This document shows positions 1 through 64,000 of a stretch of 64,000 nt of DNA, piece after piece; within the stretch, counting starts at the first letter, position 1; each line of letters opens with the position of its first letter. The DNA is from Streptomyces sp. NBC_01750. Its GTDB lineage: Bacteria > Actinomycetota > Actinomycetes > Streptomycetales > Streptomycetaceae. Where the stretch lies: NCBI RefSeq assembly GCF_035918095.1, contig NZ_CP109137.1, positions 7,752,001-7,816,000 on the forward strand, in the 5' to 3' direction. The notes under the pieces were generated by a model, which made no database searches, was not told the DNA's origin, and saw nothing but the letters and a program-made list of their open reading frames with translations. Position numbers and translations under genes: made by a program.

Positions 1-954
1 CACACCGCCGTACGGAGACACCGTGTCGACCGAGACGCGGAATCCGTACCGGGCGGCGAGTACGCCGATGACAGCGAAGCCGAACTGCGGCGGGTCGCCC
101 AGCCGGTTGATGTCGATGGCCTCCCGGCCGGACAGGCGCCGAGCGGCTTCCTCGGTCTCGCGCGCGTCCATGCCGACGCCGGCGTCGTCTACGACGATGC
201 TGACGCCGTTGTGGGCGGGCTGGATGCCGACTTCGACAGTGGTGTTGGGCTGGGAGTGCCGCGCCGCGTTGTCCAGCAGCTCGGCAACCGCGAGGACGAC
301 CGGCTCGACGGCTCGGCTCACCACGTCCATGTCGACCCGGGAGTGCAGCTTGACGCGTCGATAGTCCCTGATCCTCGACGTCGCACCGCGTACGACGTCG
401 AGCAGCGGTGACGCGGCCCGCTGGCGTCCTGGCCATGAGCCGCAGAGCACGGCGATGGCCTGTGCCCTCCGGCCGAACTGCGAGTTGGCGTGGTCGATCT
501 CCAGGAGATCCTGGAGTACATCGGGGTCGTCGTGCCGGTCCTGCATGTTCGAGATCGACAACTGCTGCTCGTTGGCCAAGGCCTGCAAGGCGCGCATCGT
601 CGCCTTCAGCGTCGCCCTCGCCGACTTGTCCGCCCGGGACTGTGCGGTTTCGGCGACCCCGGTGAACTGCTCGACGATCTTCAGCAGGTTCTTTCCGTAT
701 GTCGTTCCGGCGAGATCGGCGTCGACCGGCCCGGGCACGAGTGCGGTGCCCTGGGGTGCCTCGACCAGAGCGGGAAGCCGAACCTCGGCGAGGTGCCGGG
801 CCTCCTCTTCACGGGCGAGCAGGCCGGCTTCGTGGAGAGTCAGCCGGCGGCGCAGGGTGGCGGCGATCCGGTGCTGGCGTACCAGCAGCAACAGTCCGGC
901 GAGCGTGACCGCGACAAGGCACCAGAACGCCGCCTCCGGTATGTGTTGTGTCAT
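1..954 (-). CDS. Conservon-like sensor ATP-binding protein (CvnA-type), 3' end cut by window edge
   Basis: Reading leftwards from ATG at 954 the frame stays open for 318 codons to the window edge, so the C-terminus is missing. One hydrophobic helix at about residues 9-25 is followed by a basic, helical linker, a DHxNSQFGRR segment near residues 154-162 in the place of a dimerisation/H-box, and a HATPase_c domain: N-box ELLDNAARHS (residues 225-234) and G1 box DDAGVGMD (256-263). This is the layout of the Streptomyces conservon (cvn) sensor ATPases, which are usually followed by roadblock/LC7, DUF742 and small-GTPase genes; those would lie beyond the left edge. GAGG sits 5 nt before the ATG, and the only ATG slightly upstream runs into a stop at once, which fixes the start. 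Family-level identification is good; the ligand is unknown. Confidence 0.8.
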   Translation of the reverse strand, partial: MTQHIPEAAFWCLVAVTLAGLLLLVRQHRIAATLRRRLTLHEAGLLAREEEARHLAEVRLPALVEAPQGTALVPGPVDADLAGTTYGKNLLKIVEQFTGVAETAQSRADKSARATLKATMRALQALANEQQLSISNMQDRHDDPDVLQDLLEIDHANSQFGRRAQAIAVLCGSWPGRQRAASPLLDVVRGATSRIRDYRRVKLHSRVDMDVVSRAVEPVVLAVAELLDNAARHSQPNTTVEVGIQPAHNGVSIVVDDAGVGMDARETEEAARRLSGREAIDINRLGDPPQFGFAVIGVLAARYGFRVSVDTVSPYGGV

Positions 955-1611
955 CAGGTCCTCATGAAGGGGGCGGCAGGCCCGGAGGAAGCGGGACACG
1001 CAGAAACCGGCTCTGAGGACCCATCGGATTTCGATCGGCCCGGGCCGGACGCGGCACCGTGGCGTTGGTGATGCCAGGGATCACCCACGTCCACCAAGGG
1101 GCGTTGGAGTGCCTGATCATCCTAGGTCCGACGGGAGGCTTCAAGCTCTGCACGGGAACAAATGGAGTTCAACAAGGCGCTACCACCTGGTAACTGTCCG
1201 TTACGCTCGGTATGTCGGAGACTTCGGAGACTTGGGGGTGGTGTTTCAGCAGCGAGTTCAGTGCCGACGGCACCCCCGGACCGCATCGGGCCCGCGGGGA
1301 CGGGCACGGTGAGCTCGGGAGGGTCGGGTACGAGTTCCGGTGCTGCGGGCGGCTGCGCCTCCACCGTGTTCGTGGCGCCCGGCGCACTGGTGGGGCCTGG
1401 GCTCGAAGAGTGGGCGGCACGGGCCGGGCCCATGCCCGCACCCTGCCGCCGAACCCGAACCCGAACCCGAACCCGAACCCGAACCCGAACCCGAACACGC
1501 ACGGCGATCGCTGGATCCGCCGCTCGGACGCTGCGGACTGCGGTGGCTCCAGCGGCTTGCGTTCCAGTTCGCGCAGGTGTCACCCCCTGCCGGTCGTCTC
1601 CCGCCGGGCGG
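955..1611. other. 657-bp gap with no convincing gene
   Basis: This gap separates the sensor ATPase gene from the DinB-like gene, both on the minus strand. Several frames are open on both strands because the hexamer repeat in the middle contains no stop in any frame. None of the translations has recognisable motifs or a good ribosome-binding site. The part nearest 955 should hold the promoter of the sensor gene, but I found no clear -10/-35 pair. Confidence 0.5.
1451..1492. repeat. GAACCC hexanucleotide tandem repeat, 7 perfect copies
   Basis: Seven exact GAACCC units occur in a row, followed by a degenerate eighth unit GAACAC. The array lies in the gap between two minus-strand genes. In translation it gives only dipeptide runs (EP, NP, TR, FG, RV), so I treat it as a non-coding microsatellite rather than part of a protein. 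Confidence 0.95.
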
Positions 1612-2184
1612 TCAGCCGCTCCACTCGGGATTCCTGCCGCTGGCGCCGAGCGCGCGGTGGAAGGCGGGTGCGTCGGCGGATACGGGGACGGGCGGGCCGA
1701 AGGCGCCGTTCGTCCGGGCTTGCTCGGCGATCTGCTCCACCGCGCCGAGGGCGGCCTGCGCGGCGTCCTCGCCAATCGCGAATTCCTGCCCGGTGGCGCG
1801 GGCCAGGTCCCAGCCGTGCAGGGCGAGTTCCTCCAGTGTGATGGTGGCGGCGAAGCCGGACGGCATCTCGCCCGGGCCGAACTCGGTGGTGCCCTCGTAC
1901 GCCCCGGGGTCACCCCAGGCCGCCGCGGCCCGGTTGGCGGACTCGGCGACGGACGCCGGCGATGTGCCCGGGGCGGCGGCCTCGGCGGACTGCGGCTCCT
2001 TCCGGGCGGCGCGGGCGGAGGAGGACAGGGTCTGGCCCAGGTGGTCGAGGAGCTCGGCGACGGTGAACTTCTCGCACGGGGTGCGGTCGCCGAGCTGCTG
2101 GGCAGAGATGCCGGAGGCCGTCGCCGCGACGGCGTCGGCGCAGTCCCGGATGGCGGTGGACAGTGTGCTGTGCCGGGTGTTCAT
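1612..2184 (-). CDS. TIGR03086-family / DinB-like metal-binding protein
   Basis: This 190-residue protein has the layout of the TIGR03086 branch of the mycothiol-dependent maleylpyruvate isomerase / DinB four-helix family: an N-terminal helix, a GDRTPCEKFTVAELLDHL segment near residues 32-50, and an EELALHGWDLARATGQ segment in the second half that carries the usual His. These proteins typically bind a metal; some use thiol cofactors, but the substrate here is unknown. The open frame extends upstream, but ATG at 2184 is preceded by GGGAG at a normal distance and clears the preceding gene, so I chose it. It lies 50 bp after the SRPBCC gene on the same strand, and the two probably form one ArsR-controlled unit. 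Confidence 0.8.
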   Translation of the reverse strand: MNTRHSTLSTAIRDCADAVAATASGISAQQLGDRTPCEKFTVAELLDHLGQTLSSSARAARKEPQSAEAAAPGTSPASVAESANRAAAAWGDPGAYEGTTEFGPGEMPSGFAATITLEELALHGWDLARATGQEFAIGEDAAQAALGAVEQIAEQARTNGAFGPPVPVSADAPAFHRALGASGRNPEWSG

Positions 2185-2234
2185 GAGATCTCTCCCTCGG
2201 TTCGCCGGTGCTTCCGGCGGGGGTCGGTGCAGGG

Positions 2235-2657
2235 TCAGCCGGTGAAGAAGGGCGCGGGCTTGCCCGTCTCGGCGTATGCCTTCAGCTGTGCGAACTTGGT
2301 CGCCCAGCCGTACGTGAAGTCCCGGTAGGCGTCGTCGGCGGCCGGGAAGCCGCTGTGCGTGAAGCGCAGAGTGACGCCGCCCTCGGGGCGAGCCAGAACC
2401 TCGTAGGTCTGCAGGGTGCCGGTCCAGGGGCCGTTCTCGGCCGCCAGGACGAGCCGTTTGCCGGGCTCTGCCTCGGTGATGCGCAGCCGCCACGCCTCCG
2501 GCACGCCCGGGAACCGCAGCTCGTGCAGACCGTCCACTTCCTTGTCCGCGGTGGCGGTCGTGGTGAACCAGCTCCGGATGCCCTCGGTCGTGGAGATCGC
2601 CGTGTACACGGTGTCCGCGTCGGCCTCGATGTGCAGCTGCATCGCGATGTCCGCCAT
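2235..2657 (-). CDS. SRPBCC / AHSA1-like protein
   Basis: This is a 140-residue START-like (SRPBCC, activator-of-Hsp90 C-terminal-like) protein. The N-terminal strand MADIAMQLHIEADADTVYTA, the GIRSWFTTTA segment and the WxxKFAQLKAYAETG C-terminal helix match the fold, which forms a hydrophobic ligand cavity. In actinobacteria such genes are commonly paired with ArsR repressors. It is divergent from the ArsR gene and shares an 86-bp promoter region containing a perfect dyad. ATG at 2657 is the first plausible start downstream of that operator. The ligand is unknown. Confidence 0.85.
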   Translation of the reverse strand: MADIAMQLHIEADADTVYTAISTTEGIRSWFTTTATADKEVDGLHELRFPGVPEAWRLRITEAEPGKRLVLAAENGPWTGTLQTYEVLARPEGGVTLRFTHSGFPAADDAYRDFTYGWATKFAQLKAYAETGKPAPFFTG

Positions 2658-2679
2658 GGCCCTTGCTCCTCTTCAGTCG

Positions 2680-2697
2680 TTTTAGTCGACACTAAAA
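2680..2697. promoter_or_regulatory. Probable ArsR-family operator dyad
   Basis: TTTTAGT-CGAC-ACTAAAA is a perfect 7-bp inverted repeat with a 4-bp spacer, in the short region between the divergent SRPBCC and ArsR genes. A related half site, GCTAAAATGA, recurs at 2730-2739. TAAAAT at 2732-2737 lies 6 bp before the ArsR ATG, so the regulator mRNA may be nearly leaderless. Binding by the adjacent ArsR protein is an inference from position and symmetry. Confidence 0.6.
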
Positions 2698-2743
2698 TGA
2701 CTTCGCCTCGATGGCAAGTTGAAGTGGCGGCTAAAATGAGTCC

Positions 2744-3067
2744 ATGGATGCGGTACGGGCGGTCGCCGAGCCCAGACGGCGCGAGATTCTTCGCCTGGTC
2801 TGGGACACAGAGCTGTCCGCGGGCGAGATCGCAGAGCGGTTCGACGTCACCTTCGGAGCGGTCTCACAGCATCTCAAGGTGCTCAGGGACTCCGGTCTGG
2901 TTACGCTGCGCCAGGACGGCAAGAAGCGCTTCTACCGGGCCGACCGTGAGGGCATGGGCCCGCTCGCCGACTACCTGCAGTCCATGTGGGCCACCAGGAT
3001 CGACGCTCTCGCTGAACTGGCGGAAGCGGCGGAACGCGCCGAGAAGTCCGAAGGGACGAGCCCGTGA
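2744..3067 (+). CDS. ArsR-family winged-helix repressor
   Basis: This 107-residue protein has a canonical ArsR winged helix: EPRRREILRLVWD, ELSAGEIAERFDVTFGAVSQHLKVLRDSGLV as recognition region (residues about 23-53), and a beta wing RQDGKKRFYRADREG. No cysteine-rich metal site (ELCVCDL type) is present, so it is the non-metal ArsR type commonly fused or linked to SRPBCC proteins. Its stop overlaps the GTG start of the next SRPBCC gene by 4 nt, so the two are translationally coupled. It probably represses itself and the divergent SRPBCC/DinB genes through the dyad at 2680-2697. Confidence 0.9.
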   Translation: MDAVRAVAEPRRREILRLVWDTELSAGEIAERFDVTFGAVSQHLKVLRDSGLVTLRQDGKKRFYRADREGMGPLADYLQSMWATRIDALAELAEAAERAEKSEGTSP

Positions 3068-3531
3068 GTGACGAGGCCCGGAAATCCCAGCCCCCGAACA
3101 CGGACGTGGTCACGCTGGAACGGCACATCGCAGCCCGGCCCGAGACCGTGTTCTCGTTCTTCACAGACCGGGAGAAGTGGCTGTCCTGGATGGGCCGGGA
3201 CGGCGAGTTCGACTTCACCCGTGACGGCGCTTACCGCACCAGAGTCACCGGCGAGCACATCGCCTCCGGCCGCTTCCTCGAGATCGCCCCGCCCGAACGC
3301 CTGGTCTTCACCTGGGGCTGGGAGGGCGGCGACCTGGCCGTACCGCCCGGCTCGACAACGGTGGAAATCACCCTGGAACCGGTCGCCGACGGCACCCTGC
3401 TGCGCCTGATCCACCGTGGCCTGCCCTCCCCGGAGGCGTGCGCCGCGCACAGGGAGGGCTGGGTGCACTACGTGGAGCGGCTCGCGACACTCGGGGCGGG
3501 CGGAGATCCGGGTCCCGACGACTGGATGTGA
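3064..3531 (+). CDS. SRPBCC / AHSA1-like protein
   Basis: This 155-residue START-like protein has VTLERHIAARPETVFSFFTD near residues 16-35, a WGWEGGDLAVPPGSTTVEITL strand pair and a C-terminal GWVHYVERLATL helix, matching the AHSA1/SRPBCC fold. It starts at GTG inside the ArsR stop region (GTGA overlap), so it is co-translated with the repressor. A second SRPBCC gene is read away from the same operator. Such modules are thought to respond to hydrophobic or aromatic ligands, but no ligand can be read from the sequence. It ends 14 bp before the convergent MscS gene, leaving almost no room for a terminator. Confidence 0.85.
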   Translation: MSDEARKSQPPNTDVVTLERHIAARPETVFSFFTDREKWLSWMGRDGEFDFTRDGAYRTRVTGEHIASGRFLEIAPPERLVFTWGWEGGDLAVPPGSTTVEITLEPVADGTLLRLIHRGLPSPEACAAHREGWVHYVERLATLGAGGDPGPDDWM

Positions 3532-3545
3532 CCTGCCCGCCGTCC

Positions 3546-4646
3546 TCACACCACGGGGACCCGGTACGTCGGTGCGGTCATCGGCTCCTCGGCGGAGGGC
3601 CGGTGGGGGATCGGCAGGTCTCCCTGCTGCACGGCAATGGTCCGCGTCGGAGCGGGAATGCTGATGCCCTCGGCACGGTAGCGCCGGTGCAGCCGCTTGA
3701 TGAACTCGTGCTTGATCCGGTACTGGTCACTGAACTCGCCGACCCCCAGGATCACCGTGAAGTTGATCCTGGAGTCGCCGAACGTGTGGAAACGGACCGC
3801 CGGTTCATGGTCGGGCAGTGCGCCGACGATGTCCGCCATCACGCTCTCGACAACCTCGGTGGTGACCCGCTCGACGTGGTCCAGGTCGCTGTCGTAGCCG
3901 ACTCCCACCTGGACGTTGAGCGTCATCTGCTGGTCCGGCCGGTGGAAGTTGGTCATGTTGGTGCCGGACAGCTTCGTGTTGGGGATGATCACGAGGTTGC
4001 TGGAGAGCTGGCGCACCACGGTGTTGCGCCAGTTGATGTCGACGACGTAGCCCTCCTCGCCGCTGCTGAGCCTGATGTAGTCACCGGGCTGCACCGTTCT
4101 GGAAGCGAGGATGTGCACACCTGCGAAGAGGTTGGCAAGAGTGTCCTGCAGGGCCAGGGCGACTGCCAGGCCTCCCACGCCCAGCGCGGTGAGCAGCGGG
4201 GCGATCGAGACGCCCAGGGTCTCCAGTACGACGAGGAAGCCCATTGCCAGCACCACGACGCGCGTGATGTTCACGAATATGGTGGCCGATCCGGCGACAC
4301 CGGATCTGGACTGCGCCACGGCCTGCACCATCCCGGCGACAATCCTCGCGGCCGTGAGGGTCGCGGCCATGATGAGCACGGCGGTGAGCGTCATGGTGAC
4401 GTTGCGTCCGACCCTGGCGTTCAGCGGCAGCACCGACGCCGCGATCGCCACGCCACCGGTGATCGCTGCCCAGGGGGCCAGTGCCCGCAGCGCGTCAACA
4501 AGGATGTCGTCGCCGCTCCAACGCGTTCTGCCGGCCCGTTCGCCGAGCCATTTGAGGATCACGAGCAGCAGCAGGGCGGCCGCGATGCCTGCCGCCACCG
4601 CGATTCCGGCGACGATCACGTCGTGCAGCGTGAGGTCCCGGTTCAC
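3546..4646 (-). CDS. MscS-family mechanosensitive ion channel
   Basis: This 366-residue membrane protein has about four hydrophobic helices in the first 145 residues. A glycine/alanine-rich pore helix follows (LGVGGLAVALALQDTLANL, about 150-170), then the MscS beta domain (QPGDYIRLSSGEEGYVVDINWRN), the IPNTKLSGTNMTN loop and a C-terminal alpha/beta vestibule. It should open under membrane tension to release osmolytes. The reading frame extends far upstream but loses membrane-protein character there. GTG at 4646, preceded by GGGAGGGAAGCG, fits the N-terminal helix, so I chose it. It ends almost against the SRPBCC gene of the opposite strand. Confidence 0.88.
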   Translation of the reverse strand: MNRDLTLHDVIVAGIAVAAGIAAALLLLVILKWLGERAGRTRWSGDDILVDALRALAPWAAITGGVAIAASVLPLNARVGRNVTMTLTAVLIMAATLTAARIVAGMVQAVAQSRSGVAGSATIFVNITRVVVLAMGFLVVLETLGVSIAPLLTALGVGGLAVALALQDTLANLFAGVHILASRTVQPGDYIRLSSGEEGYVVDINWRNTVVRQLSSNLVIIPNTKLSGTNMTNFHRPDQQMTLNVQVGVGYDSDLDHVERVTTEVVESVMADIVGALPDHEPAVRFHTFGDSRINFTVILGVGEFSDQYRIKHEFIKRLHRRYRAEGISIPAPTRTIAVQQGDLPIPHRPSAEEPMTAPTYRVPVV

Positions 4647-4843
4647 CGCTTCCCTCCCGTTGCGCGGCGAAGAGTGCGGACGGCGGGGATTGCCGCTGTG
4701 AGCCGGATGTGATGTGTCGTCACCATGCCACCTGTGCAGTCTGGGAGGGCGGTTGTGCGGTCGCGTCGGGCGGAACGGAGTCCGCTCGGCGCGACCTGTC
4801 ATCCTGCCGCATGCCGCAGGCAGCACGGTGGGTGGGCCACTAC

Positions 4844-5497
4844 TCAGTGGGCGAGGAGCATGTACGTGTTCTCCAGCTCGTCCTGCACGACGTGGGCATC
4901 TCCCGCGACCGTCCGCACGACAAGGTCGTCCTGCGGGGTGTGGACTTGATACTGCCAGCCCTGCGGGAGTCGCAGGCGCCGGCCGAGCGTGGCCAGTGAT
5001 TCCATCGTCTGGCTGTCGTCCACGGTGTGGGAGTACGCCTGCAGGATGTATGTGCGGTCGCCGGGGGCGCTCAGCGCATGCACCGGTCGGCCACCGGACA
5101 GGATGTACTCGGTGTCCCGTTTCACCGTGGAATCGACGTAGAACTTCTTGGCCGTCGCCCCGGTGAGGTCGATCTCCGCCGGGATGCGGACCTCGGCCAC
5201 CCAGCGGGCCTCCAGGCCGCCGAACATCTCGGTGTCCCCCCACTGGAACGTCGTGACCTCGTCGATCGTCCAGAAGCGGGGTCCGTTCAGGAACACCATC
5301 GGCACCTGGAATTGCTCCGCCAGCGCACGGGCGTCGAGCGCGTTCCACTGCTCCGGCGGACAGTCGTTGAGACCGAAGGTGTTATAGACGGCCGCTTTGA
5401 GATGACCGTCCTCGCCCGGCGAGATGAGAAGCATCTCGCCGTAGCGCGCGTCGCGCAGACCGCTCAGGTGCCGGGAGGCTCTCGTCGTGTGGGACAT
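4844..5497 (-). CDS. Conserved hypothetical protein
   Basis: This 217-residue soluble protein has no signal peptide or membrane segment. It begins with ATG behind a strong GAAGGAGGAGCC site. The middle (FLNGPRFWTIDEVTTFQWGD, EARWVAEVRIPAEI) and the end (QGWQYQVHTPQDDLVVRTVAGDAHVVQDELENTY) look like a well-folded beta-rich protein, and I have the impression of a family found in actinobacteria and proteobacteria, but I cannot name a domain. It lies upstream of the MscS gene on the same strand with a 197-bp gap, so it may or may not be co-transcribed. Confidence 0.7.
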   Translation of the reverse strand: MSHTTRASRHLSGLRDARYGEMLLISPGEDGHLKAAVYNTFGLNDCPPEQWNALDARALAEQFQVPMVFLNGPRFWTIDEVTTFQWGDTEMFGGLEARWVAEVRIPAEIDLTGATAKKFYVDSTVKRDTEYILSGGRPVHALSAPGDRTYILQAYSHTVDDSQTMESLATLGRRLRLPQGWQYQVHTPQDDLVVRTVAGDAHVVQDELENTYMLLAH

Positions 5498-5656
5498 GGC
5501 TCCTCCTTCTCACAGCCCGTCTCCGCTCCTGCGCGGAGAGCGCCCGCGGGGCCGGGCCCGCAGGCGGGCGGGCCCGGGTAGCGCCGCGGGTCGTCCACTC
5601 CATCAAGAGCAGCACACGCGTGGTGAAGTCGCACGCCGTCCCGGCGGCGGCGGGTG

Positions 5657-5866
5657 TCATGGCCCGATTCGCCTGAGGATCCGCTCGTGCTCCTCGTCGG
5701 GGACCCGGGCACCGGAGGAGGGAAGCAATTGCGGGATTCCATCGATGATCGGATAGCGCCGGCGCAGCCTCGGGTTGTAGAGGACCTCCTCGGGAAGGAG
5801 CAGCGTCAGCTGCCCCTTGTCGATCGGGCAGGCGATGATCCGGAGCAGCGGATCGTCAGGCTTCAT
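5657..5866 (-). CDS. Trm112-family small zinc-ribbon-like protein
   Basis: This 69-residue protein has the Trm112 pattern: PLLRIIACPIDKGQLTLL, LYNPRLRRRYPIIDGIPQLL. Only one of the usual zinc cysteines is evident, as in many bacterial members (YcaR/Trm112-like). Bacterial Trm112 proteins activate class I methyltransferases, and two such enzymes occur in the same operon. The open frame allows an ATG 12 codons upstream, but the ATG at 5866 has AAAGGAG at an ideal distance. It overlaps the end of the transporter gene by 11 nt and is the last gene of the long glycan operon. Confidence 0.8.
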   Translation of the reverse strand: MKPDDPLLRIIACPIDKGQLTLLLPEEVLYNPRLRRRYPIIDGIPQLLPSSGARVPDEEHERILRRIGP

Positions 5867-6764
5867 GGGCCGACTCCTTTGCCGGTACGGGGGGTTCGTC
5901 ATGACGCGGAAGCATCAGCAGGACCGAGACGGCCAGTGCGGTGCCGCCGAGCCGCAGCGCGAGTCGCAGTGGGTCCTGCGGCAGGGACTCGCCGAAGACG
6001 AATGTGCCGAGCGCGGCTGTGAACAGGCAGGTGACGGTGGTGCATACGGGCACGATCAGAGATGCCCGGCAGCGCTGCAGCGCGGTCTGGGACAGGATCA
6101 GGCCGGTGGCCGAGGTAAAGAGCAGGATGTACGGATACGGAGACCGCAGCAGGGCGAAAACCGCGTCCTTGATACCGCTGGTCGTCAGATGACCGGAGAC
6201 GCCCTTGATGGCGAGTGAGCTGACGCCGTACAGGAGGCCGACGGCGACGCCGTATTCGACGCCCGCGGTCGGCAGCCGGTGACGGCGGCGGGTCCGGCGC
6301 TCCACGGACCGGTACAGCCACAGCCCGGCCGCGAGCGCGGGCAGGCACACCAGCAGCAACCGGCCGGGCGAGGCATGACCGCTCACGGCGTCGGAGCGCT
6401 TGAGGGAGGCCACGACCATCAGCAGGGCGAGGGTGATCACAGCCACGCCGCGTCGCTCACGGCCGCTGGGGCGCTCGCCCAGCACGACGGAGGAGAGCAG
6501 AACGAACAGCACCAGGCCGGAGACGAAGATGCCCTGCGCGGCTGCGATGGGAAGGGTGCGGTAGACAGCGAGCTGTGCCGCGAAGCCGGCGGCGAGCGCG
6601 AGCGAACCGCCGACCCACAACGGGCTGCCGATGAGCAACCGCACGACTCGGGCCGGCTGTCCCGTACTCAGTCGCGGCAGGCCGGACAGCGCCCGCTTCT
6701 CGAGCACGAAGCCGGTGCTGTAGAAGACGTTGGCCAGCAGAGCCGAGGCCACACCCCACCACAT
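5856..6764 (-). CDS. DMT-superfamily (EamA-like) transporter
   Basis: This protein of about 302 residues has nine to ten hydrophobic helices in two similar halves, the drug/metabolite transporter architecture. It begins MWWGVASALLANVFYSTGF, so the first helix inserts directly. The open frame extends 19 codons upstream into the preceding gene; ATG at 6764 lies 4 nt after that gene's stop and removes a non-hydrophobic extension. In this operon it may flip or export a lipid-linked sugar or glycan precursor, or merely a metabolite; the sequence alone does not decide. It overlaps the Trm112 gene. Confidence 0.82.
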   Translation of the reverse strand: MWWGVASALLANVFYSTGFVLEKRALSGLPRLSTGQPARVVRLLIGSPLWVGGSLALAAGFAAQLAVYRTLPIAAAQGIFVSGLVLFVLLSSVVLGERPSGRERRGVAVITLALLMVVASLKRSDAVSGHASPGRLLLVCLPALAAGLWLYRSVERRTRRRHRLPTAGVEYGVAVGLLYGVSSLAIKGVSGHLTTSGIKDAVFALLRSPYPYILLFTSATGLILSQTALQRCRASLIVPVCTTVTCLFTAALGTFVFGESLPQDPLRLALRLGGTALAVSVLLMLPRHDEPPVPAKESAHEA

Positions 6765-6768
6765 GGCG

Positions 6769-7488
6769 CTACACCCGCCTGGCGTGCACCAGGAGGATGG
6801 AGGCCACGGACGGCGCGGCACAGGCGGCTCGGTCGATCAGGCGCAGCGGGCGGGGGACACCGTGGAAGGGCCCGCCGGCCAGGGTGACCACCTCGAAGCC
6901 CGCGGCGGTGAGGAATCCCCGCAGGGCGCGGGCGGTGAACAGGCGTAGATGACCCACCACTTGTGATCCGGGACGGCCGTGAATACCGCGCAGGCTGACC
7001 TCCGAGAACACCGGCTGCACACCGGCGGCCAGCAGCGCCCGGTTGTACCAGGCGGCCAGGTTCGGGGTGGAGAGCATCAGATGGCCGCCGGGTTTGAGGA
7101 TGCGGCGCAGCTCGTCCATGGCACTGTCGGGGTCCACCAGATGCTCGATCACCTCGCTGAAGAGCACGGCGTCGGCGCTCGCGTCGGCCAATGGCAGCCC
7201 GCCCGCGGTCAGTTCGCCCCGGACGACATGGTTCATCCGGGTTGCGGCCCGGCGCAGCGCGTCCTGGGACCAGTCGACACCGACAATCCGGTGATTGCCC
7301 AGGAGCGGGCCGGCGGTGGCCGCCGCGGAGCCGTCGCCGCAGCCGACGTCGATGACGAGGGAGGGCTCGGGGGGCAGCACCCGGGCCAGCATCACTGCCT
7401 GGCGGCGGCTGCGCTCGACTCCGGAGGCGACGGGGACGGCCGGGTTCTCGTAGAACTCGCGCAGCCCCGCGGGGAGAGTTCCCGTCAT
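6769..7488 (-). CDS. Class I SAM-dependent methyltransferase
   Basis: This is a 239-residue Rossmann methyltransferase: motif I VIDVGCGDGSAA near residues 43-54, motif II IVGVDWSQDAL, motif IV ADAVLFSEVIEHL, and the post-IV ILKPGGHLMLSTPN segment. The catalytic core is intact. ATG at 7488 overlaps the stop of the upstream acyltransferase gene (ATGA), so the two are coupled. The context (glycosyltransferase, arabinofuranosyltransferase-like protein, acyltransferase, transporter) suggests methylation of an envelope glycan or its lipid carrier. The Trm112 protein encoded at the operon end is a candidate partner, which is inference. Confidence 0.85.
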   Translation of the reverse strand: MTGTLPAGLREFYENPAVPVASGVERSRRQAVMLARVLPPEPSLVIDVGCGDGSAAATAGPLLGNHRIVGVDWSQDALRRAATRMNHVVRGELTAGGLPLADASADAVLFSEVIEHLVDPDSAMDELRRILKPGGHLMLSTPNLAAWYNRALLAAGVQPVFSEVSLRGIHGRPGSQVVGHLRLFTARALRGFLTAAGFEVVTLAGGPFHGVPRPLRLIDRAACAAPSVASILLVHARRV

Positions 7489-8837
7489 GACCCGTCGCCT
7501 CCTGAAACGGCCGGCAGGGTCGCCATCGCAGCCAGATACTCCGTGAAGAAGTCGGACAGCTGTTGCCCTGCAGCGTCGTCGAGGAGGGCGCGCGACCAGC
7601 GCAGCGCCAGATGCAGCCGTCCCTGCGTGCTGGCGGTGGTCACGGTCAGCCCGCGCGGCATCGCGGCGGGAGCCGAGAACCAGACCGCCTCCGCCCGGCC
7701 CGCCTCCGCGAAGTCCAGCGGGTACGGAATGCGCCCGATGTTGCTGAGCAGCGTCGTCGAGGTCCAGGGAGCGGCAGCCCGCCGCACGCCACGGGTCAGG
7801 GCAGCCCGTATCCCGACGGGCAGGGCGGGTGTGGTGAGGAGGGTGGCGGCGTGGCCGAGCTGCGGGCGGGGTGCCGACTTCAGGGCGCGGGTGCGTGCGG
7901 CGGTGCGGTGGAGCAGGCCGGCGAGAGTCTCGGGGCCGGGCTCCCGCGCGCACTCCCGCGCGCCGAATCCGACCTCCACGAGCCGGGTGCCGTTGCCGAT
8001 GGGCATCTCGGCGCCGCGGGGCCGGTCGTCGACGGGCATGGTGATACGCACCGGCCGGAGCGGGGCACCGTGCAGCCGGTTCCAGCGGACGATCATCAGG
8101 CAGGTGGCGACGAGGAGTTGGTCGTTGACGGTGTAGCCGGCCCCGGCCGGTCGGCGCGGCACCGGCAGCTCGGCCAGCAGCAGTCCGTTTCCGCCCGCGC
8201 CCCGGACATCGGTCGCCGGTGCCACACGGGCGGGCCGGCCGGGCCCGCCGGTGCGGAGGGGCGACGGTGGCCCCGGCCGCCCCGCCCCGCCGACCGGATC
8301 GCGGACAAGCGGCGTGGAGGCGGCGCCGCCGCCGTACAACTCGGCGGCCGTGGCCAGCACGCGCAGACAGGCGGGCCCGTCCAGGGCGGTGTGGTTGAGC
8401 GTCAGCAGCAGCACACACGAGCTGTCCGCCGACGACGGTCTCACCACCTCCAGCCGGACGGGTGGGGAAACCGACAGCGGCGGAGCCTCGGCCAGTGCTC
8501 CGGCCCTGGCCCGCTCCAGTGCACCGGGCCCCCGTTCCGGGAAGCCGACCGGATCCACGTCCGGGGTGCCCGTCAGCTCCCATTCGTAGCGCCGCCGGTA
8601 CCAGGGGCCGGGTGCCTCACGCACCAGAATCCGCGGGTGCCGTAGCAGCGCCTCGCCGAACGCGGCCCGTAGCCGCTGCGGATCCGGCTGCCGGGGCAGG
8701 TGCACCTCTATGTGCACGGTCTCGGGCTCCTCCGCACGGAGACAGTGCCGTGAGATCTCATCGACGACCGGAAACGGAATGCGACCCGGAGGGGGTTCGG
8801 CCGGAGGCCCGGGCCTGGCGGGTTGCAGGGCGGTCAT
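7485..8837 (-). CDS. Condensation-fold (CAT/PapA-like) acyltransferase
   Basis: This 450-residue stand-alone protein has the chloramphenicol-acetyltransferase/condensation fold. The active-site motif NHTALDG is at residues 148-154 (HxxxDG), and the second half contains the usual latch and solvent-channel segments (VTMPVDDRPRG-like ITMPVDDRPRG; LSNIGRIPYPLDF). No adenylation or carrier domain is present, so it is not an NRPS module. PapA-type enzymes of this fold acylate trehalose or polyketide alcohols in mycobacteria. Here it is coupled by 4-nt overlaps both to an AftD-like glycosyltransferase and to a methyltransferase, so acylation of an envelope glycan is the natural inference. The GTG/ATG choice at 8837 agrees with the 4-nt overlap. 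Confidence 0.78.
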   Translation of the reverse strand: MTALQPARPGPPAEPPPGRIPFPVVDEISRHCLRAEEPETVHIEVHLPRQPDPQRLRAAFGEALLRHPRILVREAPGPWYRRRYEWELTGTPDVDPVGFPERGPGALERARAGALAEAPPLSVSPPVRLEVVRPSSADSSCVLLLTLNHTALDGPACLRVLATAAELYGGGAASTPLVRDPVGGAGRPGPPSPLRTGGPGRPARVAPATDVRGAGGNGLLLAELPVPRRPAGAGYTVNDQLLVATCLMIVRWNRLHGAPLRPVRITMPVDDRPRGAEMPIGNGTRLVEVGFGARECAREPGPETLAGLLHRTAARTRALKSAPRPQLGHAATLLTTPALPVGIRAALTRGVRRAAAPWTSTTLLSNIGRIPYPLDFAEAGRAEAVWFSAPAAMPRGLTVTTASTQGRLHLALRWSRALLDDAAGQQLSDFFTEYLAAMATLPAVSGGDGS

Positions 8838-11800
8838 CTCGGCGGGGCCTCCCTCAGGTCGGGCGGTGCGATGCCGGGCGGATCAGGGTGGGGCGCCGGG
8901 CCCGGAACAAGGCGCCCGGCAGGACGGTTCGCCGGCCGCACCCGCTGGGGCAGGGGCTTCGGGTCCGGTGCCGCGGAGGCAGGTACCGCCCGTACCCGCC
9001 GGCCTACGGTGACCACGGCCGCGCACAGTGCGATGAGCGCCAGCAGTTGGGCCACCGGACCGAACGCGCCCCGCCCGGCGGAGACCGGATCGCCCGCCCC
9101 CGTCGCGGCCGCGATCCCCGCACCAGCCATCGCCACCAGTGCGATCGGCACCAGCAGGGAGTGCCGCAGCCGGGCAACTACCGCCAGCGCGGGGACGATC
9201 AGCGCGAAGGGACCCGCGACGGCCGCGACCACGAGGGTCAGCGCGACGCAGCCCAGAACCCATCCGGGCGCAGGCGGGACCATCGCGACGGAGGCCGGGC
9301 CGCCGCCCCGACGGCGCACGAGTGCGAGACCCGCCAGCAGCGCCACCGCCACCGCGCCGCCGATCATCCCGATGTCGTAGAGCAGCACGGGTGCGTACTC
9401 GAGCTCGACCCTGCCACCCTCGCCCGCCGGGATCAGCCAGGCCTGCTGCCAGCCGTCGATCCGCAACGGGATCAGCGGCTTGCCGTTCAGGGTGGCTTTC
9501 CAGCCGTCGTTGGCGTTCTCGTACATCTGGAGGTAGCCGGCCTCGCCCGCACCGACGGTCACGGACCGCCGGTCGCCGCGCCAGTCGACCGCGGTCGCCT
9601 CCCGCTGTTCCTTCGCGGCGGTCGGCCGGAACTCGCCGCGGGTCAGGGTGATGTCGGTGAGTGCGAGGGGCCCTTCGTCGCCCGCCTCTACCTGGTGCGG
9701 CCCTCGGCCCAGCGCAAGAGTGCCGCCAGGTGTCCGGCAGAGCGTGACGTCGACGGGCCGGCGCTCGGTCAGATCGCGCACGGTTCCCGACGCGCTCGTC
9801 GCGTGCAGCGTGCCGTCGACGGCGACGGGCGGCCCCTCGCCGCACGGCACGGAGAACCTCAGGTAGGAGGCCGGCGGCGGTGTGCGCAGATCGGCGAGTG
9901 CCGGAACGTAAACCTCGCTGAGGCCGACCGGCAACTGCATCCGGTTGCCGGCAACGGGGTTGTGGACGGTCAGCGGCGCGGCCCGGCTGACGGTTATGTC
10001 GAGCCGGTCCGTGGTCACCGGCTCGAAGCGTGCCACGCCGTTCTCGTCGACGGCGGCCGTCACGGCGCCGTTCGGGGTGCTGATCAGTATCTGTTCGGGC
10101 CGGGTGGAGAGTCCGCCGGCGGCTGCGAGGACGATCTCGTCGATGGTCCTGCGGCCGGGCCAGCGCAGATGGATGACCGGCCGGTCGCCGGCGATCCATG
10201 CGGTGGTCAGATCCTCATCGACGAGATTGCGCGGGCTGAGGCCGTTCCCCAGCCGGCTGGTCGAGTCGGCGGTCGCCGTGATCCGCCGCCCCCGACGCGG
10301 ATCGGCGCCCGTGACGAGCCGGTCCAGCGCCTCGCCCGGCACCGGCAGCGCCCGTACCGTGACGGCGAAATCCGCGCCCCTGCCGACGCTGAGCCGGCGG
10401 TGCAGGCCCTCCTCGGCCGAGACCGGCGAAAGGCCGCCGGGGTCGCTGCCACGATGGAGCGAGAGGACCTCGGCCCGGGCCCCGGTGCCGAGCGCGTCGG
10501 TGGGCAGCTGGAGCAGCCGGGTCACCTGGACGCCGGGGAGGGAGACCTCGCTGAATCCTGCGCCGCCCAGTCCGGCCTTCGGGGACTGGGCCGCCAGGAC
10601 GGTGATCTTCAGCCAAGTCGCCCGTCCCGCAGGCGCCTTGACCGGCTGCGGGTTTCCGTTCGGTGCCAGTGGGCTGTCCTCGAGGCCCCGGTCGGTCTCG
10701 ACCCGTACGAATGTGGGGGCGGCCCGCATTCCGTCGCCGGGCAGCGGGGTGAGCCGCAGCGAGGCGGGGATGTCGGTGGGCGAGGAGAAGCGGATACGGA
10801 GCCACTGGCCCGCGGCGTCCCCGGCGCTGCCCTCGGCCCACGCCGTCCCCGGGTTGCCGTCGAAGGCGTTCACCGGGTCGTACTGCGGCAGGTGGAAGAG
10901 CCAGTTGCCACTGCTGGAGGCGGTCACCGAGGCCGCGCCGCGCAACACGGCCGTCGTCTGGTGACCGGTGCCCTTCACCGGCAGGATCTGCCGGGGTCGC
11001 TCGCCCGGGTCCTGCAGGCTCCCGGTGGGGTTCCGTTCCTCCGCGGTATAGGTGTACGAGGTGTTGCTGTTGACCAGTCCGAAGCGGGTGTCTGCGCGGC
11101 GCAGCCCGTCCGCGACGTACTGCGCCGCCGGTGTGCCGAGCCCCGGGTGGTTGTCCCCGGTGAGCACGGTGGGCCTGTTCCGCAGGCGGGGATCGGCGGA
11201 CAGTTGCAGCAGTGCCTCGGGGCCGCCGCTGACCACCGCGGTGTCCGCGACCGCCTGCAGGCCGACCTGGCCGGGCCGCCGGATGCCGGTCGGCTCGTAG
11301 ATCTCGACGGCCTGCATACGCGGGAAGATGCCCTGGACCTGCAGTGGTGTGCCGCTGGGGATCCGGCCGCCGGTGAGCACCGGGTCGAACCCGGCGACCC
11401 TTCGGTACCCGGAGGCTTCCAGGGTGCGCTTCACGGTGATCGGCGGGACGTATCCGATCTGGTCCGGGTCGAGGTCGTTGCGTACGACGACGAAGAAGAG
11501 GCCGGCGCGGGACAAGTAGTCGCGCAGGCCCGGCACTTCGCCGCCACTCATGAGTGCCTGATCCACCGCGTCCATCGCACGCCGCGAGCCCGGCGTCCCG
11601 AAGGGCACGAAGTCGCGCTGGGCCCAGCGGGAGTCGGCGAGCACGTCGAAGGGCTGGTCGATGGGAGAGCCCCAGGTGTAGAGGCCGTGGGCGGTGGCGG
11701 GGACGACGAGGGCGCGGCTGTCGGGGGAGTTCTTCGCCAGCCAGTCGGCGGCCTGCGTCCACTGGCCGGGCAGCTTCTTGAAGGCGCCGGGCTGCAGGAT

Positions 11801-13111
11801 CGTCCCGTTCGCGTATGGCCAGGCCAGACCCGGCAGTATCAGCAACGCGGCGAGTGCGGGGGCGTGACGCCGCAGGGGGAACGGCCGGGCACCGCGGCTC
11901 TCGCTCGCCGTCGCCACCAGGTGCATCAGGCCGAAGGCGAGCGCGAGAGCGAGCCCGGGCTGGAACTTGTAGATGCTCCTGAAGGGCCGCAGTGGCCCGT
12001 TCAGCCAGTCCCGGACCGTGTCGTGGAAGGGGGCGCCGAAGGAACCGGCGTATCCGGCCAGCGCGATCAGGACGACGGCCAGCACGGTGAGCAGCAGCCA
12101 GCGGCGCTCGGGCAGATCGCGCCGGGCCAGGCCCGCGAGCCCCAGCGCGGCGGCGAAGGCCGAGCCGAGGATGGTGACAGTCGCCGTCACCACGGTCCAG
12201 CCGGCGGGCAGCCAGGCTTCGCCGAAGTGCAGGTAGGCGACCCAGTTGCCGGTACCGCGCAGCAGCTCGGTCGCCGACATCGTGCCGGTGGTGGTGTCGG
12301 CCTGTTCGACGTACGGCATGAAGTCGTCGCCGTAGACGCCGAGCAGCAGCAACGGGATGACCCACCAGGCAGTGGCGAGCACGACACCGGGAACCCACCA
12401 GGCGATCAGTGCGCGCTTGCGGGGACCTGCCGGACGGCTGAGCAGATAGAGCCCCACGGGCAGCAGTGCGGCGAGCGTGGATGCCGCGTTGACCCCTCCC
12501 ATGAAGGGGATCAGCAGCGCCGACGTGGCCGCGGCCACCCGCGGGCCGGTGCCGGTGCCGGTGAGCGGCAGCAGCACCCACGGAAGGAGCGCGCCGGGGA
12601 GCGCGGCCGCCGAGGTGGAGCCGACGACGATGGTGAAGGTGGGCCACAGCGCGTAGCCGACGGCGCCCAGCAGCCGGGTCCGTGCGCTGCCGATGTCCAG
12701 GCGCTCGGCGAGCCGCAGGACGCCCCAGAACGCGCAGGCCACGATCAGCGAGAGCCACAGCCGCTCGGCCAGCCACACCGGGATGTGCGCGAGGTCGGTG
12801 AGTGCGTAGTAGGGGAGGGTCGGGAAGGCGTATCCGGCGTACTGGTTGGAGAGCCCGCCGAAACCGGCGCGGCTCTGCCACAGCTCCCCGAGATCACCGA
12901 TGAACTTCCATGGGTCGGCGACCACCCCGAGCTTGGTCTCGAAGGTCATCCTGCCCGGTGATACGGAGAGGAACGCGACGAGGACCGCCGCCCAGAAGGC
13001 CAGCAGCCACGCTCTGCGGCGCGGTCCGCCGGCCGGCGGCGGGGGCGGCGGGGTGGTGGGCCGGGGCCGGCCGGGCCGGCCCGGGGGGAGGGTCAACGTC
13101 GTCTCAGCCAC
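8834..13111 (-). CDS. AftD-like alpha-(1->3)-arabinofuranosyltransferase family membrane protein
   Basis: This is a giant membrane protein of 1425 residues. After a proline-rich cytosolic tail there is a GT-C type multi-helix membrane region (about residues 25-430) with a large first loop (SVSPGRMTFETKLGVVADPW). Long extracytoplasmic beta domains follow, including F5/8-type-C-like discoidin segments (NAFDGNPGTAWAEGSAGDAAG; LVDEDLTTAWIAG). Several C-terminal helices close it. This is the architecture of the DUF3367/AftD family, which transfers arabinofuranose from decaprenyl-phosphate-arabinose in mycobacteria. Streptomyces walls lack mycobacterial arabinogalactan, so the donor and acceptor may differ here. 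GTG at 13111 overlaps the upstream methyltransferase gene by 8 nt and gives the shortest sensible N-terminus. Confidence 0.82.
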   Translation of the reverse strand: MAETTLTLPPGRPGRPRPTTPPPPPPAGGPRRRAWLLAFWAAVLVAFLSVSPGRMTFETKLGVVADPWKFIGDLGELWQSRAGFGGLSNQYAGYAFPTLPYYALTDLAHIPVWLAERLWLSLIVACAFWGVLRLAERLDIGSARTRLLGAVGYALWPTFTIVVGSTSAAALPGALLPWVLLPLTGTGTGPRVAAATSALLIPFMGGVNAASTLAALLPVGLYLLSRPAGPRKRALIAWWVPGVVLATAWWVIPLLLLGVYGDDFMPYVEQADTTTGTMSATELLRGTGNWVAYLHFGEAWLPAGWTVVTATVTILGSAFAAALGLAGLARRDLPERRWLLLTVLAVVLIALAGYAGSFGAPFHDTVRDWLNGPLRPFRSIYKFQPGLALALAFGLMHLVATASESRGARPFPLRRHAPALAALLILPGLAWPYANGTILQPGAFKKLPGQWTQAADWLAKNSPDSRALVVPATAHGLYTWGSPIDQPFDVLADSRWAQRDFVPFGTPGSRRAMDAVDQALMSGGEVPGLRDYLSRAGLFFVVVRNDLDPDQIGYVPPITVKRTLEASGYRRVAGFDPVLTGGRIPSGTPLQVQGIFPRMQAVEIYEPTGIRRPGQVGLQAVADTAVVSGGPEALLQLSADPRLRNRPTVLTGDNHPGLGTPAAQYVADGLRRADTRFGLVNSNTSYTYTAEERNPTGSLQDPGERPRQILPVKGTGHQTTAVLRGAASVTASSSGNWLFHLPQYDPVNAFDGNPGTAWAEGSAGDAAGQWLRIRFSSPTDIPASLRLTPLPGDGMRAAPTFVRVETDRGLEDSPLAPNGNPQPVKAPAGRATWLKITVLAAQSPKAGLGGAGFSEVSLPGVQVTRLLQLPTDALGTGARAEVLSLHRGSDPGGLSPVSAEEGLHRRLSVGRGADFAVTVRALPVPGEALDRLVTGADPRRGRRITATADSTSRLGNGLSPRNLVDEDLTTAWIAGDRPVIHLRWPGRRTIDEIVLAAAGGLSTRPEQILISTPNGAVTAAVDENGVARFEPVTTDRLDITVSRAAPLTVHNPVAGNRMQLPVGLSEVYVPALADLRTPPPASYLRFSVPCGEGPPVAVDGTLHATSASGTVRDLTERRPVDVTLCRTPGGTLALGRGPHQVEAGDEGPLALTDITLTRGEFRPTAAKEQREATAVDWRGDRRSVTVGAGEAGYLQMYENANDGWKATLNGKPLIPLRIDGWQQAWLIPAGEGGRVELEYAPVLLYDIGMIGGAVAVALLAGLALVRRRGGGPASVAMVPPAPGWVLGCVALTLVVAAVAGPFALIVPALAVVARLRHSLLVPIALVAMAGAGIAAATGAGDPVSAGRGAFGPVAQLLALIALCAAVVTVGRRVRAVPASAAPDPKPLPQRVRPANRPAGRLVPGPAPHPDPPGIAPPDLREAPPR

Positions 13112-13874
13112 GGGTGGCTCGCAGTTGGCTGTCCATCGCTGCTGCCGTTTCTGTTCGGCGCCGGAGGATGAGGAGGAGGTTCCAGGTGGCGATCTCGCGC
13201 AGGCCCGGAACACGGGTGACGGCCTGCACGAGGAACGGCCAGTACCGTGAGCGGGCCGTTATCAGGGACACGTCCTCGCGGGCGCGTACCTGACGCAGGG
13301 TCGGACCGATGTGGATCGCGAAGAGGTTGTCGCCGAGGGCATGTTTGGCGGGGCGCCCGGTTCGCCTCAGATACCGGGCGCGGGCGCGGTCCGCGCCCAG
13401 ATAGTGCCAGGGAGCCCACTCGTGACCGCCCCAGGGGGAGAGCCAGTTGGTGAACGAGACGTAGATCAGCCCGCCCGGCCGGGTGACGCGGATCAGTTCG
13501 CTGAGGAAGGTCTGCGGGTCCGCGACGTGTTCCAGCACATTGGAGGAGAAGCAGATGTCGGCGATGCCGTCGGCCAGGGGCAGCAGATAGCCGTCGGCGA
13601 CCACCGAGCCCAGGGGAATGGTGCCCCGCGCGCCCAGTTCCCGCGGATCGGGCTCGAAGAGATAGCTCTGTGCTCCGCGCCGCCTGAACTCCTCGGTGAA
13701 GTGGCCGCCTCCGCCGCCCACATCCACCACCAGCCGGTCGTTCAGGGGCATGTGCCGCTCGAGCTGGTCGGCCGCGTCATGGGCGAGCAGGGTGTAACAC
13801 CGGTCCGGGTCGGTCCGCTCGCCCATGAACGCCCGGAAGAGAGTGAGGGACCTGCGGATGGAGGGGTCTTTCAC
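13104..13874 (-). CDS. Class I SAM-dependent methyltransferase
   Basis: This is a 256-residue methyltransferase: motif I VVDVGGGGGHFTEEF near residues 48-62, acidic motif II YLFEPDPREL, motif IV ADICFSSNVLEHV and post-motif RVTRPGGLIYVSFTNWLSPWGGHEW. The WLSPWGGHEWAPWHYLG segment is typical of methyltransferases in actinobacterial glycan clusters. It is joined by ATGA to the GT4 gene upstream and overlaps the arabinofuranosyltransferase-like gene downstream, so it is part of the same translationally coupled operon. The methyl acceptor is unknown; a sugar of the product glycan is likely from context. Confidence 0.85.
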   Translation of the reverse strand: MKDPSIRRSLTLFRAFMGERTDPDRCYTLLAHDAADQLERHMPLNDRLVVDVGGGGGHFTEEFRRRGAQSYLFEPDPRELGARGTIPLGSVVADGYLLPLADGIADICFSSNVLEHVADPQTFLSELIRVTRPGGLIYVSFTNWLSPWGGHEWAPWHYLGADRARARYLRRTGRPAKHALGDNLFAIHIGPTLRQVRAREDVSLITARSRYWPFLVQAVTRVPGLREIATWNLLLILRRRTETAAAMDSQLRATRG

Positions 13875-15037
13875 AGCCGGTCACTCCGCTGCGGCGCGGC
13901 CTCCGCGGCCGCCGCCCGGAACTGCCGGACCGTGGCGCCCCAGCGGAAGTGCGCGGCGCGCTGCCCGGCCGCCCGGCCGAGCGTCTCGCGTCGCTCGGGG
14001 CTGAGTGCCAGCGTGCACCAGGCAGCGGCGAACGAGCTCTCGCCGCGGGCCAGCACACCGGTGACTCCGTCGTCGATCGAGTCTCTGAGCCCGGGCACGT
14101 CGAAGCCGATGGCGGGTGTGGACCGGGCCGCCGCCTCGGTCACCACCAGTCCCCAGCCCTCGACGAGCGAGGGGTGCAACAAGATCCAGGCCGCGCACAG
14201 CAGCCGGTGCTTCTCGGCCTCCGACACCCGGCCGGTGAAGGTCACGCCGGGCCCGGCGAGGGCTTGCAGCCTGGCCCGTTCCGGCCCGTCACCCACGATG
14301 ACGAGCCGGCCTCCGGTGACCGGTCTGACTCTCTCCCACAGACGCAGCAGCAGCTCGATCCGCTTGTACTCGACGAGGCGTCCCACAGCCAGGAACAGCG
14401 GCTCCGCCGATGTGGGGGCGAGCGGACCCGGTTCCTCGACACCGTTGTGGACGAGCCGGATCCGCTCGCGCGGGACACCGAGGCCATGGAGGGCATCGGC
14501 CGTGGAAGGGGAGACGGCGACCAGCAGATTGCCGCTGTGGGCGCGGGTCAGTGCCCAGCGCTCGAGCCTTCTGCCGAGCCGGGCGGCGGGGCCGGGGAAA
14601 CGCTCGGTCCAGATGTCGGTGTGGACATGGTTGACCAGGCAGAGCGTCGGTCCGCGGTGCCACAGCGGGGCGAGGTACGGCATGCCGTTGCACACCTCGA
14701 CGAACAGGTCGCAGTCACCGACCTGCCGTTCGAAGGCGCGGCGGGCGCGTAGGAAGTGTCCGGCGTCGCCGCCCGCCGAGACCACGCGGTAGTCGCGGAA
14801 GGCGGCGGGACCGCCGCACAGGAGCGTGACCTGGTGTCCGTGGGCGGTGAGCCCGTCGGCGATACGGTCGATGAGCAGTTCGGAGCCGCCGGCGGCCGGG
14901 TTGCCGAGGTCGCGGCGGGCGAGGAAGACGATCCGGCGGGGATGCGGCGGAGGGCCGGAGGGAGGTTCGTGTTGCGGGGATTTCGGACGGTGGTGGGGGA
15001 GTGGCGCGCGCAGCATGGGGGGTACGTGCTGGGGCAT
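13871..15037 (-). CDS. GT4-family glycosyltransferase
   Basis: This 388-residue GT-B enzyme has the N-terminal acceptor-side loop NPAAGGSELLIDRIADGL, the interdomain region FLAVGRLVEYKRIELLLR and the nucleotide-sugar motif EGWGLVVTEA (E-x7-E type) in the C-terminal half, all standard for family GT4. No membrane helix is present, so it is a cytosolic or peripheral enzyme. It may build a lipid- or nucleotide-linked sugar unit that the membrane transferase downstream uses. The first ~35 residues are basic and proline-rich, so an internal start is possible, although the ATG at 15037 is the first in frame. It follows the DUF3068 gene after 109 bp. Confidence 0.85.
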   Translation of the reverse strand: MPQHVPPMLRAPLPHHRPKSPQHEPPSGPPPHPRRIVFLARRDLGNPAAGGSELLIDRIADGLTAHGHQVTLLCGGPAAFRDYRVVSAGGDAGHFLRARRAFERQVGDCDLFVEVCNGMPYLAPLWHRGPTLCLVNHVHTDIWTERFPGPAARLGRRLERWALTRAHSGNLLVAVSPSTADALHGLGVPRERIRLVHNGVEEPGPLAPTSAEPLFLAVGRLVEYKRIELLLRLWERVRPVTGGRLVIVGDGPERARLQALAGPGVTFTGRVSEAEKHRLLCAAWILLHPSLVEGWGLVVTEAAARSTPAIGFDVPGLRDSIDDGVTGVLARGESSFAAAWCTLALSPERRETLGRAAGQRAAHFRWGATVRQFRAAAAEAAPQRSDRL

Positions 15038-15146
15038 TCGAGCTCCAACTCGCCTCGGGGTGCGGGACGGTGGGGGGTGTTGGTGCGCGAGCGGTCTGGG
15101 ACGGGGTGGGGTTGGTAGTGTCCGCCCCGGTGTTCGATGCCGCTAC

Positions 15147-16154
15147 TCACGGCGGTGACAAATTTGGCCTGCTTTCGGACTGACGTTCCATCACATTGTT
15201 CGCATTGCTGTGGATTCGCGGATTCCTGCCGCGCGCGACGAGTACGCCACCCGCGGCCGCCAGTACGAGTCCGGCCGCTCCCGCGCCGATCGGCGCGGTG
15301 TCACCAAGCGCCCGCAGTCTGCCGCTGTCCGACTTCGCCAGTGCCACCTGCTGGTGCTGGGTGTCCGCCGTGAACTCCAGCCCCGGGCTGTCCAGCAGGA
15401 CCACCTTCGCCTCATCGGCACCGGGTGCGCGCAGCGTCTTGCGGGGAGCGATCCTGGCGTTCATGATGCGGCCGGTCCGCCGGTCGACGACGAGCTCGAT
15501 GCCCTGGTTGGCGTACCACTCCTCGGCGTGCACCTGGCTCCGCTTCGGCAGGCCGACCAGCCGGCCCGGTACCTGGCGGGTGCCCGTCCGGGTGTCCTTC
15601 ACGGATCCGGTGAACCGGTAACCCTCGTAGCCCGCGACCTTCTTGGTGCCCTTGAACTCCAGCCGGACAGTGGCTCCCAGTGTGCTGTCCCACCAGAGGT
15701 AGTCGCGCTGCTGCACGTCGAAGGGGAACTTGAGGTAGGCCTCGCCCTGATACTCCGGCGTCTCCCCGCAGCAGTGCACCGGAGCGTTGGTCCTGCGGTC
15801 GGTCACCCAGCGCTCCAGCGTCCACTGGTAGGAGCGGCGGGGGTCGCGGAAGGCCAGCGTCCGGGGGGTGTCGATGGCCGTGGACACGTCCCACACGGCC
15901 CGCCCGCTGCGCTCGCTCGCGGCGACATCCCCCAGCACCCGTCGCGTGATGGTGATCGGCTGGGCCCGGACGGTTCGCAGGCTCGTCGTGTCGAAATATT
16001 CCCCGGTGCCGGTTAACACCGTCGTGACATTGGTATCGGTCGGGGTGCGTTCGGCGCGTGGCTCCACATACCGGGCGAGCATCGGCGCCAGTACGAGCAG
16101 AAAGACGCCGACACCCAACAGGACCAGCGACAATGGCGAAGCGGTACGACGCAT
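15147..16154 (-). CDS. DUF3068 (porin PorA family) envelope protein with a TTA codon
   Basis: This 335-residue protein has an N-terminal signal anchor (residues about 7-28), a large extracytoplasmic beta domain, and a C-terminal helix (APIGAGAAGLVLAAAGGVLVA), the standard layout of the actinobacterial DUF3068 family. The family is widespread beside glycosyltransferase genes, and its biochemical role is not established. ATG at 16154 has CAGGGAG upstream; the longer open frame is rejected because it would read through the promoter. Residue Leu47 is encoded by TTA (16016-16014), the rare codon that needs the bldA tRNA in Streptomyces. Translation of this first operon gene may therefore be linked to development. 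A strong candidate promoter lies 60-90 bp upstream. Confidence 0.85.
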   Translation of the reverse strand: MRRTASPLSLVLLGVGVFLLVLAPMLARYVEPRAERTPTDTNVTTVLTGTGEYFDTTSLRTVRAQPITITRRVLGDVAASERSGRAVWDVSTAIDTPRTLAFRDPRRSYQWTLERWVTDRRTNAPVHCCGETPEYQGEAYLKFPFDVQQRDYLWWDSTLGATVRLEFKGTKKVAGYEGYRFTGSVKDTRTGTRQVPGRLVGLPKRSQVHAEEWYANQGIELVVDRRTGRIMNARIAPRKTLRAPGADEAKVVLLDSPGLEFTADTQHQQVALAKSDSGRLRALGDTAPIGAGAAGLVLAAAGGVLVARGRNPRIHSNANNVMERQSESRPNLSPP

Positions 16155-16213
16155 GGGGGCACTCCCTGGGAGCGAGGACGGGTTCAGGACGGTGCGCGTC
16201 TGTACGGCCCGGG

Positions 16214-16251
16214 ACCGTATGCGTCCTCTTGACGGAGTGTCAATGACACTC
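16214..16251 (-). promoter_or_regulatory. Promoter of the glycan operon overlapping a 17-bp palindrome
   Basis: On the minus strand TTGACA (16243-16238) is followed after 18 bp by TACGGT (16219-16214), a good sigma70-type promoter for the DUF3068 operon. The -35 lies inside GAGTGTCA-A-TGACACTC (16235-16251), a perfect 8-bp inverted repeat around one base. On the plus strand TTGACG (16229-16234), 18 bp before CAGACT, could drive the small membrane protein and PucR genes, with the palindrome filling the spacer. A regulator binding here could control both directions; its identity is unknown, although the neighbouring PucR protein is one candidate. Confidence 0.6.
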
Positions 16252-16320
16252 GCAGACTGAGCAGTCGCCGAGCCGGAGCCGTGGGGCGGGGTGCCTTCCG
16301 ACCGAAAGGCTCGCTGAACC

Positions 16321-16485
16321 ATGCACAGACTGATCGCCGCCGTGCTGACCACCATGGCCGCCGCCGTCCTCGCCGTAGGGGCGGCCTTCGGCATCGTTGC
16401 CGCCCTGAACGCCACACCCGAGCAGCCCAATGTGCCTCTCGTCTCCTTCGAGACGGGTCGGCCGACATCGTCCCCGCAGCCGTAG
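16321..16485 (+). CDS. Small single-TM protein (54 aa), DUF2613-like
   Basis: ATG at 16321 opens a 54-residue frame ending at TAG 16485. It encodes a basic start, one long alanine-rich hydrophobic helix (about residues 4-29: IAAVLTTMAAAVLAVGAAFG) and a short proline- and serine-rich tail. Size and layout resemble the DUF2613-type mini membrane proteins of actinobacteria, but this assignment is tentative. AAAGG lies 10 nt before the start. It precedes the PucR gene by 25 bp and is probably co-transcribed with it. High GC3 and the conserved-looking layout argue that it is real. Confidence 0.6.
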   Translation: MHRLIAAVLTTMAAAVLAVGAAFGIVAALNATPEQPNVPLVSFETGRPTSSPQP

Positions 16486-16510
16486 CCGACCAGCAGCGAG
16501 GGAGGAACCC

Positions 16511-17770
16511 ATGCCCGTGCGCACGGCCTGGCGGGACGTACCCCGCCTGCGGGCACGCAGATTCGCGTCCCTGGCTATGGCCGAGGTGCCCGCACTCGCC
16601 CAGGTCATCCTGGTCGAGATCCGCAAGGAGTTTCCCGGCCTGCCGCTCGTCGTCGACGACTCGGGCGAGCCCATGGCCCTGATCGGCATCCGCGGCGCGC
16701 TGGAGGACTTCGTGGACCACCTCGTGGTGGAGGAGGAACGGCCGCACAGGCGTCAGATGGAGGTGTTCCGGGAGTTCGGCCGCGGGGAGGTGCTGCAAGG
16801 CCGCAGCCTGGACTCCCTCCAGGCCATCTACCGGCTCGGCGTACGGCTTGCGTGGCGTCGCCTCGCCGAGATCGGCCAGCAGGTCGAGATCCCGCCGCCG
16901 GCCATGTACGAGCTGGTGGAGTCGGGATTCGAGTATCTCGACGGGCTCGTCGCACAGTCCGTACGCGGCTATGTCGAGGCCGCCGCCCGCCAGGCCGGTG
17001 AACGGCTGTGGCTGCAGCGGCGGTTGATCGGCCTGATGCTCAGCGAGCACCGCACGGATCCCACCGATGCCCTCGCCGGGCATGCCGAACGCATCGGCTG
17101 GCCACTGCCCGAACAGGTCGCCGTCGGAGTACTGCTGCGGCCGGCCCCGGAGTCTGTCGCCCCGGCCGTGGGTCAGGACGTGCTGCTGGACATGGAGTAC
17201 GAGCAGCCGCGCATGGTCGTCCCCGAGCCGGACGCGGCAGGCCGGCCGGAACTCCTGGGGCGCGCGATGACGGGCTGGTCGGGCGCGATGGGACCGCCGG
17301 TTCCGCTCGCCGAGGCCGCCAAGTCGCTGCACTGGGCCTGCGCCGCCGTACGCCTGATGGAGCGCGGCCTGCTCCCGGCCGGCCAGGTCCTGCGGTGCAC
17401 GGAGCACACCGAGGCGCTGGTCCTGCTGCCGCCCGAGGAGCTGATCGAGGACCTGGCCCGTCGCTGCCTGGCGCCGCTCGACAAGTGCGCCCCCGCGCAC
17501 AGCCGACGGCTCGTCGAGACGCTGCTCGCATGGCTGGAGACACGTGGCGGCGCCCCCGAGGTCGCGGCACGGCTCGGGGTCCATCCGCAGACGGTGCGCT
17601 ACCGATTACGCCAGATCCGCGCACTGCTGGGCGACGAGGTGGACGATCCGGACCGGCGCTTCGAACTGGAGCTGGTGTTACGGGCCCGCCGCCTGCGCGA
17701 TGCGGGGGTGGCCAGGTACGCCGGTGAACCTCTGCCGGGCGGCGCAGGACGACATGGGTCGGAGCGCTGA
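16511..17770 (+). CDS. PucR-family transcriptional regulator with two TTA codons
   Basis: This 419-residue regulator has an all-helical RsbT/PucR-like N-terminal region, a GGDEF-like middle and a C-terminal PucR helix-turn-helix of the Fis type (WLETRGGAPEVAARLGVH, then PQTVRYRLRQIRALLGD). Such proteins usually activate purine or amino-acid catabolism, or in Streptomyces morphogenesis and secondary metabolism. The start is ATG at 16511 with GAGGGAGG upstream; a longer open frame begins inside the preceding small gene and is rejected. Two TTA codons occur in the HTH region, at Leu366 (17606-17608) and Leu390 (17678-17680), so full-length protein should require bldA tRNA. Confidence 0.85.
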   Translation: MPVRTAWRDVPRLRARRFASLAMAEVPALAQVILVEIRKEFPGLPLVVDDSGEPMALIGIRGALEDFVDHLVVEEERPHRRQMEVFREFGRGEVLQGRSLDSLQAIYRLGVRLAWRRLAEIGQQVEIPPPAMYELVESGFEYLDGLVAQSVRGYVEAAARQAGERLWLQRRLIGLMLSEHRTDPTDALAGHAERIGWPLPEQVAVGVLLRPAPESVAPAVGQDVLLDMEYEQPRMVVPEPDAAGRPELLGRAMTGWSGAMGPPVPLAEAAKSLHWACAAVRLMERGLLPAGQVLRCTEHTEALVLLPPEELIEDLARRCLAPLDKCAPAHSRRLVETLLAWLETRGGAPEVAARLGVHPQTVRYRLRQIRALLGDEVDDPDRRFELELVLRARRLRDAGVARYAGEPLPGGAGRHGSER

Positions 17771-17799
17771 GCGCTGTCCCGGCGGACCGTGACCGGGCA

Positions 17800-17858
17800 C
17801 GTTCACGTGAACGCCGGGACACGCCGGGGCCACGGCTGCGCGCGGGGCCACGGCTGCG
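17800..17858. repeat. 14-bp palindrome and 15-bp direct repeat between convergent genes
   Basis: CGTTCACGTGAACG at 17800-17813 is a perfect palindrome. Immediately beyond it, GGGGCCACGGCTGCG occurs twice, at 17826-17840 and 17844-17858. The segment is the 109-bp space between the ends of the convergent PucR and XRE-TPR genes. It might form a bidirectional terminator structure, but there is no T-tract, and the palindrome has no loop, so it could equally be a protein site. Confidence 0.6.
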
Positions 17859-17879
17859 ACCGGTCCCGCGGGGCCGCTC

Positions 17880-19220
17880 TCAGTGCTGCGGGATCGACGG
17901 ACCCGCCGGGGCCGGCCCCAGGGTCGTCGTGCCGGGGGCTGCCCGATGGCCCAGTCCCGTGCGGTACGCGTCCAGAGCGGCCTCGGTGCGGCCGCCGCGG
18001 CGCAGTAGGTCGCCCAGCAGGCGGCACAGGTCGGCGAGATCACCGCTGGCCCCGCTGCGCTCCAGCAGGGCCAGCGCCAGGACGTAGTGCTCCTCGGCGG
18101 CCTCGGCCTCTCCCCGCTCCTCGGCGATCAGCCCGAGCAGCCGGTGCGCGCCGCCCGCGTGCACCGCACCGTGCCGGTCGCCGAGTTCCAGTAGCGCCGA
18201 GAGCAGGCCGGCCGCCTCGTCGTGCCGCCCCAGCCGGCGCAGTACATCGGCCAGCTCCACCTCCACCTGGGCGGTGTAGAGCACCGCGCGCTTGGCGGCC
18301 AGCATGTCGCGTGCTGTGCGCAACTCCTTTTCGGCGAGGGCGAGTTCGCCGTTCTGTGCCTGTACGTAGCCGCGCATCCAGTGGCAGTGCGCGAGGTCGG
18401 TCCGCAGTCTCAGCTGCCGGTAGATCGCCTGGGCCTTGGCGAGCGAGGCGTCGGCGTCGGCGGTGCGTCCTTCGGCGAGGAACGTACGGGCCACCTGCCG
18501 GTGCATGCTCGCCACCAGCGCCGGGTCGTTGACCTGGGGCGCCAGGGCCAGGGCGAGTTCGGCGGCGTGCGCGGCGCGGGCGTGGGCGCCCATGTCGATG
18601 TACGGGCCGATGACGGCCGCGTACAGCAGCACCAGCGCCTCGGGGTCGGCCAGGCCGCTCGCGCCCAGCTCGGCGATGGTGGACTCAAGGAGATAACAGG
18701 CGTAGCGCAGCTCCCCGGCCAGCAGGTGCGCGATGGCGCGGCCCCGGATCGCGCGGGCGCGGCGGGGCAGCGGTTCACCGGCCAGGAGCCGCTCCGCCGC
18801 CTCGAAGTGCCGCCCCGCATTGGCCAGTTCACCGGTTTCCAGAGCGCAGTCGCCGAGTCCGAGCAGCGCCTCGGCCTGCTCGGGAGCGAGTTCGAGGTGT
18901 TCAGCGTCGGTGAGGAGACGGCGGTAGCGGACGGCGGCCTCGTCGGCGGAGCCGGTGGCGAGCTGCTGCTGGGCGTCGGTGAGGGCGAGCCGCAGCTCGG
19001 TCGCCAGATGGGCGGGGCGTCCGGTGGCCAGCTCCTCGAACGATGTCCCGAGCCGCTCCGCGAGGAAGCGCAGCGCGGTCTCGGAGGGCCGGACCTTGCC
19101 GGACTCCAGTGTCGAGACGTACGCGGGCGTGTATGAGGGTTCGGCCAACTGCCGTTGCGTCAGCCCGCGTTGGTTACGCAGTCGCTGCACCCGGAGGCCG
19201 ATCTCGGCCGGTTCGTCCAT
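17880..19220 (-). CDS. XRE-family helix-turn-helix regulator with TPR repeats
   Basis: This 446-residue protein has an N-terminal XRE DNA-binding domain (residues about 6-60: RVQRLRNQRGLTQRQLAEPS, TPAYVSTLESGKVRPSE) followed by about eight TPR-like helical hairpins rich in alanine to the C-terminus. This is the usual architecture of Streptomyces XRE-TPR regulators, some of which respond to peptides. The open frame extends to 19316, but MDEPAEIG at 19220 with a G-rich Shine-Dalgarno is the better start. It is divergent from the secreted M64 peptidase gene, which it may control. Confidence 0.85.
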   Translation of the reverse strand: MDEPAEIGLRVQRLRNQRGLTQRQLAEPSYTPAYVSTLESGKVRPSETALRFLAERLGTSFEELATGRPAHLATELRLALTDAQQQLATGSADEAAVRYRRLLTDAEHLELAPEQAEALLGLGDCALETGELANAGRHFEAAERLLAGEPLPRRARAIRGRAIAHLLAGELRYACYLLESTIAELGASGLADPEALVLLYAAVIGPYIDMGAHARAAHAAELALALAPQVNDPALVASMHRQVARTFLAEGRTADADASLAKAQAIYRQLRLRTDLAHCHWMRGYVQAQNGELALAEKELRTARDMLAAKRAVLYTAQVEVELADVLRRLGRHDEAAGLLSALLELGDRHGAVHAGGAHRLLGLIAEERGEAEAAEEHYVLALALLERSGASGDLADLCRLLGDLLRRGGRTEAALDAYRTGLGHRAAPGTTTLGPAPAGPSIPQH

Positions 19221-19268
19221 GGGAACCCCCTGGTTCTCGAACTCCCCAGTATTCAGGGGCAGTAGGGA

Positions 19269-19298
19269 TTGCGCACCTCCTGTACCTCCGCCTAGTTT
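19269..19298 (+). promoter_or_regulatory. Candidate promoter of the M64 peptidase gene
   Basis: TTGCGC at 19269-19274 is followed after 18 bp by TAGTTT at 19293-19298, a reasonable -35/-10 pair for Streptomyces. It lies in the unusually AT-rich region between the divergent XRE-TPR and peptidase genes. The direct sequence AGTTACTTAAC just downstream may be part of an operator, but no clear dyad is seen. Confidence 0.45.
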
Positions 19299-19358
19299 AA
19301 GCAACTCGTTCATCACGCTTACTTAGTTACTTAACTTCCGTGTCAGGGGGAAATTTTC

Positions 19359-20711
19359 ATGCGTTCAGCACGGCGCAGAGTCATGGCGGCGGTCGGCGCG
19401 GCCGCCGCCCTCGCGGCCGTACTGGCCGCCACACCCGGCAGCGCGACAGCGGATCCGGCGACGCCCGGCAGGGCCGGGGTCGAGGTCGAGATACCCGGGC
19501 CGGAACACGGCACAGCCGCCGGATCCGGCCGCACACGCGTACCACAGGAGGGCCGGGCCCGGCCCTCCTCCCGGCTCTCGGCGGCCGAGGAGGCCGCCGA
19601 CGGCGAGGTCACCAAGCTGATGGACAACGGCTCCACCGCCGACCGGCTGGACATCGTCGTCGTCGGGGACGGCTATACCGCCGCCGAGCTCGACCGGTTC
19701 CACACCGACGCCAGGGAGAAATGGGCTGAGGTGGCGGCCGTCGAGCCGTACACGACGTACCAGGGACTCTTCAACGTATGGGCGGTCGACGCCGTGTCGA
19801 ACCAGTCCGGCGTCTCGGGCGACCCCGGTCCGGAGATCGTCCGGGACACCGCCCTGGGCTCGTACTTCTGGTGCGACGACATCGAGCGGCTGCTGTGCGT
19901 CGACCAGGACAAGGTCGACGGGTATGTGGCGAAGGCGCCCGAGGCCGACTTGGTGCTCGTCCTCGCCAACAGCGCCAAGTACGGCGGCGCGGGCTACAAC
20001 GAGCCGAGCGGGACCCTCGGTTACGAGGGCATCTCCACCGCTTCGGCCGGCAACGAGAAGTCCGGCCAGGTCGCCATCCACGAGACCGGCCATTCGCTGG
20101 GCAAGCTCGCCGACGAGTACTACTACCCCGGCTACCCGGGCTACGAGGAGTACACGGGCCCCGAGCCCGCCGAGTCCAACAGCTCCACACTGGCCGCCGG
20201 GGACATGTCCGGACAGCGTGCCAAGTGGCACCGCTGGCTCGGCGAGGAATCGCCCGACGGCGGTTCGGTCGGCACATACGAGGGCGGGGGGTACTACGTC
20301 ACGGGCCTGTACCGGCCCACCGACAACTCCCTGATGCGTACTCTCGGCAAGCCCTTCAACCTGCCCGGTATCGAGGCGATGATCGCCGGCTTCTACCGCC
20401 ACGCGAACGTCGTCACCGCGGTCACGCCCACCGATCGCACCCTCCGGCTCACAGACACCGCGAAGGCCGCCGTACCCCGGCTGAGGGGCGCGGACGGGCG
20501 TCAGCTCAGGATCCGCTGGTATCTGGACGGCAGGGAGTTGAAGCCCTTCGCGGGCCGTACCCGGGTGCGGGTGTCGGACCTGGCCCTATGGCTGCTCGAC
20601 CTGCGCACGCACACGTTGTCGGTCACCGCCGAGGACCGTACGCCTGCGGTGCGAGACCCGAAGATCGCCGGGACGCTGAAGTCCACCACCGGCTGGAGGA
20701 TCCGCCTCTGA
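19359..20711 (+). CDS. Secreted M64-family (IgA peptidase-like) metallopeptidase
   Basis: This 450-residue preprotein has a classical signal peptide (RRR, hydrophobic core 9-24, cleavage near SATA-DP at residues 29-33). The mature domain carries the M64 pattern: DIVVVGDGYTAAELDRF (residues about 98-114), the zinc motif HETGHSLGKLADEY with HETGH at 241-245, and a final beta region. It should be an extracellular zinc endopeptidase. AGGGGGAAA precedes the ATG. The gene is alone in its transcription unit and is divergent from the XRE-TPR regulator. Its stop is 49 bp from the end of the convergent conflict operon. Confidence 0.9.
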   Translation: MRSARRRVMAAVGAAAALAAVLAATPGSATADPATPGRAGVEVEIPGPEHGTAAGSGRTRVPQEGRARPSSRLSAAEEAADGEVTKLMDNGSTADRLDIVVVGDGYTAAELDRFHTDAREKWAEVAAVEPYTTYQGLFNVWAVDAVSNQSGVSGDPGPEIVRDTALGSYFWCDDIERLLCVDQDKVDGYVAKAPEADLVLVLANSAKYGGAGYNEPSGTLGYEGISTASAGNEKSGQVAIHETGHSLGKLADEYYYPGYPGYEEYTGPEPAESNSSTLAAGDMSGQRAKWHRWLGEESPDGGSVGTYEGGGYYVTGLYRPTDNSLMRTLGKPFNLPGIEAMIAGFYRHANVVTAVTPTDRTLRLTDTAKAAVPRLRGADGRQLRIRWYLDGRELKPFAGRTRVRVSDLALWLLDLRTHTLSVTAEDRTPAVRDPKIAGTLKSTTGWRIRL

Positions 20712-20760
20712 CCCCGGTCGGCCCGCGAGCCGGCCCGCGAACCATCAACACTCCGGACGC

Positions 20761-22179
20761 TCATGGCTGATCGCGGGTGCGGCGGGCCTCCCCGAAATCC
20801 CACAGACAGACAACCGACCGGTCGCCCCCGGCCGACCTCACCCGAACGTTCACATCGGAGAAGAACGTCGTGAGGAACGGCCGCCGGTCCACCCAGCGCT
20901 CCGCGAACCAGTCACCGAGATCCTCGCGGAGCAGCAACTCCGCCATGGGCGCGCTGCACACCGCCAGCAGGTCACCCGGCCGGGTCTCCAGCCGGGCCCA
21001 GCGCAGCTCCTGCGAGCCGGTGGGAAGCCGCGCCTGCCGAGCGCCGGTGAAGACCCCGTCCCAGACGCCTTCCCGCAACCGCAGTACGGAGCCGTCGCCG
21101 ATACCGAAAGCCACATGCTCACGCAGCTGATGGTCGCCCAGGCGGGACAGCAGTCCGGTGAGCGCGAGCTCGACCGCAGCGTCACCGGCCGCACCGGTGC
21201 TGCCGGTACCGGTACTCATGCCGCCCGTCTCGTTGCGAGCCACCAGACGCACGGAGTGAGCCACACCCTGAACGGCGGTGCGCAGCAGGCCCCCCAGCTC
21301 GCTGTCATCGGCCGGGACACGCGTGGTGGCGTACGCAGCCTGATACAGCTCGGTGCCGAGCCGCTCGCCGTAGTGGCCGAGCTGCGCGGCGAGACTCCGG
21401 CAGGCCCGCTCCGCGGCCGAACGCGACCACGGTCCGCGCGGTGCACCCGCGGCCACCACGCTGAGCAGCGTCGGAGAGGTGATCTCCTCCACCAGCCCGA
21501 GGTGGACCGCGTCCCGCCGGTGCTCACCGTCCTCGCGCTGCCGGTCGCCCCGGACGGAGGCCGACCGGACGATCAGCGGACCGAGGTCCGCACCGTCGAC
21601 GGTGCTGTCGGCCCCGGAGTCCCTGCCCAGCGGCAGTCGGCTGGGTACGGCCGGGGAAAGCGGCGGCCCGCCGGGCGGGTCGGCGACCTCGGCTCCGTCC
21701 TGCGAGCGGTTCCGAGCGGTGGCCGCCGACGCCTCGGCGATCCGGGCAGCCACTCCCCTCTCGACCTTCGCCTCGAAGGCGGCGGTCAGCCGCGCCCCCA
21801 CCCGTGCCTCCAGTGCGGCAGCCACTCTCGCCTCCACCTCTGCCTCCAGCGCGGCAGCCAGTCGCACCTTCAATTGCGCCGCGACGGCCGCCTCCACGCC
21901 GCCCTCCACCTCGGCGAGCCGCGACCGCAGGGCACGGTTTTCCACGAGCGCCTGTTCCCGCTCTCCCAGGACCCTGGTGAGCTGGACCTCGTAGGCCCCG
22001 CGAGTCCGCTCCAGTTCCGGGGCCAACAGCTTCTTCTGGCGCTGGGCGGGCAGGACGGTGTGGCGCGATCCGCGACGACGGGCCGCGACGGCCAGTACGC
22101 CGCACGCGACCAGGGACACGAACAGCGCGACGAACAGCGCGACGAACAGCGCGACCAGAACGACCGGTTCAGTCTCCAC
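20761..22179 (-). CDS. Membrane-anchored PP2C-like protein, probably a pseudophosphatase
   Basis: This 472-residue protein has an N-terminal TM (VALFVALFVALFVSLVACGV, residues about 6-26) and a long Ala/Glu-rich coiled coil (about 45-150). The C-terminal domain (about 225-470) follows the PP2C order: VVAAGAPRGPWSRSAAERAC where active enzymes have aDGvGG, FGIGDGSVLRL in place of GDSR, LLAVCSAPMAELL in place of SDGl, and GGDRSVVCLW at the end. The first metal-binding Asp is replaced by Ala, so catalysis is doubtful. GTG at 22179 overlaps the preceding gene by 11 nt. It is the last gene of the seven-gene operon and may act as a sensor or scaffold. The domain call is from motif order, not a search. 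Confidence 0.6.
   Translation of the reverse strand: METEPVVLVALFVALFVALFVSLVACGVLAVAARRRGSRHTVLPAQRQKKLLAPELERTRGAYEVQLTRVLGEREQALVENRALRSRLAEVEGGVEAAVAAQLKVRLAAALEAEVEARVAAALEARVGARLTAAFEAKVERGVAARIAEASAATARNRSQDGAEVADPPGGPPLSPAVPSRLPLGRDSGADSTVDGADLGPLIVRSASVRGDRQREDGEHRRDAVHLGLVEEITSPTLLSVVAAGAPRGPWSRSAAERACRSLAAQLGHYGERLGTELYQAAYATTRVPADDSELGGLLRTAVQGVAHSVRLVARNETGGMSTGTGSTGAAGDAAVELALTGLLSRLGDHQLREHVAFGIGDGSVLRLREGVWDGVFTGARQARLPTGSQELRWARLETRPGDLLAVCSAPMAELLLREDLGDWFAERWVDRRPFLTTFFSDVNVRVRSAGGDRSVVCLWDFGEARRTRDQP
22118..22153. repeat. 12-bp tandem repeat coding ALFV units in a TM helix
   Basis: ACGAACAGCGCG occurs three times in a row (22118-22129, 22130-22141, 22142-22153). On the minus strand it encodes the repeated tetrapeptide ALFV inside the N-terminal membrane anchor of the PP2C-like protein. 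Length variation by slippage would keep the frame and change only the anchor length. Confidence 0.9.
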
Positions 22180-23590
22180 GCGGCCGACCTTCCTCCGTGG
22201 CCAGCCGACGCACGGTTCGCTCCGCGAGCGCGGAGGCGGCGAATGCTTCGAGACGGTCCCAGAGCTCGCGTCCGTCGCCCGGCCGGAGTGGTTCCCCGGA
22301 CCCGGGCGACAGTGCGGGGTCGGCCGTGGGCCGTTCATGGCGTGCCGTCAGGTCGTGACAGCCGAGCCGGACGTCCCGGCACGCGGCCCGCAACCGCCGC
22401 ACGGTCAGCACGGGAACCTCGCGAGGCACCTCGCCGATCAGCGGACGCAGAACGCCATCGCTCAACGCGGCCAGCCCGGAGGCAGCCCAGTCCGCCTCCG
22501 CCTGCCGCACGGCGTACCCGGGCCGCCGGACCGTCCCGTCGAGCAGCCGCGCCGCCAGTCCGGCCTCCGGCAAGGCCAATGCGTACACCGGCAGCCCCTC
22601 GGCCGCGGGCCCGACGGTCCGGCCGCCGCGCCCGCGCAACCAGCTGCCCAGATCCGTCATGCCATGCCTCCCGCGCAGCCCGGCCACGGTCGCGACCAGC
22701 ACGACCGGCGGCGCGTGCGGCGCCCGCCGGACCCGGTCCAGCAGTCCCCCGAGCACTGCGACTGCGGGCGAGGGCTTCGCGTCCCCACCGAGCTCGTCGG
22801 CCGGCAGCGCGGCGAGCACGAGGTGCGCGGTCTGCAGCACTTCGAGCGTCAGTAGGCGCAGCGCGCGCCGGGTCGCGGGTCCGGCCCTGTCCGGCGCTAC
22901 GACGGGTAGATCGACGATCTCGATGCACAGGCCGTCCCCGCCGCGCTCGCCCGGAGCCGGCCAGGGCAGGAGAGCGGCGCGGAACGGCGCGTGGATCACC
23001 GCCGGCGCGGTCGGCACCGATGCCACGGAGGCGTCCAGGACCGCCGACACGGGACCGGCGGCGGTGAGGTCCTGGCAGCGGCGCCAGGTACGGGCGACCG
23101 CTTCGGCGCCCGCGCAGCCCGGGCGGAAGTAGGGACCGGCGCCGGCCTCCGACGCACGGACGCGGAGCCAGGCCATCGTGCCGGGCGAGGCGCGCAGTGC
23201 CTCGCCCAGCAGCTCAGGACGGGCGGTCAGCAGCCGGGCCAGACGGTCGAGCGCCGTCGACTGGGCGGGCGACAAACGGAGTTGGGGGCGGTCGACGGCG
23301 GTGTGGAGCACGGAGACCGGAAGAAGGTCCGTGGCGAAGGGCGGATCGGCGATGCGCAGCCCGGTCAGCAGCGGAACCAGCCCAGGGCCGTCGCCGGTAC
23401 GGGGTACCACGACCCGGAGCGGAACCCGCCTCGCGGCACCGTCCTGTGCACCGAGCATCGCCACATCGGCCGCGAGCTGCCGGGACAGTCCGGCGGCGCG
23501 TCCCACCTCGGACGCGGCGAGCACCGCGCTCGCGCGCACCCACCATGGGCCGCTCCCCATGTGGCGATGGATCCCCGCCGGCTCCGCCAT
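22169..23590 (-). CDS. Unknown protein resembling a P-loop-less (pseudo) GTPase
   Basis: This 473-residue soluble protein has no family I recognise. Its order of segments imitates a dynamin-type GTPase. RVVVPRTGDGPGLVPLLTGL (about residues 45-64) sits where a P-loop strand and helix would be but lacks GKS/T. IEIVDLPVVAPD (about 215-226) resembles a G3 DxPG, followed by HLVLAALPADELG and PPVVLVATVAGL like the next two strands. I infer a degenerate GTPase, possibly a partner of the dynamin-like protein of the same operon. ATG at 23590 lies 1 nt after the stop of the preceding gene. The longer open frame would overlap that gene by over 200 nt. Confidence 0.45.
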   Translation of the reverse strand: MAEPAGIHRHMGSGPWWVRASAVLAASEVGRAAGLSRQLAADVAMLGAQDGAARRVPLRVVVPRTGDGPGLVPLLTGLRIADPPFATDLLPVSVLHTAVDRPQLRLSPAQSTALDRLARLLTARPELLGEALRASPGTMAWLRVRASEAGAGPYFRPGCAGAEAVARTWRRCQDLTAAGPVSAVLDASVASVPTAPAVIHAPFRAALLPWPAPGERGGDGLCIEIVDLPVVAPDRAGPATRRALRLLTLEVLQTAHLVLAALPADELGGDAKPSPAVAVLGGLLDRVRRAPHAPPVVLVATVAGLRGRHGMTDLGSWLRGRGGRTVGPAAEGLPVYALALPEAGLAARLLDGTVRRPGYAVRQAEADWAASGLAALSDGVLRPLIGEVPREVPVLTVRRLRAACRDVRLGCHDLTARHERPTADPALSPGSGEPLRPGDGRELWDRLEAFAASALAERTVRRLATEEGRPRGD

Positions 23591-23591
23591 G

Positions 23592-24947
23592 TCACAGCCC
23601 GCCGGGGTTCGGCGGGTCGGGGCGCCAGACCACCCGGCCCGGGCACTCCGTCCCCTTTCCACCGCGCCGGCGCAGCGGGGTCTGGAGCACCCAGTGCACC
23701 AACTGTTCGTCCCGCCTCTTGTCGCCGCCCACATTGTTCCTGGTGAATGCGGAGAGCTCGGGCTCGTGCCAGGTGTGGGTCTCGTCGAAGACCAACTCAT
23801 GGCCCGCCTTCTGGGCCAGGGGCTGAAGGATGCCCGACACTTGCCTGCGCCACCGCCACCACCAGCTGTCCGGGGCGGCGGCCGCCGGTTCGTGGTGCAG
23901 TCCGCCCAGCACGAGGTCGAGTTGCAGCGCGGGGCCCAACTGTGTCGAGGGGGTCCAGCCTGCCCCGCCGCTCAGTGCGCTGGCGGCGGTCTTCAAGCTG
24001 GTCACCAGCGCGTTCCGGTACCGGTCCCGCCGTTCGTGCCGCAGGCCGGCAGGAGCGCCGTCGGGGCCGAGGACAGCTCGCAGCTCAGGGTCGAGCTCCG
24101 CCAGCAGCAGTGCCTGTGCCGCCCGTGCGGCCCATTGGAGCCTCGGGCCGCCCACGTCCCCGGTCGCGACGTCGCCGATGCCGAGTGCGTCGAGAACGTC
24201 CGGCGGCGCCTCGGCGGCGGCCCTTCTCAGCGCCCCCTCGGTGGTGAGGGCGAGCGGCAGGACAACCCCGCTGTGCAGATCACCGAGCGCGGGAACGGGT
24301 TGGTCGTCCGGCTCAGCGGCCGCTGCGGCGCAGTCGGTGCCGAGGTACTCGCGTGCGGCCGCGGCCAACTTGTTCCGCCAGGTGGCGACGTCCTTCTCGG
24401 GCAGGCGCAGCAGGGCGATGTGCAGTGACTCCCAGGCACCGGTTATGTCCTTCCCGGTGACGGGCCCTGGCGGGCGGCGCCGCCATGTGCCGACATACAT
24501 GTCGCGGTCCCTGTGCAGTTCATCGCCCAACTCGACCAGGCGGGCGGCACACCGGGCCTCCCGGTCGAGGACCGGACCGGGATCGGGCGGCGTTGCGGTC
24601 GCGCCCTGGGACTGGGTCCCGGTGCCGGTGCCGCTACCGTCCTCGCTCGTGCGCCGGGCGGCCCCGGTCCGGTTGTCCGCCCCGTGGCCGTCCGTGGCCG
24701 GCGGCCTTGTGGCGGCCCGGATCGCGAGACCGAGGGCGTTGCGGGCCTCCAGTACGCGGGAGATCACCTCGTCGGAGTCGCCGTCGTACCGTTCGTGAGA
24801 CGGCGTCACCTCCTTCAGCGTCTCCTCGCAGCGGCGCAGAGCGTCCAGCAGAGTGTCGCGGCTCGCCGAGGGGCCCGCCCTGAAGGTGTCGGCGACGGCT
24901 TCGGCGAATGTGTGCCAGTGGTCGGTGGCGGTGCTGGTGGCGGGCAT
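23592..24947 (-). CDS. Unknown operon protein
   Basis: This 451-residue protein is hydrophilic, without signal peptide or TM. An N-terminal helical part (about residues 1-80) is followed by a low-complexity Gly/Thr/Ser linker (about 88-120) and a second helical domain with a Trp-rich patch (SWWWRWRRQVSGIL, about 375-390). I cannot assign a family. The TGATG junction with the SrfB-like gene and the 1-nt gap to the next gene show strict translational coupling, so it very likely works in the same complex as its neighbours. Low similarity to the Srf family's third member is possible but not visible to me. Confidence 0.5.
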   Translation of the reverse strand: MPATSTATDHWHTFAEAVADTFRAGPSASRDTLLDALRRCEETLKEVTPSHERYDGDSDEVISRVLEARNALGLAIRAATRPPATDGHGADNRTGAARRTSEDGSGTGTGTQSQGATATPPDPGPVLDREARCAARLVELGDELHRDRDMYVGTWRRRPPGPVTGKDITGAWESLHIALLRLPEKDVATWRNKLAAAAREYLGTDCAAAAAEPDDQPVPALGDLHSGVVLPLALTTEGALRRAAAEAPPDVLDALGIGDVATGDVGGPRLQWAARAAQALLLAELDPELRAVLGPDGAPAGLRHERRDRYRNALVTSLKTAASALSGGAGWTPSTQLGPALQLDLVLGGLHHEPAAAAPDSWWWRWRRQVSGILQPLAQKAGHELVFDETHTWHEPELSAFTRNNVGGDKRRDEQLVHWVLQTPLRRRGGKGTECPGRVVWRPDPPNPGGL

Positions 24948-27900
24948 CAGTGGCTCCCGTTCGTGGGGTCCCAGTGCTTGTTGAAGTTGCTGACACCGCG
25001 GTTCATCGGCCGGTGCAGTACCCGGCCGGGACGCTGTTCGACCTGCCGCAGTGTCTCCGCGGGCAGATAGGGGACGGTGCCCCGGTGCACGCGGAGCCGG
25101 CCGTGGGCGTCCAGCGTCGCCGAGTGTTCGCCCTGGCCCGGAGCCGGGAGCCGGCCCAGATATTCGGGTTGGCCGCTGCCGTCGCGCAGCAGATGGAAGT
25201 GGTAGTTGCCCCGGACCGGCAGCGCGTCGAGAACCGCCACCCGGCCCGGCACCGGTGGCTCCTCGGAATCGGTGGTGTCGTGGAAGAGCTCGCCCAGATA
25301 CGTCTCACCAGCGCCCGCACCTGCGCCTGTACCCGCACCAGCGCCCGCACCGGACGCCTGAGGGGCCGGGAACACCTCCACCAGGTCCGGCGGGCCCGCG
25401 TCCGGCGCGCCCAGCGACACACACAGGCTGCCGGGCAGCGACCACTGACCGAGCGAGGCGTTGAAGGCCAGACCCGGCAGTGCGTCGTTCAGTTCCAGGT
25501 ACTGGCCGGTGACCAGCAGATGCGGTGTGCCGTTGCAGAGCAGAATGTAGGAGAAAAGCCGGTGGTCCATCTCCAGCTGGTAGTTGACCCCACTGCCGTC
25601 CATCCTCCGCCAGACCTCGCTCAGCGGCTCTTTCATCGACTCCGCGTCGGCGGCCAGGAACAGATTGAAGCTTCCCCACTGGATCGAGTCCTTCGACGAG
25701 ACGGCCCGATACAGCAGCACCAGGTCGCTCAGCGGCTGCCAGTCCGTACGGACCCCGCGGGTGCCCCGCGCGTCCAGCTCGATGAAGGGGGTACCGGCGC
25801 GGAGCACGGGCAGCACCCTGGCCTCGCCGGTCACCGGACCGAAATCGCTCGGCAGCGCGGAGAAGAGCCCCTGGGTCCTGATGTCGAGATCGCTCAGCCG
25901 GATCACCGCGTCCGTGGCCCGCAGCCGCGTCCGCTGTCCGCCCAGCACGCCGGCGAGGGCGTGGGTGGAATGGGCCCAGGCCGCGCCGAGCGAGGTCGCC
26001 TGTTTGGCGATGAACCCCTTCTCGACCGCGAGGGCGGTGGGGTTCCAGCCCAGCCGGACCTGCGAGTCCGCGTCGACCTTGGTGAGTACGTCGATGACGT
26101 TCTCCCGCACCTGCTCCAGAGCGCTGCTGCGGCCGGAGAGCACCACCTGGTCGAGGGCCGGCACCGGATGCGGGTCCAGGCCCTTGGCGACGCGTTTCGT
26201 GTTCTCCTCGTGGATGCGGGTGAAGACCGTACGTACGAGGTCGCCGCCCATCTCCGCGGCCCGGCTCAGTACCGGCTGCAGCAGCTTCCGGAAGTCGGCG
26301 GGGTCGAGCCGGACCTCCTTCGCCTGGCCGAGCCCGTGCGAGCAGGCATCGAGAATCGCCTGGACATGATCGGTCCTGATCGTCCCGGCAGCCGCAGTGC
26401 CCTCGCCCCCGTCGATGTCCGCGCCCTTGCCCAGCGCGCGCTTCTGCAGTTCGGCCTGTTGCCAGAGCAGAGTGAAACGGCGCCGTCGCCGATCGCGCTC
26501 CGCCTCGTCGCGCACATTGTCCCAGCGCGTCGGAAGGTACTCGTCGAGTGTGCGGTGGACGTCCGGGGCGACGATGACATTGAGCATCTCGGCGGCCTGG
26601 TCGGCGATCCGGGTCGAGAGGGCACGGGTTACGGATTCACCGTCCGTGCCGGTACCGGATGCCGTGCCGGGGCTGCTGCCGCCGGAGCGCAACTGGTCGA
26701 CGAAGCAGGCCTTGATCCAGTAGAAGACCTGGAGAGTCAGCAGATCGCCGCCGAGCTGACCGTGTCCCGTCGAGCCGAGCAGCTGCGGTTCGAGCCGGTA
26801 GTCCCGGCCGGAGACGAACTCCTCCTCCGCCGCCAGCTCCGGCGTCTGGTCCACCAGCGCCAGCCGCAGCAGCGCGATGTCCGTGGTGCCGCCGCCGATG
26901 TCGATGGCCAGCAGAATGCGATGCCAGGTCGGCGGGTCGTCGCTGACGTGCCGCGACCGGGAACGCAGCGCCTCCAGACCGAGGTTCTGGTTGTCGGACA
27001 GCTCCCGCATCACGAAGAAGAGACTGGCGGCCAGCCCCTCGTCGTAGTCCATCACCACCTGCGGGATGCCGAGCCCGGTGCGTACGAGCGTCTCCAGCCG
27101 GAGCTTGATCTCCGGCAGGATGCTCGTCGGATAGGTGATGACGGCGGTGCGCAGCCGTGGCTCCGACCGGTCCCCCTCGCGGCGGGTCAGTTCCTCCGCC
27201 CGTTCCACCAGCCGCAGATACATGTGCTGGGCCAGATGGACGGCGCTCATGTCGGTGCCGCCGACAGGGCGCGGCGGATGCTCCAGGAGGGCGCGCTTGA
27301 TACCGGTGATGGCGCCGTCGGAGTTCTCCCCGCAGAGCTCGAAACGCCGGTCCTGCGGCAGCGGATCGACGCCGGGCCCGTCCTCGGCCGGCTTCAGCTG
27401 CTCGATCAGGGCGCTCGCCGGGGCATGGGTGCGCTTGCCGGTGACATCCGCGTAGTCCACCGGCCGTAGCTTGTGGCGGTCCAGCGCCGGGGTGCTCATG
27501 ACGCGGGCGTAACCGTCGTAGAGGCGCGACACCAGCCAGTCCCGCAGCGCCGGCCGGCTGTCCTGATGCAGGCTCTGCTCCACCTTCACCAACAGGGCGT
27601 CGACGACATCGGCGTCGTTCAGCCGCGCGAGGGCCTCCCGCCCTGTGATCCGCTGTCCGCCCCGGCGGCCCAGTACGAGTCGGCTGGACATGATCGACTC
27701 GACCACCTTGAGCCACTCGGCGGGAGCGCCGGGCGGCGGTTCCAGCAGCTCTCCCATCAGCTCGGCGAGAGCCGCCGTCTGATCGGGGTCGACCAGCCGG
27801 TGGGTGATGTTGCCCAGGTCCCAGAGCGTCGCCGTGGATGCTGTCGAGCCCAGATCGACGACGACGAACTGCTGGAAGTGGTCGCCCGCCGGCTGCGGGG

Positions 27901-28489
27901 TCCGCAGTGCCAGGAACTCGCCGTCGTCCTCGGGTTCGAAGCCGGAGGCGAACCCGGAGGCCGTTTCCGCCGTCGTCGGTGGCTGCTCACCCGGCGGCGC
28001 GAAGTCCACGGTGACGCTGCCGGGAGCGGTGTAGTTGCCCGCCGGGCCCGTGTAGTCGAGGGACCAGTGCACATCGACCCGCAGGTGCCTCCCGGGGAAC
28101 GGAGCACCCGGTGTCGCCGTACGAGGATCGCCGTACACCAGGCTCACCGGCAGCCGGCCGTTCGATGAGAGGACACGGAGCCCGTCCACGCTGACGATGG
28201 TGTACTCCTGCGGGACCCAGACCGTCTCCAGGGCGTGCGCCAGTTGGGCCGGTATGGGCTCCCCGGGTTCGGCGCGGACCTCGACACGGGGCGGCAGATG
28301 GACGGTGAGGTAGCCGAAGTTGCCGGGCTCGCGCTCCACCAGTACTTCGGGCAGGGCGAAGCCGTCCTGGTCGGCGTAGACGCGGAAGTGCCGCCGGCCG
28401 AGCGCTACGACTCCCGGGTGGGGCGTGGTGCCGGCGTCGGTCCCGGTGCGCGGCGGGACACGGAAGGAGATCTCCAGTGCGCTGCTCAT
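24947..28489 (-). CDS. SrfB-like actin/Hsp70-superfamily ATPase
   Basis: This is a 1180-residue protein. After an N-terminal beta region (1-200) it has the actin-fold nucleotide site: phosphate-1 VVVDLGSTASTATLWD (209-224), TYPTSILPEIKLRLE (452-466, Hsp70-like linker strand), phosphate-2 LAIDIGGGTTDIALL (527-541), and an adenosine-type motif VVLSGRSSALEQVREN further on. The last 350 residues are a separate beta-rich region with a Gly/Ala repeat. Size, motif order and the neighbouring dynamin-like gene recall the SrfB-SrfC pairs annotated as virulence factors in proteobacteria. The start ATG at 28489 is 2 nt after the upstream stop; the long upstream open frame is a shadow of the GTPase gene. 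The ATPase fold is solid; the SrfB label is moderate. Confidence 0.68.
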   Translation of the reverse strand: MSSALEISFRVPPRTGTDAGTTPHPGVVALGRRHFRVYADQDGFALPEVLVEREPGNFGYLTVHLPPRVEVRAEPGEPIPAQLAHALETVWVPQEYTIVSVDGLRVLSSNGRLPVSLVYGDPRTATPGAPFPGRHLRVDVHWSLDYTGPAGNYTAPGSVTVDFAPPGEQPPTTAETASGFASGFEPEDDGEFLALRTPQPAGDHFQQFVVVDLGSTASTATLWDLGNITHRLVDPDQTAALAELMGELLEPPPGAPAEWLKVVESIMSSRLVLGRRGGQRITGREALARLNDADVVDALLVKVEQSLHQDSRPALRDWLVSRLYDGYARVMSTPALDRHKLRPVDYADVTGKRTHAPASALIEQLKPAEDGPGVDPLPQDRRFELCGENSDGAITGIKRALLEHPPRPVGGTDMSAVHLAQHMYLRLVERAEELTRREGDRSEPRLRTAVITYPTSILPEIKLRLETLVRTGLGIPQVVMDYDEGLAASLFFVMRELSDNQNLGLEALRSRSRHVSDDPPTWHRILLAIDIGGGTTDIALLRLALVDQTPELAAEEEFVSGRDYRLEPQLLGSTGHGQLGGDLLTLQVFYWIKACFVDQLRSGGSSPGTASGTGTDGESVTRALSTRIADQAAEMLNVIVAPDVHRTLDEYLPTRWDNVRDEAERDRRRRRFTLLWQQAELQKRALGKGADIDGGEGTAAAGTIRTDHVQAILDACSHGLGQAKEVRLDPADFRKLLQPVLSRAAEMGGDLVRTVFTRIHEENTKRVAKGLDPHPVPALDQVVLSGRSSALEQVRENVIDVLTKVDADSQVRLGWNPTALAVEKGFIAKQATSLGAAWAHSTHALAGVLGGQRTRLRATDAVIRLSDLDIRTQGLFSALPSDFGPVTGEARVLPVLRAGTPFIELDARGTRGVRTDWQPLSDLVLLYRAVSSKDSIQWGSFNLFLAADAESMKEPLSEVWRRMDGSGVNYQLEMDHRLFSYILLCNGTPHLLVTGQYLELNDALPGLAFNASLGQWSLPGSLCVSLGAPDAGPPDLVEVFPAPQASGAGAGAGTGAGAGAGETYLGELFHDTTDSEEPPVPGRVAVLDALPVRGNYHFHLLRDGSGQPEYLGRLPAPGQGEHSATLDAHGRLRVHRGTVPYLPAETLRQVEQRPGRVLHRPMNRGVSNFNKHWDPTNGSH

Positions 28490-28491
28490 GG

Positions 28492-31251
28492 TCAGTCGAC
28501 GCTCCAGGTTCTGATGAGGTGGTCGATCGGCTGCTCGACGTATTCGCGGTACTCGCCCGCTCCGCCGTCGCCGTCCGGCGCGCCACCGTCCGGTGAGCCG
28601 CCGGGCGGGTGGCCGGCCGGCCCGCCGAAGGGGCCGTCGGCGGGCGGGTCCTGACGGGGCGGCACGACGTCGTTCTCCTTGAGGAGGGCCGCGGACGCCT
28701 GGTCGTACACCGGGATGAGCTGCTCGGTGACCGCACCGAGCAGCTCGTCCAGATGGTCCGTGACCGTCCGGGCCGCGGCCACCGCCGTGTGCTGGCGCAG
28801 CTCCACCACCCGCAGCGGATGCCTCTCCCGCTCCTCGATGTGCTCCTCGAGGTCCCGCATCAGGTGGTGCCAGGCCAGTGCGTGGTGCGGCCGGGCGGGG
28901 AAACGGCGGTCCAGCTCGGCCCTGTCCCACTCCCGGTGATCGAGCCTCGGCATGATCTTTCCGACCGTCTTCTCGGGGTCGAGACAGGTCCACAGATGCC
29001 CCAGCTGCCGGCGGGCCTTCGCCGCTCCACCGCGCCGCCGGGAGTAGAGCTCGATCAGCAGCGAGCGGGTAGCGGGTTCGGCGAACCACTCACGCAGCGC
29101 GGCGAACTCCTGCTGCCAGTGGGCAGCCCAGTCCTGGCACCACTCCCGCAGCCCGTCGTTGCCGTTCCTGCTCCACTCCTGAACCGTCTGCCGGAAGTTC
29201 TCGACGAAGACGCCGGACGAGTCCTCCGCCGGGTCAGCGTCCCCCAAGATGTCGTCCGGGGCGTCGGAGACCACGTCCGTGACGTCGAAGTAGTCCTCCC
29301 AGATGGCGTTCGTGTCGGTCGCGGCCGGCCTGCTCTTGGTGACCAGATGCTGCTGGTCCCGGTCGGCGCGCTCCATCAGCTGGTGCCACTGCGTCCACTG
29401 GAAGACGTCCTGGTGCACGGCGGCGGCGGTCGCCGCCAGACCCGGCGGCCGGGCCAGGGTCCCCGCGCCACCGGTCTCGCCGTACTCCTCCCCGCCGTCC
29501 TCGGCGAGCGGGTCGGGGCTGTGCAGCGCGTGCAGGGCGGGGCGCACTCGCTTGTCCAGCAGGTAGCGCAGCTCGGCGAACATCTCGGTGATCTCCCGGT
29601 ACGCGGCGTTCTCGCCTGCCGCCGAGCGGTGTATCTGACGCTGGAGTGTGAGCAGCGCCGCGTCCAGCCTCCGCCGTGAGCGCTCGGCGCGTTCCAGCTT
29701 CTGCGCCACGCCGTTCTTCCGTACATGCTCCTCGATCAGCGTGCGCAGACGGCCGATGCCGCCGTCGTCGTCGTACGCGCGCAGCCGTGGCGTCCAGGCA
29801 TTGGCGGGCTCAGTGGCCTCCAGGCGGACCGAGATCGGCTCCCATGGACGTTCGCCGGGCGGCGGAAGTTTGCCGATGGCGGCGCGGACGCGGTCGCGGG
29901 TGTGGTCGGAGAGGTTGGTGTACGAGAGCTCGTAGCGGCGGATCGCGGGGATCGCCGAGGTGACGACGATGCCGTCCTGGCGTCCCCGGACGAACTTGCT
30001 CCCGTAGACATGGATTCCGTTGAGCTCGTCCGCGTGCCGCAGCAGCTGGGGCAGCGGCAGTTCGGAGCCCGGGAGGGCGGCGAGGGACGGGAGATGCGTC
30101 CTGTCGAAGATATTGGCCGCGACCAGCGCGGCCTGGCCCAGGGCCTCCGGGGAGCGGCCGTCCTCCAGGAGCATGTCCCAGAATTCGGAGGCGCCCTTGG
30201 ACTGGGGGCGGGCGGAGAGAATGACCAGCAGGATCGTGTGCACGTCGACGAGCACGCGCCGGCTCAGCGACTTGTCCCTGCCGTACGAGCCCGCCGCTCC
30301 GATGCCGGGGAAGTCCAGTAACCGCAGCGGGTGTTCGGTCAGCAGACCCCCCAGGGCCCAGTGGTCGGGGGAGACCGCGACGTCCTGGATCACCCGCTCG
30401 ATCAGCGGGAAACTGCGGCTGAGCGCATCACCCTTCTCGCTGCGGACGCTCTCGCGGTTGAACGGCTGGATGGTGAGCTTCGGTGGTGTGGGAGGAGTGA
30501 CGTTCTCGGCCGGGAGTTTGAGGGCCTCGCTGACGATCCGCCGTTTGACGGAGACGCTCTGCCCGAGGACGCTCAGCTCTCCCTGCTGGCTGAGCAGGGC
30601 GTCCCTGATCCGGCAGAGCTCGACCACGGTGTCCCGGTGGGTGTCGTCGATGACCTCGGGCGCCACCGGGCGGGTGCCCCCGCCCGGTGGCGCCGGCCAC
30701 AGAGACGGGTACCAGCTGTCGAACGGCGCCCAGCCACGCGGATCGGTCACCGGGTCGTAGCCGGCGAGGGCGGTGCCCGCGCCCAGCTCCGGGTGCCTCT
30801 TGTCCAGTTTGGTGATCAGACTGGAGAGGATGTCCTGTACGCAGCGGCTGAGCTGAGCCTCGCTCAGATAGCGGATCTCGGTGTCCTCTGCCGCCCTGGT
30901 GGGGCTGCCGCGCTCGCCCGCGGTCAGCGACAGCACGGTGATGTTGCCGGTGGTGGGGCGCTCCTCGGCCGGCAGCAGGTCGGGGCAGCCCAAAAGGGTG
31001 CCGAGCAGCAGGGACTTGCCCACGCTGTACTCCCCGACGACGCCGATGGTGACGGGGGAGAGGGCCCGGTCCAGCAGCTCCTGGGCGGCTTCCCGGACCC
31101 GGTCCCGGGCGGCGTGGCACTCCGGAGTGTCGGGTATCTCCTGGTCCCTGAGCATGGCCTGGGCGTCCTCGGCGTACCGCCGCAGGTCGGCGAGAGCGGT
31201 GGGCGATGACGCGCGGGGACCTGTGGCGGCTGATGCGGATGAGTGAGGCAC
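28492..31251 (-). CDS. Dynamin-like GTPase (SrfC-like) with a TTA codon
   Basis: This 919-residue protein has a G domain: P-loop GEYSVGKS (73-80), switch-I threonines RPTTGN (99-104) and G3 LLDFPGIG (311-318). An insertion of about 200 residues lies between switch I and G3. Long helical regions follow that could form the stalk, and the C-terminus is Gly/Pro/Asp-rich. It should bind GTP and act on membranes or complexes, as bacterial dynamins do. GTG at 31251 has GCGGAG at a good distance. Leu311, just before DFPG, is encoded by TTA (30321-30319), making translation bldA-dependent. The neighbour downstream is the SrfB-like ATPase, and upstream are the MotA/MotB-like genes. Confidence 0.78.
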   Translation of the reverse strand: MPHSSASAATGPRASSPTALADLRRYAEDAQAMLRDQEIPDTPECHAARDRVREAAQELLDRALSPVTIGVVGEYSVGKSLLLGTLLGCPDLLPAEERPTTGNITVLSLTAGERGSPTRAAEDTEIRYLSEAQLSRCVQDILSSLITKLDKRHPELGAGTALAGYDPVTDPRGWAPFDSWYPSLWPAPPGGGTRPVAPEVIDDTHRDTVVELCRIRDALLSQQGELSVLGQSVSVKRRIVSEALKLPAENVTPPTPPKLTIQPFNRESVRSEKGDALSRSFPLIERVIQDVAVSPDHWALGGLLTEHPLRLLDFPGIGAAGSYGRDKSLSRRVLVDVHTILLVILSARPQSKGASEFWDMLLEDGRSPEALGQAALVAANIFDRTHLPSLAALPGSELPLPQLLRHADELNGIHVYGSKFVRGRQDGIVVTSAIPAIRRYELSYTNLSDHTRDRVRAAIGKLPPPGERPWEPISVRLEATEPANAWTPRLRAYDDDGGIGRLRTLIEEHVRKNGVAQKLERAERSRRRLDAALLTLQRQIHRSAAGENAAYREITEMFAELRYLLDKRVRPALHALHSPDPLAEDGGEEYGETGGAGTLARPPGLAATAAAVHQDVFQWTQWHQLMERADRDQQHLVTKSRPAATDTNAIWEDYFDVTDVVSDAPDDILGDADPAEDSSGVFVENFRQTVQEWSRNGNDGLREWCQDWAAHWQQEFAALREWFAEPATRSLLIELYSRRRGGAAKARRQLGHLWTCLDPEKTVGKIMPRLDHREWDRAELDRRFPARPHHALAWHHLMRDLEEHIEERERHPLRVVELRQHTAVAAARTVTDHLDELLGAVTEQLIPVYDQASAALLKENDVVPPRQDPPADGPFGGPAGHPPGGSPDGGAPDGDGGAGEYREYVEQPIDHLIRTWSVD

Positions 31252-31281
31252 GGCGACTCCGCGGTGAGTGCGGTGAGTGGG

Positions 31282-31839
31282 TCAGTGGAGCAGGAAGAAC
31301 AGCTCGATCTCGGCGGTGCCGGACGGAACTCGGGGGTCCGTGTTGTGGTAGCTGCGGATGATCTTCTCGTCGTAGGGCGGGAAGAAATCCGGCTTGGCGG
31401 AGGGCAGCAGTCTGGCGACGGCCTCGGCGTACTCCGTGCTGGACCGGGTGTCGACCGCGCCGCCCGGCAGCCGGCCGGCGTTGCCGAAGACGATGACGAA
31501 GGCGGCCCGCTCGCCCTGGAACTGCTCGGCCTTCCGGACGACTTGGCGTCGAATGCTCGCGGCGGCCGCGTCCGAGCCGCCGACGAGGTCTCCCGGGTCG
31601 GTGCGTACGGAGATGGACTTGGTGTGGGGATCGAGCCCGCCGGCCGGGGTGCCCGGCGCCGGGGTGGAGACCGCGGGCGCCGGCGTGCCGGTGGGCCCTG
31701 CCGTTAGCTCCGGACGAATGTGCGCACCGGCGCCCTTTGTCGTCGTCTCGCCGCCCAGCGCCACGACCACCATGACCAGCAGCAGATCGGCGAAGAGCCA
31801 CCCTGCCACCCGCGCCCCCGACATGCCGTTCCTCCTCAT
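31282..31839 (-). CDS. MotB/ExbD/ZorB-like single-TM protein
   Basis: This 185-residue protein has one N-terminal helix, VAGWLFADLLLVMVVVALGG (11-30), with Asp18 placed as in the MotB helix (YADFMTAMMAFF...), where the Asp carries the ion. A Pro/Thr-rich periplasmic linker (about 45-75) follows, then a small alpha/beta domain with VIVFGNAGRLPG, SSTEYAEAVARLL and a final beta strand TAEIELFFLL, consistent with an OmpA-like peptidoglycan-binding fold. It overlaps the upstream coiled-coil membrane protein gene by ATGA, as motA-motB and zorA-zorB pairs do. The MRRNG start at 31839 gives this overlap; MSGAR five codons later is the alternative. Confidence 0.62.
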   Translation of the reverse strand: MRRNGMSGARVAGWLFADLLLVMVVVALGGETTTKGAGAHIRPELTAGPTGTPAPAVSTPAPGTPAGGLDPHTKSISVRTDPGDLVGGSDAAAASIRRQVVRKAEQFQGERAAFVIVFGNAGRLPGGAVDTRSSTEYAEAVARLLPSAKPDFFPPYDEKIIRSYHNTDPRVPSGTAEIELFFLLH

Positions 31840-33491
31840 CGGCCCCCCTCGCCGGCCACCCGCGCGCTCCGGGGATCGTCGGCGGGTTCGGGGTGGGCCG
31901 ACTTCCGTTCGGAGCCCGGTCCCTGCCCGGCGGGTGGACGGAGTCCGGGCAGGGGCAGGCTCAGCGTCGGCGTTGAGGGCCGGCCGGGCGGCCCCGCGGC
32001 CAGGGTGTCCGCGAGGGACCGGAGAGCGCCGTGCAACTTCTCGACCGTTTCCAGCAGCCGGGTGTGCGCCCGGGTCTGGCCGTTCTGCTGGGTGAGCGTG
32101 GCTTCGCGCAGTTCCGCGATGCGCGCCGCCAGTTCGGTGGTGACGGTGCGCACTTCCTCGCGCAGGGAGACGGCCAGGGCCGCGACCGCGAGGTCGTACG
32201 CGGTGCCGATGCGTTCGGCGCCCTCCGCGGCCGCGCGTTCGAGGGCGGCCGGCAGGACCGCCAGTGTGCGGTCGAGACCGCCGAGTGTCGCGGTCAGAAC
32301 CTGGGCCGACTCGGCTGTCGAGCCGCGCACGGCGGTGAGGGCGCCGGTCACCTCCTGCACGGCCTGGCGCATCCACTCCGCCGTGCGGCCGGCCGCCGCG
32401 GTCTCCCGTTCCCGTGCCTCGCGCGCGGCCTGGTCGATCCGGTCGGCCGTCAGCTGCCCGGCGCCGCCTATCCGTTCCGCGGCGAGCCGGCCGGCGCGGT
32501 CCACGCCTTCCGCCATGGCGGTGCCCGACTTGGCCAGCTCGTCGGTCAGCAGCCGAGTACCGGCCGCCACCTCGCCGGCCGCCTGTGTGGCGGAGTGGAC
32601 GGACTCCCGTACGTCCGATGTTCCCGCCCGCAGCTCCGCCACGGCCGACTCCAGGGCCTTGACGGCGGCGAGGTGCTGCTCCGTGGCCGTACCGGCCTCG
32701 CTGAGGAGGTCGTGTGCGCGTTCCTGGACATCGGCCGTCTGGAGCAGCAGGGCCCGCAATCCCGCGGCCGCGCCCTGGAGTTCCTGGGCGAAGAGGGCGG
32801 GGGAGGAGTGCGCGGCTCGTGCGGCCAGCGCCTCGACTTGGGCGAGTGCCCCCGACAGGCGTGGGACGATCAGCCGCCGTTCCGTCTCCTCCGCCACGTC
32901 CCTGAGGCGGCTCAGCACGGTGGTGCCCATCAGCGCCAGCAGGGCGACGACGGTGTAGACGATCATCATGTCAAAGTGCAGGACGGGCCAGAGATGGCCG
33001 TCGAAGCCCTGCTGCCACAGGGTGAGGAACGACTCGGACGGGCCGGCTCCGGCGCCCGTGCCTCCGCCGGAGTCCCGCATCCGCTGGTATGCGTACGCGG
33101 CAGCCCCCAGCCCTGCCCAGGTGACCAGCAGCGGGGTGAAGACGAGTACCGAGGGCAGCGCATGGAGGAGCCGCCGTGCTCGGCCGGACTCCGTGGCGGT
33201 TGGCGAGGTCACGGCGGTGAGCGCGTCCGGTCCGCAGTACGCGGCGACCAGTCCGCCGCCCGCCCACATGCGCAGTTCGTCCTCGCTGCCGCTGCTCACC
33301 GCGTCCGCGAGACGGCGCAGCGCATCGCCGTGCACCGCGCAGAGCGGGTGGCCGGCCAGATCGCGCAACTCGGCCGCGAGGCGCTTGGGTTCGTGGTGTG
33401 TGGGGCCCGCTGTGAAGTGCCCGGCGACCGTGGTGGTGCCATGGCCGCGAGCGCGGGCCGACGGCCCGCGCCATTGTTCCAGCCAACCCAT
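31836..33491 (-). CDS. Two-TM protein with long coiled-coil tail, MotA/ZorA-like
   Basis: This 551-residue protein begins at ATG 33491 behind GGGGGAGCACC. A cytosolic N-terminal domain (1-105) is followed by two TM helices (about 112-134 with PSVLVFTPLLVTWAGLG, and 171-194) separated by a Gly-rich loop. A very long Ala/Glu/Thr-rich heptad region (about 205-500) and a proline-rich end complete it. A MotA-type channel subunit with a helical cytoplasmic tail is the defining layout of ZorA in Zorya defence systems. The directly overlapping partner with a MotB-like Asp supports the comparison. With only two TM helices it is shorter in the membrane than MotA, so a methyl-accepting-type coiled-coil receptor is an alternative. 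Confidence 0.55.
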   Translation of the reverse strand: MGWLEQWRGPSARARGHGTTTVAGHFTAGPTHHEPKRLAAELRDLAGHPLCAVHGDALRRLADAVSSGSEDELRMWAGGGLVAAYCGPDALTAVTSPTATESGRARRLLHALPSVLVFTPLLVTWAGLGAAAYAYQRMRDSGGGTGAGAGPSESFLTLWQQGFDGHLWPVLHFDMMIVYTVVALLALMGTTVLSRLRDVAEETERRLIVPRLSGALAQVEALAARAAHSSPALFAQELQGAAAGLRALLLQTADVQERAHDLLSEAGTATEQHLAAVKALESAVAELRAGTSDVRESVHSATQAAGEVAAGTRLLTDELAKSGTAMAEGVDRAGRLAAERIGGAGQLTADRIDQAAREARERETAAAGRTAEWMRQAVQEVTGALTAVRGSTAESAQVLTATLGGLDRTLAVLPAALERAAAEGAERIGTAYDLAVAALAVSLREEVRTVTTELAARIAELREATLTQQNGQTRAHTRLLETVEKLHGALRSLADTLAAGPPGRPSTPTLSLPLPGLRPPAGQGPGSERKSAHPEPADDPRSARVAGEGGR

Positions 33492-33865
33492 GGTGCTCCC
33501 CCCGCCGGGCCTTGACCGGGTCTGAAATATGCCATCGGTCGGCGGGGGACAACCAGTCGTATTGCGGAATTGGTAGTGGGGATCTGCGATATCCAGGGTG
33601 GCAAGGAATCGTGTGGCGGCCGACGTCTCATGTGGCACAGATGTACGCAGCTCGGCAGGTGGTTCGGGCGATGTCAGGTCTCTATTTGCTTTGCCTGCGA
33701 ATTGATTCTGAACGTGTCGTTCAATGACCGATTGAGTGATCGGAATTGTTAGGGGCGGTCTGTGGAATCCGCGGGCATGGCCCATTCCGCGTATCTGCCG
33801 CTACGGTCGGCGACCTGGCGTTCCGTCTGACGCGGAATGCGGGGGGTGAGGGGGAGGGGTAAGCC
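33492..33865. promoter_or_regulatory. 374-bp divergent control region of the conflict system
   Basis: This space separates the seven-gene leftward operon from the rightward CHAT/caspase operon and is clearly more AT-rich than its surroundings. It contains TGAACG-TGT-CGTTCA (33709-33723), CCGAT-N6-ATCGG (33728-33743), and CATTCCGCGT (33783-33792) inverted against ACGCGGAATG (33830-33839). It also holds a direct repeat of CGGAATTG(G/T)TAG at 33565-33576 and 33741-33752. One repeat lies near each operon, which suggests a common regulator. No confident -35/-10 pair was identified. Confidence 0.55.
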
Positions 33866-36800
33866 ATGGCCAAAACCGGGCCGGGTATCGCGGCGGGAGA
33901 TGGCGGGAACGGTGATGCCGTCGGACGGCTGACCGCTCTGCTGCTCATCGAGCAGCGGGGAACCGATCCCTTCGTTCGTCGGCCCGCCGAGGTGGCCCCC
34001 CAGGACGACGAGCCGTTGGGCACATGGCTCGCGGCGGCGGCCGCACTCGCGGGCGGCGAACCCAAGCGGGCTCTGGCCCTCCTGGAGGAACCGACCCCGG
34101 GCGGCTCAGGAGGGACCGCCCCGCCCCGGGCTCACGATCACGTGCGGCCGTCACAGCGGTCGCCGCTCTCGCGGGCCTTGCGGACCGCCGCTGTCGCCAT
34201 GGACTGCAATTGGCAGCCCGGCACCTCGTTGGTGCCCCTGCGGCCCGAGGCGGAGGCCGCGCGGTTCAGGGCCGCGCAGGGAATCGAGGAAGGGACGACC
34301 GCGGTCACCGACCCGCGGCTGCGGCTCTGCGCGCACCTCGCGGGACGGCTCGCTCCGGTCCTGCTCTCCTCCCGTATGACGCTCGGACACGCCGCGCGGG
34401 CGGCCGACGCCCAGGCGCGAGCGGTTCAGTACGGAATGCGCGTCCGCCGGACGGACCGGGATCTCTCGGCCGGCACCCTGGAACCGCTGAAGTGGTTCGA
34501 CGGCCTGTACGAGGAGATCGCCGCCACCGGCCACGCGGATGCCGTGGCCTGTCATTTGCTGCTCGCCGCGGACCTCCGCGTCCGGGCCGGCGACCGGGAG
34601 GCGGCCGCACCACTGCTGCAGCACGCGGGGCACAGCGCCCTGAGCCCCGCGACCGCCGGCTTCGCCGCGCTTCTCTCCGGCGACTGGTGTCTGGGAACGC
34701 CGGGTACGGCGGAACAGTGCGCCGCCGTACCGGAGCCGCCGGACCCAAGAACGCTGTCCCTGGCTGCCGGGCACTACGAGCGGGCCGGCGCGGCGTACCA
34801 GGAGGCGGAATCGCTGCGCGGCCGGGCCGCGGTGCTGCTGCGCCTCGCACACATCCATCGCCTCCGGGACGACCTGGATGAATGCCGCAGAACCGTCGTC
34901 CGCGCACGGGAGCTGGCGGTCGCGGCGGGTGACGGAGCGTACGCCGCGCTACTCGGTGTCCATCAGGAGCTCGACCTCATCGCGGCCGGCGCCGAGTCCG
35001 GGGCGCACACGGATCCGGGGGCGGAGGCCGGGACCGTCGAGTCCGTCGTGAGCTGGGCGAGTACGGCGGGGAGCACGTCCTGGCTGCGCGGCCTGCGGCA
35101 ACTCGTCCTGGAGCGAGCCGAGTTCTGGGGTGCGCACGGGGACGTCGTCCGGAGCAGGCGGGCCGCACTGCTGGCTCACCGCCTGACCCCGGAGCCGGAC
35201 GGCACCGCCGAGGGCACGGCGGCGGCCCCGGTGGCGGGCACCTACCTGCGGGCCCGGCACCGGCTGGCCGGCATCGTCCTGACCGACCTGGAGCAGAAGG
35301 ACCGTCTCGCACGGCTCCGGCGCGGCACCGAACGGGGCGCGCCGCCCGAACTGGCGGACTGCCTCGGCGTCATCCACTGCGCCAAGATCTTCCACGACCA
35401 GGCGTCCGCCCTGCGGGACCCCGACATGATGGCCGCCTCGCGATCCCGTATCGAGTTCGCGATCGACGTGGGAACCCGCTTCCCGGCGGGCGTCGAATCG
35501 GTGGGGACGATCCTCGAAGTGCTCCGCTCCGACCTCGCGTCCTGCCCGGCCCAGGAGACCTTCTTCCGGTCCCGCCGCTCCCGTTCGGCAGGTCTGGAGG
35601 AAGAGGCCGACCGCCTCGCCCGGCAGGCCCTGGGGGAGGCCGGGCGGATCCCGGACGAGATGATCCGGCGCGTCCTGCGCTGTGCCGTTCACGTCGATCT
35701 GCGCGAATGGGGCAGGGCAAGGGCCGAGATGGAGGCGGTCGAGCCGAAGCTCTCCGCCATCCAGGCCGCCGGACTGTGGCTGCGTCTGCGCCGGCCCGAA
35801 CGCGCCGCGCCTCATGTGCCGTTCATCGGTGCAGGGGGCCCGGACCAGGACCACCCCTGGGAACGGCCGGGGATTCATGCCGACCTCGCCCTGGCGCGGG
35901 GTGCGTACGGCCAGGCCGCCGGCCACGCCGTGCTGGGACTCGACGCCTACGAGGAACATCACGTCAGGCTGGCCCGCGACGCGCTGCGCGCCTCCTTCGC
36001 CGACGACCAAGTGGTGGCAGGCCTGCAGCACACCGCTGTGCTCTCCCTCCTCTCACTCGGCGGCCCGGCCGCGCCCGCCGCCGCCTTCGACCGGGCCGAG
36101 CGGAGCCGCGCCGGCTTCCTCGGCGCCGTCCACGCCCTCGACGCCGCGGGCACGGACCGGGCCGCCCGCGCGGCCGTCAGGAACTGGCTGGCAGCGGAGG
36201 TGCGCTGGTCCGCGGAGTTCGAGGAACACGCGGCCACCATCCGCAGCCGGCCGGTCCCGCCGGGCCCGGCCGGCGCGTCCGACCGAGGCGGCGGACGGCC
36301 CGCCGCCGGTGCGACGGCACCCGTGGGCGCGCGACGCCAGGCCGGGGCCGCGGGAAGCGGGCCGGAGGCGGTCGCGGAAGACGAGGAGGCGGTCGCGGAA
36401 GACGAGGCGCTCGGGAAACCCGGTGCGTGGACGCACGGGGCCGGCGGGACGGAAGAGGAAGTGCGGCGGGGGCGCATCGAGACGGCGGAGCGGGCGCTGG
36501 ATGTCGCCGAGGCGGAGGTACGGAGGCTGGTTCCGGCCGCGCTCACCGCGTCCGGCGGCAGCGCGCTTCCGGACGCCGCCGCCGTGGCCGCGGCACTGCC
36601 TCCCGACACGCTGCTCCTCGCCTACCACCTGTTCGACGACGCCCTCGTCGCCTGGGCGATGACCCGGGAGAAGCTGCTCGCCGAGCGCCACACACGGTGG
36701 GCCCACGCCCTGGTGGCAGCCGCGCGACGCTTCCACGACTGGTGTTCCACGGCGGGCGGGAGCGCCGGCGAAGCCGACGGCCGGGAGCTGGCCGAGCTGC

Positions 36801-37717
36801 TGCTGCGGCCCTTCGCCGTTCAACTCCAGCACTACCGGCGGGTGATCGTGGTTCCCCCGGCCGCGCTCTCGCTGCTGCCCTTCCACGTCCTGCCCTGGAA
36901 CGGTGATGCACTCGGTGCCACCCACGAGATGTCGTACCTTCCCGCGGCCTCGCTCCTCACCCGGCGTCGGCACCAGGCGCCGGAGGGGCCCTGGTCGGAG
37001 CTCGGCGCTCTCCTGGTGGGCGCCCCGGCCTGCCACCCCCGGCACGGGCTTCGGGAGCTGCCGGGCACCGCCGCCGAAACCGCCGAGATCGCCCGGCTGT
37101 TGCCCCGTCACCGACTGCTGACCGGGGCCGACGCCACCCGTGCCAACGTGCTGGACGCGGCGCCCGGCTGCGAGGTGCTGCATCTCGCCGCGCACGGTCT
37201 GGTGGACGAACTGGCCCCGAACCGCAGCCGGCTGCCGCTCGCCGGGGACGACCACCTCGGCCTCGCCGACCTGCTGGCCGCCGCTCATGAGCCGCGGCTG
37301 CTGGTGCTGTCCGCCTGCGACACCGGGCGCGGCAGTGCCACCGCGGGCGGCGATGTCCTCGGGCTGACCCGGGCCGCCCTGATCACCGGGGCGCGGCATG
37401 CCGTGGTCTCGCTCTGGCCGGTCCGGGACAGCACGGGCTGTCTGGTCGTCACCAAGGCATACCGGCACCTCGTACAGGACCCGGCAGCATCCGTCGGGGG
37501 GGCGCTGGCCCGCGCACAGCGGGAGGTGCGCGACCTGTCCGGCGCCGAAAGGGACGAGGAGTTCCGGGCGCTGACCGACCGGGCCGGAGTCCCGCCGGGG
37601 CCTGCGTCCCGCGCCCGGTCCTGGGCCGCAGCCCGGGACAGCGAACCGCTGCGCAATCCGGACGCAGACGACCGGCACCCGTACCACTGGGCGCCCTTCA
37701 TCCATGTGGGGGTATGA
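33866..37717 (+). CDS. TPR-rich CHAT-domain (caspase-fold) protease
   Basis: This 1283-residue protein has a long N-terminal helical region with degenerate TPR-like repeats (about residues 20-830). A duplicated acidic linker EAVAEDE x2 (834-847) follows, then a C-terminal CHAT domain: catalytic His1110 in LHLAAHGLVDE and Cys1151 in LVLSACDTGRGS, then VSLWPVRDSTG and the YHWAPFIHVG end typical of the family. CHAT proteases cleave partner proteins, in several systems gasdermins or other effectors, on activation. ATG at 33866 follows GGGGAGGGG. The gene opens a three-gene operon, with its stop 1 nt before the caspase start. The N-terminal half probably senses a signal or a partner. Confidence 0.85.
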   Translation: MAKTGPGIAAGDGGNGDAVGRLTALLLIEQRGTDPFVRRPAEVAPQDDEPLGTWLAAAAALAGGEPKRALALLEEPTPGGSGGTAPPRAHDHVRPSQRSPLSRALRTAAVAMDCNWQPGTSLVPLRPEAEAARFRAAQGIEEGTTAVTDPRLRLCAHLAGRLAPVLLSSRMTLGHAARAADAQARAVQYGMRVRRTDRDLSAGTLEPLKWFDGLYEEIAATGHADAVACHLLLAADLRVRAGDREAAAPLLQHAGHSALSPATAGFAALLSGDWCLGTPGTAEQCAAVPEPPDPRTLSLAAGHYERAGAAYQEAESLRGRAAVLLRLAHIHRLRDDLDECRRTVVRARELAVAAGDGAYAALLGVHQELDLIAAGAESGAHTDPGAEAGTVESVVSWASTAGSTSWLRGLRQLVLERAEFWGAHGDVVRSRRAALLAHRLTPEPDGTAEGTAAAPVAGTYLRARHRLAGIVLTDLEQKDRLARLRRGTERGAPPELADCLGVIHCAKIFHDQASALRDPDMMAASRSRIEFAIDVGTRFPAGVESVGTILEVLRSDLASCPAQETFFRSRRSRSAGLEEEADRLARQALGEAGRIPDEMIRRVLRCAVHVDLREWGRARAEMEAVEPKLSAIQAAGLWLRLRRPERAAPHVPFIGAGGPDQDHPWERPGIHADLALARGAYGQAAGHAVLGLDAYEEHHVRLARDALRASFADDQVVAGLQHTAVLSLLSLGGPAAPAAAFDRAERSRAGFLGAVHALDAAGTDRAARAAVRNWLAAEVRWSAEFEEHAATIRSRPVPPGPAGASDRGGGRPAAGATAPVGARRQAGAAGSGPEAVAEDEEAVAEDEALGKPGAWTHGAGGTEEEVRRGRIETAERALDVAEAEVRRLVPAALTASGGSALPDAAAVAAALPPDTLLLAYHLFDDALVAWAMTREKLLAERHTRWAHALVAAARRFHDWCSTAGGSAGEADGRELAELLLRPFAVQLQHYRRVIVVPPAALSLLPFHVLPWNGDALGATHEMSYLPAASLLTRRRHQAPEGPWSELGALLVGAPACHPRHGLRELPGTAAETAEIARLLPRHRLLTGADATRANVLDAAPGCEVLHLAAHGLVDELAPNRSRLPLAGDDHLGLADLLAAAHEPRLLVLSACDTGRGSATAGGDVLGLTRAALITGARHAVVSLWPVRDSTGCLVVTKAYRHLVQDPAASVGGALARAQREVRDLSGAERDEEFRALTDRAGVPPGPASRARSWAAARDSEPLRNPDADDRHPYHWAPFIHVGV

Positions 37718-37718
37718 G

Positions 37719-39605
37719 ATGACGTTGCGAGCGGTGCTGATCGGCGCCCAGACCTATGGGCTGACCGGGGTGCACGCCGATGTGCGGCTGATGCACGAAG
37801 TGCTGCGGAAACACGGTTTCACGGACATCGTGACCCGCACGAAAGAGCTGGCCCGTTACGCGGGTATCAAGGAGGCCCTGAGCCGGCTCCGGGCCGCCAC
37901 CAGGCCGGGCGACGGCGTGGTCGTGTACTACTCCGGGCACGGCGCACTGCTGGGCGAACTGCAGTACCTGGTGCCCGTCGACATGGCCGACAGCACTCCC
38001 ACCGACTTCCGCGGCTATCTGGCCGAGGAGCTCACCGCCGCCGTCCGTACCCTCACCGATGTCACCCCCAATGTCACCGTCATCCTCGACTGCTGTCACT
38101 CCGGCGGCGCGGTACGGGAGGCGGCGCAGGAGTCCGGCCGGTGGGCGCTGAAGTCGGTGGAGCTGCCCCGGGTCGCCCGGGGCGCCGGGCTCGAGCGCGC
38201 GGCCGCTCTCTCCCGGCCGGGCGACCCGCTGGTCCCGGATGTCGTACGGCTGACGGCATGCCAGCAGCACGACTCGGCGTACGAGGCCGAACTCCGCCCC
38301 GGAGCCGGGCGGCAGGGCGTGTTCACCGCGGCCCTGGCCAAGGTGCTCGATCCACGACGGCACCCACGTGTGCCCTGGTCGGTGCTGGTCGCACACGCCC
38401 GCGACCGCATCAAACAACAGCAGGTACGGCAGTGGCCCGACGCCGGAGGACCTTCGGGGCGGCTGCCGTTCTCCCTGGAGGAGCCCTCCGAGCCCGAACG
38501 GCTCCCGCTGGTGCGTCGGGACGGCCGGTTCGTCGTTCCCGGCGGCGCCGTCTTCGGGCTCGGCCTCGAGGACAGCGTCAGCATGATGTTCCCCGGCGGT
38601 CACGAAAAGGACGCCGGCCACGAGTTCTCCGTACCGGCGACCGTGGACGCGATGAAGGCGGGGGACGCGCTGCTGCGTACGACGCCGTCCGCCGCTTCCC
38701 CGTCCCTGGCGGGCGACCTGCGCACGGCGGCGCTTCCGCCCGGCGCGTACGCGCTCGTGGTGCGGGTCCACGACCGCCGGAATGTGCTCATAGACGCCCG
38801 GGCCCCCTTCGCCGAGGCGCTGCGCAAGGAACTCGCCCGCTGCCCACGGCTGGCCGAGACCGACGACGAGCGGGATGCCTTCGCCACCGTGCGCGCGACG
38901 CAGCCCGGGAGGTGTGAAGTGTTGAACGCGGAGGGGCATCCCTTCCGGAAGCCCGCCGGTACCGCGCACTCGGATCCGGCCCGGCTGACCGCCCTGCTGG
39001 AGGAGCTGGCCCGGGGCGAACGCGTACGAAGCCTGCGCGATCCGGAGGGCGCCGGCCGTCTGGACGCCGGTCTGGAGGTGCGGTTCGAGGCCGAGCATCC
39101 GGCCGGGAGCGGCGACTGGCGGATGCTGCGCCCGGTGGGCGAGCGGCTGTACGGCGGTGACAGCTACCGCGTCACGGTGGCCAACCTCTCCGGTGTGCCC
39201 CTGTACTTCTGGGTGATCGGGGTCGGGCTGAGCGGCCGCACCGCCCTGGTGACCAACGACCAGCCCAGCGGTTACCGGCTCGAACCCTACGGGGACGAGC
39301 ACCGAAGCACCCGCACCACGGCCTCCGTCAGGATTTACTGGCCCTCCGACGTGCCCGCGCAGGGTCCGCGGCCGGAGACCGTGCATCTCCTCGTCGGCGA
39401 CCGCCCGATGGACCTCAGGGGCCTGGCCTCGCGGGAGGCCCCCTCCCGGTCCGCGTGCACGACCGATCCTGCCCTGGGCGCGCTGCTGCAGGAGCTCTGG
39501 TACGGCGTACGGGACCAACTGCTGGACGTGGGCGAGGAGTTCCACTACCGCGTGTGGACCGTGCACGCGGACGCGCTGCCGCAGTCGCGGGAGTCCGAGG
39601 CGTGA
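37719..39605 (+). CDS. Caspase-family (C14) protease with C-terminal DUF4384-like domain
   Basis: This 628-residue protein has a caspase/metacaspase domain at the N-terminus: MTLRAVLIGAQTYGL, catalytic His74 in YYSGHG and catalytic Cys126 in ILDCCHSGG (the usual D-x-C-H-S-G), then QQHDSAYEAEL and GVFTAAL of the small subunit (to about residue 250). A middle region is followed by a C-terminal segment near 445-540 (LYGGDSYRVTVANLSGVPLYFWVI) that resembles DUF4384, a beta domain often attached to bacterial caspases. ATG at 37719 lies one base after the CHAT stop; an ATG five codons upstream overlaps that gene and is less likely. It ends with a GTGA overlap into the next gene. Confidence 0.85.
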   Translation: MTLRAVLIGAQTYGLTGVHADVRLMHEVLRKHGFTDIVTRTKELARYAGIKEALSRLRAATRPGDGVVVYYSGHGALLGELQYLVPVDMADSTPTDFRGYLAEELTAAVRTLTDVTPNVTVILDCCHSGGAVREAAQESGRWALKSVELPRVARGAGLERAAALSRPGDPLVPDVVRLTACQQHDSAYEAELRPGAGRQGVFTAALAKVLDPRRHPRVPWSVLVAHARDRIKQQQVRQWPDAGGPSGRLPFSLEEPSEPERLPLVRRDGRFVVPGGAVFGLGLEDSVSMMFPGGHEKDAGHEFSVPATVDAMKAGDALLRTTPSAASPSLAGDLRTAALPPGAYALVVRVHDRRNVLIDARAPFAEALRKELARCPRLAETDDERDAFATVRATQPGRCEVLNAEGHPFRKPAGTAHSDPARLTALLEELARGERVRSLRDPEGAGRLDAGLEVRFEAEHPAGSGDWRMLRPVGERLYGGDSYRVTVANLSGVPLYFWVIGVGLSGRTALVTNDQPSGYRLEPYGDEHRSTRTTASVRIYWPSDVPAQGPRPETVHLLVGDRPMDLRGLASREAPSRSACTTDPALGALLQELWYGVRDQLLDVGEEFHYRVWTVHADALPQSRESEA

Positions 39606-42256
39606 GACAGCTGCTTTCGATGGTCCGTATGAGGAAGGCGGACCGCATGGCCGAGGAGCGCCGCTGGGCGGAGGCGTACACGCTGTACCGCGAGGCCGCC
39701 GTCAATTTCTCGGACCGGCTGCTCTCCGCCGCCTGCTGGCAGGACGCCGCGGCCGCCGCCGGACAGCTCGCCCGCTACTCCGACGAGGCCGAATGCAGCA
39801 GGTTCAGCCTCTCCCTCCTGCACGGCATGAAGCGCAACACCCCTCTGGTGCGCAGAACCAGGATCAGGGCACTGCTCGCTCTGGCCGAGGCGCTCTACCG
39901 CACCGGTGACCTCACCGGTGGTGAGCACGTCGTGCGGCAGGTCTTCGAGCTGGTTGCCCAGAACGACTCCGACTTCACCGCGGACTGCTTCCACCGGCTC
40001 GGACAGTGCCAGCTGCTCCAGGGAGAGATCGGAGGCGCCCTCACGGCCTTCGCCCGTGCCGCCGAGACGGCACGGACCTCCGGGACCGGGCTGGAGCTCG
40101 CCCAGGAGCTGTTGAGCCTCGGAATCACCGCCAACACGGTGGGCGACGGCGCGACCGCCCGGGACTGCGCCGCCGAGGCCGAGCGGCTGGCCCGGGCATC
40201 CTCCGAGGCCGATCGCATACGGCTGCTTGCCTCCTCCCTCAGACTTCAGGGACTTGTGCTGCGACGCGAGCGCCGCCTTCAAGAGGCGGTGTCGAAGGGT
40301 CGCGAGGCACTCTCCCTGATGTCGGGCGCAGCTCAGCAGCACGATCCCGGGCTCGCGCAGATTCGCGAGGGACTCGCCATCTCCCTGGTCTTCTGCGGTG
40401 AGCCGACGCAGATGTCGGAGGCGGTGGAGCTGCTGACCCGCACTCACACAGAGGCCGCCGAGCGCGGCGACGCCATCGTCATGACCTCAGGCGCCGTCAA
40501 TCTCGCCAATGCCCATGCGGTGATGGATGCCATGGACGAGGCGCTCGCCTGGGCGGAACGAGCTGTGCACACGGCGCGCGGCGGCCAGGGGCCGAGCTTC
40601 GTCGCCGTCGCGCTGCTGACGCTGGGGACCGTACTTCACGTACGGGGCGAGCATGCCGACGCCGAGGGCCACCTGCTGGAGGCGGTGACGCTGTGGGAGC
40701 GGGTGCGGGCCACCACCCGCAGCGAGAGGGAGCACATCGACCTGCTCGGAGAACAGGCCCAGGTGTACCGGGCCCTCCAGCGCTGCCGGGTCGCACGTCA
40801 CGACACCGACGGCGCGCTGGAGGCCGCGGAGCGGGTCCGCGGCCTTCTGCTCGAACAGCGTCTTCTGGTAACAAGATCCTCCAGGGCCGACACCACCGCG
40901 CAGGCCCCGGCATCGCCGGGAGCACGGACGGCACAGCAGCTGTCCGAACTGGCCACGCGGCACAACACGGTCACTCTGGTCTACAGCCTGCTCGGGCCCG
41001 CCCGCCCCAGCGTGACAAGCGGCGCCACCACCGCCTATGTCTGGGTCATCTCCCCAAGTGGCACACGGCGGCACCACGAAGTCGACCTCTCCGGCACCGG
41101 CTCGGCGATGCCGGGCGCCGTGTCCGCCGACGGGGCTCCTGCCGACGAGATTCTCACCGACTCGCCCGATGCCCGCGGGATCCCCTTCGGCCAGGTCGCC
41201 GGCGGCGGCGAACGGGCTCCGGCGGCGGAAGCTCCGGAGTCCCGGCTTCTGCGGGCACTGTCCCAGGGAGCCGCGGTCCCGGCCGCCGGACGGGACAGCC
41301 GCCCGCTCGCCGACCCCGACCGGAGCTACATCACCGACGCGGACCTGCGCCTGCTCGCCGATACCCTTCTGCGGCCCGTCGAGGAAGACCTGCGAGCGGC
41401 CGGGACGCGGCGGCTGGTGGTCGTGCCCGACGGATCTCTCCACTACGTGCCGTTCAACGCGCTGCCGCTGAAGGACAACACACCTCTGGTGGACCGGTAC
41501 ACCGTCGCCATGGCGCCCTCCGTCCGTCTGCAGCCCACGGGCAGGCAGGGCACCGTGCCCGTCACGGTCGCCCCGTCCGAGGCGCTCGTTGTCGGCAACC
41601 CCGACCCGCCCACGGAACCTCTGCTGCCGGGGCTGTCCACACCCGTGCTGCCCGCCCTGCCCGCCGCCGAACGGGAGGCCCGGGCCATCGCCGAGCTGTA
41701 CGACGCCCCCGCGCTGCTCGGCGCGCGGGCCACCCGGCAAGCCGTCCTCGACCGGCTGCCGTACGCCCGGTTCGCGCACTTCGCGACGCACGCCCTTCCC
41801 GGCGAGGACACCCTGCGGATCCCGGGCGCGCTCTGCCTCTCGCCGAGCGCCCCGGCGGACCCCGCCGGCGCGGAGGACAGCGGCGCCGGCGGTCCGTACC
41901 TGCGGGCGGACGACATCCAGCCGCTCGACCTGTCGGGCTGTCACCTCGTCGTGCTCAGCGCCTGCCGGACCGGCTGGGGCCGGCTCTCGCCGGAAGGCAA
42001 CCTCGGCCTGGCCAGGACCTTTCTGGCAGGAGGCGTGGACTGTGCGGTGGTATCCCTGTGGCCCGTCGACGACACGGCCACGGCCCGCCTGATGACCGCC
42101 TTCCACCAGCACCTCGCGGCGGGAGCGACCACCGGGGAAGCGCTGCGCCATGCCGTACGGGAGACCAGGCGCCGTCACACGCGGCCGGTGGACTGGGCGG
42201 GGTTCACCCTGCTGGGCTCCCCGGATGTGCGGCTGGCTCGGGAGCCGAGGTCCTGA
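39602..42256 (+). CDS. TPR-CHAT protease
   Basis: This 884-residue protein has TPR repeats over about residues 15-430 (for example AEERRWAEAYTLYREAA, LGQCQLLQGEIGGALTAFARA, LGTVLHVRGEHADAEGHLLEA). A C-terminal CHAT domain follows, with VVVPDGSLHYVPFNALPL, His730 in FAHFATHALPG and Cys788 in LVVLSACRTGWG, then VVSLWPVDDTAT and the WAGFTLLG end. Both catalytic residues are present. The start is the GTG overlapping the caspase stop (GTGA); the longer open frame would overlap the caspase gene by 147 nt. It is the last gene of the effector operon and is followed by a strong hairpin. Confidence 0.85.
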   Translation: MRQLLSMVRMRKADRMAEERRWAEAYTLYREAAVNFSDRLLSAACWQDAAAAAGQLARYSDEAECSRFSLSLLHGMKRNTPLVRRTRIRALLALAEALYRTGDLTGGEHVVRQVFELVAQNDSDFTADCFHRLGQCQLLQGEIGGALTAFARAAETARTSGTGLELAQELLSLGITANTVGDGATARDCAAEAERLARASSEADRIRLLASSLRLQGLVLRRERRLQEAVSKGREALSLMSGAAQQHDPGLAQIREGLAISLVFCGEPTQMSEAVELLTRTHTEAAERGDAIVMTSGAVNLANAHAVMDAMDEALAWAERAVHTARGGQGPSFVAVALLTLGTVLHVRGEHADAEGHLLEAVTLWERVRATTRSEREHIDLLGEQAQVYRALQRCRVARHDTDGALEAAERVRGLLLEQRLLVTRSSRADTTAQAPASPGARTAQQLSELATRHNTVTLVYSLLGPARPSVTSGATTAYVWVISPSGTRRHHEVDLSGTGSAMPGAVSADGAPADEILTDSPDARGIPFGQVAGGGERAPAAEAPESRLLRALSQGAAVPAAGRDSRPLADPDRSYITDADLRLLADTLLRPVEEDLRAAGTRRLVVVPDGSLHYVPFNALPLKDNTPLVDRYTVAMAPSVRLQPTGRQGTVPVTVAPSEALVVGNPDPPTEPLLPGLSTPVLPALPAAEREARAIAELYDAPALLGARATRQAVLDRLPYARFAHFATHALPGEDTLRIPGALCLSPSAPADPAGAEDSGAGGPYLRADDIQPLDLSGCHLVVLSACRTGWGRLSPEGNLGLARTFLAGGVDCAVVSLWPVDDTATARLMTAFHQHLAAGATTGEALRHAVRETRRRHTRPVDWAGFTLLGSPDVRLAREPRS

Positions 42257-42297
42257 ACTCCGCCAGTAGCGCGGCCCGCGGTGCGAGCTAGGGGACT

Positions 42298-42336
42298 ACG
42301 GGGACCCGGTCGGCCGCCGACGGCCTGGGTCCCCGT
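42298..42336 (+). terminator. Strong stem-loop terminator after the CHAT/caspase operon
   Basis: ACGGGGACCC (42298-42307) pairs perfectly with GGGTCCCCGT (42327-42336). The loop contains a second stem GGCCG/CGGCC. It lies 41 bp after the last CHAT gene and about 180 bp before the Crp gene. There is no T-tract, as is common for Streptomyces terminators. It separates the effector operon from the Crp-cyclase unit. Confidence 0.75.
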
Positions 42337-42519
42337 GCCGTCCCCCGTGCCGACAGCATGCACCGACCGCGGTGTCGCCCACTCCGCAGCGGTGCGGAAT
42401 TCCGAAGGCCGCCAGCCACAACTCTCCTGTGGGAAAAGGGGTGTTCACCATGTCTCAACGGCTACGATCGGTTTGCCGTAAGTGCCGGAGAAGTCCGAGA
42501 GGCCCGGGGGGTGGCCGTG

Positions 42520-43248
42520 ATGCCGGAGAAGTACGCGGAAGGCGCGGGCTCCGCCGACCGATGGCCGCACGGCACCCTCCTGGCGGAGCTGGCCGGCTCC
42601 CCGGAGGCCGCGAAGACCTTGCTCTCGCTGGGGACTCCACGCCTGTACGAACCGGGCGAGATCCTGCTGGCCGAAGGGCTGCACGAGACCTTCGTCCTGT
42701 TGCTGCTGAGCGGTGTCACCAAGGTCACCGCGGTCACGGAGAACGGCGACATCGCACTGCTGGCCGTCCGGCTCGGCGGTGATCTGGTGGGAGAGTTCGC
42801 AGCCTTCGACAACCGCCCCAGGTCGGCCACGGTCACCGCCGCGAGCGCGGTGGCCGCCCGCCGCATCGGGCAACAGGACTTCCTCGGCTGCCTCGACCGC
42901 TGGCCCGCCACCGCCCTCGCGGTCAGCCGGATGCTGGTGCGCAAGAACCGGTGGTCGGTGCGGCGCCGGGGCGACTTCAGCGGCTGTCCGGTGGCGACCC
43001 GGGTCGCCCGGGTGCTCGTCGACCTGGTCGAGGACTACGGGCAGCCCTCGCGCGGCCACGTCCTGATCGGGCCGCGGCTCACCCAGGCGGAGATCGCCGG
43101 ACTGGTCGGCGCCAAGGAACGCCGCGTGCACCACGTGCTCGGGGCACTGGCCGGGCAAGGAGTCATCCGGGTCGGCTACAGCCGGGTGACCGTCCTGTCC
43201 CCGGCCGGACTGCACCACGCCGCCCGTCTGACGGAGCCGGGCGACTGA
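42520..43248 (+). CDS. Crp/Fnr-family regulator with intact cyclic-nucleotide contact motif
   Basis: This 242-residue protein has a cNMP-binding beta-roll (about residues 20-130), in which GEFAAFDNRPRSATV keeps the Glu (92) and Arg-Ser (101-102) that bind cyclic-nucleotide ribose and phosphate in CRP. A dimer helix and a winged HTH follow (RLTQAEIAGLVGAKERRVHHVL, near 195-216). ATG at 42520 is preceded by a G-rich stretch; GTG codons 3 and 9 nt upstream are possible alternatives. It is followed after 43 bp by a class III cyclase-like gene, so the pair may form a local second-messenger circuit. Target promoters are unknown. Confidence 0.85.
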   Translation: MPEKYAEGAGSADRWPHGTLLAELAGSPEAAKTLLSLGTPRLYEPGEILLAEGLHETFVLLLLSGVTKVTAVTENGDIALLAVRLGGDLVGEFAAFDNRPRSATVTAASAVAARRIGQQDFLGCLDRWPATALAVSRMLVRKNRWSVRRRGDFSGCPVATRVARVLVDLVEDYGQPSRGHVLIGPRLTQAEIAGLVGAKERRVHHVLGALAGQGVIRVGYSRVTVLSPAGLHHAARLTEPGD

Positions 43249-43291
43249 CAAGAGGTGCTCACCGCACAGAAAATGATGGGGAGTCAGGAAC

Positions 43292-44713
43292 GTGGGGGAC
43301 GAGCGTACGGAGTACGAGGAACAGGACGGCGTGGAGGCTGTCACCCCGGATCACGACCACCAGGCCCACGACCACCAGGCCCATGACGACGTGCTGGCGA
43401 CCACGGATCTGTTCGCCGTCGACGGTGCGGTGTCCAAGGGGGGGCAACCCGTCCACGACCGGATCGGCGGTGCTTCCCTGGGGCGCCCTCTCGGCTATGC
43501 CCTTCCGGGGGCGGACCTCCCCGGGGCGACAGACGACGGCGCCGCGGCAGCCGCCGCGCACCGTGACATCCTGCTCTGCTTCCCATTCGACCTGGAGGAA
43601 CTGCCGGACGGACGCGGCTACCAGCAGGTGACCGTCGCCGTCCGGCTCGATGGCGCAACGCACGCTCTCGCCCTGCATCCGGCCCCTGGTACCACCGGTG
43701 CCGACGGCACGGAGGTTGCCGCGTTCGGACTCGGCAGCAGCAGGCTCCGCTGGACCTTCCGGGCCCCGGGACGCAGCGGCGCGCTCCGCCCCGACGGCCG
43801 CTGGGCACAGGCCGTCGTACGCCTGCCGAGAACCGCGGCCGAGGTGTCCGGCCGGTTGAGCCTGACCACGGTCACCGTGCAGCCCATGCTCGGCGGGACC
43901 TTTCTGCGCAGGGAGGCGGAAACCCCGTACGACACACCGTTCCGGCTCCAGGTGGCCGAGATCTGGCCGGCCGCCACCCCGCCGGCGCGACTCGGGGCCC
44001 TCCCCGGCGCCTGGGCGCTCTCCGCATACGAGGACGGCGCCTCTGCGGACGGCGAGGAGGGCCCGGACAGCGAGGAACTGCCGCCTGGCCTGCGGCGGCT
44101 CTGCCTCGCCGTCGACATCGAGAAGTACAGCGCGCGTGACAACGCGGACATGGTCCGGTTGCAGCGCGTCCTGCTGCGAACCCTGCGCGCCGCCTGCGAG
44201 CAGGCGGGCATCGAGTGGCGGCGCTGCGGCCGGCAGGCCCAGGGCGACGGCTATCTGCTCGTGCTGGAGCCCGGCATCGACGAGACACGGGTCGTGCCGG
44301 GGCTCCTGGACGGCCTGGCCGCGGGCCTGGCCGTGGCCAATACGCCGGCCATCGCCCAGGGCAGGACGAAACCCGGTGGGCGTGCCGCGGACGTGCGGGC
44401 CCCCGGCAGAATCCGTATGCGAGCCAGCCTGCACCAGGGCATCGTCCATGAGGCGGACAGCGGCTACGCGGGCTCCGCCGTGGTTGCCCTCTTCCGCGTC
44501 CTCGACTCCGCTCCCGTACGCAGTGCACTCGCCGAAACCCACTCCACCCACCTGGTGGTCGCGTTCTCCGACGCGCTGTACCAGGATCTGGTCGCCACCG
44601 GTTACGAAGGCCTGCCGGCCACCGGATTTCGGCGCGTGGAGATTCATGTCGAGGCCAAGAGCTTCACCGGCGTGGCGTGGATCCGCGCGATGCACCCCTC
44701 ACCCGGAGGATGA
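43292..44713 (+). CDS. Class III nucleotidyl-cyclase-like protein
   Basis: This 473-residue protein has a low-complexity His/Asp-rich start (DHDHQAHDHQAHDD), a beta-rich N-terminal domain (about 85-225) and a cyclase-like domain from residue 270. LCLAVDIEKYSARD carries Asp275 and QAQGDGYLLVLE carries Asp319; these two positions and their 44-residue spacing match the metal-binding Asp pair of class III cyclases. RIRMRASLHQG matches the following strand. In the later segment GSAVVALFRVLDSA the usual transition-state Asn seems replaced while Arg remains, so the substrate or activity is uncertain. GTG at 43292 has GGGGAG upstream. It probably makes the ligand of the adjacent Crp protein, which is inference. 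Confidence 0.62.
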   Translation: MGDERTEYEEQDGVEAVTPDHDHQAHDHQAHDDVLATTDLFAVDGAVSKGGQPVHDRIGGASLGRPLGYALPGADLPGATDDGAAAAAAHRDILLCFPFDLEELPDGRGYQQVTVAVRLDGATHALALHPAPGTTGADGTEVAAFGLGSSRLRWTFRAPGRSGALRPDGRWAQAVVRLPRTAAEVSGRLSLTTVTVQPMLGGTFLRREAETPYDTPFRLQVAEIWPAATPPARLGALPGAWALSAYEDGASADGEEGPDSEELPPGLRRLCLAVDIEKYSARDNADMVRLQRVLLRTLRAACEQAGIEWRRCGRQAQGDGYLLVLEPGIDETRVVPGLLDGLAAGLAVANTPAIAQGRTKPGGRAADVRAPGRIRMRASLHQGIVHEADSGYAGSAVVALFRVLDSAPVRSALAETHSTHLVVAFSDALYQDLVATGYEGLPATGFRRVEIHVEAKSFTGVAWIRAMHPSPGG

Positions 44714-44839
44714 CCGACGCGGGAAAGCGATGTTGCCCGCCGGAACTGTGGGCGTACGTACATACGGCCGGCCCGGCGGTCGGCTTCCGTGTGTCCTCGG
44801 GTGCCCGGCGCGGGGGGCCGACTCGGCTGGCGGTCCTGA

Positions 44840-44874
44840 CCACGGCCACCACGGTCTCGACCGGCCTGCCGTGG
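44840..44874. terminator. Possible bidirectional terminator between convergent genes
   Basis: CCACGGC (44840-44846) and GCCGTGG (44868-44874) form a 7-bp stem, and CGGT/ACCG inside the loop forms a smaller one. It lies in the 229-bp gap between the cyclase-like gene and the convergent ABC-transporter ATPase gene. Nothing else recognisable was found in this gap. Confidence 0.35.
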
Positions 44875-44942
44875 CGAAAGTGCAGTACACATGGAGACCG
44901 CGCCACACCGGGCGGGCTTGAGACCGGTCGGTCGTCGGTTCC

Positions 44943-46469
44943 TCAGGTCGGCTGGACCGTGCCGGCCATCAAGGAGGCCGTCACCGCGTGCGCCGGGGAC
45001 GTGAATATCTGCTGGGTGGGGCCCGATTCGACGGCCCGGCCGGCGGACAGGACGAGGAGGGTGTCGGTACGGCTCGCGACGAGACGCAGGTCGTGGCTGA
45101 TCAGCACCAGCGCGAGGCCGCGACTGTCCTGTAGGCCCTCGAGCAGGTCCATGATCGCACCGGCGGTGGGTGCGTCGAGGGCAGAGGTCACTTCGTCGCA
45201 GACCAGTACATCGGGGTCCGCCGCCAGTGCTCTGGCTATGGAGGCGCGTTGGCGCTGGCCACCGGAGAGTTCGTGCGGGTAGCGGTCCGCGAAGTTTGCC
45301 GGGAGGCCGACATGGTCCAGGAGTTCCAGGACGCGGGCCGGGACCTGCTCGCGGTCGGCGCGCCGGTGCAGGCGCAGCGGGCGGCCGATCGCCGCGCCGA
45401 CCGTACGGCTCGGGTTGAGGGTGCCCAGCGGATCCTGCGGTACGAGTTGGACGCGTCGGCGCTGTTCGCGGGTACGGCCGTGGGCCGAGGGGGTGAGGCG
45501 TACTCCGTCGAGAGTGACCGTGCCGCCGCTGGGGCGGTGGAGTCCGACGATGGCGCGCACCAGGGTCGTCTTCCCCGAGCCGGAGGCACCGACGATGCCC
45601 GTGCTGGATCCGGCGACAACGGCGAGGTCGACGTCATGAAGGACGGGGACACGGCGCCCGCGTTGCACGAAGTCCGCGTGCAGTCCGGACACTTCGAGGG
45701 TCGGACCGCCTTCGGGAAGGCGCCGGTCGACCGTGCGCGGGGCGGGTGGCGGTGCGGTCGCGCCTCGGGTCAGATCCACGACGTCGTCCGCGAACCGGGC
45801 GACCAGGTCCGCGTCGTGGCAGGACAGTGCGACGGCGAGCTGGTGATCGACCGCCAGATGCCGCAGGAGTTCCGCGATCTCGTCGCGCAGCGCCGGGTCG
45901 AGGCCGGCGGTGGGTTCGTCGAGGAGCAGTACGGCCGGATGGCGGGCCAGTGCCCTGGCCAGAGCCACGCGCCGCTGCTGGCCACCGGAGAGCTCTTTGG
46001 AGCGACGTCCCACGAAGCCGTTGTCCGTGGGCAGCTGGACCTCGGCGAGCAGGGCACGCACTGCTTCAGGGCTGCGGTCCACGGCGACTTCGCCGAGGAG
46101 GCGGCGTATCTTCATCCGGGGGTTGAGGCCGGAGCCCGGGTCCTGTCCGAGGTAGGCGAGGCGGTGGCGGCGCAGCGCGCGCAGCTCTGCTGAGCCCAGC
46201 GACAGCACGTCCTGGCCGAGGACCTCGACACCACCGGCTGTTCGCCGCGCGCCCGGCGGCAGGACACCGGCCACGGCCCGGAGCAGCGTGGTCTTGCCGC
46301 AGCCGGAGGGGCCGGTGAGCGCGGTGACGCGCCCGGGGCGGACCTCCAGGCTGCCGCCCTCCAGCAGAAGGCGGCCGTCCTGGGCGGTGACGGTCAGATC
46401 CGTGACGCTCACCGCTGCTTCGGCGGAGGGGACTTGGCCCTCGGGGTACCAGTGGGGCATGTGGTTCAC
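44943..46469 (-). CDS. Fused double-ATPase of a Dpp/Nik-type ABC importer
   Basis: This 508-residue protein has two complete ABC domains. The first has Walker A GPSGCGKTT, signature KELSGGQQRR and Walker B LLLDEPTAGLD. The second has GASGSGKTT, HELSGGQRQR and DVLVCDEVTSALD. Fused DppD-DppF-type ATPases energise peptide, nickel or metallophore importers of the PepT family. The start is either GTG 46469, which overlaps the stop of permease 2 (GTGA), or ATG three codons later; I chose the overlap. It is the last gene of a four-gene importer operon preceded by iron boxes. Confidence 0.9.
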   Translation of the reverse strand: MNHMPHWYPEGQVPSAEAAVSVTDLTVTAQDGRLLLEGGSLEVRPGRVTALTGPSGCGKTTLLRAVAGVLPPGARRTAGGVEVLGQDVLSLGSAELRALRRHRLAYLGQDPGSGLNPRMKIRRLLGEVAVDRSPEAVRALLAEVQLPTDNGFVGRRSKELSGGQQRRVALARALARHPAVLLLDEPTAGLDPALRDEIAELLRHLAVDHQLAVALSCHDADLVARFADDVVDLTRGATAPPPAPRTVDRRLPEGGPTLEVSGLHADFVQRGRRVPVLHDVDLAVVAGSSTGIVGASGSGKTTLVRAIVGLHRPSGGTVTLDGVRLTPSAHGRTREQRRRVQLVPQDPLGTLNPSRTVGAAIGRPLRLHRRADREQVPARVLELLDHVGLPANFADRYPHELSGGQRQRASIARALAADPDVLVCDEVTSALDAPTAGAIMDLLEGLQDSRGLALVLISHDLRLVASRTDTLLVLSAGRAVESGPTQQIFTSPAHAVTASLMAGTVQPT

Positions 46470-47305
46470 AGCGCGGTCACCGCTTTCCGGCCGGTCTGCG
46501 GGACGAGTGCCGAGGCCGCCAGGTTGACGCTCATGGCCAGGAGGCCGATGGCGATGCTGGGAGCCAGCACGGCCCATGGGTTGAGGACGATCCCACCCGC
46601 GTTCTCACGGATCATCAGCGCCCAGTCGGCGGCGGGTGGTTGGGGGCCTACCTGCAGGAATCCCGCGGTCGCCACGACATAGACGGCGGCGACGAAGCGC
46701 AGCCCGAAGAGTGCCAGCAAGGTGGCGCGCAGGTTGGGCAGGACTTCGCGCACCACGAGATGCCACAGCCGCTCGCCACCGACCGCGGACGCCTCGACGT
46801 AGCCCGAGGCGGCGACAGGCGCCGCCGCGCCGGCGACGAGCCGCACGGCATAGGGCACGCCCATGACGACGGCGGCGGCGATCACGGCGAACCGGCCGCC
46901 GCCCGGCCAGGACAGGGCGACCAGGAGGATGCCCAGCACGGCGGGCAGCAGCATGAGGACGTCGGCGGAACGCTCGACGATCCGCCCGACGGCCGGACGC
47001 AGGGCCCCGACCGCGCCGAGCAGAGCGGCCACCCCGGTGACGAGGACGGCTACGAGGAGGGAGGTGGCAATGAGTTCACGACCTCCGGCGAGAAGTCGGG
47101 TGAGCACATCCCGTCCGAGCTGGTCGCCCCCGAGGGGTGTTCCTCCGCCCGGTTCGGCGTACGGAGCGGTGACCGGGGTGTCGATGGTGTGCGGGGCCAG
47201 CCAGGGTCCGGCGACGGCGAGGGCGATGAGCAGGAACGCGGGCAGGATGCGCAGGGCGACGGCTTGTCGTGGGCGGTGGCGTACAGCCCGTTCGGGGACG
47301 GTCAT
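46466..47305 (-). CDS. Dpp/Nik-type ABC importer permease (C subunit)
   Basis: This 279-residue permease has an N-terminal TM, the OppC-type N-terminal extension (TPLGGDQLGRDVLTRLLAGGRELI) and five further TM helices. The EAA loop is SGYVEASAVGGERLWHLVVREVLPN (in part). It forms the transmembrane pore together with the upstream B-type subunit. ATG at 47305 overlaps the preceding stop by ATGA. The upstream part of the open frame is a shadow. As in metallophore importers of this family it should receive a metal-ligand complex from the lipoprotein encoded first in the operon. Confidence 0.9.
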   Translation of the reverse strand: MTVPERAVRHRPRQAVALRILPAFLLIALAVAGPWLAPHTIDTPVTAPYAEPGGGTPLGGDQLGRDVLTRLLAGGRELIATSLLVAVLVTGVAALLGAVGALRPAVGRIVERSADVLMLLPAVLGILLVALSWPGGGRFAVIAAAVVMGVPYAVRLVAGAAAPVAASGYVEASAVGGERLWHLVVREVLPNLRATLLALFGLRFVAAVYVVATAGFLQVGPQPPAADWALMIRENAGGIVLNPWAVLAPSIAIGLLAMSVNLAASALVPQTGRKAVTAL

Positions 47306-48324
47306 ATGCGGCCTCCGGAAGCCCAGGCCCGTACGAGATCGGCGAGCAGGAGTACGCCGGTGATGACGGCCCCTGTGACGGCGACGACGCCTGCGACGAC
47401 CGGACTGTCCCGGTCGGTGACGGCCCCTGCCAGCACCGAGCCGATACCCGGGTAGTTGAAGATGGTCTCCACCACGACGGCACCGCCCAGCAGCATGCCG
47501 GTCGAGGTGGCGATGCCCGCCGCGATGGTGGGCGTCGCCCCGGGCAGCAGATGGTGAATGAGGACGCGGTGCCGCGGCAGTCCGTCGATCACCGCGGTCT
47601 CCACATGCGGTGCCTTGGCCTCGTCGGCAAGGGCGGCGCGCACGATGCGGGTGTTCCAGCCGATCTGCGGGATCGACAGGGCCAGTACGGGCAGAACGAG
47701 CATCTGCCAGGAGGCGGGCGAGCCGTCGGCATCGGTGAGAGTGACGGCGGGGAGCCAGTCGGTCCACAGCGCGAAGACCAGGACGAGGGCGACGGCGACG
47801 ACGAATTCGGGCAGCGCGAGGACGCCGGTGGCCGTGGCCGAGACGGCGCGGTCGGCTTTACCGCCGGGCTTGAGTGCCGCCCAGCAGCCCAGTGCGAGCG
47901 AGACGGCGAGAGTCGTCAGCAGGGCAAGACCGCCGAGGAGAAGGGTGTTGGGGAAGGGGCGGGACAGCAGGTCGGCGACGGACTCGCCGCGGGCGGAGGT
48001 GCCGAGATCGCCGACGGGCAGGCCGGTCATCCAGTCGGTGAAGCGGGTGAGGACGGGGCGGTCGAGACCGAGCAGCTCGCGTCGCTGTGCGAGATCGGTC
48101 GCGCTCTCGCCGCGTTCCGAGGTCGCGTTGGCCGCGTCGCCGGGCAGCAGTTCGACGGCGGCGAAAACGGTGGCGAGCAGTACGGCGAGCAGCAGCGCCC
48201 GGCGGGCGAGCAGGCCGCCCAGCCGGAGGACCCAGGACAGCACGGGCCGGGTCGGCCGGAGGTCTTCTCCTGCGGCCGACCCGGTCGGGGACTGCGTCGC
48301 CGGACTGCTCAGCGAGCCAGCCAT
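47302..48324 (-). CDS. Dpp/Nik-type ABC importer permease (B subunit)
   Basis: This 340-residue permease has a B-type layout: a first TM after about 45 residues (LLARRALLLAVLLATVFAA), an extracytoplasmic domain with LLGLDRPVLTRFTDWMTGL and VGDLGTSARG (the standard GDLGxS motif), and five more TMs. The EAA loop is near HVETAVIDGLPRHRVLIHH, and the NYPGIGSVL signature is present. ATG at 48324 overlaps the binding-protein gene by 16 nt. Together with the C subunit and double ATPase it makes a complete importer. Confidence 0.9.
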   Translation of the reverse strand: MAGSLSSPATQSPTGSAAGEDLRPTRPVLSWVLRLGGLLARRALLLAVLLATVFAAVELLPGDAANATSERGESATDLAQRRELLGLDRPVLTRFTDWMTGLPVGDLGTSARGESVADLLSRPFPNTLLLGGLALLTTLAVSLALGCWAALKPGGKADRAVSATATGVLALPEFVVAVALVLVFALWTDWLPAVTLTDADGSPASWQMLVLPVLALSIPQIGWNTRIVRAALADEAKAPHVETAVIDGLPRHRVLIHHLLPGATPTIAAGIATSTGMLLGGAVVVETIFNYPGIGSVLAGAVTDRDSPVVAGVVAVTGAVITGVLLLADLVRAWASGGRI

Positions 48325-49859
48325 GCCCGCTCGAGCTGCACGCGTCCGTAGCCGGGCAGCGTGGGCAGGCCGCGCACCGCGGTTGCGGCCAGGTCGATGC
48401 CGTCGGCCACACCCCACAACAGGTAGCCGGACGCGTCGTGTTCGATCTGCTGAAGGCCGCGCAGCACCTTGGCGCGTGCGGCCGCGTCCTTGGTACCGAT
48501 GGTCTTGCGGTACGCCGCGTCGAACGCGGTGTTCTTCCAGCCGGCTTCGTTCTGGCCGGAGTCGGAGACCATCGTCTTGCTGGCCAGGAAGACCACGGAG
48601 TCGTTGGTGCCCCAGTACGTCGTGTAGAGGTCGCCCTTGAGCCAGGTCTTGTCCCAGAACGTGGCGGACTCCTGCTTGACCACCTCGATCTTCACACCGG
48701 CCTCGCGGACCTGGGTGGCGAACAGGGTCGCGGACTCGGCGAGGCCGGAGATGTCCTCGGTGGTCAGCAGCTTGTACGTCTTGGAGGTGTCGAAGCCCGC
48801 CTCCTTGAGCAGTGATTTGGCCTTGGCGAGGTCACGGACGCGCTGGGGTATGTCCTTTGCGTAGGCGGGGTCGCCGGTGCCGAGGATGTCGTTGCCGACG
48901 GTGCCGTAACCGGACAGCACCTGCTTGACCATGGCCTCACGGTCCACGGCCAGCCGCAGCGCCTCGCGCACCTTCGGGTCCGCGAACGGGCCGGACGCGG
49001 TGCGCATGACGATCGGCATCGCCATGTCGTTGGGGCGCCGGACGATCTGGATGTCTTTGCGCCTCGCGGCCGTACGGGCAGCGACCGCACCGACGTTGGA
49101 GGCGACATCGATCTGCCCGGCGAGCAGGGCGTTGGCCATAGCCTGCGGGGATTCGAAGATCTTGACCTCGATGGCGTCGAGGAGAACCTCACCGCCGTGC
49201 CAGTCCTCGTTGCGTACGAGACGGGCATTGCCGGAGCGGAACCACTCCAGCTTGAACGGGCCTGTGCCGGGTGCCTTCTCGATCTCCTTGTCCTTGGTGT
49301 CCTTCTTGAGCACGAAGGTCGTCAGACGGGTGAGCAGGGGCAGTTCGGCGTTGGCGTAGTCGGAGACCAGGACGACGGTGGCCGGGCCATCGGCCTTGAT
49401 GTTCTCGGCCTTGATACCGGGCAGCCGGGAGGCGCCGGAAGGAGTGCCGCGCAGCCGGCGCAGCGACCAGACGACGTCTTCGGCGGTGACCGGAGCGCCG
49501 TCGTGGAACTTCGCGCCCTTGGCGATGGTGAAGCGCCAGGTCTTGAGATCGTCCGACGCCTGCCAGCCGGAGGCGAGCCGGGGGGCGGTGTTGGTCTTGG
49601 CGCCCGGGGTGGTGAGGGTGTCGTGGACCAGCGAGATGATCAGGTAGTCGCTCTCGTTGGCCTGTGTGCCGTGCGGGTCCCTGGTGATGGCCGAAGCGCG
49701 GCCGAGCGCGCCGACCCGGAGGGTGCCGCCCTTCTTCGGCTTGGTGCCCGCGGCGTTGGCCTTGGCCGAGGTGTCTCCGTCCCCTGAGCAAGCGGCAAGC
49801 AGTGCCGCCGCGCCTATCGCTCCGCCGGCCCACAACACCTGACGCCTGTTGAAGTCCAC
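48309..49859 (-). CDS. Family-5 substrate-binding lipoprotein of the iron-regulated importer
   Basis: This 516-residue protein has an N-terminus with RR at residues 5-6, a hydrophobic stretch and a lipobox LAAC with Cys24. It is thus a lipoprotein, possibly Tat-exported because of the NRRQVL pattern. The mature part is a DppA/NikA/OppA (SBP_bac_5) protein: TWRFTIAKGAKFHDGAPVTAEDVVWSL (in part), ARLVRNEDWHGG, PKVREALRLAVDREAMVKQV (in part). Members of this family bind peptides, nickel or opine-type metallophores such as staphylopine. The iron box 40 bp upstream and the divergent diaminopropionate-type biosynthetic operon argue for uptake of a metallophore made by that operon. Confidence 0.88.
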   Translation of the reverse strand: MDFNRRQVLWAGGAIGAAALLAACSGDGDTSAKANAAGTKPKKGGTLRVGALGRASAITRDPHGTQANESDYLIISLVHDTLTTPGAKTNTAPRLASGWQASDDLKTWRFTIAKGAKFHDGAPVTAEDVVWSLRRLRGTPSGASRLPGIKAENIKADGPATVVLVSDYANAELPLLTRLTTFVLKKDTKDKEIEKAPGTGPFKLEWFRSGNARLVRNEDWHGGEVLLDAIEVKIFESPQAMANALLAGQIDVASNVGAVAARTAARRKDIQIVRRPNDMAMPIVMRTASGPFADPKVREALRLAVDREAMVKQVLSGYGTVGNDILGTGDPAYAKDIPQRVRDLAKAKSLLKEAGFDTSKTYKLLTTEDISGLAESATLFATQVREAGVKIEVVKQESATFWDKTWLKGDLYTTYWGTNDSVVFLASKTMVSDSGQNEAGWKNTAFDAAYRKTIGTKDAAARAKVLRGLQQIEHDASGYLLWGVADGIDLAATAVRGLPTLPGYGRVQLERAWLAR

Positions 49860-49885
49860 GTACGTCCTCGATCCACGATCAGAGT

Positions 49886-49919
49886 CATTAGGATGTCCTT
49901 AGGTTTGCCTATCCTAATG
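49886..49919 (-). promoter_or_regulatory. Iron box(es) (DmdR/IdeR-type) upstream of the importer
   Basis: TTAGGTTTGCCTATCCTAA at 49899-49917 matches the actinobacterial DmdR/IdeR consensus TTAGGTTAGGCTAACCTAA at 16 of 19 positions. It lies inside a larger inverted repeat, CATTAGGAT (49886-49894) and ATCCTAATG (49911-49919), so two repressor dimers could bind side by side. It is 27-40 bp before the lipoprotein start codon and should repress the importer when iron is sufficient. Confidence 0.85.
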
Positions 49920-50024
49920 ACAATCGCTTCCGCAAGTCCCCGGGCTGCTGGTGGACACATGAGCGAATAGTGCAGCGCGTATTGCGTGGGGCGAACTGCT
50001 CGGCGTGGGCCATGACTTGAGAGA

Positions 50025-50066
50025 TTGTCGGACCGGGCACAGTGGAGTAAGGTTTGGCTTACCTAA
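50025..50066 (+). promoter_or_regulatory. Promoter with overlapping iron box for the metallophore operon
   Basis: TTGTCG (50025-50030), 17 bp, TAAGGT (50048-50053) forms a good promoter. The -10 is the left end of TAAGGTTTGGCTTACCTAA (50048-50066), a 19-bp iron box that matches the DmdR/IdeR consensus at 16 of 19 positions. A repressor bound here would cover the -10, giving iron repression. The predicted transcript has a leader of about 175 nt before the dioxygenase start. Confidence 0.82.
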
Positions 50067-50141
50067 GTAATATGAAAGCGTTCGAGTCGCCGACAACCCC
50101 CAGCCCTTCAGTCGCTGTACAAGCGGCTTCTCAGGCCTGCC

Positions 50142-50175
50142 CGTTACGCAACCGCGGCGCCGGTTGCGGGTGACG
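50142..50175 (+). promoter_or_regulatory. Leader hairpin in the metallophore operon 5' region
   Basis: GCAACCG (50148-50154) pairs perfectly with CGGTTGC (50161-50167) around a 6-nt loop. The flanks CGTTAC and GGGTGACG extend it imperfectly. It lies in the transcribed leader, about 60 nt before the dioxygenase start codon. It may act as an attenuator or a processing or stability element; no known riboswitch pattern is recognised. Confidence 0.4.
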
Positions 50176-50234
50176 CCAGGTGTCGCAGCAGGCTCGACCA
50201 TCCCTGCCATCCGACGGAAACGGACTACTTCGCC

Positions 50235-51230
50235 ATGAGCACGGCAGCCGCACCTGTCCGCCAGCTCGACGCCCACGCAGTGGGCGAACTCCGCCAGGCC
50301 GCAGAGAAAATACTTGCCGAATTCGGCACATCTGCCACATCTCCCCAGCTCCTTGAGCGGGTTGCGCAGAGCGCCGACGAGTTCAGCGACGCCCTTCGCC
50401 ACCACTGCCGCCCCGTCGACACCGCCGACGGACTGTTCGTCCTGCGGGGCCTCGATGTCGACGACGAAGTGGTCGGTCGTACGCCCTCGGGCTGGGCCAC
50501 CGCCGGCGACAGCGGGGCGGTCTACGACATCGCGCTGCTGCTGCTCGCCACCGTGATGGGCAACCCCATCGCCTGGGAGGGCCAGCAGGACGGCCGGTTC
50601 GTCCACAACATCGTTCCCTCGCCCGGGCACGAGACCGCACAGACCGGCGCCAGCAGCACGGTGCTCCTCAGCCCCCACACCGAGGACGCCTTCCACCCCG
50701 GCCGTGCGCATCTGCTGATGCTCGGCTGCATGCGCAATCACGACAACATCGCCACCACCGCCGCCAGCATCCGCAGGACCCGCCTCGCGGACGAGGACTT
50801 CGACATCCTGACGCGGCCCGCGCTGCCGATCCTCCCCGACGACGCCTACGCCGAAGCACAGGGCTACGCCGACCAGGCGCCTCCCGCGGTGCCCACCCTG
50901 TTCGCGACCGAGGAGGGCGTGACACTGCGCTTCGACCCGGCTTACACGCCGGTGGAAGACGCCGACGAGACCTACCGGGCTGCCTACCGGCGCCTGGAGG
51001 CCGAACTCGCCCGCGTATCGGTCGCGGTCAGCCTCAGTCCGGGCGAGGTTCTCGTTGTCGACAACGACCTCGTGGTCCACGGCCGGGTGCCCTTCCAGGC
51101 CCGCTACGACGGAACCGACCGGTGGCTCAAGCGGGCCTCCATCCGTGTCCCCGGGCGGCGCAGCCGCCCTCTGGCCGAAGCCGATGAGCACGGCTACGGC
51201 CAGGCCGCCCTAGAAGCGCACGTCGGCTGA
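50235..51230 (+). CDS. Clavaminate-synthase/VioC-like Fe(II)/2-oxoglutarate dioxygenase
   Basis: This 331-residue enzyme has the metal triad His148-x-Glu150 (SPHTEDAFHPGR) and His282 (NDLVVHGRVPF), plus Arg296 for 2-oxoglutarate 14 residues later. This triad and spacing match clavaminate synthase and VioC/AsnO-type amino-acid hydroxylases (TauD/CAS superfamily). It probably hydroxylates an amino acid (arginine-like in VioC homologues) that becomes part of the metallophore. ATG at 50235 has only a weak Shine-Dalgarno (GGAAACGG). It is the first gene of the iron-regulated operon, with 28 bp to the next gene. Confidence 0.8.
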   Translation: MSTAAAPVRQLDAHAVGELRQAAEKILAEFGTSATSPQLLERVAQSADEFSDALRHHCRPVDTADGLFVLRGLDVDDEVVGRTPSGWATAGDSGAVYDIALLLLATVMGNPIAWEGQQDGRFVHNIVPSPGHETAQTGASSTVLLSPHTEDAFHPGRAHLLMLGCMRNHDNIATTAASIRRTRLADEDFDILTRPALPILPDDAYAEAQGYADQAPPAVPTLFATEEGVTLRFDPAYTPVEDADETYRAAYRRLEAELARVSVAVSLSPGEVLVVDNDLVVHGRVPFQARYDGTDRWLKRASIRVPGRRSRPLAEADEHGYGQAALEAHVG

Positions 51231-51258
51231 ACACCCGCCCACGGACCGGAGGAATACC

Positions 51259-52281
51259 ATGACCGACACCTCGCCCGCCGCCGGCGCCCCCGTATCCGGG
51301 GATGACAAGCACCTGCGGATCCTTTCGACCACCGACCTGGCCGGGATCGACATATCCCTGGCCGACGTGGTCGCCACCGTGGAGGACGCCTACCGCACCC
51401 TCCACGCCGGTCAGTCCGACAACCCCCGGAAGCTGACCGTCAAGCCGCGGGACGGGCACTCGGTCTCGTACGCGATGCTGGGCCGGGACGGCTCCCGCAA
51501 CGTCGTCGCGATCAAGACCTCCTACAAGCACGGCCTGGACAAGGGCCGCGAGGAACAGCACTACTACACGTCGCTCACCCTCTACGACGATGTCACCGGC
51601 CTGCCGGTGGCGATGATGGACTGCTCCCGTATCGGCTCTCTGCGCACCCCGGCCGTGTCCGCGCTGCTGGCCCGCGAATGCGCGGCCCCCGGCGCCCGCA
51701 GTGCGCTGGTCATCGGCACCGGGACTCAGGGCCGCCTTGCTCTGCCGTTCCTGCTCACCACGCTCCCGGAACTCGACCGGCTGATGCTGTTCGGCTCCCA
51801 CGCCGAGGGCATCACAGCGGTCCGCGAGCAGCTGCACACATACTTCCCGGAGCGGGAGTTGGAGATCGTCACCGATCTGCGGGCCGCGGCCGCGGACGCC
51901 GACGTCATCGTCGCCACGGCCGGAGGGCACACATCTGCCGCCGTCGAGGCGGGCTGGCTGGGGCCCGGCGCGCTGTCCATCCTGGTCGGCCACGGTCTCG
52001 CCCCCTCGACCCTCCACCAGGCCGACCGGGTCATCGCCACGAGCGAGGCGCAGATGAACGTCACCGGTACCGACATGGCCGATGCCGACGGCAAACTCCC
52101 GGCAGTCGACAGCGAGTTCCCGCCCGTGATCGCGGGAGTCGTGGCAGGCCGCCACTCGGCCGAGGAGCGGATCTTCGCCTACAACAGCGGCCTGGTCGTC
52201 ACCGATATCGCCCTCGGTCACCGCTTCGCGCAGCTCGCGCTGGCTCAGGGCCTGGGCACCGAGGTACCGCTGTGGCAGTGA
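51259..52281 (+). CDS. Ornithine-cyclodeaminase/SbnB-like dehydrogenase
   Basis: This 340-residue protein of the ornithine cyclodeaminase / mu-crystallin family has a substrate loop (KPRDGHSVSYAMLG, NVVAIKTSYKHGLDKG) and a Rossmann NAD site ALVIGTGTQGRLALPF near residues 152-167. In the staphyloferrin B pathway SbnB oxidises N-(2-amino-2-carboxyethyl)-L-glutamate, made by SbnA, to L-2,3-diaminopropionate. An SbnA-like gene two positions downstream makes this role more likely than ornithine cyclodeamination. A CGGAGGAATACC Shine-Dalgarno precedes the ATG. Its stop overlaps the decarboxylase start region. Confidence 0.82.
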   Translation: MTDTSPAAGAPVSGDDKHLRILSTTDLAGIDISLADVVATVEDAYRTLHAGQSDNPRKLTVKPRDGHSVSYAMLGRDGSRNVVAIKTSYKHGLDKGREEQHYYTSLTLYDDVTGLPVAMMDCSRIGSLRTPAVSALLARECAAPGARSALVIGTGTQGRLALPFLLTTLPELDRLMLFGSHAEGITAVREQLHTYFPERELEIVTDLRAAAADADVIVATAGGHTSAAVEAGWLGPGALSILVGHGLAPSTLHQADRVIATSEAQMNVTGTDMADADGKLPAVDSEFPPVIAGVVAGRHSAEERIFAYNSGLVVTDIALGHRFAQLALAQGLGTEVPLWQ

Positions 52282-53642
52282 GCGACACCGGTCTGCCCAC
52301 CCTCCCCGCGCTGCCGGACACCGCCACCGACGCGGTTCTGGCCAGTGGGCTCGTCGAGGAACTCTCGTACGCCTTCGGCGGCCCCTTCCACTTCCTGCTG
52401 CCCGACGCCTTCGACACCAATCTGGTAGCGATGCGGGCCGCCTTGGCGGAAGCGGGCGCCGACGGTGTCGTGTACTACGCGAAGAAGGCCAACAAGGCCG
52501 CGGTGTGGATCGAACGGTGCGCGGCCGGCGGCGCGGGCGTCGATGTGGCATCCCTCGGTGAGTTGCGTGAGGCCCTGGGACACGGTGTGCGCGGGGAGAA
52601 CATCGTGGTCACCGGCCCGGCCAAGGGGCAGGACCTGCTGACCCTGGCGGTGCAGCAGGGGGCGCTGATCGCCGTTGACGCGCTCGACGAACTCGAGAAC
52701 CTCATCTCGGCCGCTCTGGCCGGCAGGGTGCGCCCGGCCCGGCTGCTCCTGCGTTGTCTGCCGCCGGCTCAGCCGCACAGCCGCTTCGGCATGAACGACG
52801 CCGAACTGGCCATCGCCATGGACCGCTGCGTGCGTGCGGGCGATGCCGTACGCATGGAGGGGTTCAGCTTCCATCTGTCCGGCTATGCCATCCAGCCGCG
52901 CGCCGACCTCGCCGGACACCTGGTCGAACTGTGTCTCAAGGCCCGCGTCCTGGGCCTGGAGGCGAGCCGGATCAGCATCGGCGGGGGCCTGGCGGTCAGC
53001 TACACGGACGCCGACGCCTGGCACACCTTCCTCGGCGAACAGAACAGTGGCCACTACCACGCGGGCAAGTCGTTCAGCACCGGCGACTTCTATCCGTATC
53101 ACTCGCCGGCCGCCGGAGCCGGGGCGCTGCGAGCGCTGCTCGCCGCGCGGCCCGAGGGACACGGCGAGAGCCTCGCCGAGCTGCTGAGGGAAGCCGGTGT
53201 CGTCGTGCTGATGGAGCCCGGCCGGGCTCTGCTCGACCGGGCGGGCGCGACCGTGTTCCGGATCCAGGGTGTCAAGGACCGCGACGGCTATCAGCTCCTG
53301 ACCGTCGACGGCACCAGCCTGAGCCTGTCCGAGCAGTGGTTCAACAGCGAGTACCTGCCCGACCCGTACCTGCTCTCCCGGAGCCCGGACGCGTCAACGG
53401 GCACGTACCCCGCCGCTGTCGGAGCCGCGACCTGCCTCGAGTCGGACATGCTCACCTGGCGGAAGATCCCTTTCCCCCGACAGCCGCGCACCGGCGACCT
53501 GCTGGTCTACCCCAACACGGCCGGATACCAGATGGACTCCAACGAGTCGCCCTTCCACGACCTGGCCCTTCCGCCGAAGGTCGTCATCGACCACACCGAG
53601 CGCCCGCGCCCGCGCTGGCGGCTGGACCGTCACTTCGGCTGA
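52272..53642 (+). CDS. Fold-type III PLP decarboxylase (SbnH/ornithine-DAP decarboxylase-like)
   Basis: This enzyme of about 456 residues has the alanine-racemase-like fold of group IV decarboxylases: the PLP lysine in YYAKKANKAAVW (Lys72), GAGVDVASLGELREAL, the glycine-rich SIGGGLAV phosphate loop, and EPGRALLDRAG near the C-terminus. SbnH of staphyloferrin B decarboxylates a citryl-diaminopropionate to an ethylenediamine unit. A similar step here would give an ethylenediamine core. GTG at 52272 has GAGG 7 nt upstream; GTG at 52278, overlapping the preceding stop by GTGA, is the alternative. Confidence 0.82.
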   Translation: MAVSDTGLPTLPALPDTATDAVLASGLVEELSYAFGGPFHFLLPDAFDTNLVAMRAALAEAGADGVVYYAKKANKAAVWIERCAAGGAGVDVASLGELREALGHGVRGENIVVTGPAKGQDLLTLAVQQGALIAVDALDELENLISAALAGRVRPARLLLRCLPPAQPHSRFGMNDAELAIAMDRCVRAGDAVRMEGFSFHLSGYAIQPRADLAGHLVELCLKARVLGLEASRISIGGGLAVSYTDADAWHTFLGEQNSGHYHAGKSFSTGDFYPYHSPAAGAGALRALLAARPEGHGESLAELLREAGVVVLMEPGRALLDRAGATVFRIQGVKDRDGYQLLTVDGTSLSLSEQWFNSEYLPDPYLLSRSPDASTGTYPAAVGAATCLESDMLTWRKIPFPRQPRTGDLLVYPNTAGYQMDSNESPFHDLALPPKVVIDHTERPRPRWRLDRHFG

Positions 53643-53686
53643 CCCTGAGCCGTCTCACCACCGACCCCCCCTCACAGGAGCATTCG

Positions 53687-54715
53687 ATGCCCGGAGCACT
53701 TCAGCGCCCCGCCGTGGTCTCCCGCGTGTCCGACCTCATCGGCTACACCCCGCTGCTCGAACTGGCCGCCACAGAGACCGGCAGCCGTCTGCTGCTGAAG
53801 CTGGAGATGTTCAACCCCACCGGCACCGCGAAGATCCGCATGGCCCGCCAGATGGTCACCGATGCCGAGGACCGGGGCGAGCTGCGGCCCGGCGGCCGCA
53901 TCATCGAGTCCACTTCGGGCAACACCGGCCTCGGACTCGCCGTCATCGCCGCCGAACGCGGCTACACCTTCACGGCCGTGGTCGACCACCACGCCTGCAC
54001 CGACAAGCTGCGCGGCATGAAGGCCCTGGGTACCGAACTCGTCTACGTCGTCGACGACGGCACCGAAGAGCTGGCCACCGCTGCCCGCGAAGAGCTGGCC
54101 GAGGACATGGCCCGGGGGCAGGACAACACCATCTTCACCGAGCAGCACAACAACCCCAGCAACGGCGTCGGCTACTTCCCCGTCGCCCATGAACTGAACG
54201 AGGCCCTCGACGGACGTATCGATGTCCTGATCGGCGCGGTCGGTACCGGCGGGGCCCTGTGCGGCACCAGCCGCGAACTGCGCAAGCTCATACCCGACTT
54301 CTCCACCATCGGGGTCGAGCCCAAGGGGTCGATCGCGTTCGGCGGCCCGGCCCACGACTACTACCAGTCCGGCACCGGCACCCCCGAGGGCGCCGAGATC
54401 GGCGCGCTGGTCGACTTCGGCCTCATCGACGAGGGTGTCAAGGTCGGCGACGTCGAAGCGTTCGCCACCTGCCGCGCCGTCGCCCGCACCGGACTCCTCA
54501 TCGGCGGCTCCGGAGGCGGTGTCGTCCACGAGGCTCTGACCCGACTGTCCTCACTTCCCCCTGGCACGACTATGGTCGCGCTCGTGAACGACGGCGGCGA
54601 GAAGTACATGGACACCGTCTTCAACGACGAGTGGATGCACGCCCGCGACCTCCTCGATCCCGCAGCGGAACGGGAAATCGACGAGCTCCTCACCAAACTC
54701 CGCAGGAACCGATAA
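53687..54715 (+). CDS. Cysteine-synthase-fold enzyme, SbnA-like
   Basis: This 342-residue fold-type II PLP enzyme has Lys49 in FNPTGTAKIRMARQM as Schiff-base lysine, the substrate loop ESTSGNTGLGLAVIAA, the phosphate-binding GAVGTGGALCG and the EPKGS segment. The T-A-K-I-R variation of the usual S-x-K-D-R is as seen in SbnA-type enzymes that use O-phospho-serine with an amino-acid nucleophile instead of sulfide. Beside an SbnB-like gene it should start diaminopropionate (or a related aminopolycarboxylate) synthesis. ACAGGAG precedes the ATG; the upstream open frame belongs to another gene. Confidence 0.82.
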   Translation: MPGALQRPAVVSRVSDLIGYTPLLELAATETGSRLLLKLEMFNPTGTAKIRMARQMVTDAEDRGELRPGGRIIESTSGNTGLGLAVIAAERGYTFTAVVDHHACTDKLRGMKALGTELVYVVDDGTEELATAAREELAEDMARGQDNTIFTEQHNNPSNGVGYFPVAHELNEALDGRIDVLIGAVGTGGALCGTSRELRKLIPDFSTIGVEPKGSIAFGGPAHDYYQSGTGTPEGAEIGALVDFGLIDEGVKVGDVEAFATCRAVARTGLLIGGSGGGVVHEALTRLSSLPPGTTMVALVNDGGEKYMDTVFNDEWMHARDLLDPAAEREIDELLTKLRRNR

Positions 54716-54720
54716 CCCCC

Positions 54721-56124
54721 ATGCTGACCACTCTGCTCCGCGACAGCCGCGCGCTGGCCACCCTCGCCGTACCGCTCATCCTCACCCAGCTCGCGCAGGT
54801 CGCCCTGACCACCACCGACACCGTGATGATGGGCATGCTCGGCACCCGGGAACTGGCGGCCGGTGGCCTGGCCATCGTCATCTTCAACCAGCTGCGCACC
54901 ATGGGCGTCGGCCTGGTCACTTCCGTCGGCAACCAGATAGCCGCCGCCGCTGCCCGCGCCGAGCAGGCCGTGGCCACCGCTGGAAAGGACGCAGACGACG
55001 GCGGGGCAGCCGGCGAGGAGGTCCGGGCGATCGTCCGCGCGAGCCTGGCGGTGGCCACTCTCGCCGGTATCGCCGGAGCGATCCTCATGATCCTCATCGG
55101 CCCCGCCCTGACCTGGCTCGGGCAGGACTCCGCCGTCGTCGAACGCACCCGGACCATGCTGATGGCCCTGGCTCCCGGTCTGCTGCCCTGCCTGTGGTTC
55201 CAGGCCATCCGCCAGTTCACGGTCGGCATGCGGCGCCCCCAGGCCCTGCTGCAGATCACCATCGCGTCCATCGCCGTCAACGCGGGCCTGAACTGGGTCC
55301 TCATCCACGGCACATGGGGGCTGCCGCGTCTCGGCCTGACCGGTATCGGCATCGCGACCTCCACCGTTTACCTCCTGTCCTTCCTCGCTCTGTACATTTC
55401 GGCGAAGAGGGACAGCGAGCTGGCGCCGCTGCTCACTCTGAACGTGGCCAAGGCCGACCGGGCCACCGTCAGGCGGCTCATCAGTCTCGGCGTGCCGATC
55501 GCGGCCACATACGGCTCGGAGGCGGGGTTCTTCTCCATCACCGCGCTGATGGCCGGATCCTTCGGGCCCGCCGCGCTGGCCGCGCACACCGCCGTGAACC
55601 AGCTCGTCTACATCGTCTTCCAGGTAGCCGTCGGCCTCTCCCACGCCGCATCCATCAATGTCAGCCGCGAATTCGCCCTCGGCCGCCACGACGACGCACG
55701 CCGCATCAAGAACACCGCACTCGCCTGCGCCGGCGCCGTCATGACCGTCGTCGGCATCGCCTACCTGGCGGTGCCCGAACTCGTCCTGCGGCCCTTCCTC
55801 GACTCCGGCTCCGACCAGGCACTCACCATCGCCACCCAGCTGCTCATGGTCACCGCCCTCCTGCAGTTCTTCGACTGCGCGCAGAACATCGGCGTCGGGC
55901 TCCTGCGCGGTCTCGACGACACCAAAAGCGGATTCCGTATCACCCTCATCGGCTACTGGGCCGTGGGGCTCCCGGCGTCGTGGCTCCTCGCCTACCCCCT
56001 GGGCGTCGACACTCTCGGCATCTGGCTCGGCCTGCTCACCGGCCTGGCCACCACCGCAGTACTCCTGCTGCGCCGGTACAACCAAGCACTGGGCAGCCGC
56101 AGGAGTGAGCCGGTCCCGGCCTGA
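54721..56124 (+). CDS. MATE-family exporter
   Basis: This 467-residue protein has twelve hydrophobic helices in two halves of six. It includes the MATE-typical starts LAVPLILTQLAQVALTTTDTVMMG (in part) and LGVPIAATYGSEAGFFS for the second half. It is an Na+/H+-coupled multidrug/toxin-extrusion exporter. It starts 5 nt after the SbnA-like gene, so it is the last gene of the iron-regulated operon and probably exports the product. A convergent peptidase gene ends 45 bp away. Confidence 0.88.
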   Translation: MLTTLLRDSRALATLAVPLILTQLAQVALTTTDTVMMGMLGTRELAAGGLAIVIFNQLRTMGVGLVTSVGNQIAAAAARAEQAVATAGKDADDGGAAGEEVRAIVRASLAVATLAGIAGAILMILIGPALTWLGQDSAVVERTRTMLMALAPGLLPCLWFQAIRQFTVGMRRPQALLQITIASIAVNAGLNWVLIHGTWGLPRLGLTGIGIATSTVYLLSFLALYISAKRDSELAPLLTLNVAKADRATVRRLISLGVPIAATYGSEAGFFSITALMAGSFGPAALAAHTAVNQLVYIVFQVAVGLSHAASINVSREFALGRHDDARRIKNTALACAGAVMTVVGIAYLAVPELVLRPFLDSGSDQALTIATQLLMVTALLQFFDCAQNIGVGLLRGLDDTKSGFRITLIGYWAVGLPASWLLAYPLGVDTLGIWLGLLTGLATTAVLLLRRYNQALGSRRSEPVPA

Positions 56125-56169
56125 GCGAACCCGCAGGGCCGCCGACGAGCCCACACCCCGTGCGGGGAT

Positions 56170-57114
56170 TCAGTCCCGGGGGCTTTCGCCCTGGGCGATT
56201 TCGATGCCGGCGTGCAGGTCGTCGGCGGCTTCCAGCGCGGCAGCGGCCGAGAGCACAAGGCACGCCAGCAGCGCAGCGGCAATGACGTGGCTGGTCCTTC
56301 GCCGACCGCGCGTCGGCGCACCGCTGCTCAGCAGGGCGGCCACGCGGCGTGGGACGGGGCCCGTCGTGGCAGCCAGTGCGAAGCCGGGGCGTCCCGCGCC
56401 GGGTGACCGGGTGGCGCGGGCAGCCAGGGCGGCTCTGCCGACGGCCCGGGCTGCGAGGTGGCGGTCGCCGACGGCCCGGGCCGCGGTTTCGTCGGCGCTG
56501 CGCTCCAGCGCGTAGCTGAGGGGCTCACGCAGGGCGCGCAGCCCGGGATGGCACAGGCCCGCCAGCTCCACCACGGTGAGGAAGCGGTGGTGACGGCCGG
56601 TCAGGTGGGCGCGCTCGTGGGCGAAGAGAGCCTCCCGTTCGGCGGCGGAAAGAGCGCGCAGCATGCCGGAGGTCACCACCACCTTGCCGGGGCGCCCGGG
56701 CAGCGCGTACGCGTCCGGGCTGTCGTCCTTCAGTACGACCAGTTCACCGTCCGCGCCGGCTGCCAGCCGCCTCGCCTGACGCAGTTGGGCGCCGCGCCGG
56801 TGCAGCCGGCGCGCCAGCACTGCGGCGCACCACAGCAGGAGGACCGCGGCCACCATCGCCACGGCCACGACCGCGTCGGGTGAGCCCGTCGAGAGGGGCG
56901 TGAGAAGTTCACCGATAGCGGCGACGGCGTGCACGTGGGTGGCGCCGGGGACGACGAGCAGGGCGAGAGCGGCCGTACTGCTCACGGCAAGACCCGCCGC
57001 GGTGAGGGTGAGCAGCCAGGCCGACTGCCGCGGGGGCAGGCAGGAGACGAGTCGTCGGCCCGCGGGGCCCGCGAGGAACGGCACGAGCAGCGGCACCCAC
57101 ACCATGTAGATCAT
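56170..57114 (-). CDS. M56/BlaR1-like membrane metallopeptidase
   Basis: This 314-residue membrane protease has two TM helices at the N-terminus, one near residues 90-110 (VVAVAMVAAVLLLWCAAVL), then the zinc motif HERAH in LFAHERAHLTGRHHR and a distal Glu in ALERSADETAARA, and a last TM. This is the M56/M48-like family that accompanies BlaI repressors in actinobacteria. It lacks the penicillin-binding sensor domain of true BlaR1. ATG at 57114 overlaps the BlaI gene stop (ATGA). It probably cleaves or triggers loss of the BlaI repressor. Confidence 0.85.
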   Translation of the reverse strand: MIYMVWVPLLVPFLAGPAGRRLVSCLPPRQSAWLLTLTAAGLAVSSTAALALLVVPGATHVHAVAAIGELLTPLSTGSPDAVVAVAMVAAVLLLWCAAVLARRLHRRGAQLRQARRLAAGADGELVVLKDDSPDAYALPGRPGKVVVTSGMLRALSAAEREALFAHERAHLTGRHHRFLTVVELAGLCHPGLRALREPLSYALERSADETAARAVGDRHLAARAVGRAALAARATRSPGAGRPGFALAATTGPVPRRVAALLSSGAPTRGRRRTSHVIAAALLACLVLSAAAALEAADDLHAGIEIAQGESPRD

Positions 57115-57482
57115 GCGGCGCCCCCATCCAGGAGGGAGCGCAGCAGCTGTTCGTCGTCGTCGCTGAGCTGGGAGACAAAGCGCGTCAGTACGGCGCTTCG
57201 GTCGTCGTCCTTGGCCAGCTCCGAATGCATTCGCCGGGCCGTCAGGCCGGCGGCATCCGCGGTCGGCGTGTAGGCGTATCCGCGACCGGAGCGGATACGG
57301 GTCACGGTGCCCTTCTCGTAGAGGCGGGAAAGGATCGTCGTGACGGTGGTCCGCGCGAGTGACGTGCCCAGCGCGCTCTGCACCTGGGCAGGGGTCAGCG
57401 GGCCTTCGGCGGCCCACAGGGCCGCCAGCACACCGGATTCCAGTTCTCCGGCGGGTCGCCGATCCGTGTTCTTGTCACTCAT
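57111..57482 (-). CDS. BlaI/MecI/CopY-family repressor
   Basis: This 123-residue winged-helix repressor reads LESGVLAALWAAEGPLTPAQVQSAL, ARTTVTTILSRLYEKGTVTRI, RGYAYTP, then a dimerisation helix. ATG at 57482 has GGGGGAGGATCG upstream. It is coupled by ATGA to the M56 peptidase gene, the usual actinobacterial pairing. It is divergent from the DedA-PAP2-PAP2 operon, with dyad operators between them, so it very likely controls both itself and those genes. The inducing signal is likely envelope stress, by analogy. Confidence 0.9.
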   Translation of the reverse strand: MSDKNTDRRPAGELESGVLAALWAAEGPLTPAQVQSALGTSLARTTVTTILSRLYEKGTVTRIRSGRGYAYTPTADAAGLTARRMHSELAKDDDRSAVLTRFVSQLSDDDEQLLRSLLDGGAA

Positions 57483-57506
57483 GGGAACGATCCTCCCCCA
57501 TCATTC

Positions 57507-57541
57507 GTCTACAGTGAAGTAGACCGTCTACATTGCTGTAG
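57507..57541. promoter_or_regulatory. Two adjacent BlaI-type operator dyads
   Basis: GTCTAC-AGTGAA-GTAGAC (57507-57524) and CTACA-TTGC-TGTAG (57528-57541) are perfect inverted repeats that share the CTAC/GTAG half-site motif; the second contains the classical TACA/TGTA core of BlaI/MecI operators. They lie 25-59 bp upstream of the BlaI start and 56-90 bp upstream of the DedA start. Confidence 0.75.
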
Positions 57542-57596
57542 TCAATCGGGCCGTCGCCACGACCGGCCCTGCCCACCATTATGGGAGCAGCCCACC

Positions 57597-58265
57597 ATGG
57601 CCGTATCCGTCCTCGTGGCAGTGCCGCAGGCCGTGAACCTCCTCGACGCGGGATCACTGCTGTCCGCGTTCGGCGCTCTCGGTATCGCGGCCGTCCTCTT
57701 CGCCGAGACCGGACTGCTGGTCGGCTTCTTCCTGCCGGGGGACTCCCTGCTCTTCACCGCGGGCCTGCTGTGCGTGCCCGATGGGCAGGGCCCGGTGCAC
57801 CTCTCGCTTCCCCAGGTCCTCATCGCCGCTGCCGTCGGAGCCCTGCTGGGAGCCCAGGCCGGCTACTGGATCGGCCGCCGCGGCGGCAGGACGCTGCTGG
57901 CCCGCAGCCGCAGTCGCAAACTCCACGACGGCGCGGAGCGGGCCGAGGGCCTGCTGAACCGCTACGGGTATGCCAAGGCGATCGTGCTGGCCCGCTTCGT
58001 TCCTGTGGTGCGCACGGTGCTGAATCCGCTGGCCGGAGCCTTGAACGTGCCCGCCCGTCTGTTCACACTCTGGCAGGTCGTCGGCGGCCTCATCTGGACC
58101 GTCGGTCTCGTGCTCGCCGGATACGCGCTGGGTTCCTCGGTCGCCGGCGTCGACCGCTATCTGTTGCCCATCGTGGGCCTGGTCGTGATGATCTCCCTCC
58201 TCCCGCTGGCCGTGGAAGCGCTGCGCGGCCGTTCCCGCCGTACATCCGAGGGCGGTTCGCGCTGA
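57597..58265 (+). CDS. DedA-family membrane protein
   Basis: This 222-residue polytopic protein has DedA/SNARE-associated (VTT) features: the ETGLLVGFFLPGDSLLF re-entrant segment (about residues 37-53), GAQAGYWIGRRGGRTLL, and the RFVPVVRTVLNPLAGALN segment with the conserved Arg residues. DedA proteins are implicated in recycling or flipping undecaprenyl phosphate and other phospholipids. GGGAGCAGCCCACC precedes the ATG. Its TGATG junction with the first PAP2 gene places it in one operon with two lipid phosphatases, which fits polyprenyl-phosphate recycling. Confidence 0.88.
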   Translation: MAVSVLVAVPQAVNLLDAGSLLSAFGALGIAAVLFAETGLLVGFFLPGDSLLFTAGLLCVPDGQGPVHLSLPQVLIAAAVGALLGAQAGYWIGRRGGRTLLARSRSRKLHDGAERAEGLLNRYGYAKAIVLARFVPVVRTVLNPLAGALNVPARLFTLWQVVGGLIWTVGLVLAGYALGSSVAGVDRYLLPIVGLVVMISLLPLAVEALRGRSRRTSEGGSR

Positions 58266-58867
58266 TGCCGATTGCCATGGACGGAGGCTCCCTCGACGGC
58301 GGCGCGTACATGTCCATCACCGACGTCGCCAGGAACGCGCCTGCCTGGCTGGACTCCGTGCTCTCCGCCTGGTCCACCTACGGCCTCGCGCTGTTCGCCG
58401 TGCTCATGCTGGTGGCCTGGTGGCGCGCACGGCCCGGTGCCTCGCCGCAGACCGCCATGGCGCTGGCCGCCCCCCTCGTCGTGGTCGCAGCCTTCACCGC
58501 CGACACCGTGATCAAGTCGCTGGTGCGTGAGCAGCGGCCCTGCCGGACACTGCACACCGTCACACTGGAGTCGTGTCCTGCCCTGGGTGACTGGTCCTTC
58601 CCCAGCAATCACGCCGCCATCGCCGCCGCGGCAGCCGTGGCCATCTGGCTCACCCACCGCCGCCTCGGAGCCATCGCCATTCCCGCGGCGCTGCTGATGG
58701 CGTTCTCCCGTGTGTGGGTGGGAGCCCACTATCCCCACGACGTCATCCTCGGCCTGATCGTCGGAGCCGCTGTCGCCGGGCCCCTGGCACTGGCGGCACG
58801 CCGCACCGGCCCACTCGTCGACCGCCTCCGCGACACCCCACTGCGCCCGCTGGTGGCACCGCGATGA
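58265..58867 (+). CDS. PAP2-family membrane phosphatase
   Basis: This 200-residue PAP2 enzyme has all three motifs: KSLVREQRP (C1), the PSNH variant of PSGH in SFPSNHAAIAA (C2) and SRVWVGAHYPHD (C3, SRxxxxxHxxxD). There are five to six TM helices. The starting ATG overlaps the DedA stop (TGATG). Likely substrates are undecaprenyl diphosphate, phosphatidate or phosphatidylglycerol phosphate. The C-terminus overlaps the next PAP2 gene by ATGA. Having two paralogues in a row suggests different substrates or membrane leaflets. Confidence 0.88.
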   Translation: MPIAMDGGSLDGGAYMSITDVARNAPAWLDSVLSAWSTYGLALFAVLMLVAWWRARPGASPQTAMALAAPLVVVAAFTADTVIKSLVREQRPCRTLHTVTLESCPALGDWSFPSNHAAIAAAAAVAIWLTHRRLGAIAIPAALLMAFSRVWVGAHYPHDVILGLIVGAAVAGPLALAARRTGPLVDRLRDTPLRPLVAPR

Positions 58868-59535
58868 ACGAAACATCTCTGACGGCCAAGCACATCAGCC
58901 GCACAGCCGCGCTGGGTGTCACGGTGCTCTGCGCCACGCTCTTCGCGGCGCTGGCCATGGTCGTCACCCTCCACCAGGGTCTGCCGTTGCCCCTGGACCG
59001 GAGCATGCACGTCTGGTCCGTACGCCACCGCCCCGCTCTCGCTGTCTCCCTCGCGAGGGGCATCACCGCGACCGGCACCGGTGTCTTCCCGTATGCGTGC
59101 GCCGTGGCCGCAGGACTCATAGCGGGACGCGACACACGCGGGCGCATATACGCGGTGGTCGGCACGGTCGGATTCCTCGCCCTGGGCCAGGCCGCCCGCT
59201 CCGGCCTCCTCCACCTCATCGGGCGACCACGGCCCGCCACGGCGGACTGGGCCACCCACGCCTCCAGCTTCGCCTTCCCCTCCGGTCATGCCACCACGTC
59301 CGCACTCGTGGCAGGACTGCTGGCCTGGGCCATCGCCGGCAGGGCCCGTCCCGCCCTCGCGCACGCCGGCTGTGTGCTCCTGGTGAGCTGGGCCATCGCC
59401 GTCGGCCTGAGCCGCGTCTACCTCGGGGTGCACTGGCCCAGCGATGTCCTCGGCGGATGGCTGTTCGCCCTGGCCTGGCTCGGCCTCGGCGCGGCGCTGA
59501 TCCCGCTCTGTCGTGCCGCGGCCCGGGTCGCCTGA
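58864..59535 (+). CDS. Second PAP2-family membrane phosphatase
   Basis: This 223-residue PAP2 protein has RSGLLHLIGRPRP (C1), FAFPSGHATTSA (C2) and SRVYLGVHWPSD (C3), with six TM helices. Unlike its neighbour it has a longer N-terminal extracytoplasmic part (LPLDRSMHVWSVRHRP), as in bacterial BcrC/PgpB-like undecaprenyl-diphosphate phosphatases. ATG at 58864 overlaps the preceding stop. It ends 152 bp before the convergent P450 gene. Confidence 0.88.
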   Translation: MNETSLTAKHISRTAALGVTVLCATLFAALAMVVTLHQGLPLPLDRSMHVWSVRHRPALAVSLARGITATGTGVFPYACAVAAGLIAGRDTRGRIYAVVGTVGFLALGQAARSGLLHLIGRPRPATADWATHASSFAFPSGHATTSALVAGLLAWAIAGRARPALAHAGCVLLVSWAIAVGLSRVYLGVHWPSDVLGGWLFALAWLGLGAALIPLCRAAARVA

Positions 59536-59687
59536 GCCCTGCAAGAGCCCTGGACGCCGGGTGCCTGGACGACTCACAGGCGCCCCGACCGCCGCCGACG
59601 CCCCGTACGCACCGGCGACACACCACGGGACTCCTCGGCGACGGCATCGCGACGGCACGAGGATGCCGACATCCCCCCCGCTGTCGG

Positions 59688-60932
59688 TTACAGCGCAGCA
59701 GGCTCCAGCACGACGGGCAGCTCAGCGAGGCCGCGGAAGGCCGGGAACGGAACCTCCATCCACGGCGCCTCACGCGCGGGGTCGGCCAGAGCCACCATTG
59801 GGAAGCGGCTGAACAGACCGGTGAGAGCGAGTTGCATCTCCAGTCTGGCCAGAGGCGCTCCCAGACAGTAGTGAATGCCGTGCCCGAACCCCAGGTGGGC
59901 GCTTTGCGCGTTCTCCGGGCGCGTCACATCGAACTGGTCCGGGGAGTCGAACTTCTGCGGGTCGCGGTTGGCCGAACTGAGCGCGATCTGAACCAGGGCG
60001 CCCTTCGGAATCCGCGTCCCGGCGATCTCCACATCCTCGGTCGCGAAACGGAACGTCGCGCTCTCCACCGAGCCGTCGTAGCGCACCAGCTCCTCCACCG
60101 CCTGGCCCACCAGCTCCGGGTTCTCCTTCACGGCGCGGAGCTGAGCGGGATGGGAGAGGAGATGGTAGACGGCGTTGCCGATGAGGTACGCGGTCGTCTT
60201 GTGACCGGCGAACATCAGCAGAAACGCTGTCGAGATCAGCTCCTGCTCGGTGAGGCCGCCGTCCGTGTCCCGGGCTGCGATGAGGGCGCTGAGCAGGTCG
60301 TCACCCGGACGGCTGCGCTTACGCGTGAGGAGATCCGCGAAGTACGCGTGCAGGCTCTCCTCCGCCTTCTGCTGGGCCTGCCTGGATTCCTTGCTGAACC
60401 CGGTGTGCGCCACCGTGGTGGACCAGCCCTGCACCTGGGACCGCTCGTCCGACGGCACGCCGAGCAGCTCGCAGATCACGGTGATCGGCAGCGGGAACGC
60501 GAACGCGGGCAGCAGGTCGACCGGTTCCCGGGTCGAGCATCCGTCCAGCAGTGTCTCGACGATGTCCTGGATCTGGGGCCGCAGCGCCTCCACACGACGC
60601 GGGGTGAACTCGGAGTTGACCAGCTTGCGCAGCCGGGTGTGCTTGGGCGGGTCGGCATTGAGCATGTGGTCGTCGAGAGCCACGGACGAGTCACCGAAGA
60701 TCCTTCGGTACGCGTCCATGGCCCCGTACATGTCCTTGCTCAGCCGCGGATCCGTCAAGGCGGCCCGCGCGTCCTTGTACCGCGTGATCAGGTACGTGTC
60801 GATGCCGTGCGGCGGCCGCATGGGGCAGACGGGCGCCGAATCCCTGAGGTTGGCATAGACCGGGTGCGGGTTCCGCCGGAACTCGGGGGTGCACCGCTCG
60901 GCTGCGGCGGCTGGGTCATCCACTGTTGTCAC
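59688..60932 (-). CDS. Cytochrome P450
   Basis: This 414-residue bacterial P450 has the I-helix LLMFAGHKTTAYL, in which the usual acid before the threonines is Lys (AGHKTT rather than AGHETT). ExxR is in EELVRY, and the heme ligand is Cys356 in FGHGIHYCLGAPLAR. It belongs to the CYP105/107-like soluble class. The start is GTG 60932, overlapping the amidohydrolase stop (GTGA). It is the last gene of a four-gene operon with an amidohydrolase, an NAD(P)-oxidoreductase and an ABM-domain protein, and is probably a tailoring or catabolic enzyme acting on a small aromatic or polyketide-like compound. No ferredoxin gene is adjacent. Confidence 0.9.
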   Translation of the reverse strand: MTTVDDPAAAAERCTPEFRRNPHPVYANLRDSAPVCPMRPPHGIDTYLITRYKDARAALTDPRLSKDMYGAMDAYRRIFGDSSVALDDHMLNADPPKHTRLRKLVNSEFTPRRVEALRPQIQDIVETLLDGCSTREPVDLLPAFAFPLPITVICELLGVPSDERSQVQGWSTTVAHTGFSKESRQAQQKAEESLHAYFADLLTRKRSRPGDDLLSALIAARDTDGGLTEQELISTAFLLMFAGHKTTAYLIGNAVYHLLSHPAQLRAVKENPELVGQAVEELVRYDGSVESATFRFATEDVEIAGTRIPKGALVQIALSSANRDPQKFDSPDQFDVTRPENAQSAHLGFGHGIHYCLGAPLARLEMQLALTGLFSRFPMVALADPAREAPWMEVPFPAFRGLAELPVVLEPAAL

Positions 60933-61891
60933 GGACGGCTCCTGAGGTCGAAGAGGGCCTCGGCGTTGCCGCCGAGGATGAGCTGCTGGGACGCCTTGTC
61001 GATCGGCAGCTTCTCGATCATGCGCATGAACTCCTCCAGGGGCACGGACATCGGCGGCGAGTCAGTGCCGAACAGCATCCGCTCCGGCCCGAGCACCTCC
61101 GCGTTGAGGCCCAGGTGCGCCGGGCTGAACGTGCTGGTGTCGACGTACATCCGCTGCAGCGCCGCACCCGGGTCCGCAGCCGGCGGGGCGGAGGGCGGCG
61201 CCGTCGGCGCGCCCCCGCTCCCGCCCCAGTGCCGGGGACGCGCCGCCGTCTGCAGGCGTTCCGTCAGCAGTGCCATCGAGCCGCCGCCGGTGGCACCGAT
61301 CAGTCGCAGGCCGGGATACTTGTCCAGCCACCCCGCGAACGCGATCATCGCCATGCCCATCGAGATGTCCCCGAACCGGCCGATCTGCTCGACGAAGCCG
61401 AAGTCGTCGACCCGCTCCGTGCCGATCGGTTCGGCCGGGGCGTGCACCAGGACGGGCACTCCCGTCTCGGCGGCCAGCGCGAAGAAGGAGTCGGCTCGCG
61501 GAGAGCCGAGCAGCTCGCCGTGGACACTGGAGGTGGTGATCAGGCCGACGAAGGCGGGATCCGCCAGCGTCTCCCGGACTCCCTCCAGGTGATCGTCGTC
61601 GCCGAACGGGTTGGCGTACACGTATCCGCGCAACTGGTCGGGGAAGTTGGCGATCAGGCCCGACATCCAGTCGTGGAAGCCCCGCAGCCGGTCTCGTGGC
61701 TGCGCGTAGTTGTCGACGCCCGGGACCCGCGCCATCGCGCCGGCGCCGACCGGACTGCCGATGATGGTGAGGTCGATCCCGGCCTGAGCGCGGGCGGCGA
61801 GCATGCCGTCGACGTCGGTGAGGCTGGGGGGCATGGGGAAGCGTCGGGCGGCCTCCGGTGGGGACAGGTGCCCGTGGATATCGATGATCAT
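60929..61891 (-). CDS. Amidohydrolase-2 family (ACMSD-like) hydrolase/decarboxylase
   Basis: This 320-residue TIM-barrel protein has the N-terminal metal motif MIIDIHGHLSPPEAARRF, a His in the strand VPVLVHAPAEPI and a C-terminal GTDSPPMSVPLEEF Asp segment. It fits the amidohydrolase-2 family, which contains ACMSD-type decarboxylases and lactone hydrolases. A Pro/Ala/Gly insertion lies near residue 230 (GGSGGAPTAPPSAPPAADPG). ATG at 61891 overlaps the preceding stop. Substrate unknown. Confidence 0.85.
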   Translation of the reverse strand: MIIDIHGHLSPPEAARRFPMPPSLTDVDGMLAARAQAGIDLTIIGSPVGAGAMARVPGVDNYAQPRDRLRGFHDWMSGLIANFPDQLRGYVYANPFGDDDHLEGVRETLADPAFVGLITTSSVHGELLGSPRADSFFALAAETGVPVLVHAPAEPIGTERVDDFGFVEQIGRFGDISMGMAMIAFAGWLDKYPGLRLIGATGGGSMALLTERLQTAARPRHWGGSGGAPTAPPSAPPAADPGAALQRMYVDTSTFSPAHLGLNAEVLGPERMLFGTDSPPMSVPLEEFMRMIEKLPIDKASQQLILGGNAEALFDLRSRP

Positions 61892-62772
61892 GTGTGAGTT
61901 CCCGGTTTCGGTGTGAGTGCGTGGGTGACCGCGACACAGTCCTCGTCGCCGAATCCCTGCTCGGTGGCGCGGACATGGGTCTCCGCGGCTGCGGCGGCGA
62001 GCGGAAGTCGCAGTCCGGCCTCCGCGGCCTGGTCCGCGACGAGCATGAGGTCCTTGGCCATCAGGCGCAGCCGGAAGTCGGGCTTGTCGAAGCGACCGGC
62101 TGCCAGGCGCTTCGACTTGAATGCCATGACCGGCGAGGCGAAGCCGCTGCCCGCGATCGTGCTGAGGACGAGTTTCCGGTCGAGTCCGGCGGCCACCGCC
62201 AACTCGACGGCCTCGGCCAGAGCCTGCACCTCGATCCCCATCAGCAGGTTGAGGAGCAGCTTCATCCGCATGCCGGAACCGAGTTCGCCGAGGTGGACCA
62301 CATCCTTGCCCAGCAGTTCGAGCAGCGGCCGGCCCGCGGTGAAGACCCGCTCCTCGCCGCCGACGAACAGCCGGAGCTCGCCGGTGCGGGCGTGCTCCCG
62401 GTTTCCCAGCATGCCGACGTCCAGAACGGACTGTGCGTTACCGGCGAGGCGGACGACCTCTTCCGGGGCGACTGTGCTGGCGCACACCAGGGATCCGGGG
62501 TACGGGCCCCCGGCCAGCACCCCGTCCGGTCCGCGCAGCACGGCTTCGAGGGCTTCGCCGTCGGCCACGGTGCAGATGGCAGCGCTCGTACCCTCGACGG
62601 CATCGGCCGGATGGGCCGCGGCGAAGGCGCCCGCCTTGGCGAGCGGCCCGGCCCGCTCCGCGGTGCGGTTCCAGACCCGCACCTGGATGCCCTGGTCGAG
62701 AAGGCGGGTGGCAAGGCCGGTTCCCATCGTGCCGAGACCGAGGACGGCCACCGGGCCGTCGGGGCGCTTCAT
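61888..62772 (-). CDS. 3-hydroxyisobutyrate-dehydrogenase-like NAD(P) oxidoreductase
   Basis: This 294-residue enzyme of the beta-hydroxyacid dehydrogenase family has a Rossmann VAVLGLGTMGTGLATRL (residues about 8-24). The substrate motif region VLDVGMLGNREHARTGEL stands where the family has DAPVSGG, and the catalytic Lys lies in MRMKLLLNLLMG. The changed substrate loop (GMLGNREHA) suggests an imine-reductase-like or unusual substrate. ATG at 62772 overlaps the ABM gene stop (ATGA). Position in the P450 operon suggests a tailoring or catabolic step. Confidence 0.82.
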   Translation of the reverse strand: MKRPDGPVAVLGLGTMGTGLATRLLDQGIQVRVWNRTAERAGPLAKAGAFAAAHPADAVEGTSAAICTVADGEALEAVLRGPDGVLAGGPYPGSLVCASTVAPEEVVRLAGNAQSVLDVGMLGNREHARTGELRLFVGGEERVFTAGRPLLELLGKDVVHLGELGSGMRMKLLLNLLMGIEVQALAEAVELAVAAGLDRKLVLSTIAGSGFASPVMAFKSKRLAAGRFDKPDFRLRLMAKDLMLVADQAAEAGLRLPLAAAAAETHVRATEQGFGDEDCVAVTHALTPKPGTHT

Positions 62773-63107
62773 GCCTTCCCTCCCACGGTCTCCTGAATGA
62801 CCCGGAACCGCAGCGACTGGGTCTCGTCGACCCACTCGCGCAGCGGAGCCACCAGTGCGCGGTGGTCCTCACCCTGCTGCCACGCGAAGAAGTGCTCGGG
62901 CGTCTCCCACTCGCTGGTGATCACCCACTGCCGGGAGCCGTCGAGGGGCTTTCCCAGCCGGTCTATGAGGTGTCCGGGGACGCGGGCCACGGACTTGCGT
63001 ATTCGCTCATACACGTCCAGAAAACCTTGCTCGCCGCCCTCGATGACGTGGACCGCGTACACGACGGACAGCCGCTCGGCCGATTGGCCCTTCTGCGCAG
63101 TGCTCAT
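62769..63107 (-). CDS. ABM-family (antibiotic biosynthesis monooxygenase-like) protein
   Basis: This 112-residue ferredoxin-like alpha+beta barrel protein has SVVYAVHVIEGGEQGFLDVY, RQWVITSEWETPEHFFAWQ and a final helix, the ABM/YgiN layout. Members oxidise aromatic polyketides without cofactor or act as small-molecule binding proteins. CCAGGAGGAGAC gives a very strong Shine-Dalgarno for ATG at 63107; the 23-codon longer frame is rejected. It is the first gene of the operon, behind a promoter containing inverted repeats. Confidence 0.82.
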   Translation of the reverse strand: MSTAQKGQSAERLSVVYAVHVIEGGEQGFLDVYERIRKSVARVPGHLIDRLGKPLDGSRQWVITSEWETPEHFFAWQQGEDHRALVAPLREWVDETQSLRFRVIQETVGGKA

Positions 63108-63188
63108 GTCTCCTCCTGGTGGTGAGATCTGACAGAACCCGATTCCCACCGACTCATGGCTCCCGCGGCCACGCAACTCCGACGTGGG

Positions 63189-63244
63189 GAGAGCCCAACG
63201 GGGACAAGGGCTCTCACTCGGTTTCTAGCCCGTACGAGTGAGAG
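63189..63244 (-). promoter_or_regulatory. Overlapping inverted repeats at the P450-operon promoter
   Basis: CTCTCACTCG (63211-63220) and CGAGTGAGAG (63235-63244) form a perfect 10-bp inverted repeat. On the minus strand TTCAAC and TAGAAA, 16 bp apart, fall across it as a plausible promoter. GAGAGCCC (63189-63196) and GGGCTCTC (63208-63215) form a second 8-bp repeat that shares the CTCTC segment. The two stems would be mutually exclusive in RNA; as DNA the first looks like an operator. No regulator gene is adjacent inside the window. Confidence 0.55.
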
Positions 63245-63721
63245 TTGAAGGACCCTTTCCCGAGGCGGTCGTGGACGCCTCATGCCCCATCGACGTGGAC
63301 CCGCCCACCCCTTGACGATCAATTGCGGCCAGGCTGTCGCGACGCCGGCTCATCCCGGAGTACGAACAGCCGGGGGAGACGTGATGCGCCCCGGCCCGAC
63401 GCTTCAAGTGCGCACGCCCCGTGGGGCGGCGGTCCGCGCCGGGACGGAGGAAGAGGGCAGCTCCGTGTCGACCGTGGTGCCCGGTCCGGTGCCGGCGACC
63501 CGGACCATCCTGGGGCCGTAGCCCGACGCACAGCAGCCGGTGAGGTTGAGACCGATCCGGCGCTGCCGGTCGTCGGTTTTGAATTCCTCGGTGCCGGAGC
63601 TGCGTTGAACGCCGCGGCTGTCGAACGCCGGCTCCACGGTGTCGAGTTGGCCGGCGATTCCCTGGCGTCCGGTGCAGCGGAACCGCCCCGGCCTGTCGGT
63701 GGCGGTTCGCGTCCCCGGCGC
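63245..63721. other. Gap of about 480 bp without a supported gene
   Basis: Between the P450-operon promoter and the DUF5988-like remnant there are only short open frames. One on the minus strand, GTG 63637 to 63404 (77 residues, with RRIGLNLTGCCASGYGPRMV in the middle), looks somewhat protein-like but has no recognisable motif or Shine-Dalgarno. The region may be decayed remains of the cluster to the right. Confidence 0.4.
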
Positions 63722-63851
63722 TCACTCGGCGATGTACGTGCGGTAGGACCAGCGGTAGACCGGCAGTGTTACACCGTGCAGGTCGCAGTACTCGTGCGTG
63801 AACTCGAAATGCTCGTAGGCGTTGTGGTGCAAGATCTTCACCGGCTCGCCG
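63722..63851 (-). pseudogene. DUF5988-like fragment lacking its N-terminus
   Basis: From about 63850 the minus strand reads GEPVKILHHNAYEHFEF and ends LPVYRWSYRTYIAE, which fits the second half of the small (about 60-70 residue) DUF5988 family, often found in Streptomyces biosynthetic clusters. Upstream of GEPVK the frame has no family-like sequence; instead the DNA encodes an enoylreductase fragment in another frame. The family's N-terminal part is thus missing and replaced at the junction. I treat it as a truncated gene; the family assignment is from memory. Confidence 0.55.
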
Positions 63852-64000
63852 CACCCGCCGGGCGGCCGCTGCGGCGTCGGCGAGCGGGAAGCTTTGGCAG
63901 GGCAGGGGCTCCAGCCGTCCACGGGCGATCTCGGTGAGCACTTCGCGCAGTACCAGGGCGAACAGCTCTGGACGATTCTGCTGGAGTTCGATGAGGTCGA
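63852..64000 (-). pseudogene. 3' fragment of a PKS-type enoylreductase / zinc-less dehydrogenase, continuing beyond the window
   Basis: The minus strand from the right edge reads LIELQQNRPELFALVLREV, then LTEIARGRLEPLPCQSFPLAD and AAAARRV. This matches the C-terminal part of enoylreductase domains of type I polyketide synthases or quinone oxidoreductases. The family normally continues with a short arginine-rich (M/A)xxARHxGKxVL ending, but here the homology stops at about 63852, where DUF5988-like sequence begins in a different frame. The open frame continues to 63225 as nonsense. Either a deletion or recombination truncated a biosynthetic gene, most of which lies outside the window. Confidence 0.5.

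Follow-up and report, generated by a model that had tools for sequence, protein, structure and literature searches.

The locus described here consists of two exchangeable modules, a leftward series of seven tightly coupled genes (G1-G7) and, after a 374-bp gap, a rightward series that begins with CHAT, caspase and TPR-CHAT protease genes (R1-R3). We give even chances to the reading that together they are one among the assemblies of an NTPase-gated, modular system for conflict or programmed death in multicellular Actinomycetota. The genes are listed below with coordinates in the window, that is, the whole stretch of 64,000 nucleotides of Streptomyces sp. NBC_01750 that was analysed.

G1, 31836..33491, minus strand: 551 aa; two predicted transmembrane (TM) segments followed by a long coiled coil
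G2, 31282..31839, minus strand: 185 aa; MotB-like, one TM segment with an invariant Asp18 and a predicted OmpA/MotB-fold domain
G3, 28492..31251, minus strand: 919 aa; dynamin-family GTPase, GTPase motifs intact
G4, 24947..28489, minus strand: 1180 aa; SrfB-related HSP70/actin-fold ATPase, phosphate motifs intact
G5, 23592..24947, minus strand: 451 aa; the third of the core components, largely helical, no family assigned
G6, 22169..23590, minus strand: 473 aa; accessory protein with a DLP-like segment
G7, 20761..22179, minus strand: 472 aa; N-terminal TM segment, coiled coil, degenerate PP2C domain
Conserved element upstream of R1, 33530..33600, plus strand: core GTCGTATTGCGGAAT at 33556-33570
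R1, 33866..37717, plus strand: 1283 aa; long N-terminal region and CHAT protease domain
R2, 37719..39605, plus strand: 628 aa; caspase-like (C14) protease
R3, 39602..42256, plus strand: 884 aa; TPR-CHAT protease
R4, 42520..43248, plus strand: 242 aa; Crp-like cNMP-binding regulator
R5, 43292..44713, plus strand: 473 aa; closes the R operon, in which it is conserved

A preliminary description of this DNA had recognized seven coupled leftward genes opposite a rightward CHAT/caspase operon, and the gene models confirm this: G1 and G2 overlap by 4 bp, G4 and G5 by 1 bp and G6 and G7 by 11 bp, while gaps of 30, 2 and 1 bp separate G2 from G3, G3 from G4 and G5 from G6. The three coupled rightward genes it reported are indeed R1-R3 (R2 and R3 overlap by 4 bp), but the operon does not end there, running on into R4 (Crp-like) and R5, both of which fall inside the coordinates of that description although its text passes over them. 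The 374 bp between the starts of G1 and R1 (33492-33865; R1 starts at 33866) had been taken as a control region shared by both operons. The gap is as described, but most of it is R's own upstream region, with an element that R keeps across partners. The GTCGTATTGCGGAAT core is exact in the window, in locus L002 and in genomes G102 and G096, carries one mismatch in genome G108 and three in G073, and is followed 17 nt later by GATATC. The element is a candidate promoter or operator of R.

The conserved core of the leftward module is formed by G3 and G4, mostly with G5. G3 combines the two features by which the dynamin family is recognized, a Dynamin_N match above the Pfam cut-off (E 1.9e-7, 31.7 bits vs 27) and intact GTPase motifs (GEYSVGKS, DFPG and NIFD), and residues K79, T101, D313, P315, G316 and D383 are invariant in 33 sequences, the window's included. 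It also matches a GTP-binding protein of known structure (PDB 5owv, E 3.2e-4) and, weakly, the PADLOC profiles LeoA (E 4.4e-6) and LeoBC (E 0.0011). By its sequence, then, G3 is the dynamin GTPase that it had been called, of a family marked also by GTP-driven membrane binding or remodelling. The label of actin-fold, SrfB-like ATPase for G4 is likewise upheld: the SrfB profile matches 17 of 18 family members at E <= 1 (best 1.2e-6), the HSP70 profile matches nine of the 18, and G4 aligns with DnaK (1dkg, E 4.6e-8), carries the motifs DLGST, DIGGGTTD and SGRS, and has D212, G214, D530, G532, T535 and D537 invariant in the family alignment. The window copy itself scores 17.4-17.7 bits against SrfB (PF07520), below the Pfam gathering cut-off of 27.1. 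At E <= 0.1 the Pfam matches of G3 were only Dynamin_N, PUMA_CC and MMR_HSR1, and none was to the SrfC family, which we take to be represented by the SrfC/Virul_Fac profile. The pair recalls SrfB/SrfC of the srfABC operon, in which, as far as the parts of the sources consulted describe it, a large GTPase also stands beside an SrfB-related ATPase (Pfam SrfB; PMC6950479); it differs in the sub-threshold score of G4 (17.7 vs 27.1 bits), the missing SrfC-family match of G3 and the other partners. G5 clusters with 13 other loci and was aligned with 16, those of L005, L007 and L021 being placed partly by position; its AlphaFold model has a pLDDT of 77, and no significant PDB match was found.

The G3-G4 pair is met again, in most cases with G5, among Actinomycetota and Gemmataceae. 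Thirty loci matched G3, ten of which (L022-L031) were excluded because only 48-94 residues around the P-loop match; of the 20 loci in which G3 is clear, 18 have a G4 match downstream of it, usually with G5, the remaining two being contigs of less than 4 kb (L006, L016 and L018 are short contigs of less than 8 kb). The partners of the pair vary, and include the R operon, CHAT-TIR (L005), DO-GTPase2 and HSP70 (L003), and kinase-PP2C-vWA genes. The DO-GTPase2-like genes beside L003 have relatives in L008 and L009.

The rightward genes likewise form a conserved operon in themselves (R1-R2-R4-R5), paired with differing NTPase modules. All of R1-R3 unite a family profile match with the catalytic His-Cys dyad that defines CHAT and caspase proteases, and reading of the motifs confirms that His and Cys are kept: R1 matches CHAT (E 1.1e-51; HLAAHG and SACDT), R2 Peptidase_C14 (E 1.6e-18; SGHG and DCCHSG) and metacaspase-4 (6w8s, E 1.4e-6), and R3 CHAT (E 4e-63; HFATH and SACRT) together with TPR_12. 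Both R1 and R3 had been called TPR-CHAT proteins; the CHAT domain is present in both, but Pfam finds TPR repeats in R3 and no repeat in the N-terminal region of R1. Across nine loci the SGHG motif of R2 is always present and DxCHS is found in eight, the pattern not being matched in genome G265. R4, searched from 42358, matches cNMP_binding (E 2.3e-14) and HTH_Crp_2 (E 5e-11) and is conserved in the R operon. R5 gave no Pfam match and no relevant PDB match; by eye, its C-terminal half resembles a class III cyclase (AVDIEKYS, GDG).

Whether G and R belong together was addressed in 17 loci other than the window (L002-L005, L007-L015, L017 and L019-L021). In 6 of the 17 genomes a CHAT gene lies no more than 15 kb from G3 (0.27 expected, P ~1e-7), and in 4 a caspase gene does (0.11 expected, P ~3e-6); the calculation takes placement to be uniform and treats close relatives as separate. 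When only three arrangements are counted as independent, P for CHAT becomes ~0.002. R stands beside two branches of the G4 tree, which forces two changes, one locus labelled R there (L014) having an R2 only 32% identical, diverged CHAT and caspase genes, and no R4 or R5 found. Between the window and L017, R2 is 65% identical and G4 28%. This, with the two G branches, was interpreted as meaning that R has been recruited more than once. In genome G265 R is flanked by a dynamin-HSP70 module on one side and by a diverged G3-G4 on the other, and in genome G102 it diverges from an operon that encodes two dynamins along with HSP70, PP2C and kinase- and vWA-like proteins, orthologues of which are present in genome G096.

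The exact pairing of G1-G7 with R1-R3 is rare: the window and L002 alone showed it. G1 and G2 accompany G3-G4 in eight other loci (L002-L005 and L007-L010), of which L002 alone has R1-R3; the CHAT operon of L005 and L007 is another one, and L010 contains only genes like R4 and R5. R2 occurs in 9 of 295 same-genus genomes, the window's own included, and G1-G7 were found in none of the other eight over the stretch examined, two of the contigs being too short and G265 having the diverged G3-G4. The single sensor-transducer-effector system that had been proposed is partly supported: the adjacency of R to NTPase modules speaks for it, the rarity of the exact pair against a dedicated G1-G7/R1-R3 unit. 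It had been said that mostly independent occurrence of the two operons would speak against it; this is largely what is seen for the exact pair, since only the window and L002 have it, but not for R with NTPase modules more broadly. A possible, though doubtful, alternative is that G and R are independent accessory modules, each working alone, which are neighbours only because exchangeable parts of the actinobacterial chromosome gather both of them. R lacks any probed partner within 40 kb in genomes G108 and G268, G is mostly found without R, and R retains its own upstream element regardless of its partner, all of which would be expected of such modules. Against it, R is found time and again closely adjoining dynamin/HSP70-type modules, often divergently and in differing arrangements, and a full-length R3 was seen only where R faces G1-G7 (the window and L002). 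No interaction domain common to the two modules was found. Enrichment beside known defence genes had been named as a possible support; 2 of 10 flanking window proteins match mad2 (E 6.5e-14 and 5e-7), possibly through a common methyltransferase domain, and these matches do not establish a defence island. Among the nine locus proteins searched (G1-G7, with G6 cut, R2 and R3), PADLOC gave no strong match except the caspase.

The conflict-system reading is supported by the nature of the partners exchanged, CHAT-TIR in L005 and DO-GTPase2 with HSP70 in L003, which are of the conflict type in the parts of PMC7159879 consulted. The patchy occurrence of R2 and G3 among same-genus genomes and the weak LeoA and LeoBC matches of G3 point the same way. 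There, Kaur et al. (2020) describe NTP-dependent conflict systems of multicellular bacteria, among them GTPase-centric ones built on DO-GTPase/GAP1, partly with HSP70, PP2C, kinase and vWA proteins. Shared with these, as far as that source was covered, are a GTPase switch, an HSP70-fold partner, the actinobacterial bias and effectors exchangeable across the group, caspases and TIR included (PMC7159879); moreover, L003 and its relative L009 adjoin DO-GTPase2-like and HSP70 genes. The switch is different, consisting here of a dynamin-family GTPase, an SrfB-like ATPase and G5 rather than of DO-GTPase and GAP1, as is the MotB-like membrane pair, and the main text of PMC7159879 contains none of the terms dynamin, CHAT, SrfB, SrfC, MotA and TolQ. 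No DO-GTPase or GAP1 family is among the Pfam matches of the window locus proteins at E <= 0.1. R2 resembles the caspase of the EACC1-caspase two-gene system, as outlined in the portions of the sources seen (NCBIfam NF047832; PMC7159879), but reaches only 64.6 bits vs a cut-off of 140 and is accompanied by CHAT, Crp and R5; no NCBIfam match to EACC1 was found among the neighbouring proteins searched. In genomes G102, G096 and G142 and in loci L017 and L019, vWA-, PP2C- and kinase-like genes adjoin R or G3-G4. They recall the TerY-P triad, which is composed of vWA, PP2C and kinase; none is seen in the window locus, where there is only the degenerate PP2C protein G7.

The membrane pair G1-G2 invites comparison with Zorya. 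In agreement with the preliminary description, hydropathy places two hydrophobic segments in G1 (114-132 and 175-193), followed by a long coiled coil, and Thr124 and Thr180, inside these segments, are invariant in an alignment of nine sequences; G1 is possibly a channel-like partner of G2. The description of G2 as MotB-like also agrees with what was found, one TM segment with the invariant Asp18 (GWLFADLLLV) and a predicted OmpA/MotB fold, that is, the set of features of ZorB-type proteins (an N-terminal TM segment with a conserved Asp and an OmpA-like periplasmic domain). In the sections of the Zorya study consulted, ZorB has such a helix with an essential-type Asp, its D24 and peptidoglycan binding matter, and its partner ZorA has a long cytoplasmic coiled coil as G1 does (PMC11890865). 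A special form of the favoured reading, compatible with it, would make G1-G2 a Zorya-like ion motor that senses phage wall damage and drives the GTPase and ATPase, with R in place of the Zorya effectors. These likenesses argue for it, as does the resemblance of the long G1 tail to ZorA, which is however weak and confined to the coiled-coil region (PADLOC E 0.018 and 0.035; the tail also weakly matches PDB 8vvn_C, E 0.0082). G1 has two TM segments only and, searched as the longer frame 31836-33785, no MotA_ExbB match in Pfam at E <= 0.1; ZorC, ZorD and ZorE have no PADLOC match at E <= 0.05 among the nine locus proteins, a GTPase and an actin-fold ATPase standing in their stead; and in L011-L013 and L021 a DUF4407 protein occupies the place of G1 and no G2 was found. 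We regard the ion-motor form as unlikely. Least probable is that G1-G7 are an envelope or cytoskeletal machine (for stress, hyphal growth or septation) and not a conflict system, the proteases being ordinary regulators, for although a MotB-like anchor, a dynamin and an actin-fold ATPase are cell-biological parts and the neighbours of the core in Streptosporangium loci are metabolic genes of an ordinary kind and one for a DUF4407 protein, G3 is patchy (3 of 61 same-genus genomes, its own included) and death-type partners (CHAT, caspase, TIR) are exchanged.

On the favoured reading of a modular NTPase-gated system, G1-G7 would be a membrane-anchored switch, in which the MotB-like anchor G2 and its two-TM coiled-coil partner G1 may hold or sense the envelope, while G3 and G4 with the core protein G5 would assemble or change state upon NTP binding and set the threshold, and G7 and G6 would tune the switch. 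The second module, R1-R2-(R3)-R4-R5, would be the output, in which the CHAT and caspase proteases probably work one after the other, controlled by the Crp-type regulator and perhaps also by a cyclase. Firing of the switch would lead to proteolysis that kills or cripples the compartment. The physical coupling of G to R, the trigger, the order of steps, the targets and the outcome are all what we infer, and the sensing of ion flow, killing and an antiphage function should be read in the same conditional sense. A more specific version is put forward tentatively: a plug-in death circuit in which an ion-motor-like, wall-anchored pair, read by a G3/G4/G5 switch, unleashes an exchangeable CHAT-caspase cascade, the output operon having been re-wired to at least three NTPase switches. 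No published description of such a system was found in the literature searched. If the favoured reading is right, GTPase-gated conflict systems would gain a second family, resting on a dynamin and an SrfB-like actin-fold ATPase, in which evolution has attached one caspase/CHAT output operon to several different sensors; it would offer a testable model of how NTPase switches are connected to proteolytic death of bacterial cells, and would suggest for the first time what G5 and non-proteobacterial SrfB-like ATPases may do.

G6 had been labelled a pseudo-GTPase, and in an alignment of eight sequences a DLP-like segment recalls GTPases, with no P-loop seen; hhalign gives probabilities of 6.9% against the G3 profile and 0.1% against DO-GTPases, and the label is unproven. 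The VADG and SDG motifs of PP2C phosphatases carry metal-binding Asp residues. In eight of the nine aligned G7 sequences the first reads VAAG and the second is missing, the ninth row being partial, and PP2C_2 matches three of nine family members (best 3.8e-11), the window copy itself having no match. G7, as the pseudo-PP2C label implied, is by its motifs a PP2C relative with the metal ligands lost. A longer start is possible for this gene at 22338.

The coordinates and coupling given in the preliminary description are borne out. A simple gene caller, together with base composition by codon position, places seven genes leftward (G1-G7, encoding a two-TM coiled-coil protein, a MotB-like protein, a dynamin GTPase, an SrfB-related ATPase, G5, G6 and a degenerate PP2C) and five rightward (R1-R5), two more than the three described there. 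Some neighbours overlap, and no gap exceeds 30 bp in either G1-G7 or R1-R3; 374 bp separate G1 from R1. R1 and R3 are CHAT proteases and R2 is a caspase; the catalytic His and Cys proposed for all three are indeed present. R4 is Crp-like, and R5 is a conserved protein of no assigned family, judged to look like a class III cyclase by eye only. The genome measures 8.98 Mb, of which the window takes up 7.75-7.82 Mb, and the nearest relative of G3 (98%) is that of Streptomyces sp. NPDC002926. An IgA-type M64 metallopeptidase gene (window 19359-20711) is convergent with G7. Two further proteins (window 6769-7488 and 13104-13874) hit mad2 of PADLOC with E 6.5e-14 and 5e-7; a methyltransferase domain may account for the hits.

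A GTDB contig scan yielded 30 loci, 20 of which have a clear G3, followed downstream by a G4 match in 18. The G3-G4 pair ranges over Streptomycetaceae, Micromonosporaceae, Streptosporangiaceae, Pseudonocardiaceae and Gemmataceae; a 3.6-kb contig from Myxococcota (L016) carries G3 alone. Few genomes of the genus carry G3: 3 of 61, own included (E <= 1e-8). The full G1-G7 order is found in the window and at loci L002, L003, L004, L008 and L009, and also at L005 and L007, where the diverged G5 and G6 were assigned by position and alignment; at L010 the order is rearranged. The genes accompanying G vary from locus to locus:

Partners of G modules
CHAT-caspase-CHAT: window, L002
CHAT with TIR: L005; L007 by homology
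HSP70 and DO-GTPase2-like genes: L003; L009 and, partly, L008 by homology
CHAT-caspase with kinase- and PP2C-like genes: L014, L017
CHAT-caspase: L020
vWA-PP2C-kinase-like genes: L019
DUF4407 membrane protein replacing G1, ahead of G3-G4: L011; L012, L013 and L021 by homology

In Streptacidiphilus (L005:487-6996, L007:3-6229), the operon divergent from G1-G7 is a different one, encoding CHAT, an unknown protein of 250 aa, TIR and HTH.

Among 17 genomes with G3, the window left out, six have a CHAT gene no more than 15 kb from G3 (L002, L005, L007, L014, L017, L020; expected 0.27, P ~1e-7) and four have a caspase gene in that range (L002, L014, L017, L020; expected 0.11, P ~3e-6); merging close relatives leaves three CHAT arrangements (P ~0.002). 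R-partnered loci require at least two changes on the G4 tree. Between the window and L017, R2 is 65% identical and G4 only 28%, so G and R were joined on more than one occasion and not passed down as a pair.

R2 occurs in 9 of 295 same-genus genomes (own included; E <= 1e-40), and R1-R2-R4-R5 form a conserved operon in G108, G102, G096, G073, G230 and G265; full-length R3 was found in the window and at L002 only. In genome G102, ten genes form an operon that runs divergently from R; they were assigned by Pfam, with the vWA, kinase and YbjN matches below curated cut-offs, and orthologues are present in G096.

Ten-gene operon divergent from R1-R2-R4-R5 in two same-genus genomes
L042:4660-15762
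L044:5128-16377
Order: unknown, vWA-like, PP2C, kinase-like, dynamin, C39-type peptidase, unknown, dynamin, HSP70, YbjN-like

This operon looks like another NTPase switch. In G265 (L063, L064) the CHAT-caspase operon lies between a diverged G3-G4 and the dynamin-HSP70 part of a G102-type module, and G142 has vWA-, PP2C- and kinase-like genes, together with one for an AAA ATPase, after a second CHAT gene. No probed NTPase partner of R was seen in the 40 kb fetched from G108 and G268, and the contigs of G230 and G259 end too soon for judgement. Thus R has an NTPase or kinase-type partner in four of the six judgeable genomes besides the query genome, as sought with 35 selected probe proteins, which other partners could escape. 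The R2 relative at G268:C4:90878-92722 has one in-frame TGA, possibly reflecting decay or a sequencing error.

A conserved element of about 75 bp (window 33530-33600) lies upstream of R1 and is oriented toward it. The element is kept at the window, L002, L040, L042, L044 and L053 with different partner modules, is only weakly alignable at G142 and was not seen at L020. Its core, GTCGTATTGCGGAAT, which in the window begins 65 bp from the G1 start, is exact in the window, L002, G102 and G096, with one mismatch in G108 and three in G073, and occurs nowhere else at up to one mismatch in the 1.13 Mb fetched (overlapping loci included). GGAAT and GATATC are spaced by 17 nt within the element, an arrangement that we take to be ECF-type promoter-like. 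The 374-bp gap had been described as a shared control region; the gap exists, but the element is conserved with R across loci, and the region is therefore mainly R's, with G1 placed beside it.

The analysis shows gene content, motifs, module exchange and the predicted G2 fold. In the most economical model, G would be a membrane-anchored NTPase switch licensing R, the proteolytic output; coupling of G to R, a trigger, ion flow and death we infer from known families. The design is like that of the GTPase-centric conflict systems (Kaur et al. 2020, PMC7159879), whereas its core proteins are different ones. In the features tested, the locus falls outside the definitions of the SrfABC, EACC1-caspase and GAP1 systems, and of the Zorya features the ZorB-like one alone was clearly recognised. 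Among the papers listed in the literature searched, none was recognised as a description of this combination, most subscription journals lying outside the coverage.

A Crp-like regulator and R5 recur beside G modules (window 42520-44713 and L010:18335-21594); in Phytohabitans flavus (L010) the R5-like gene lies between two Crp-like genes. There may be a cyclic-nucleotide branch.
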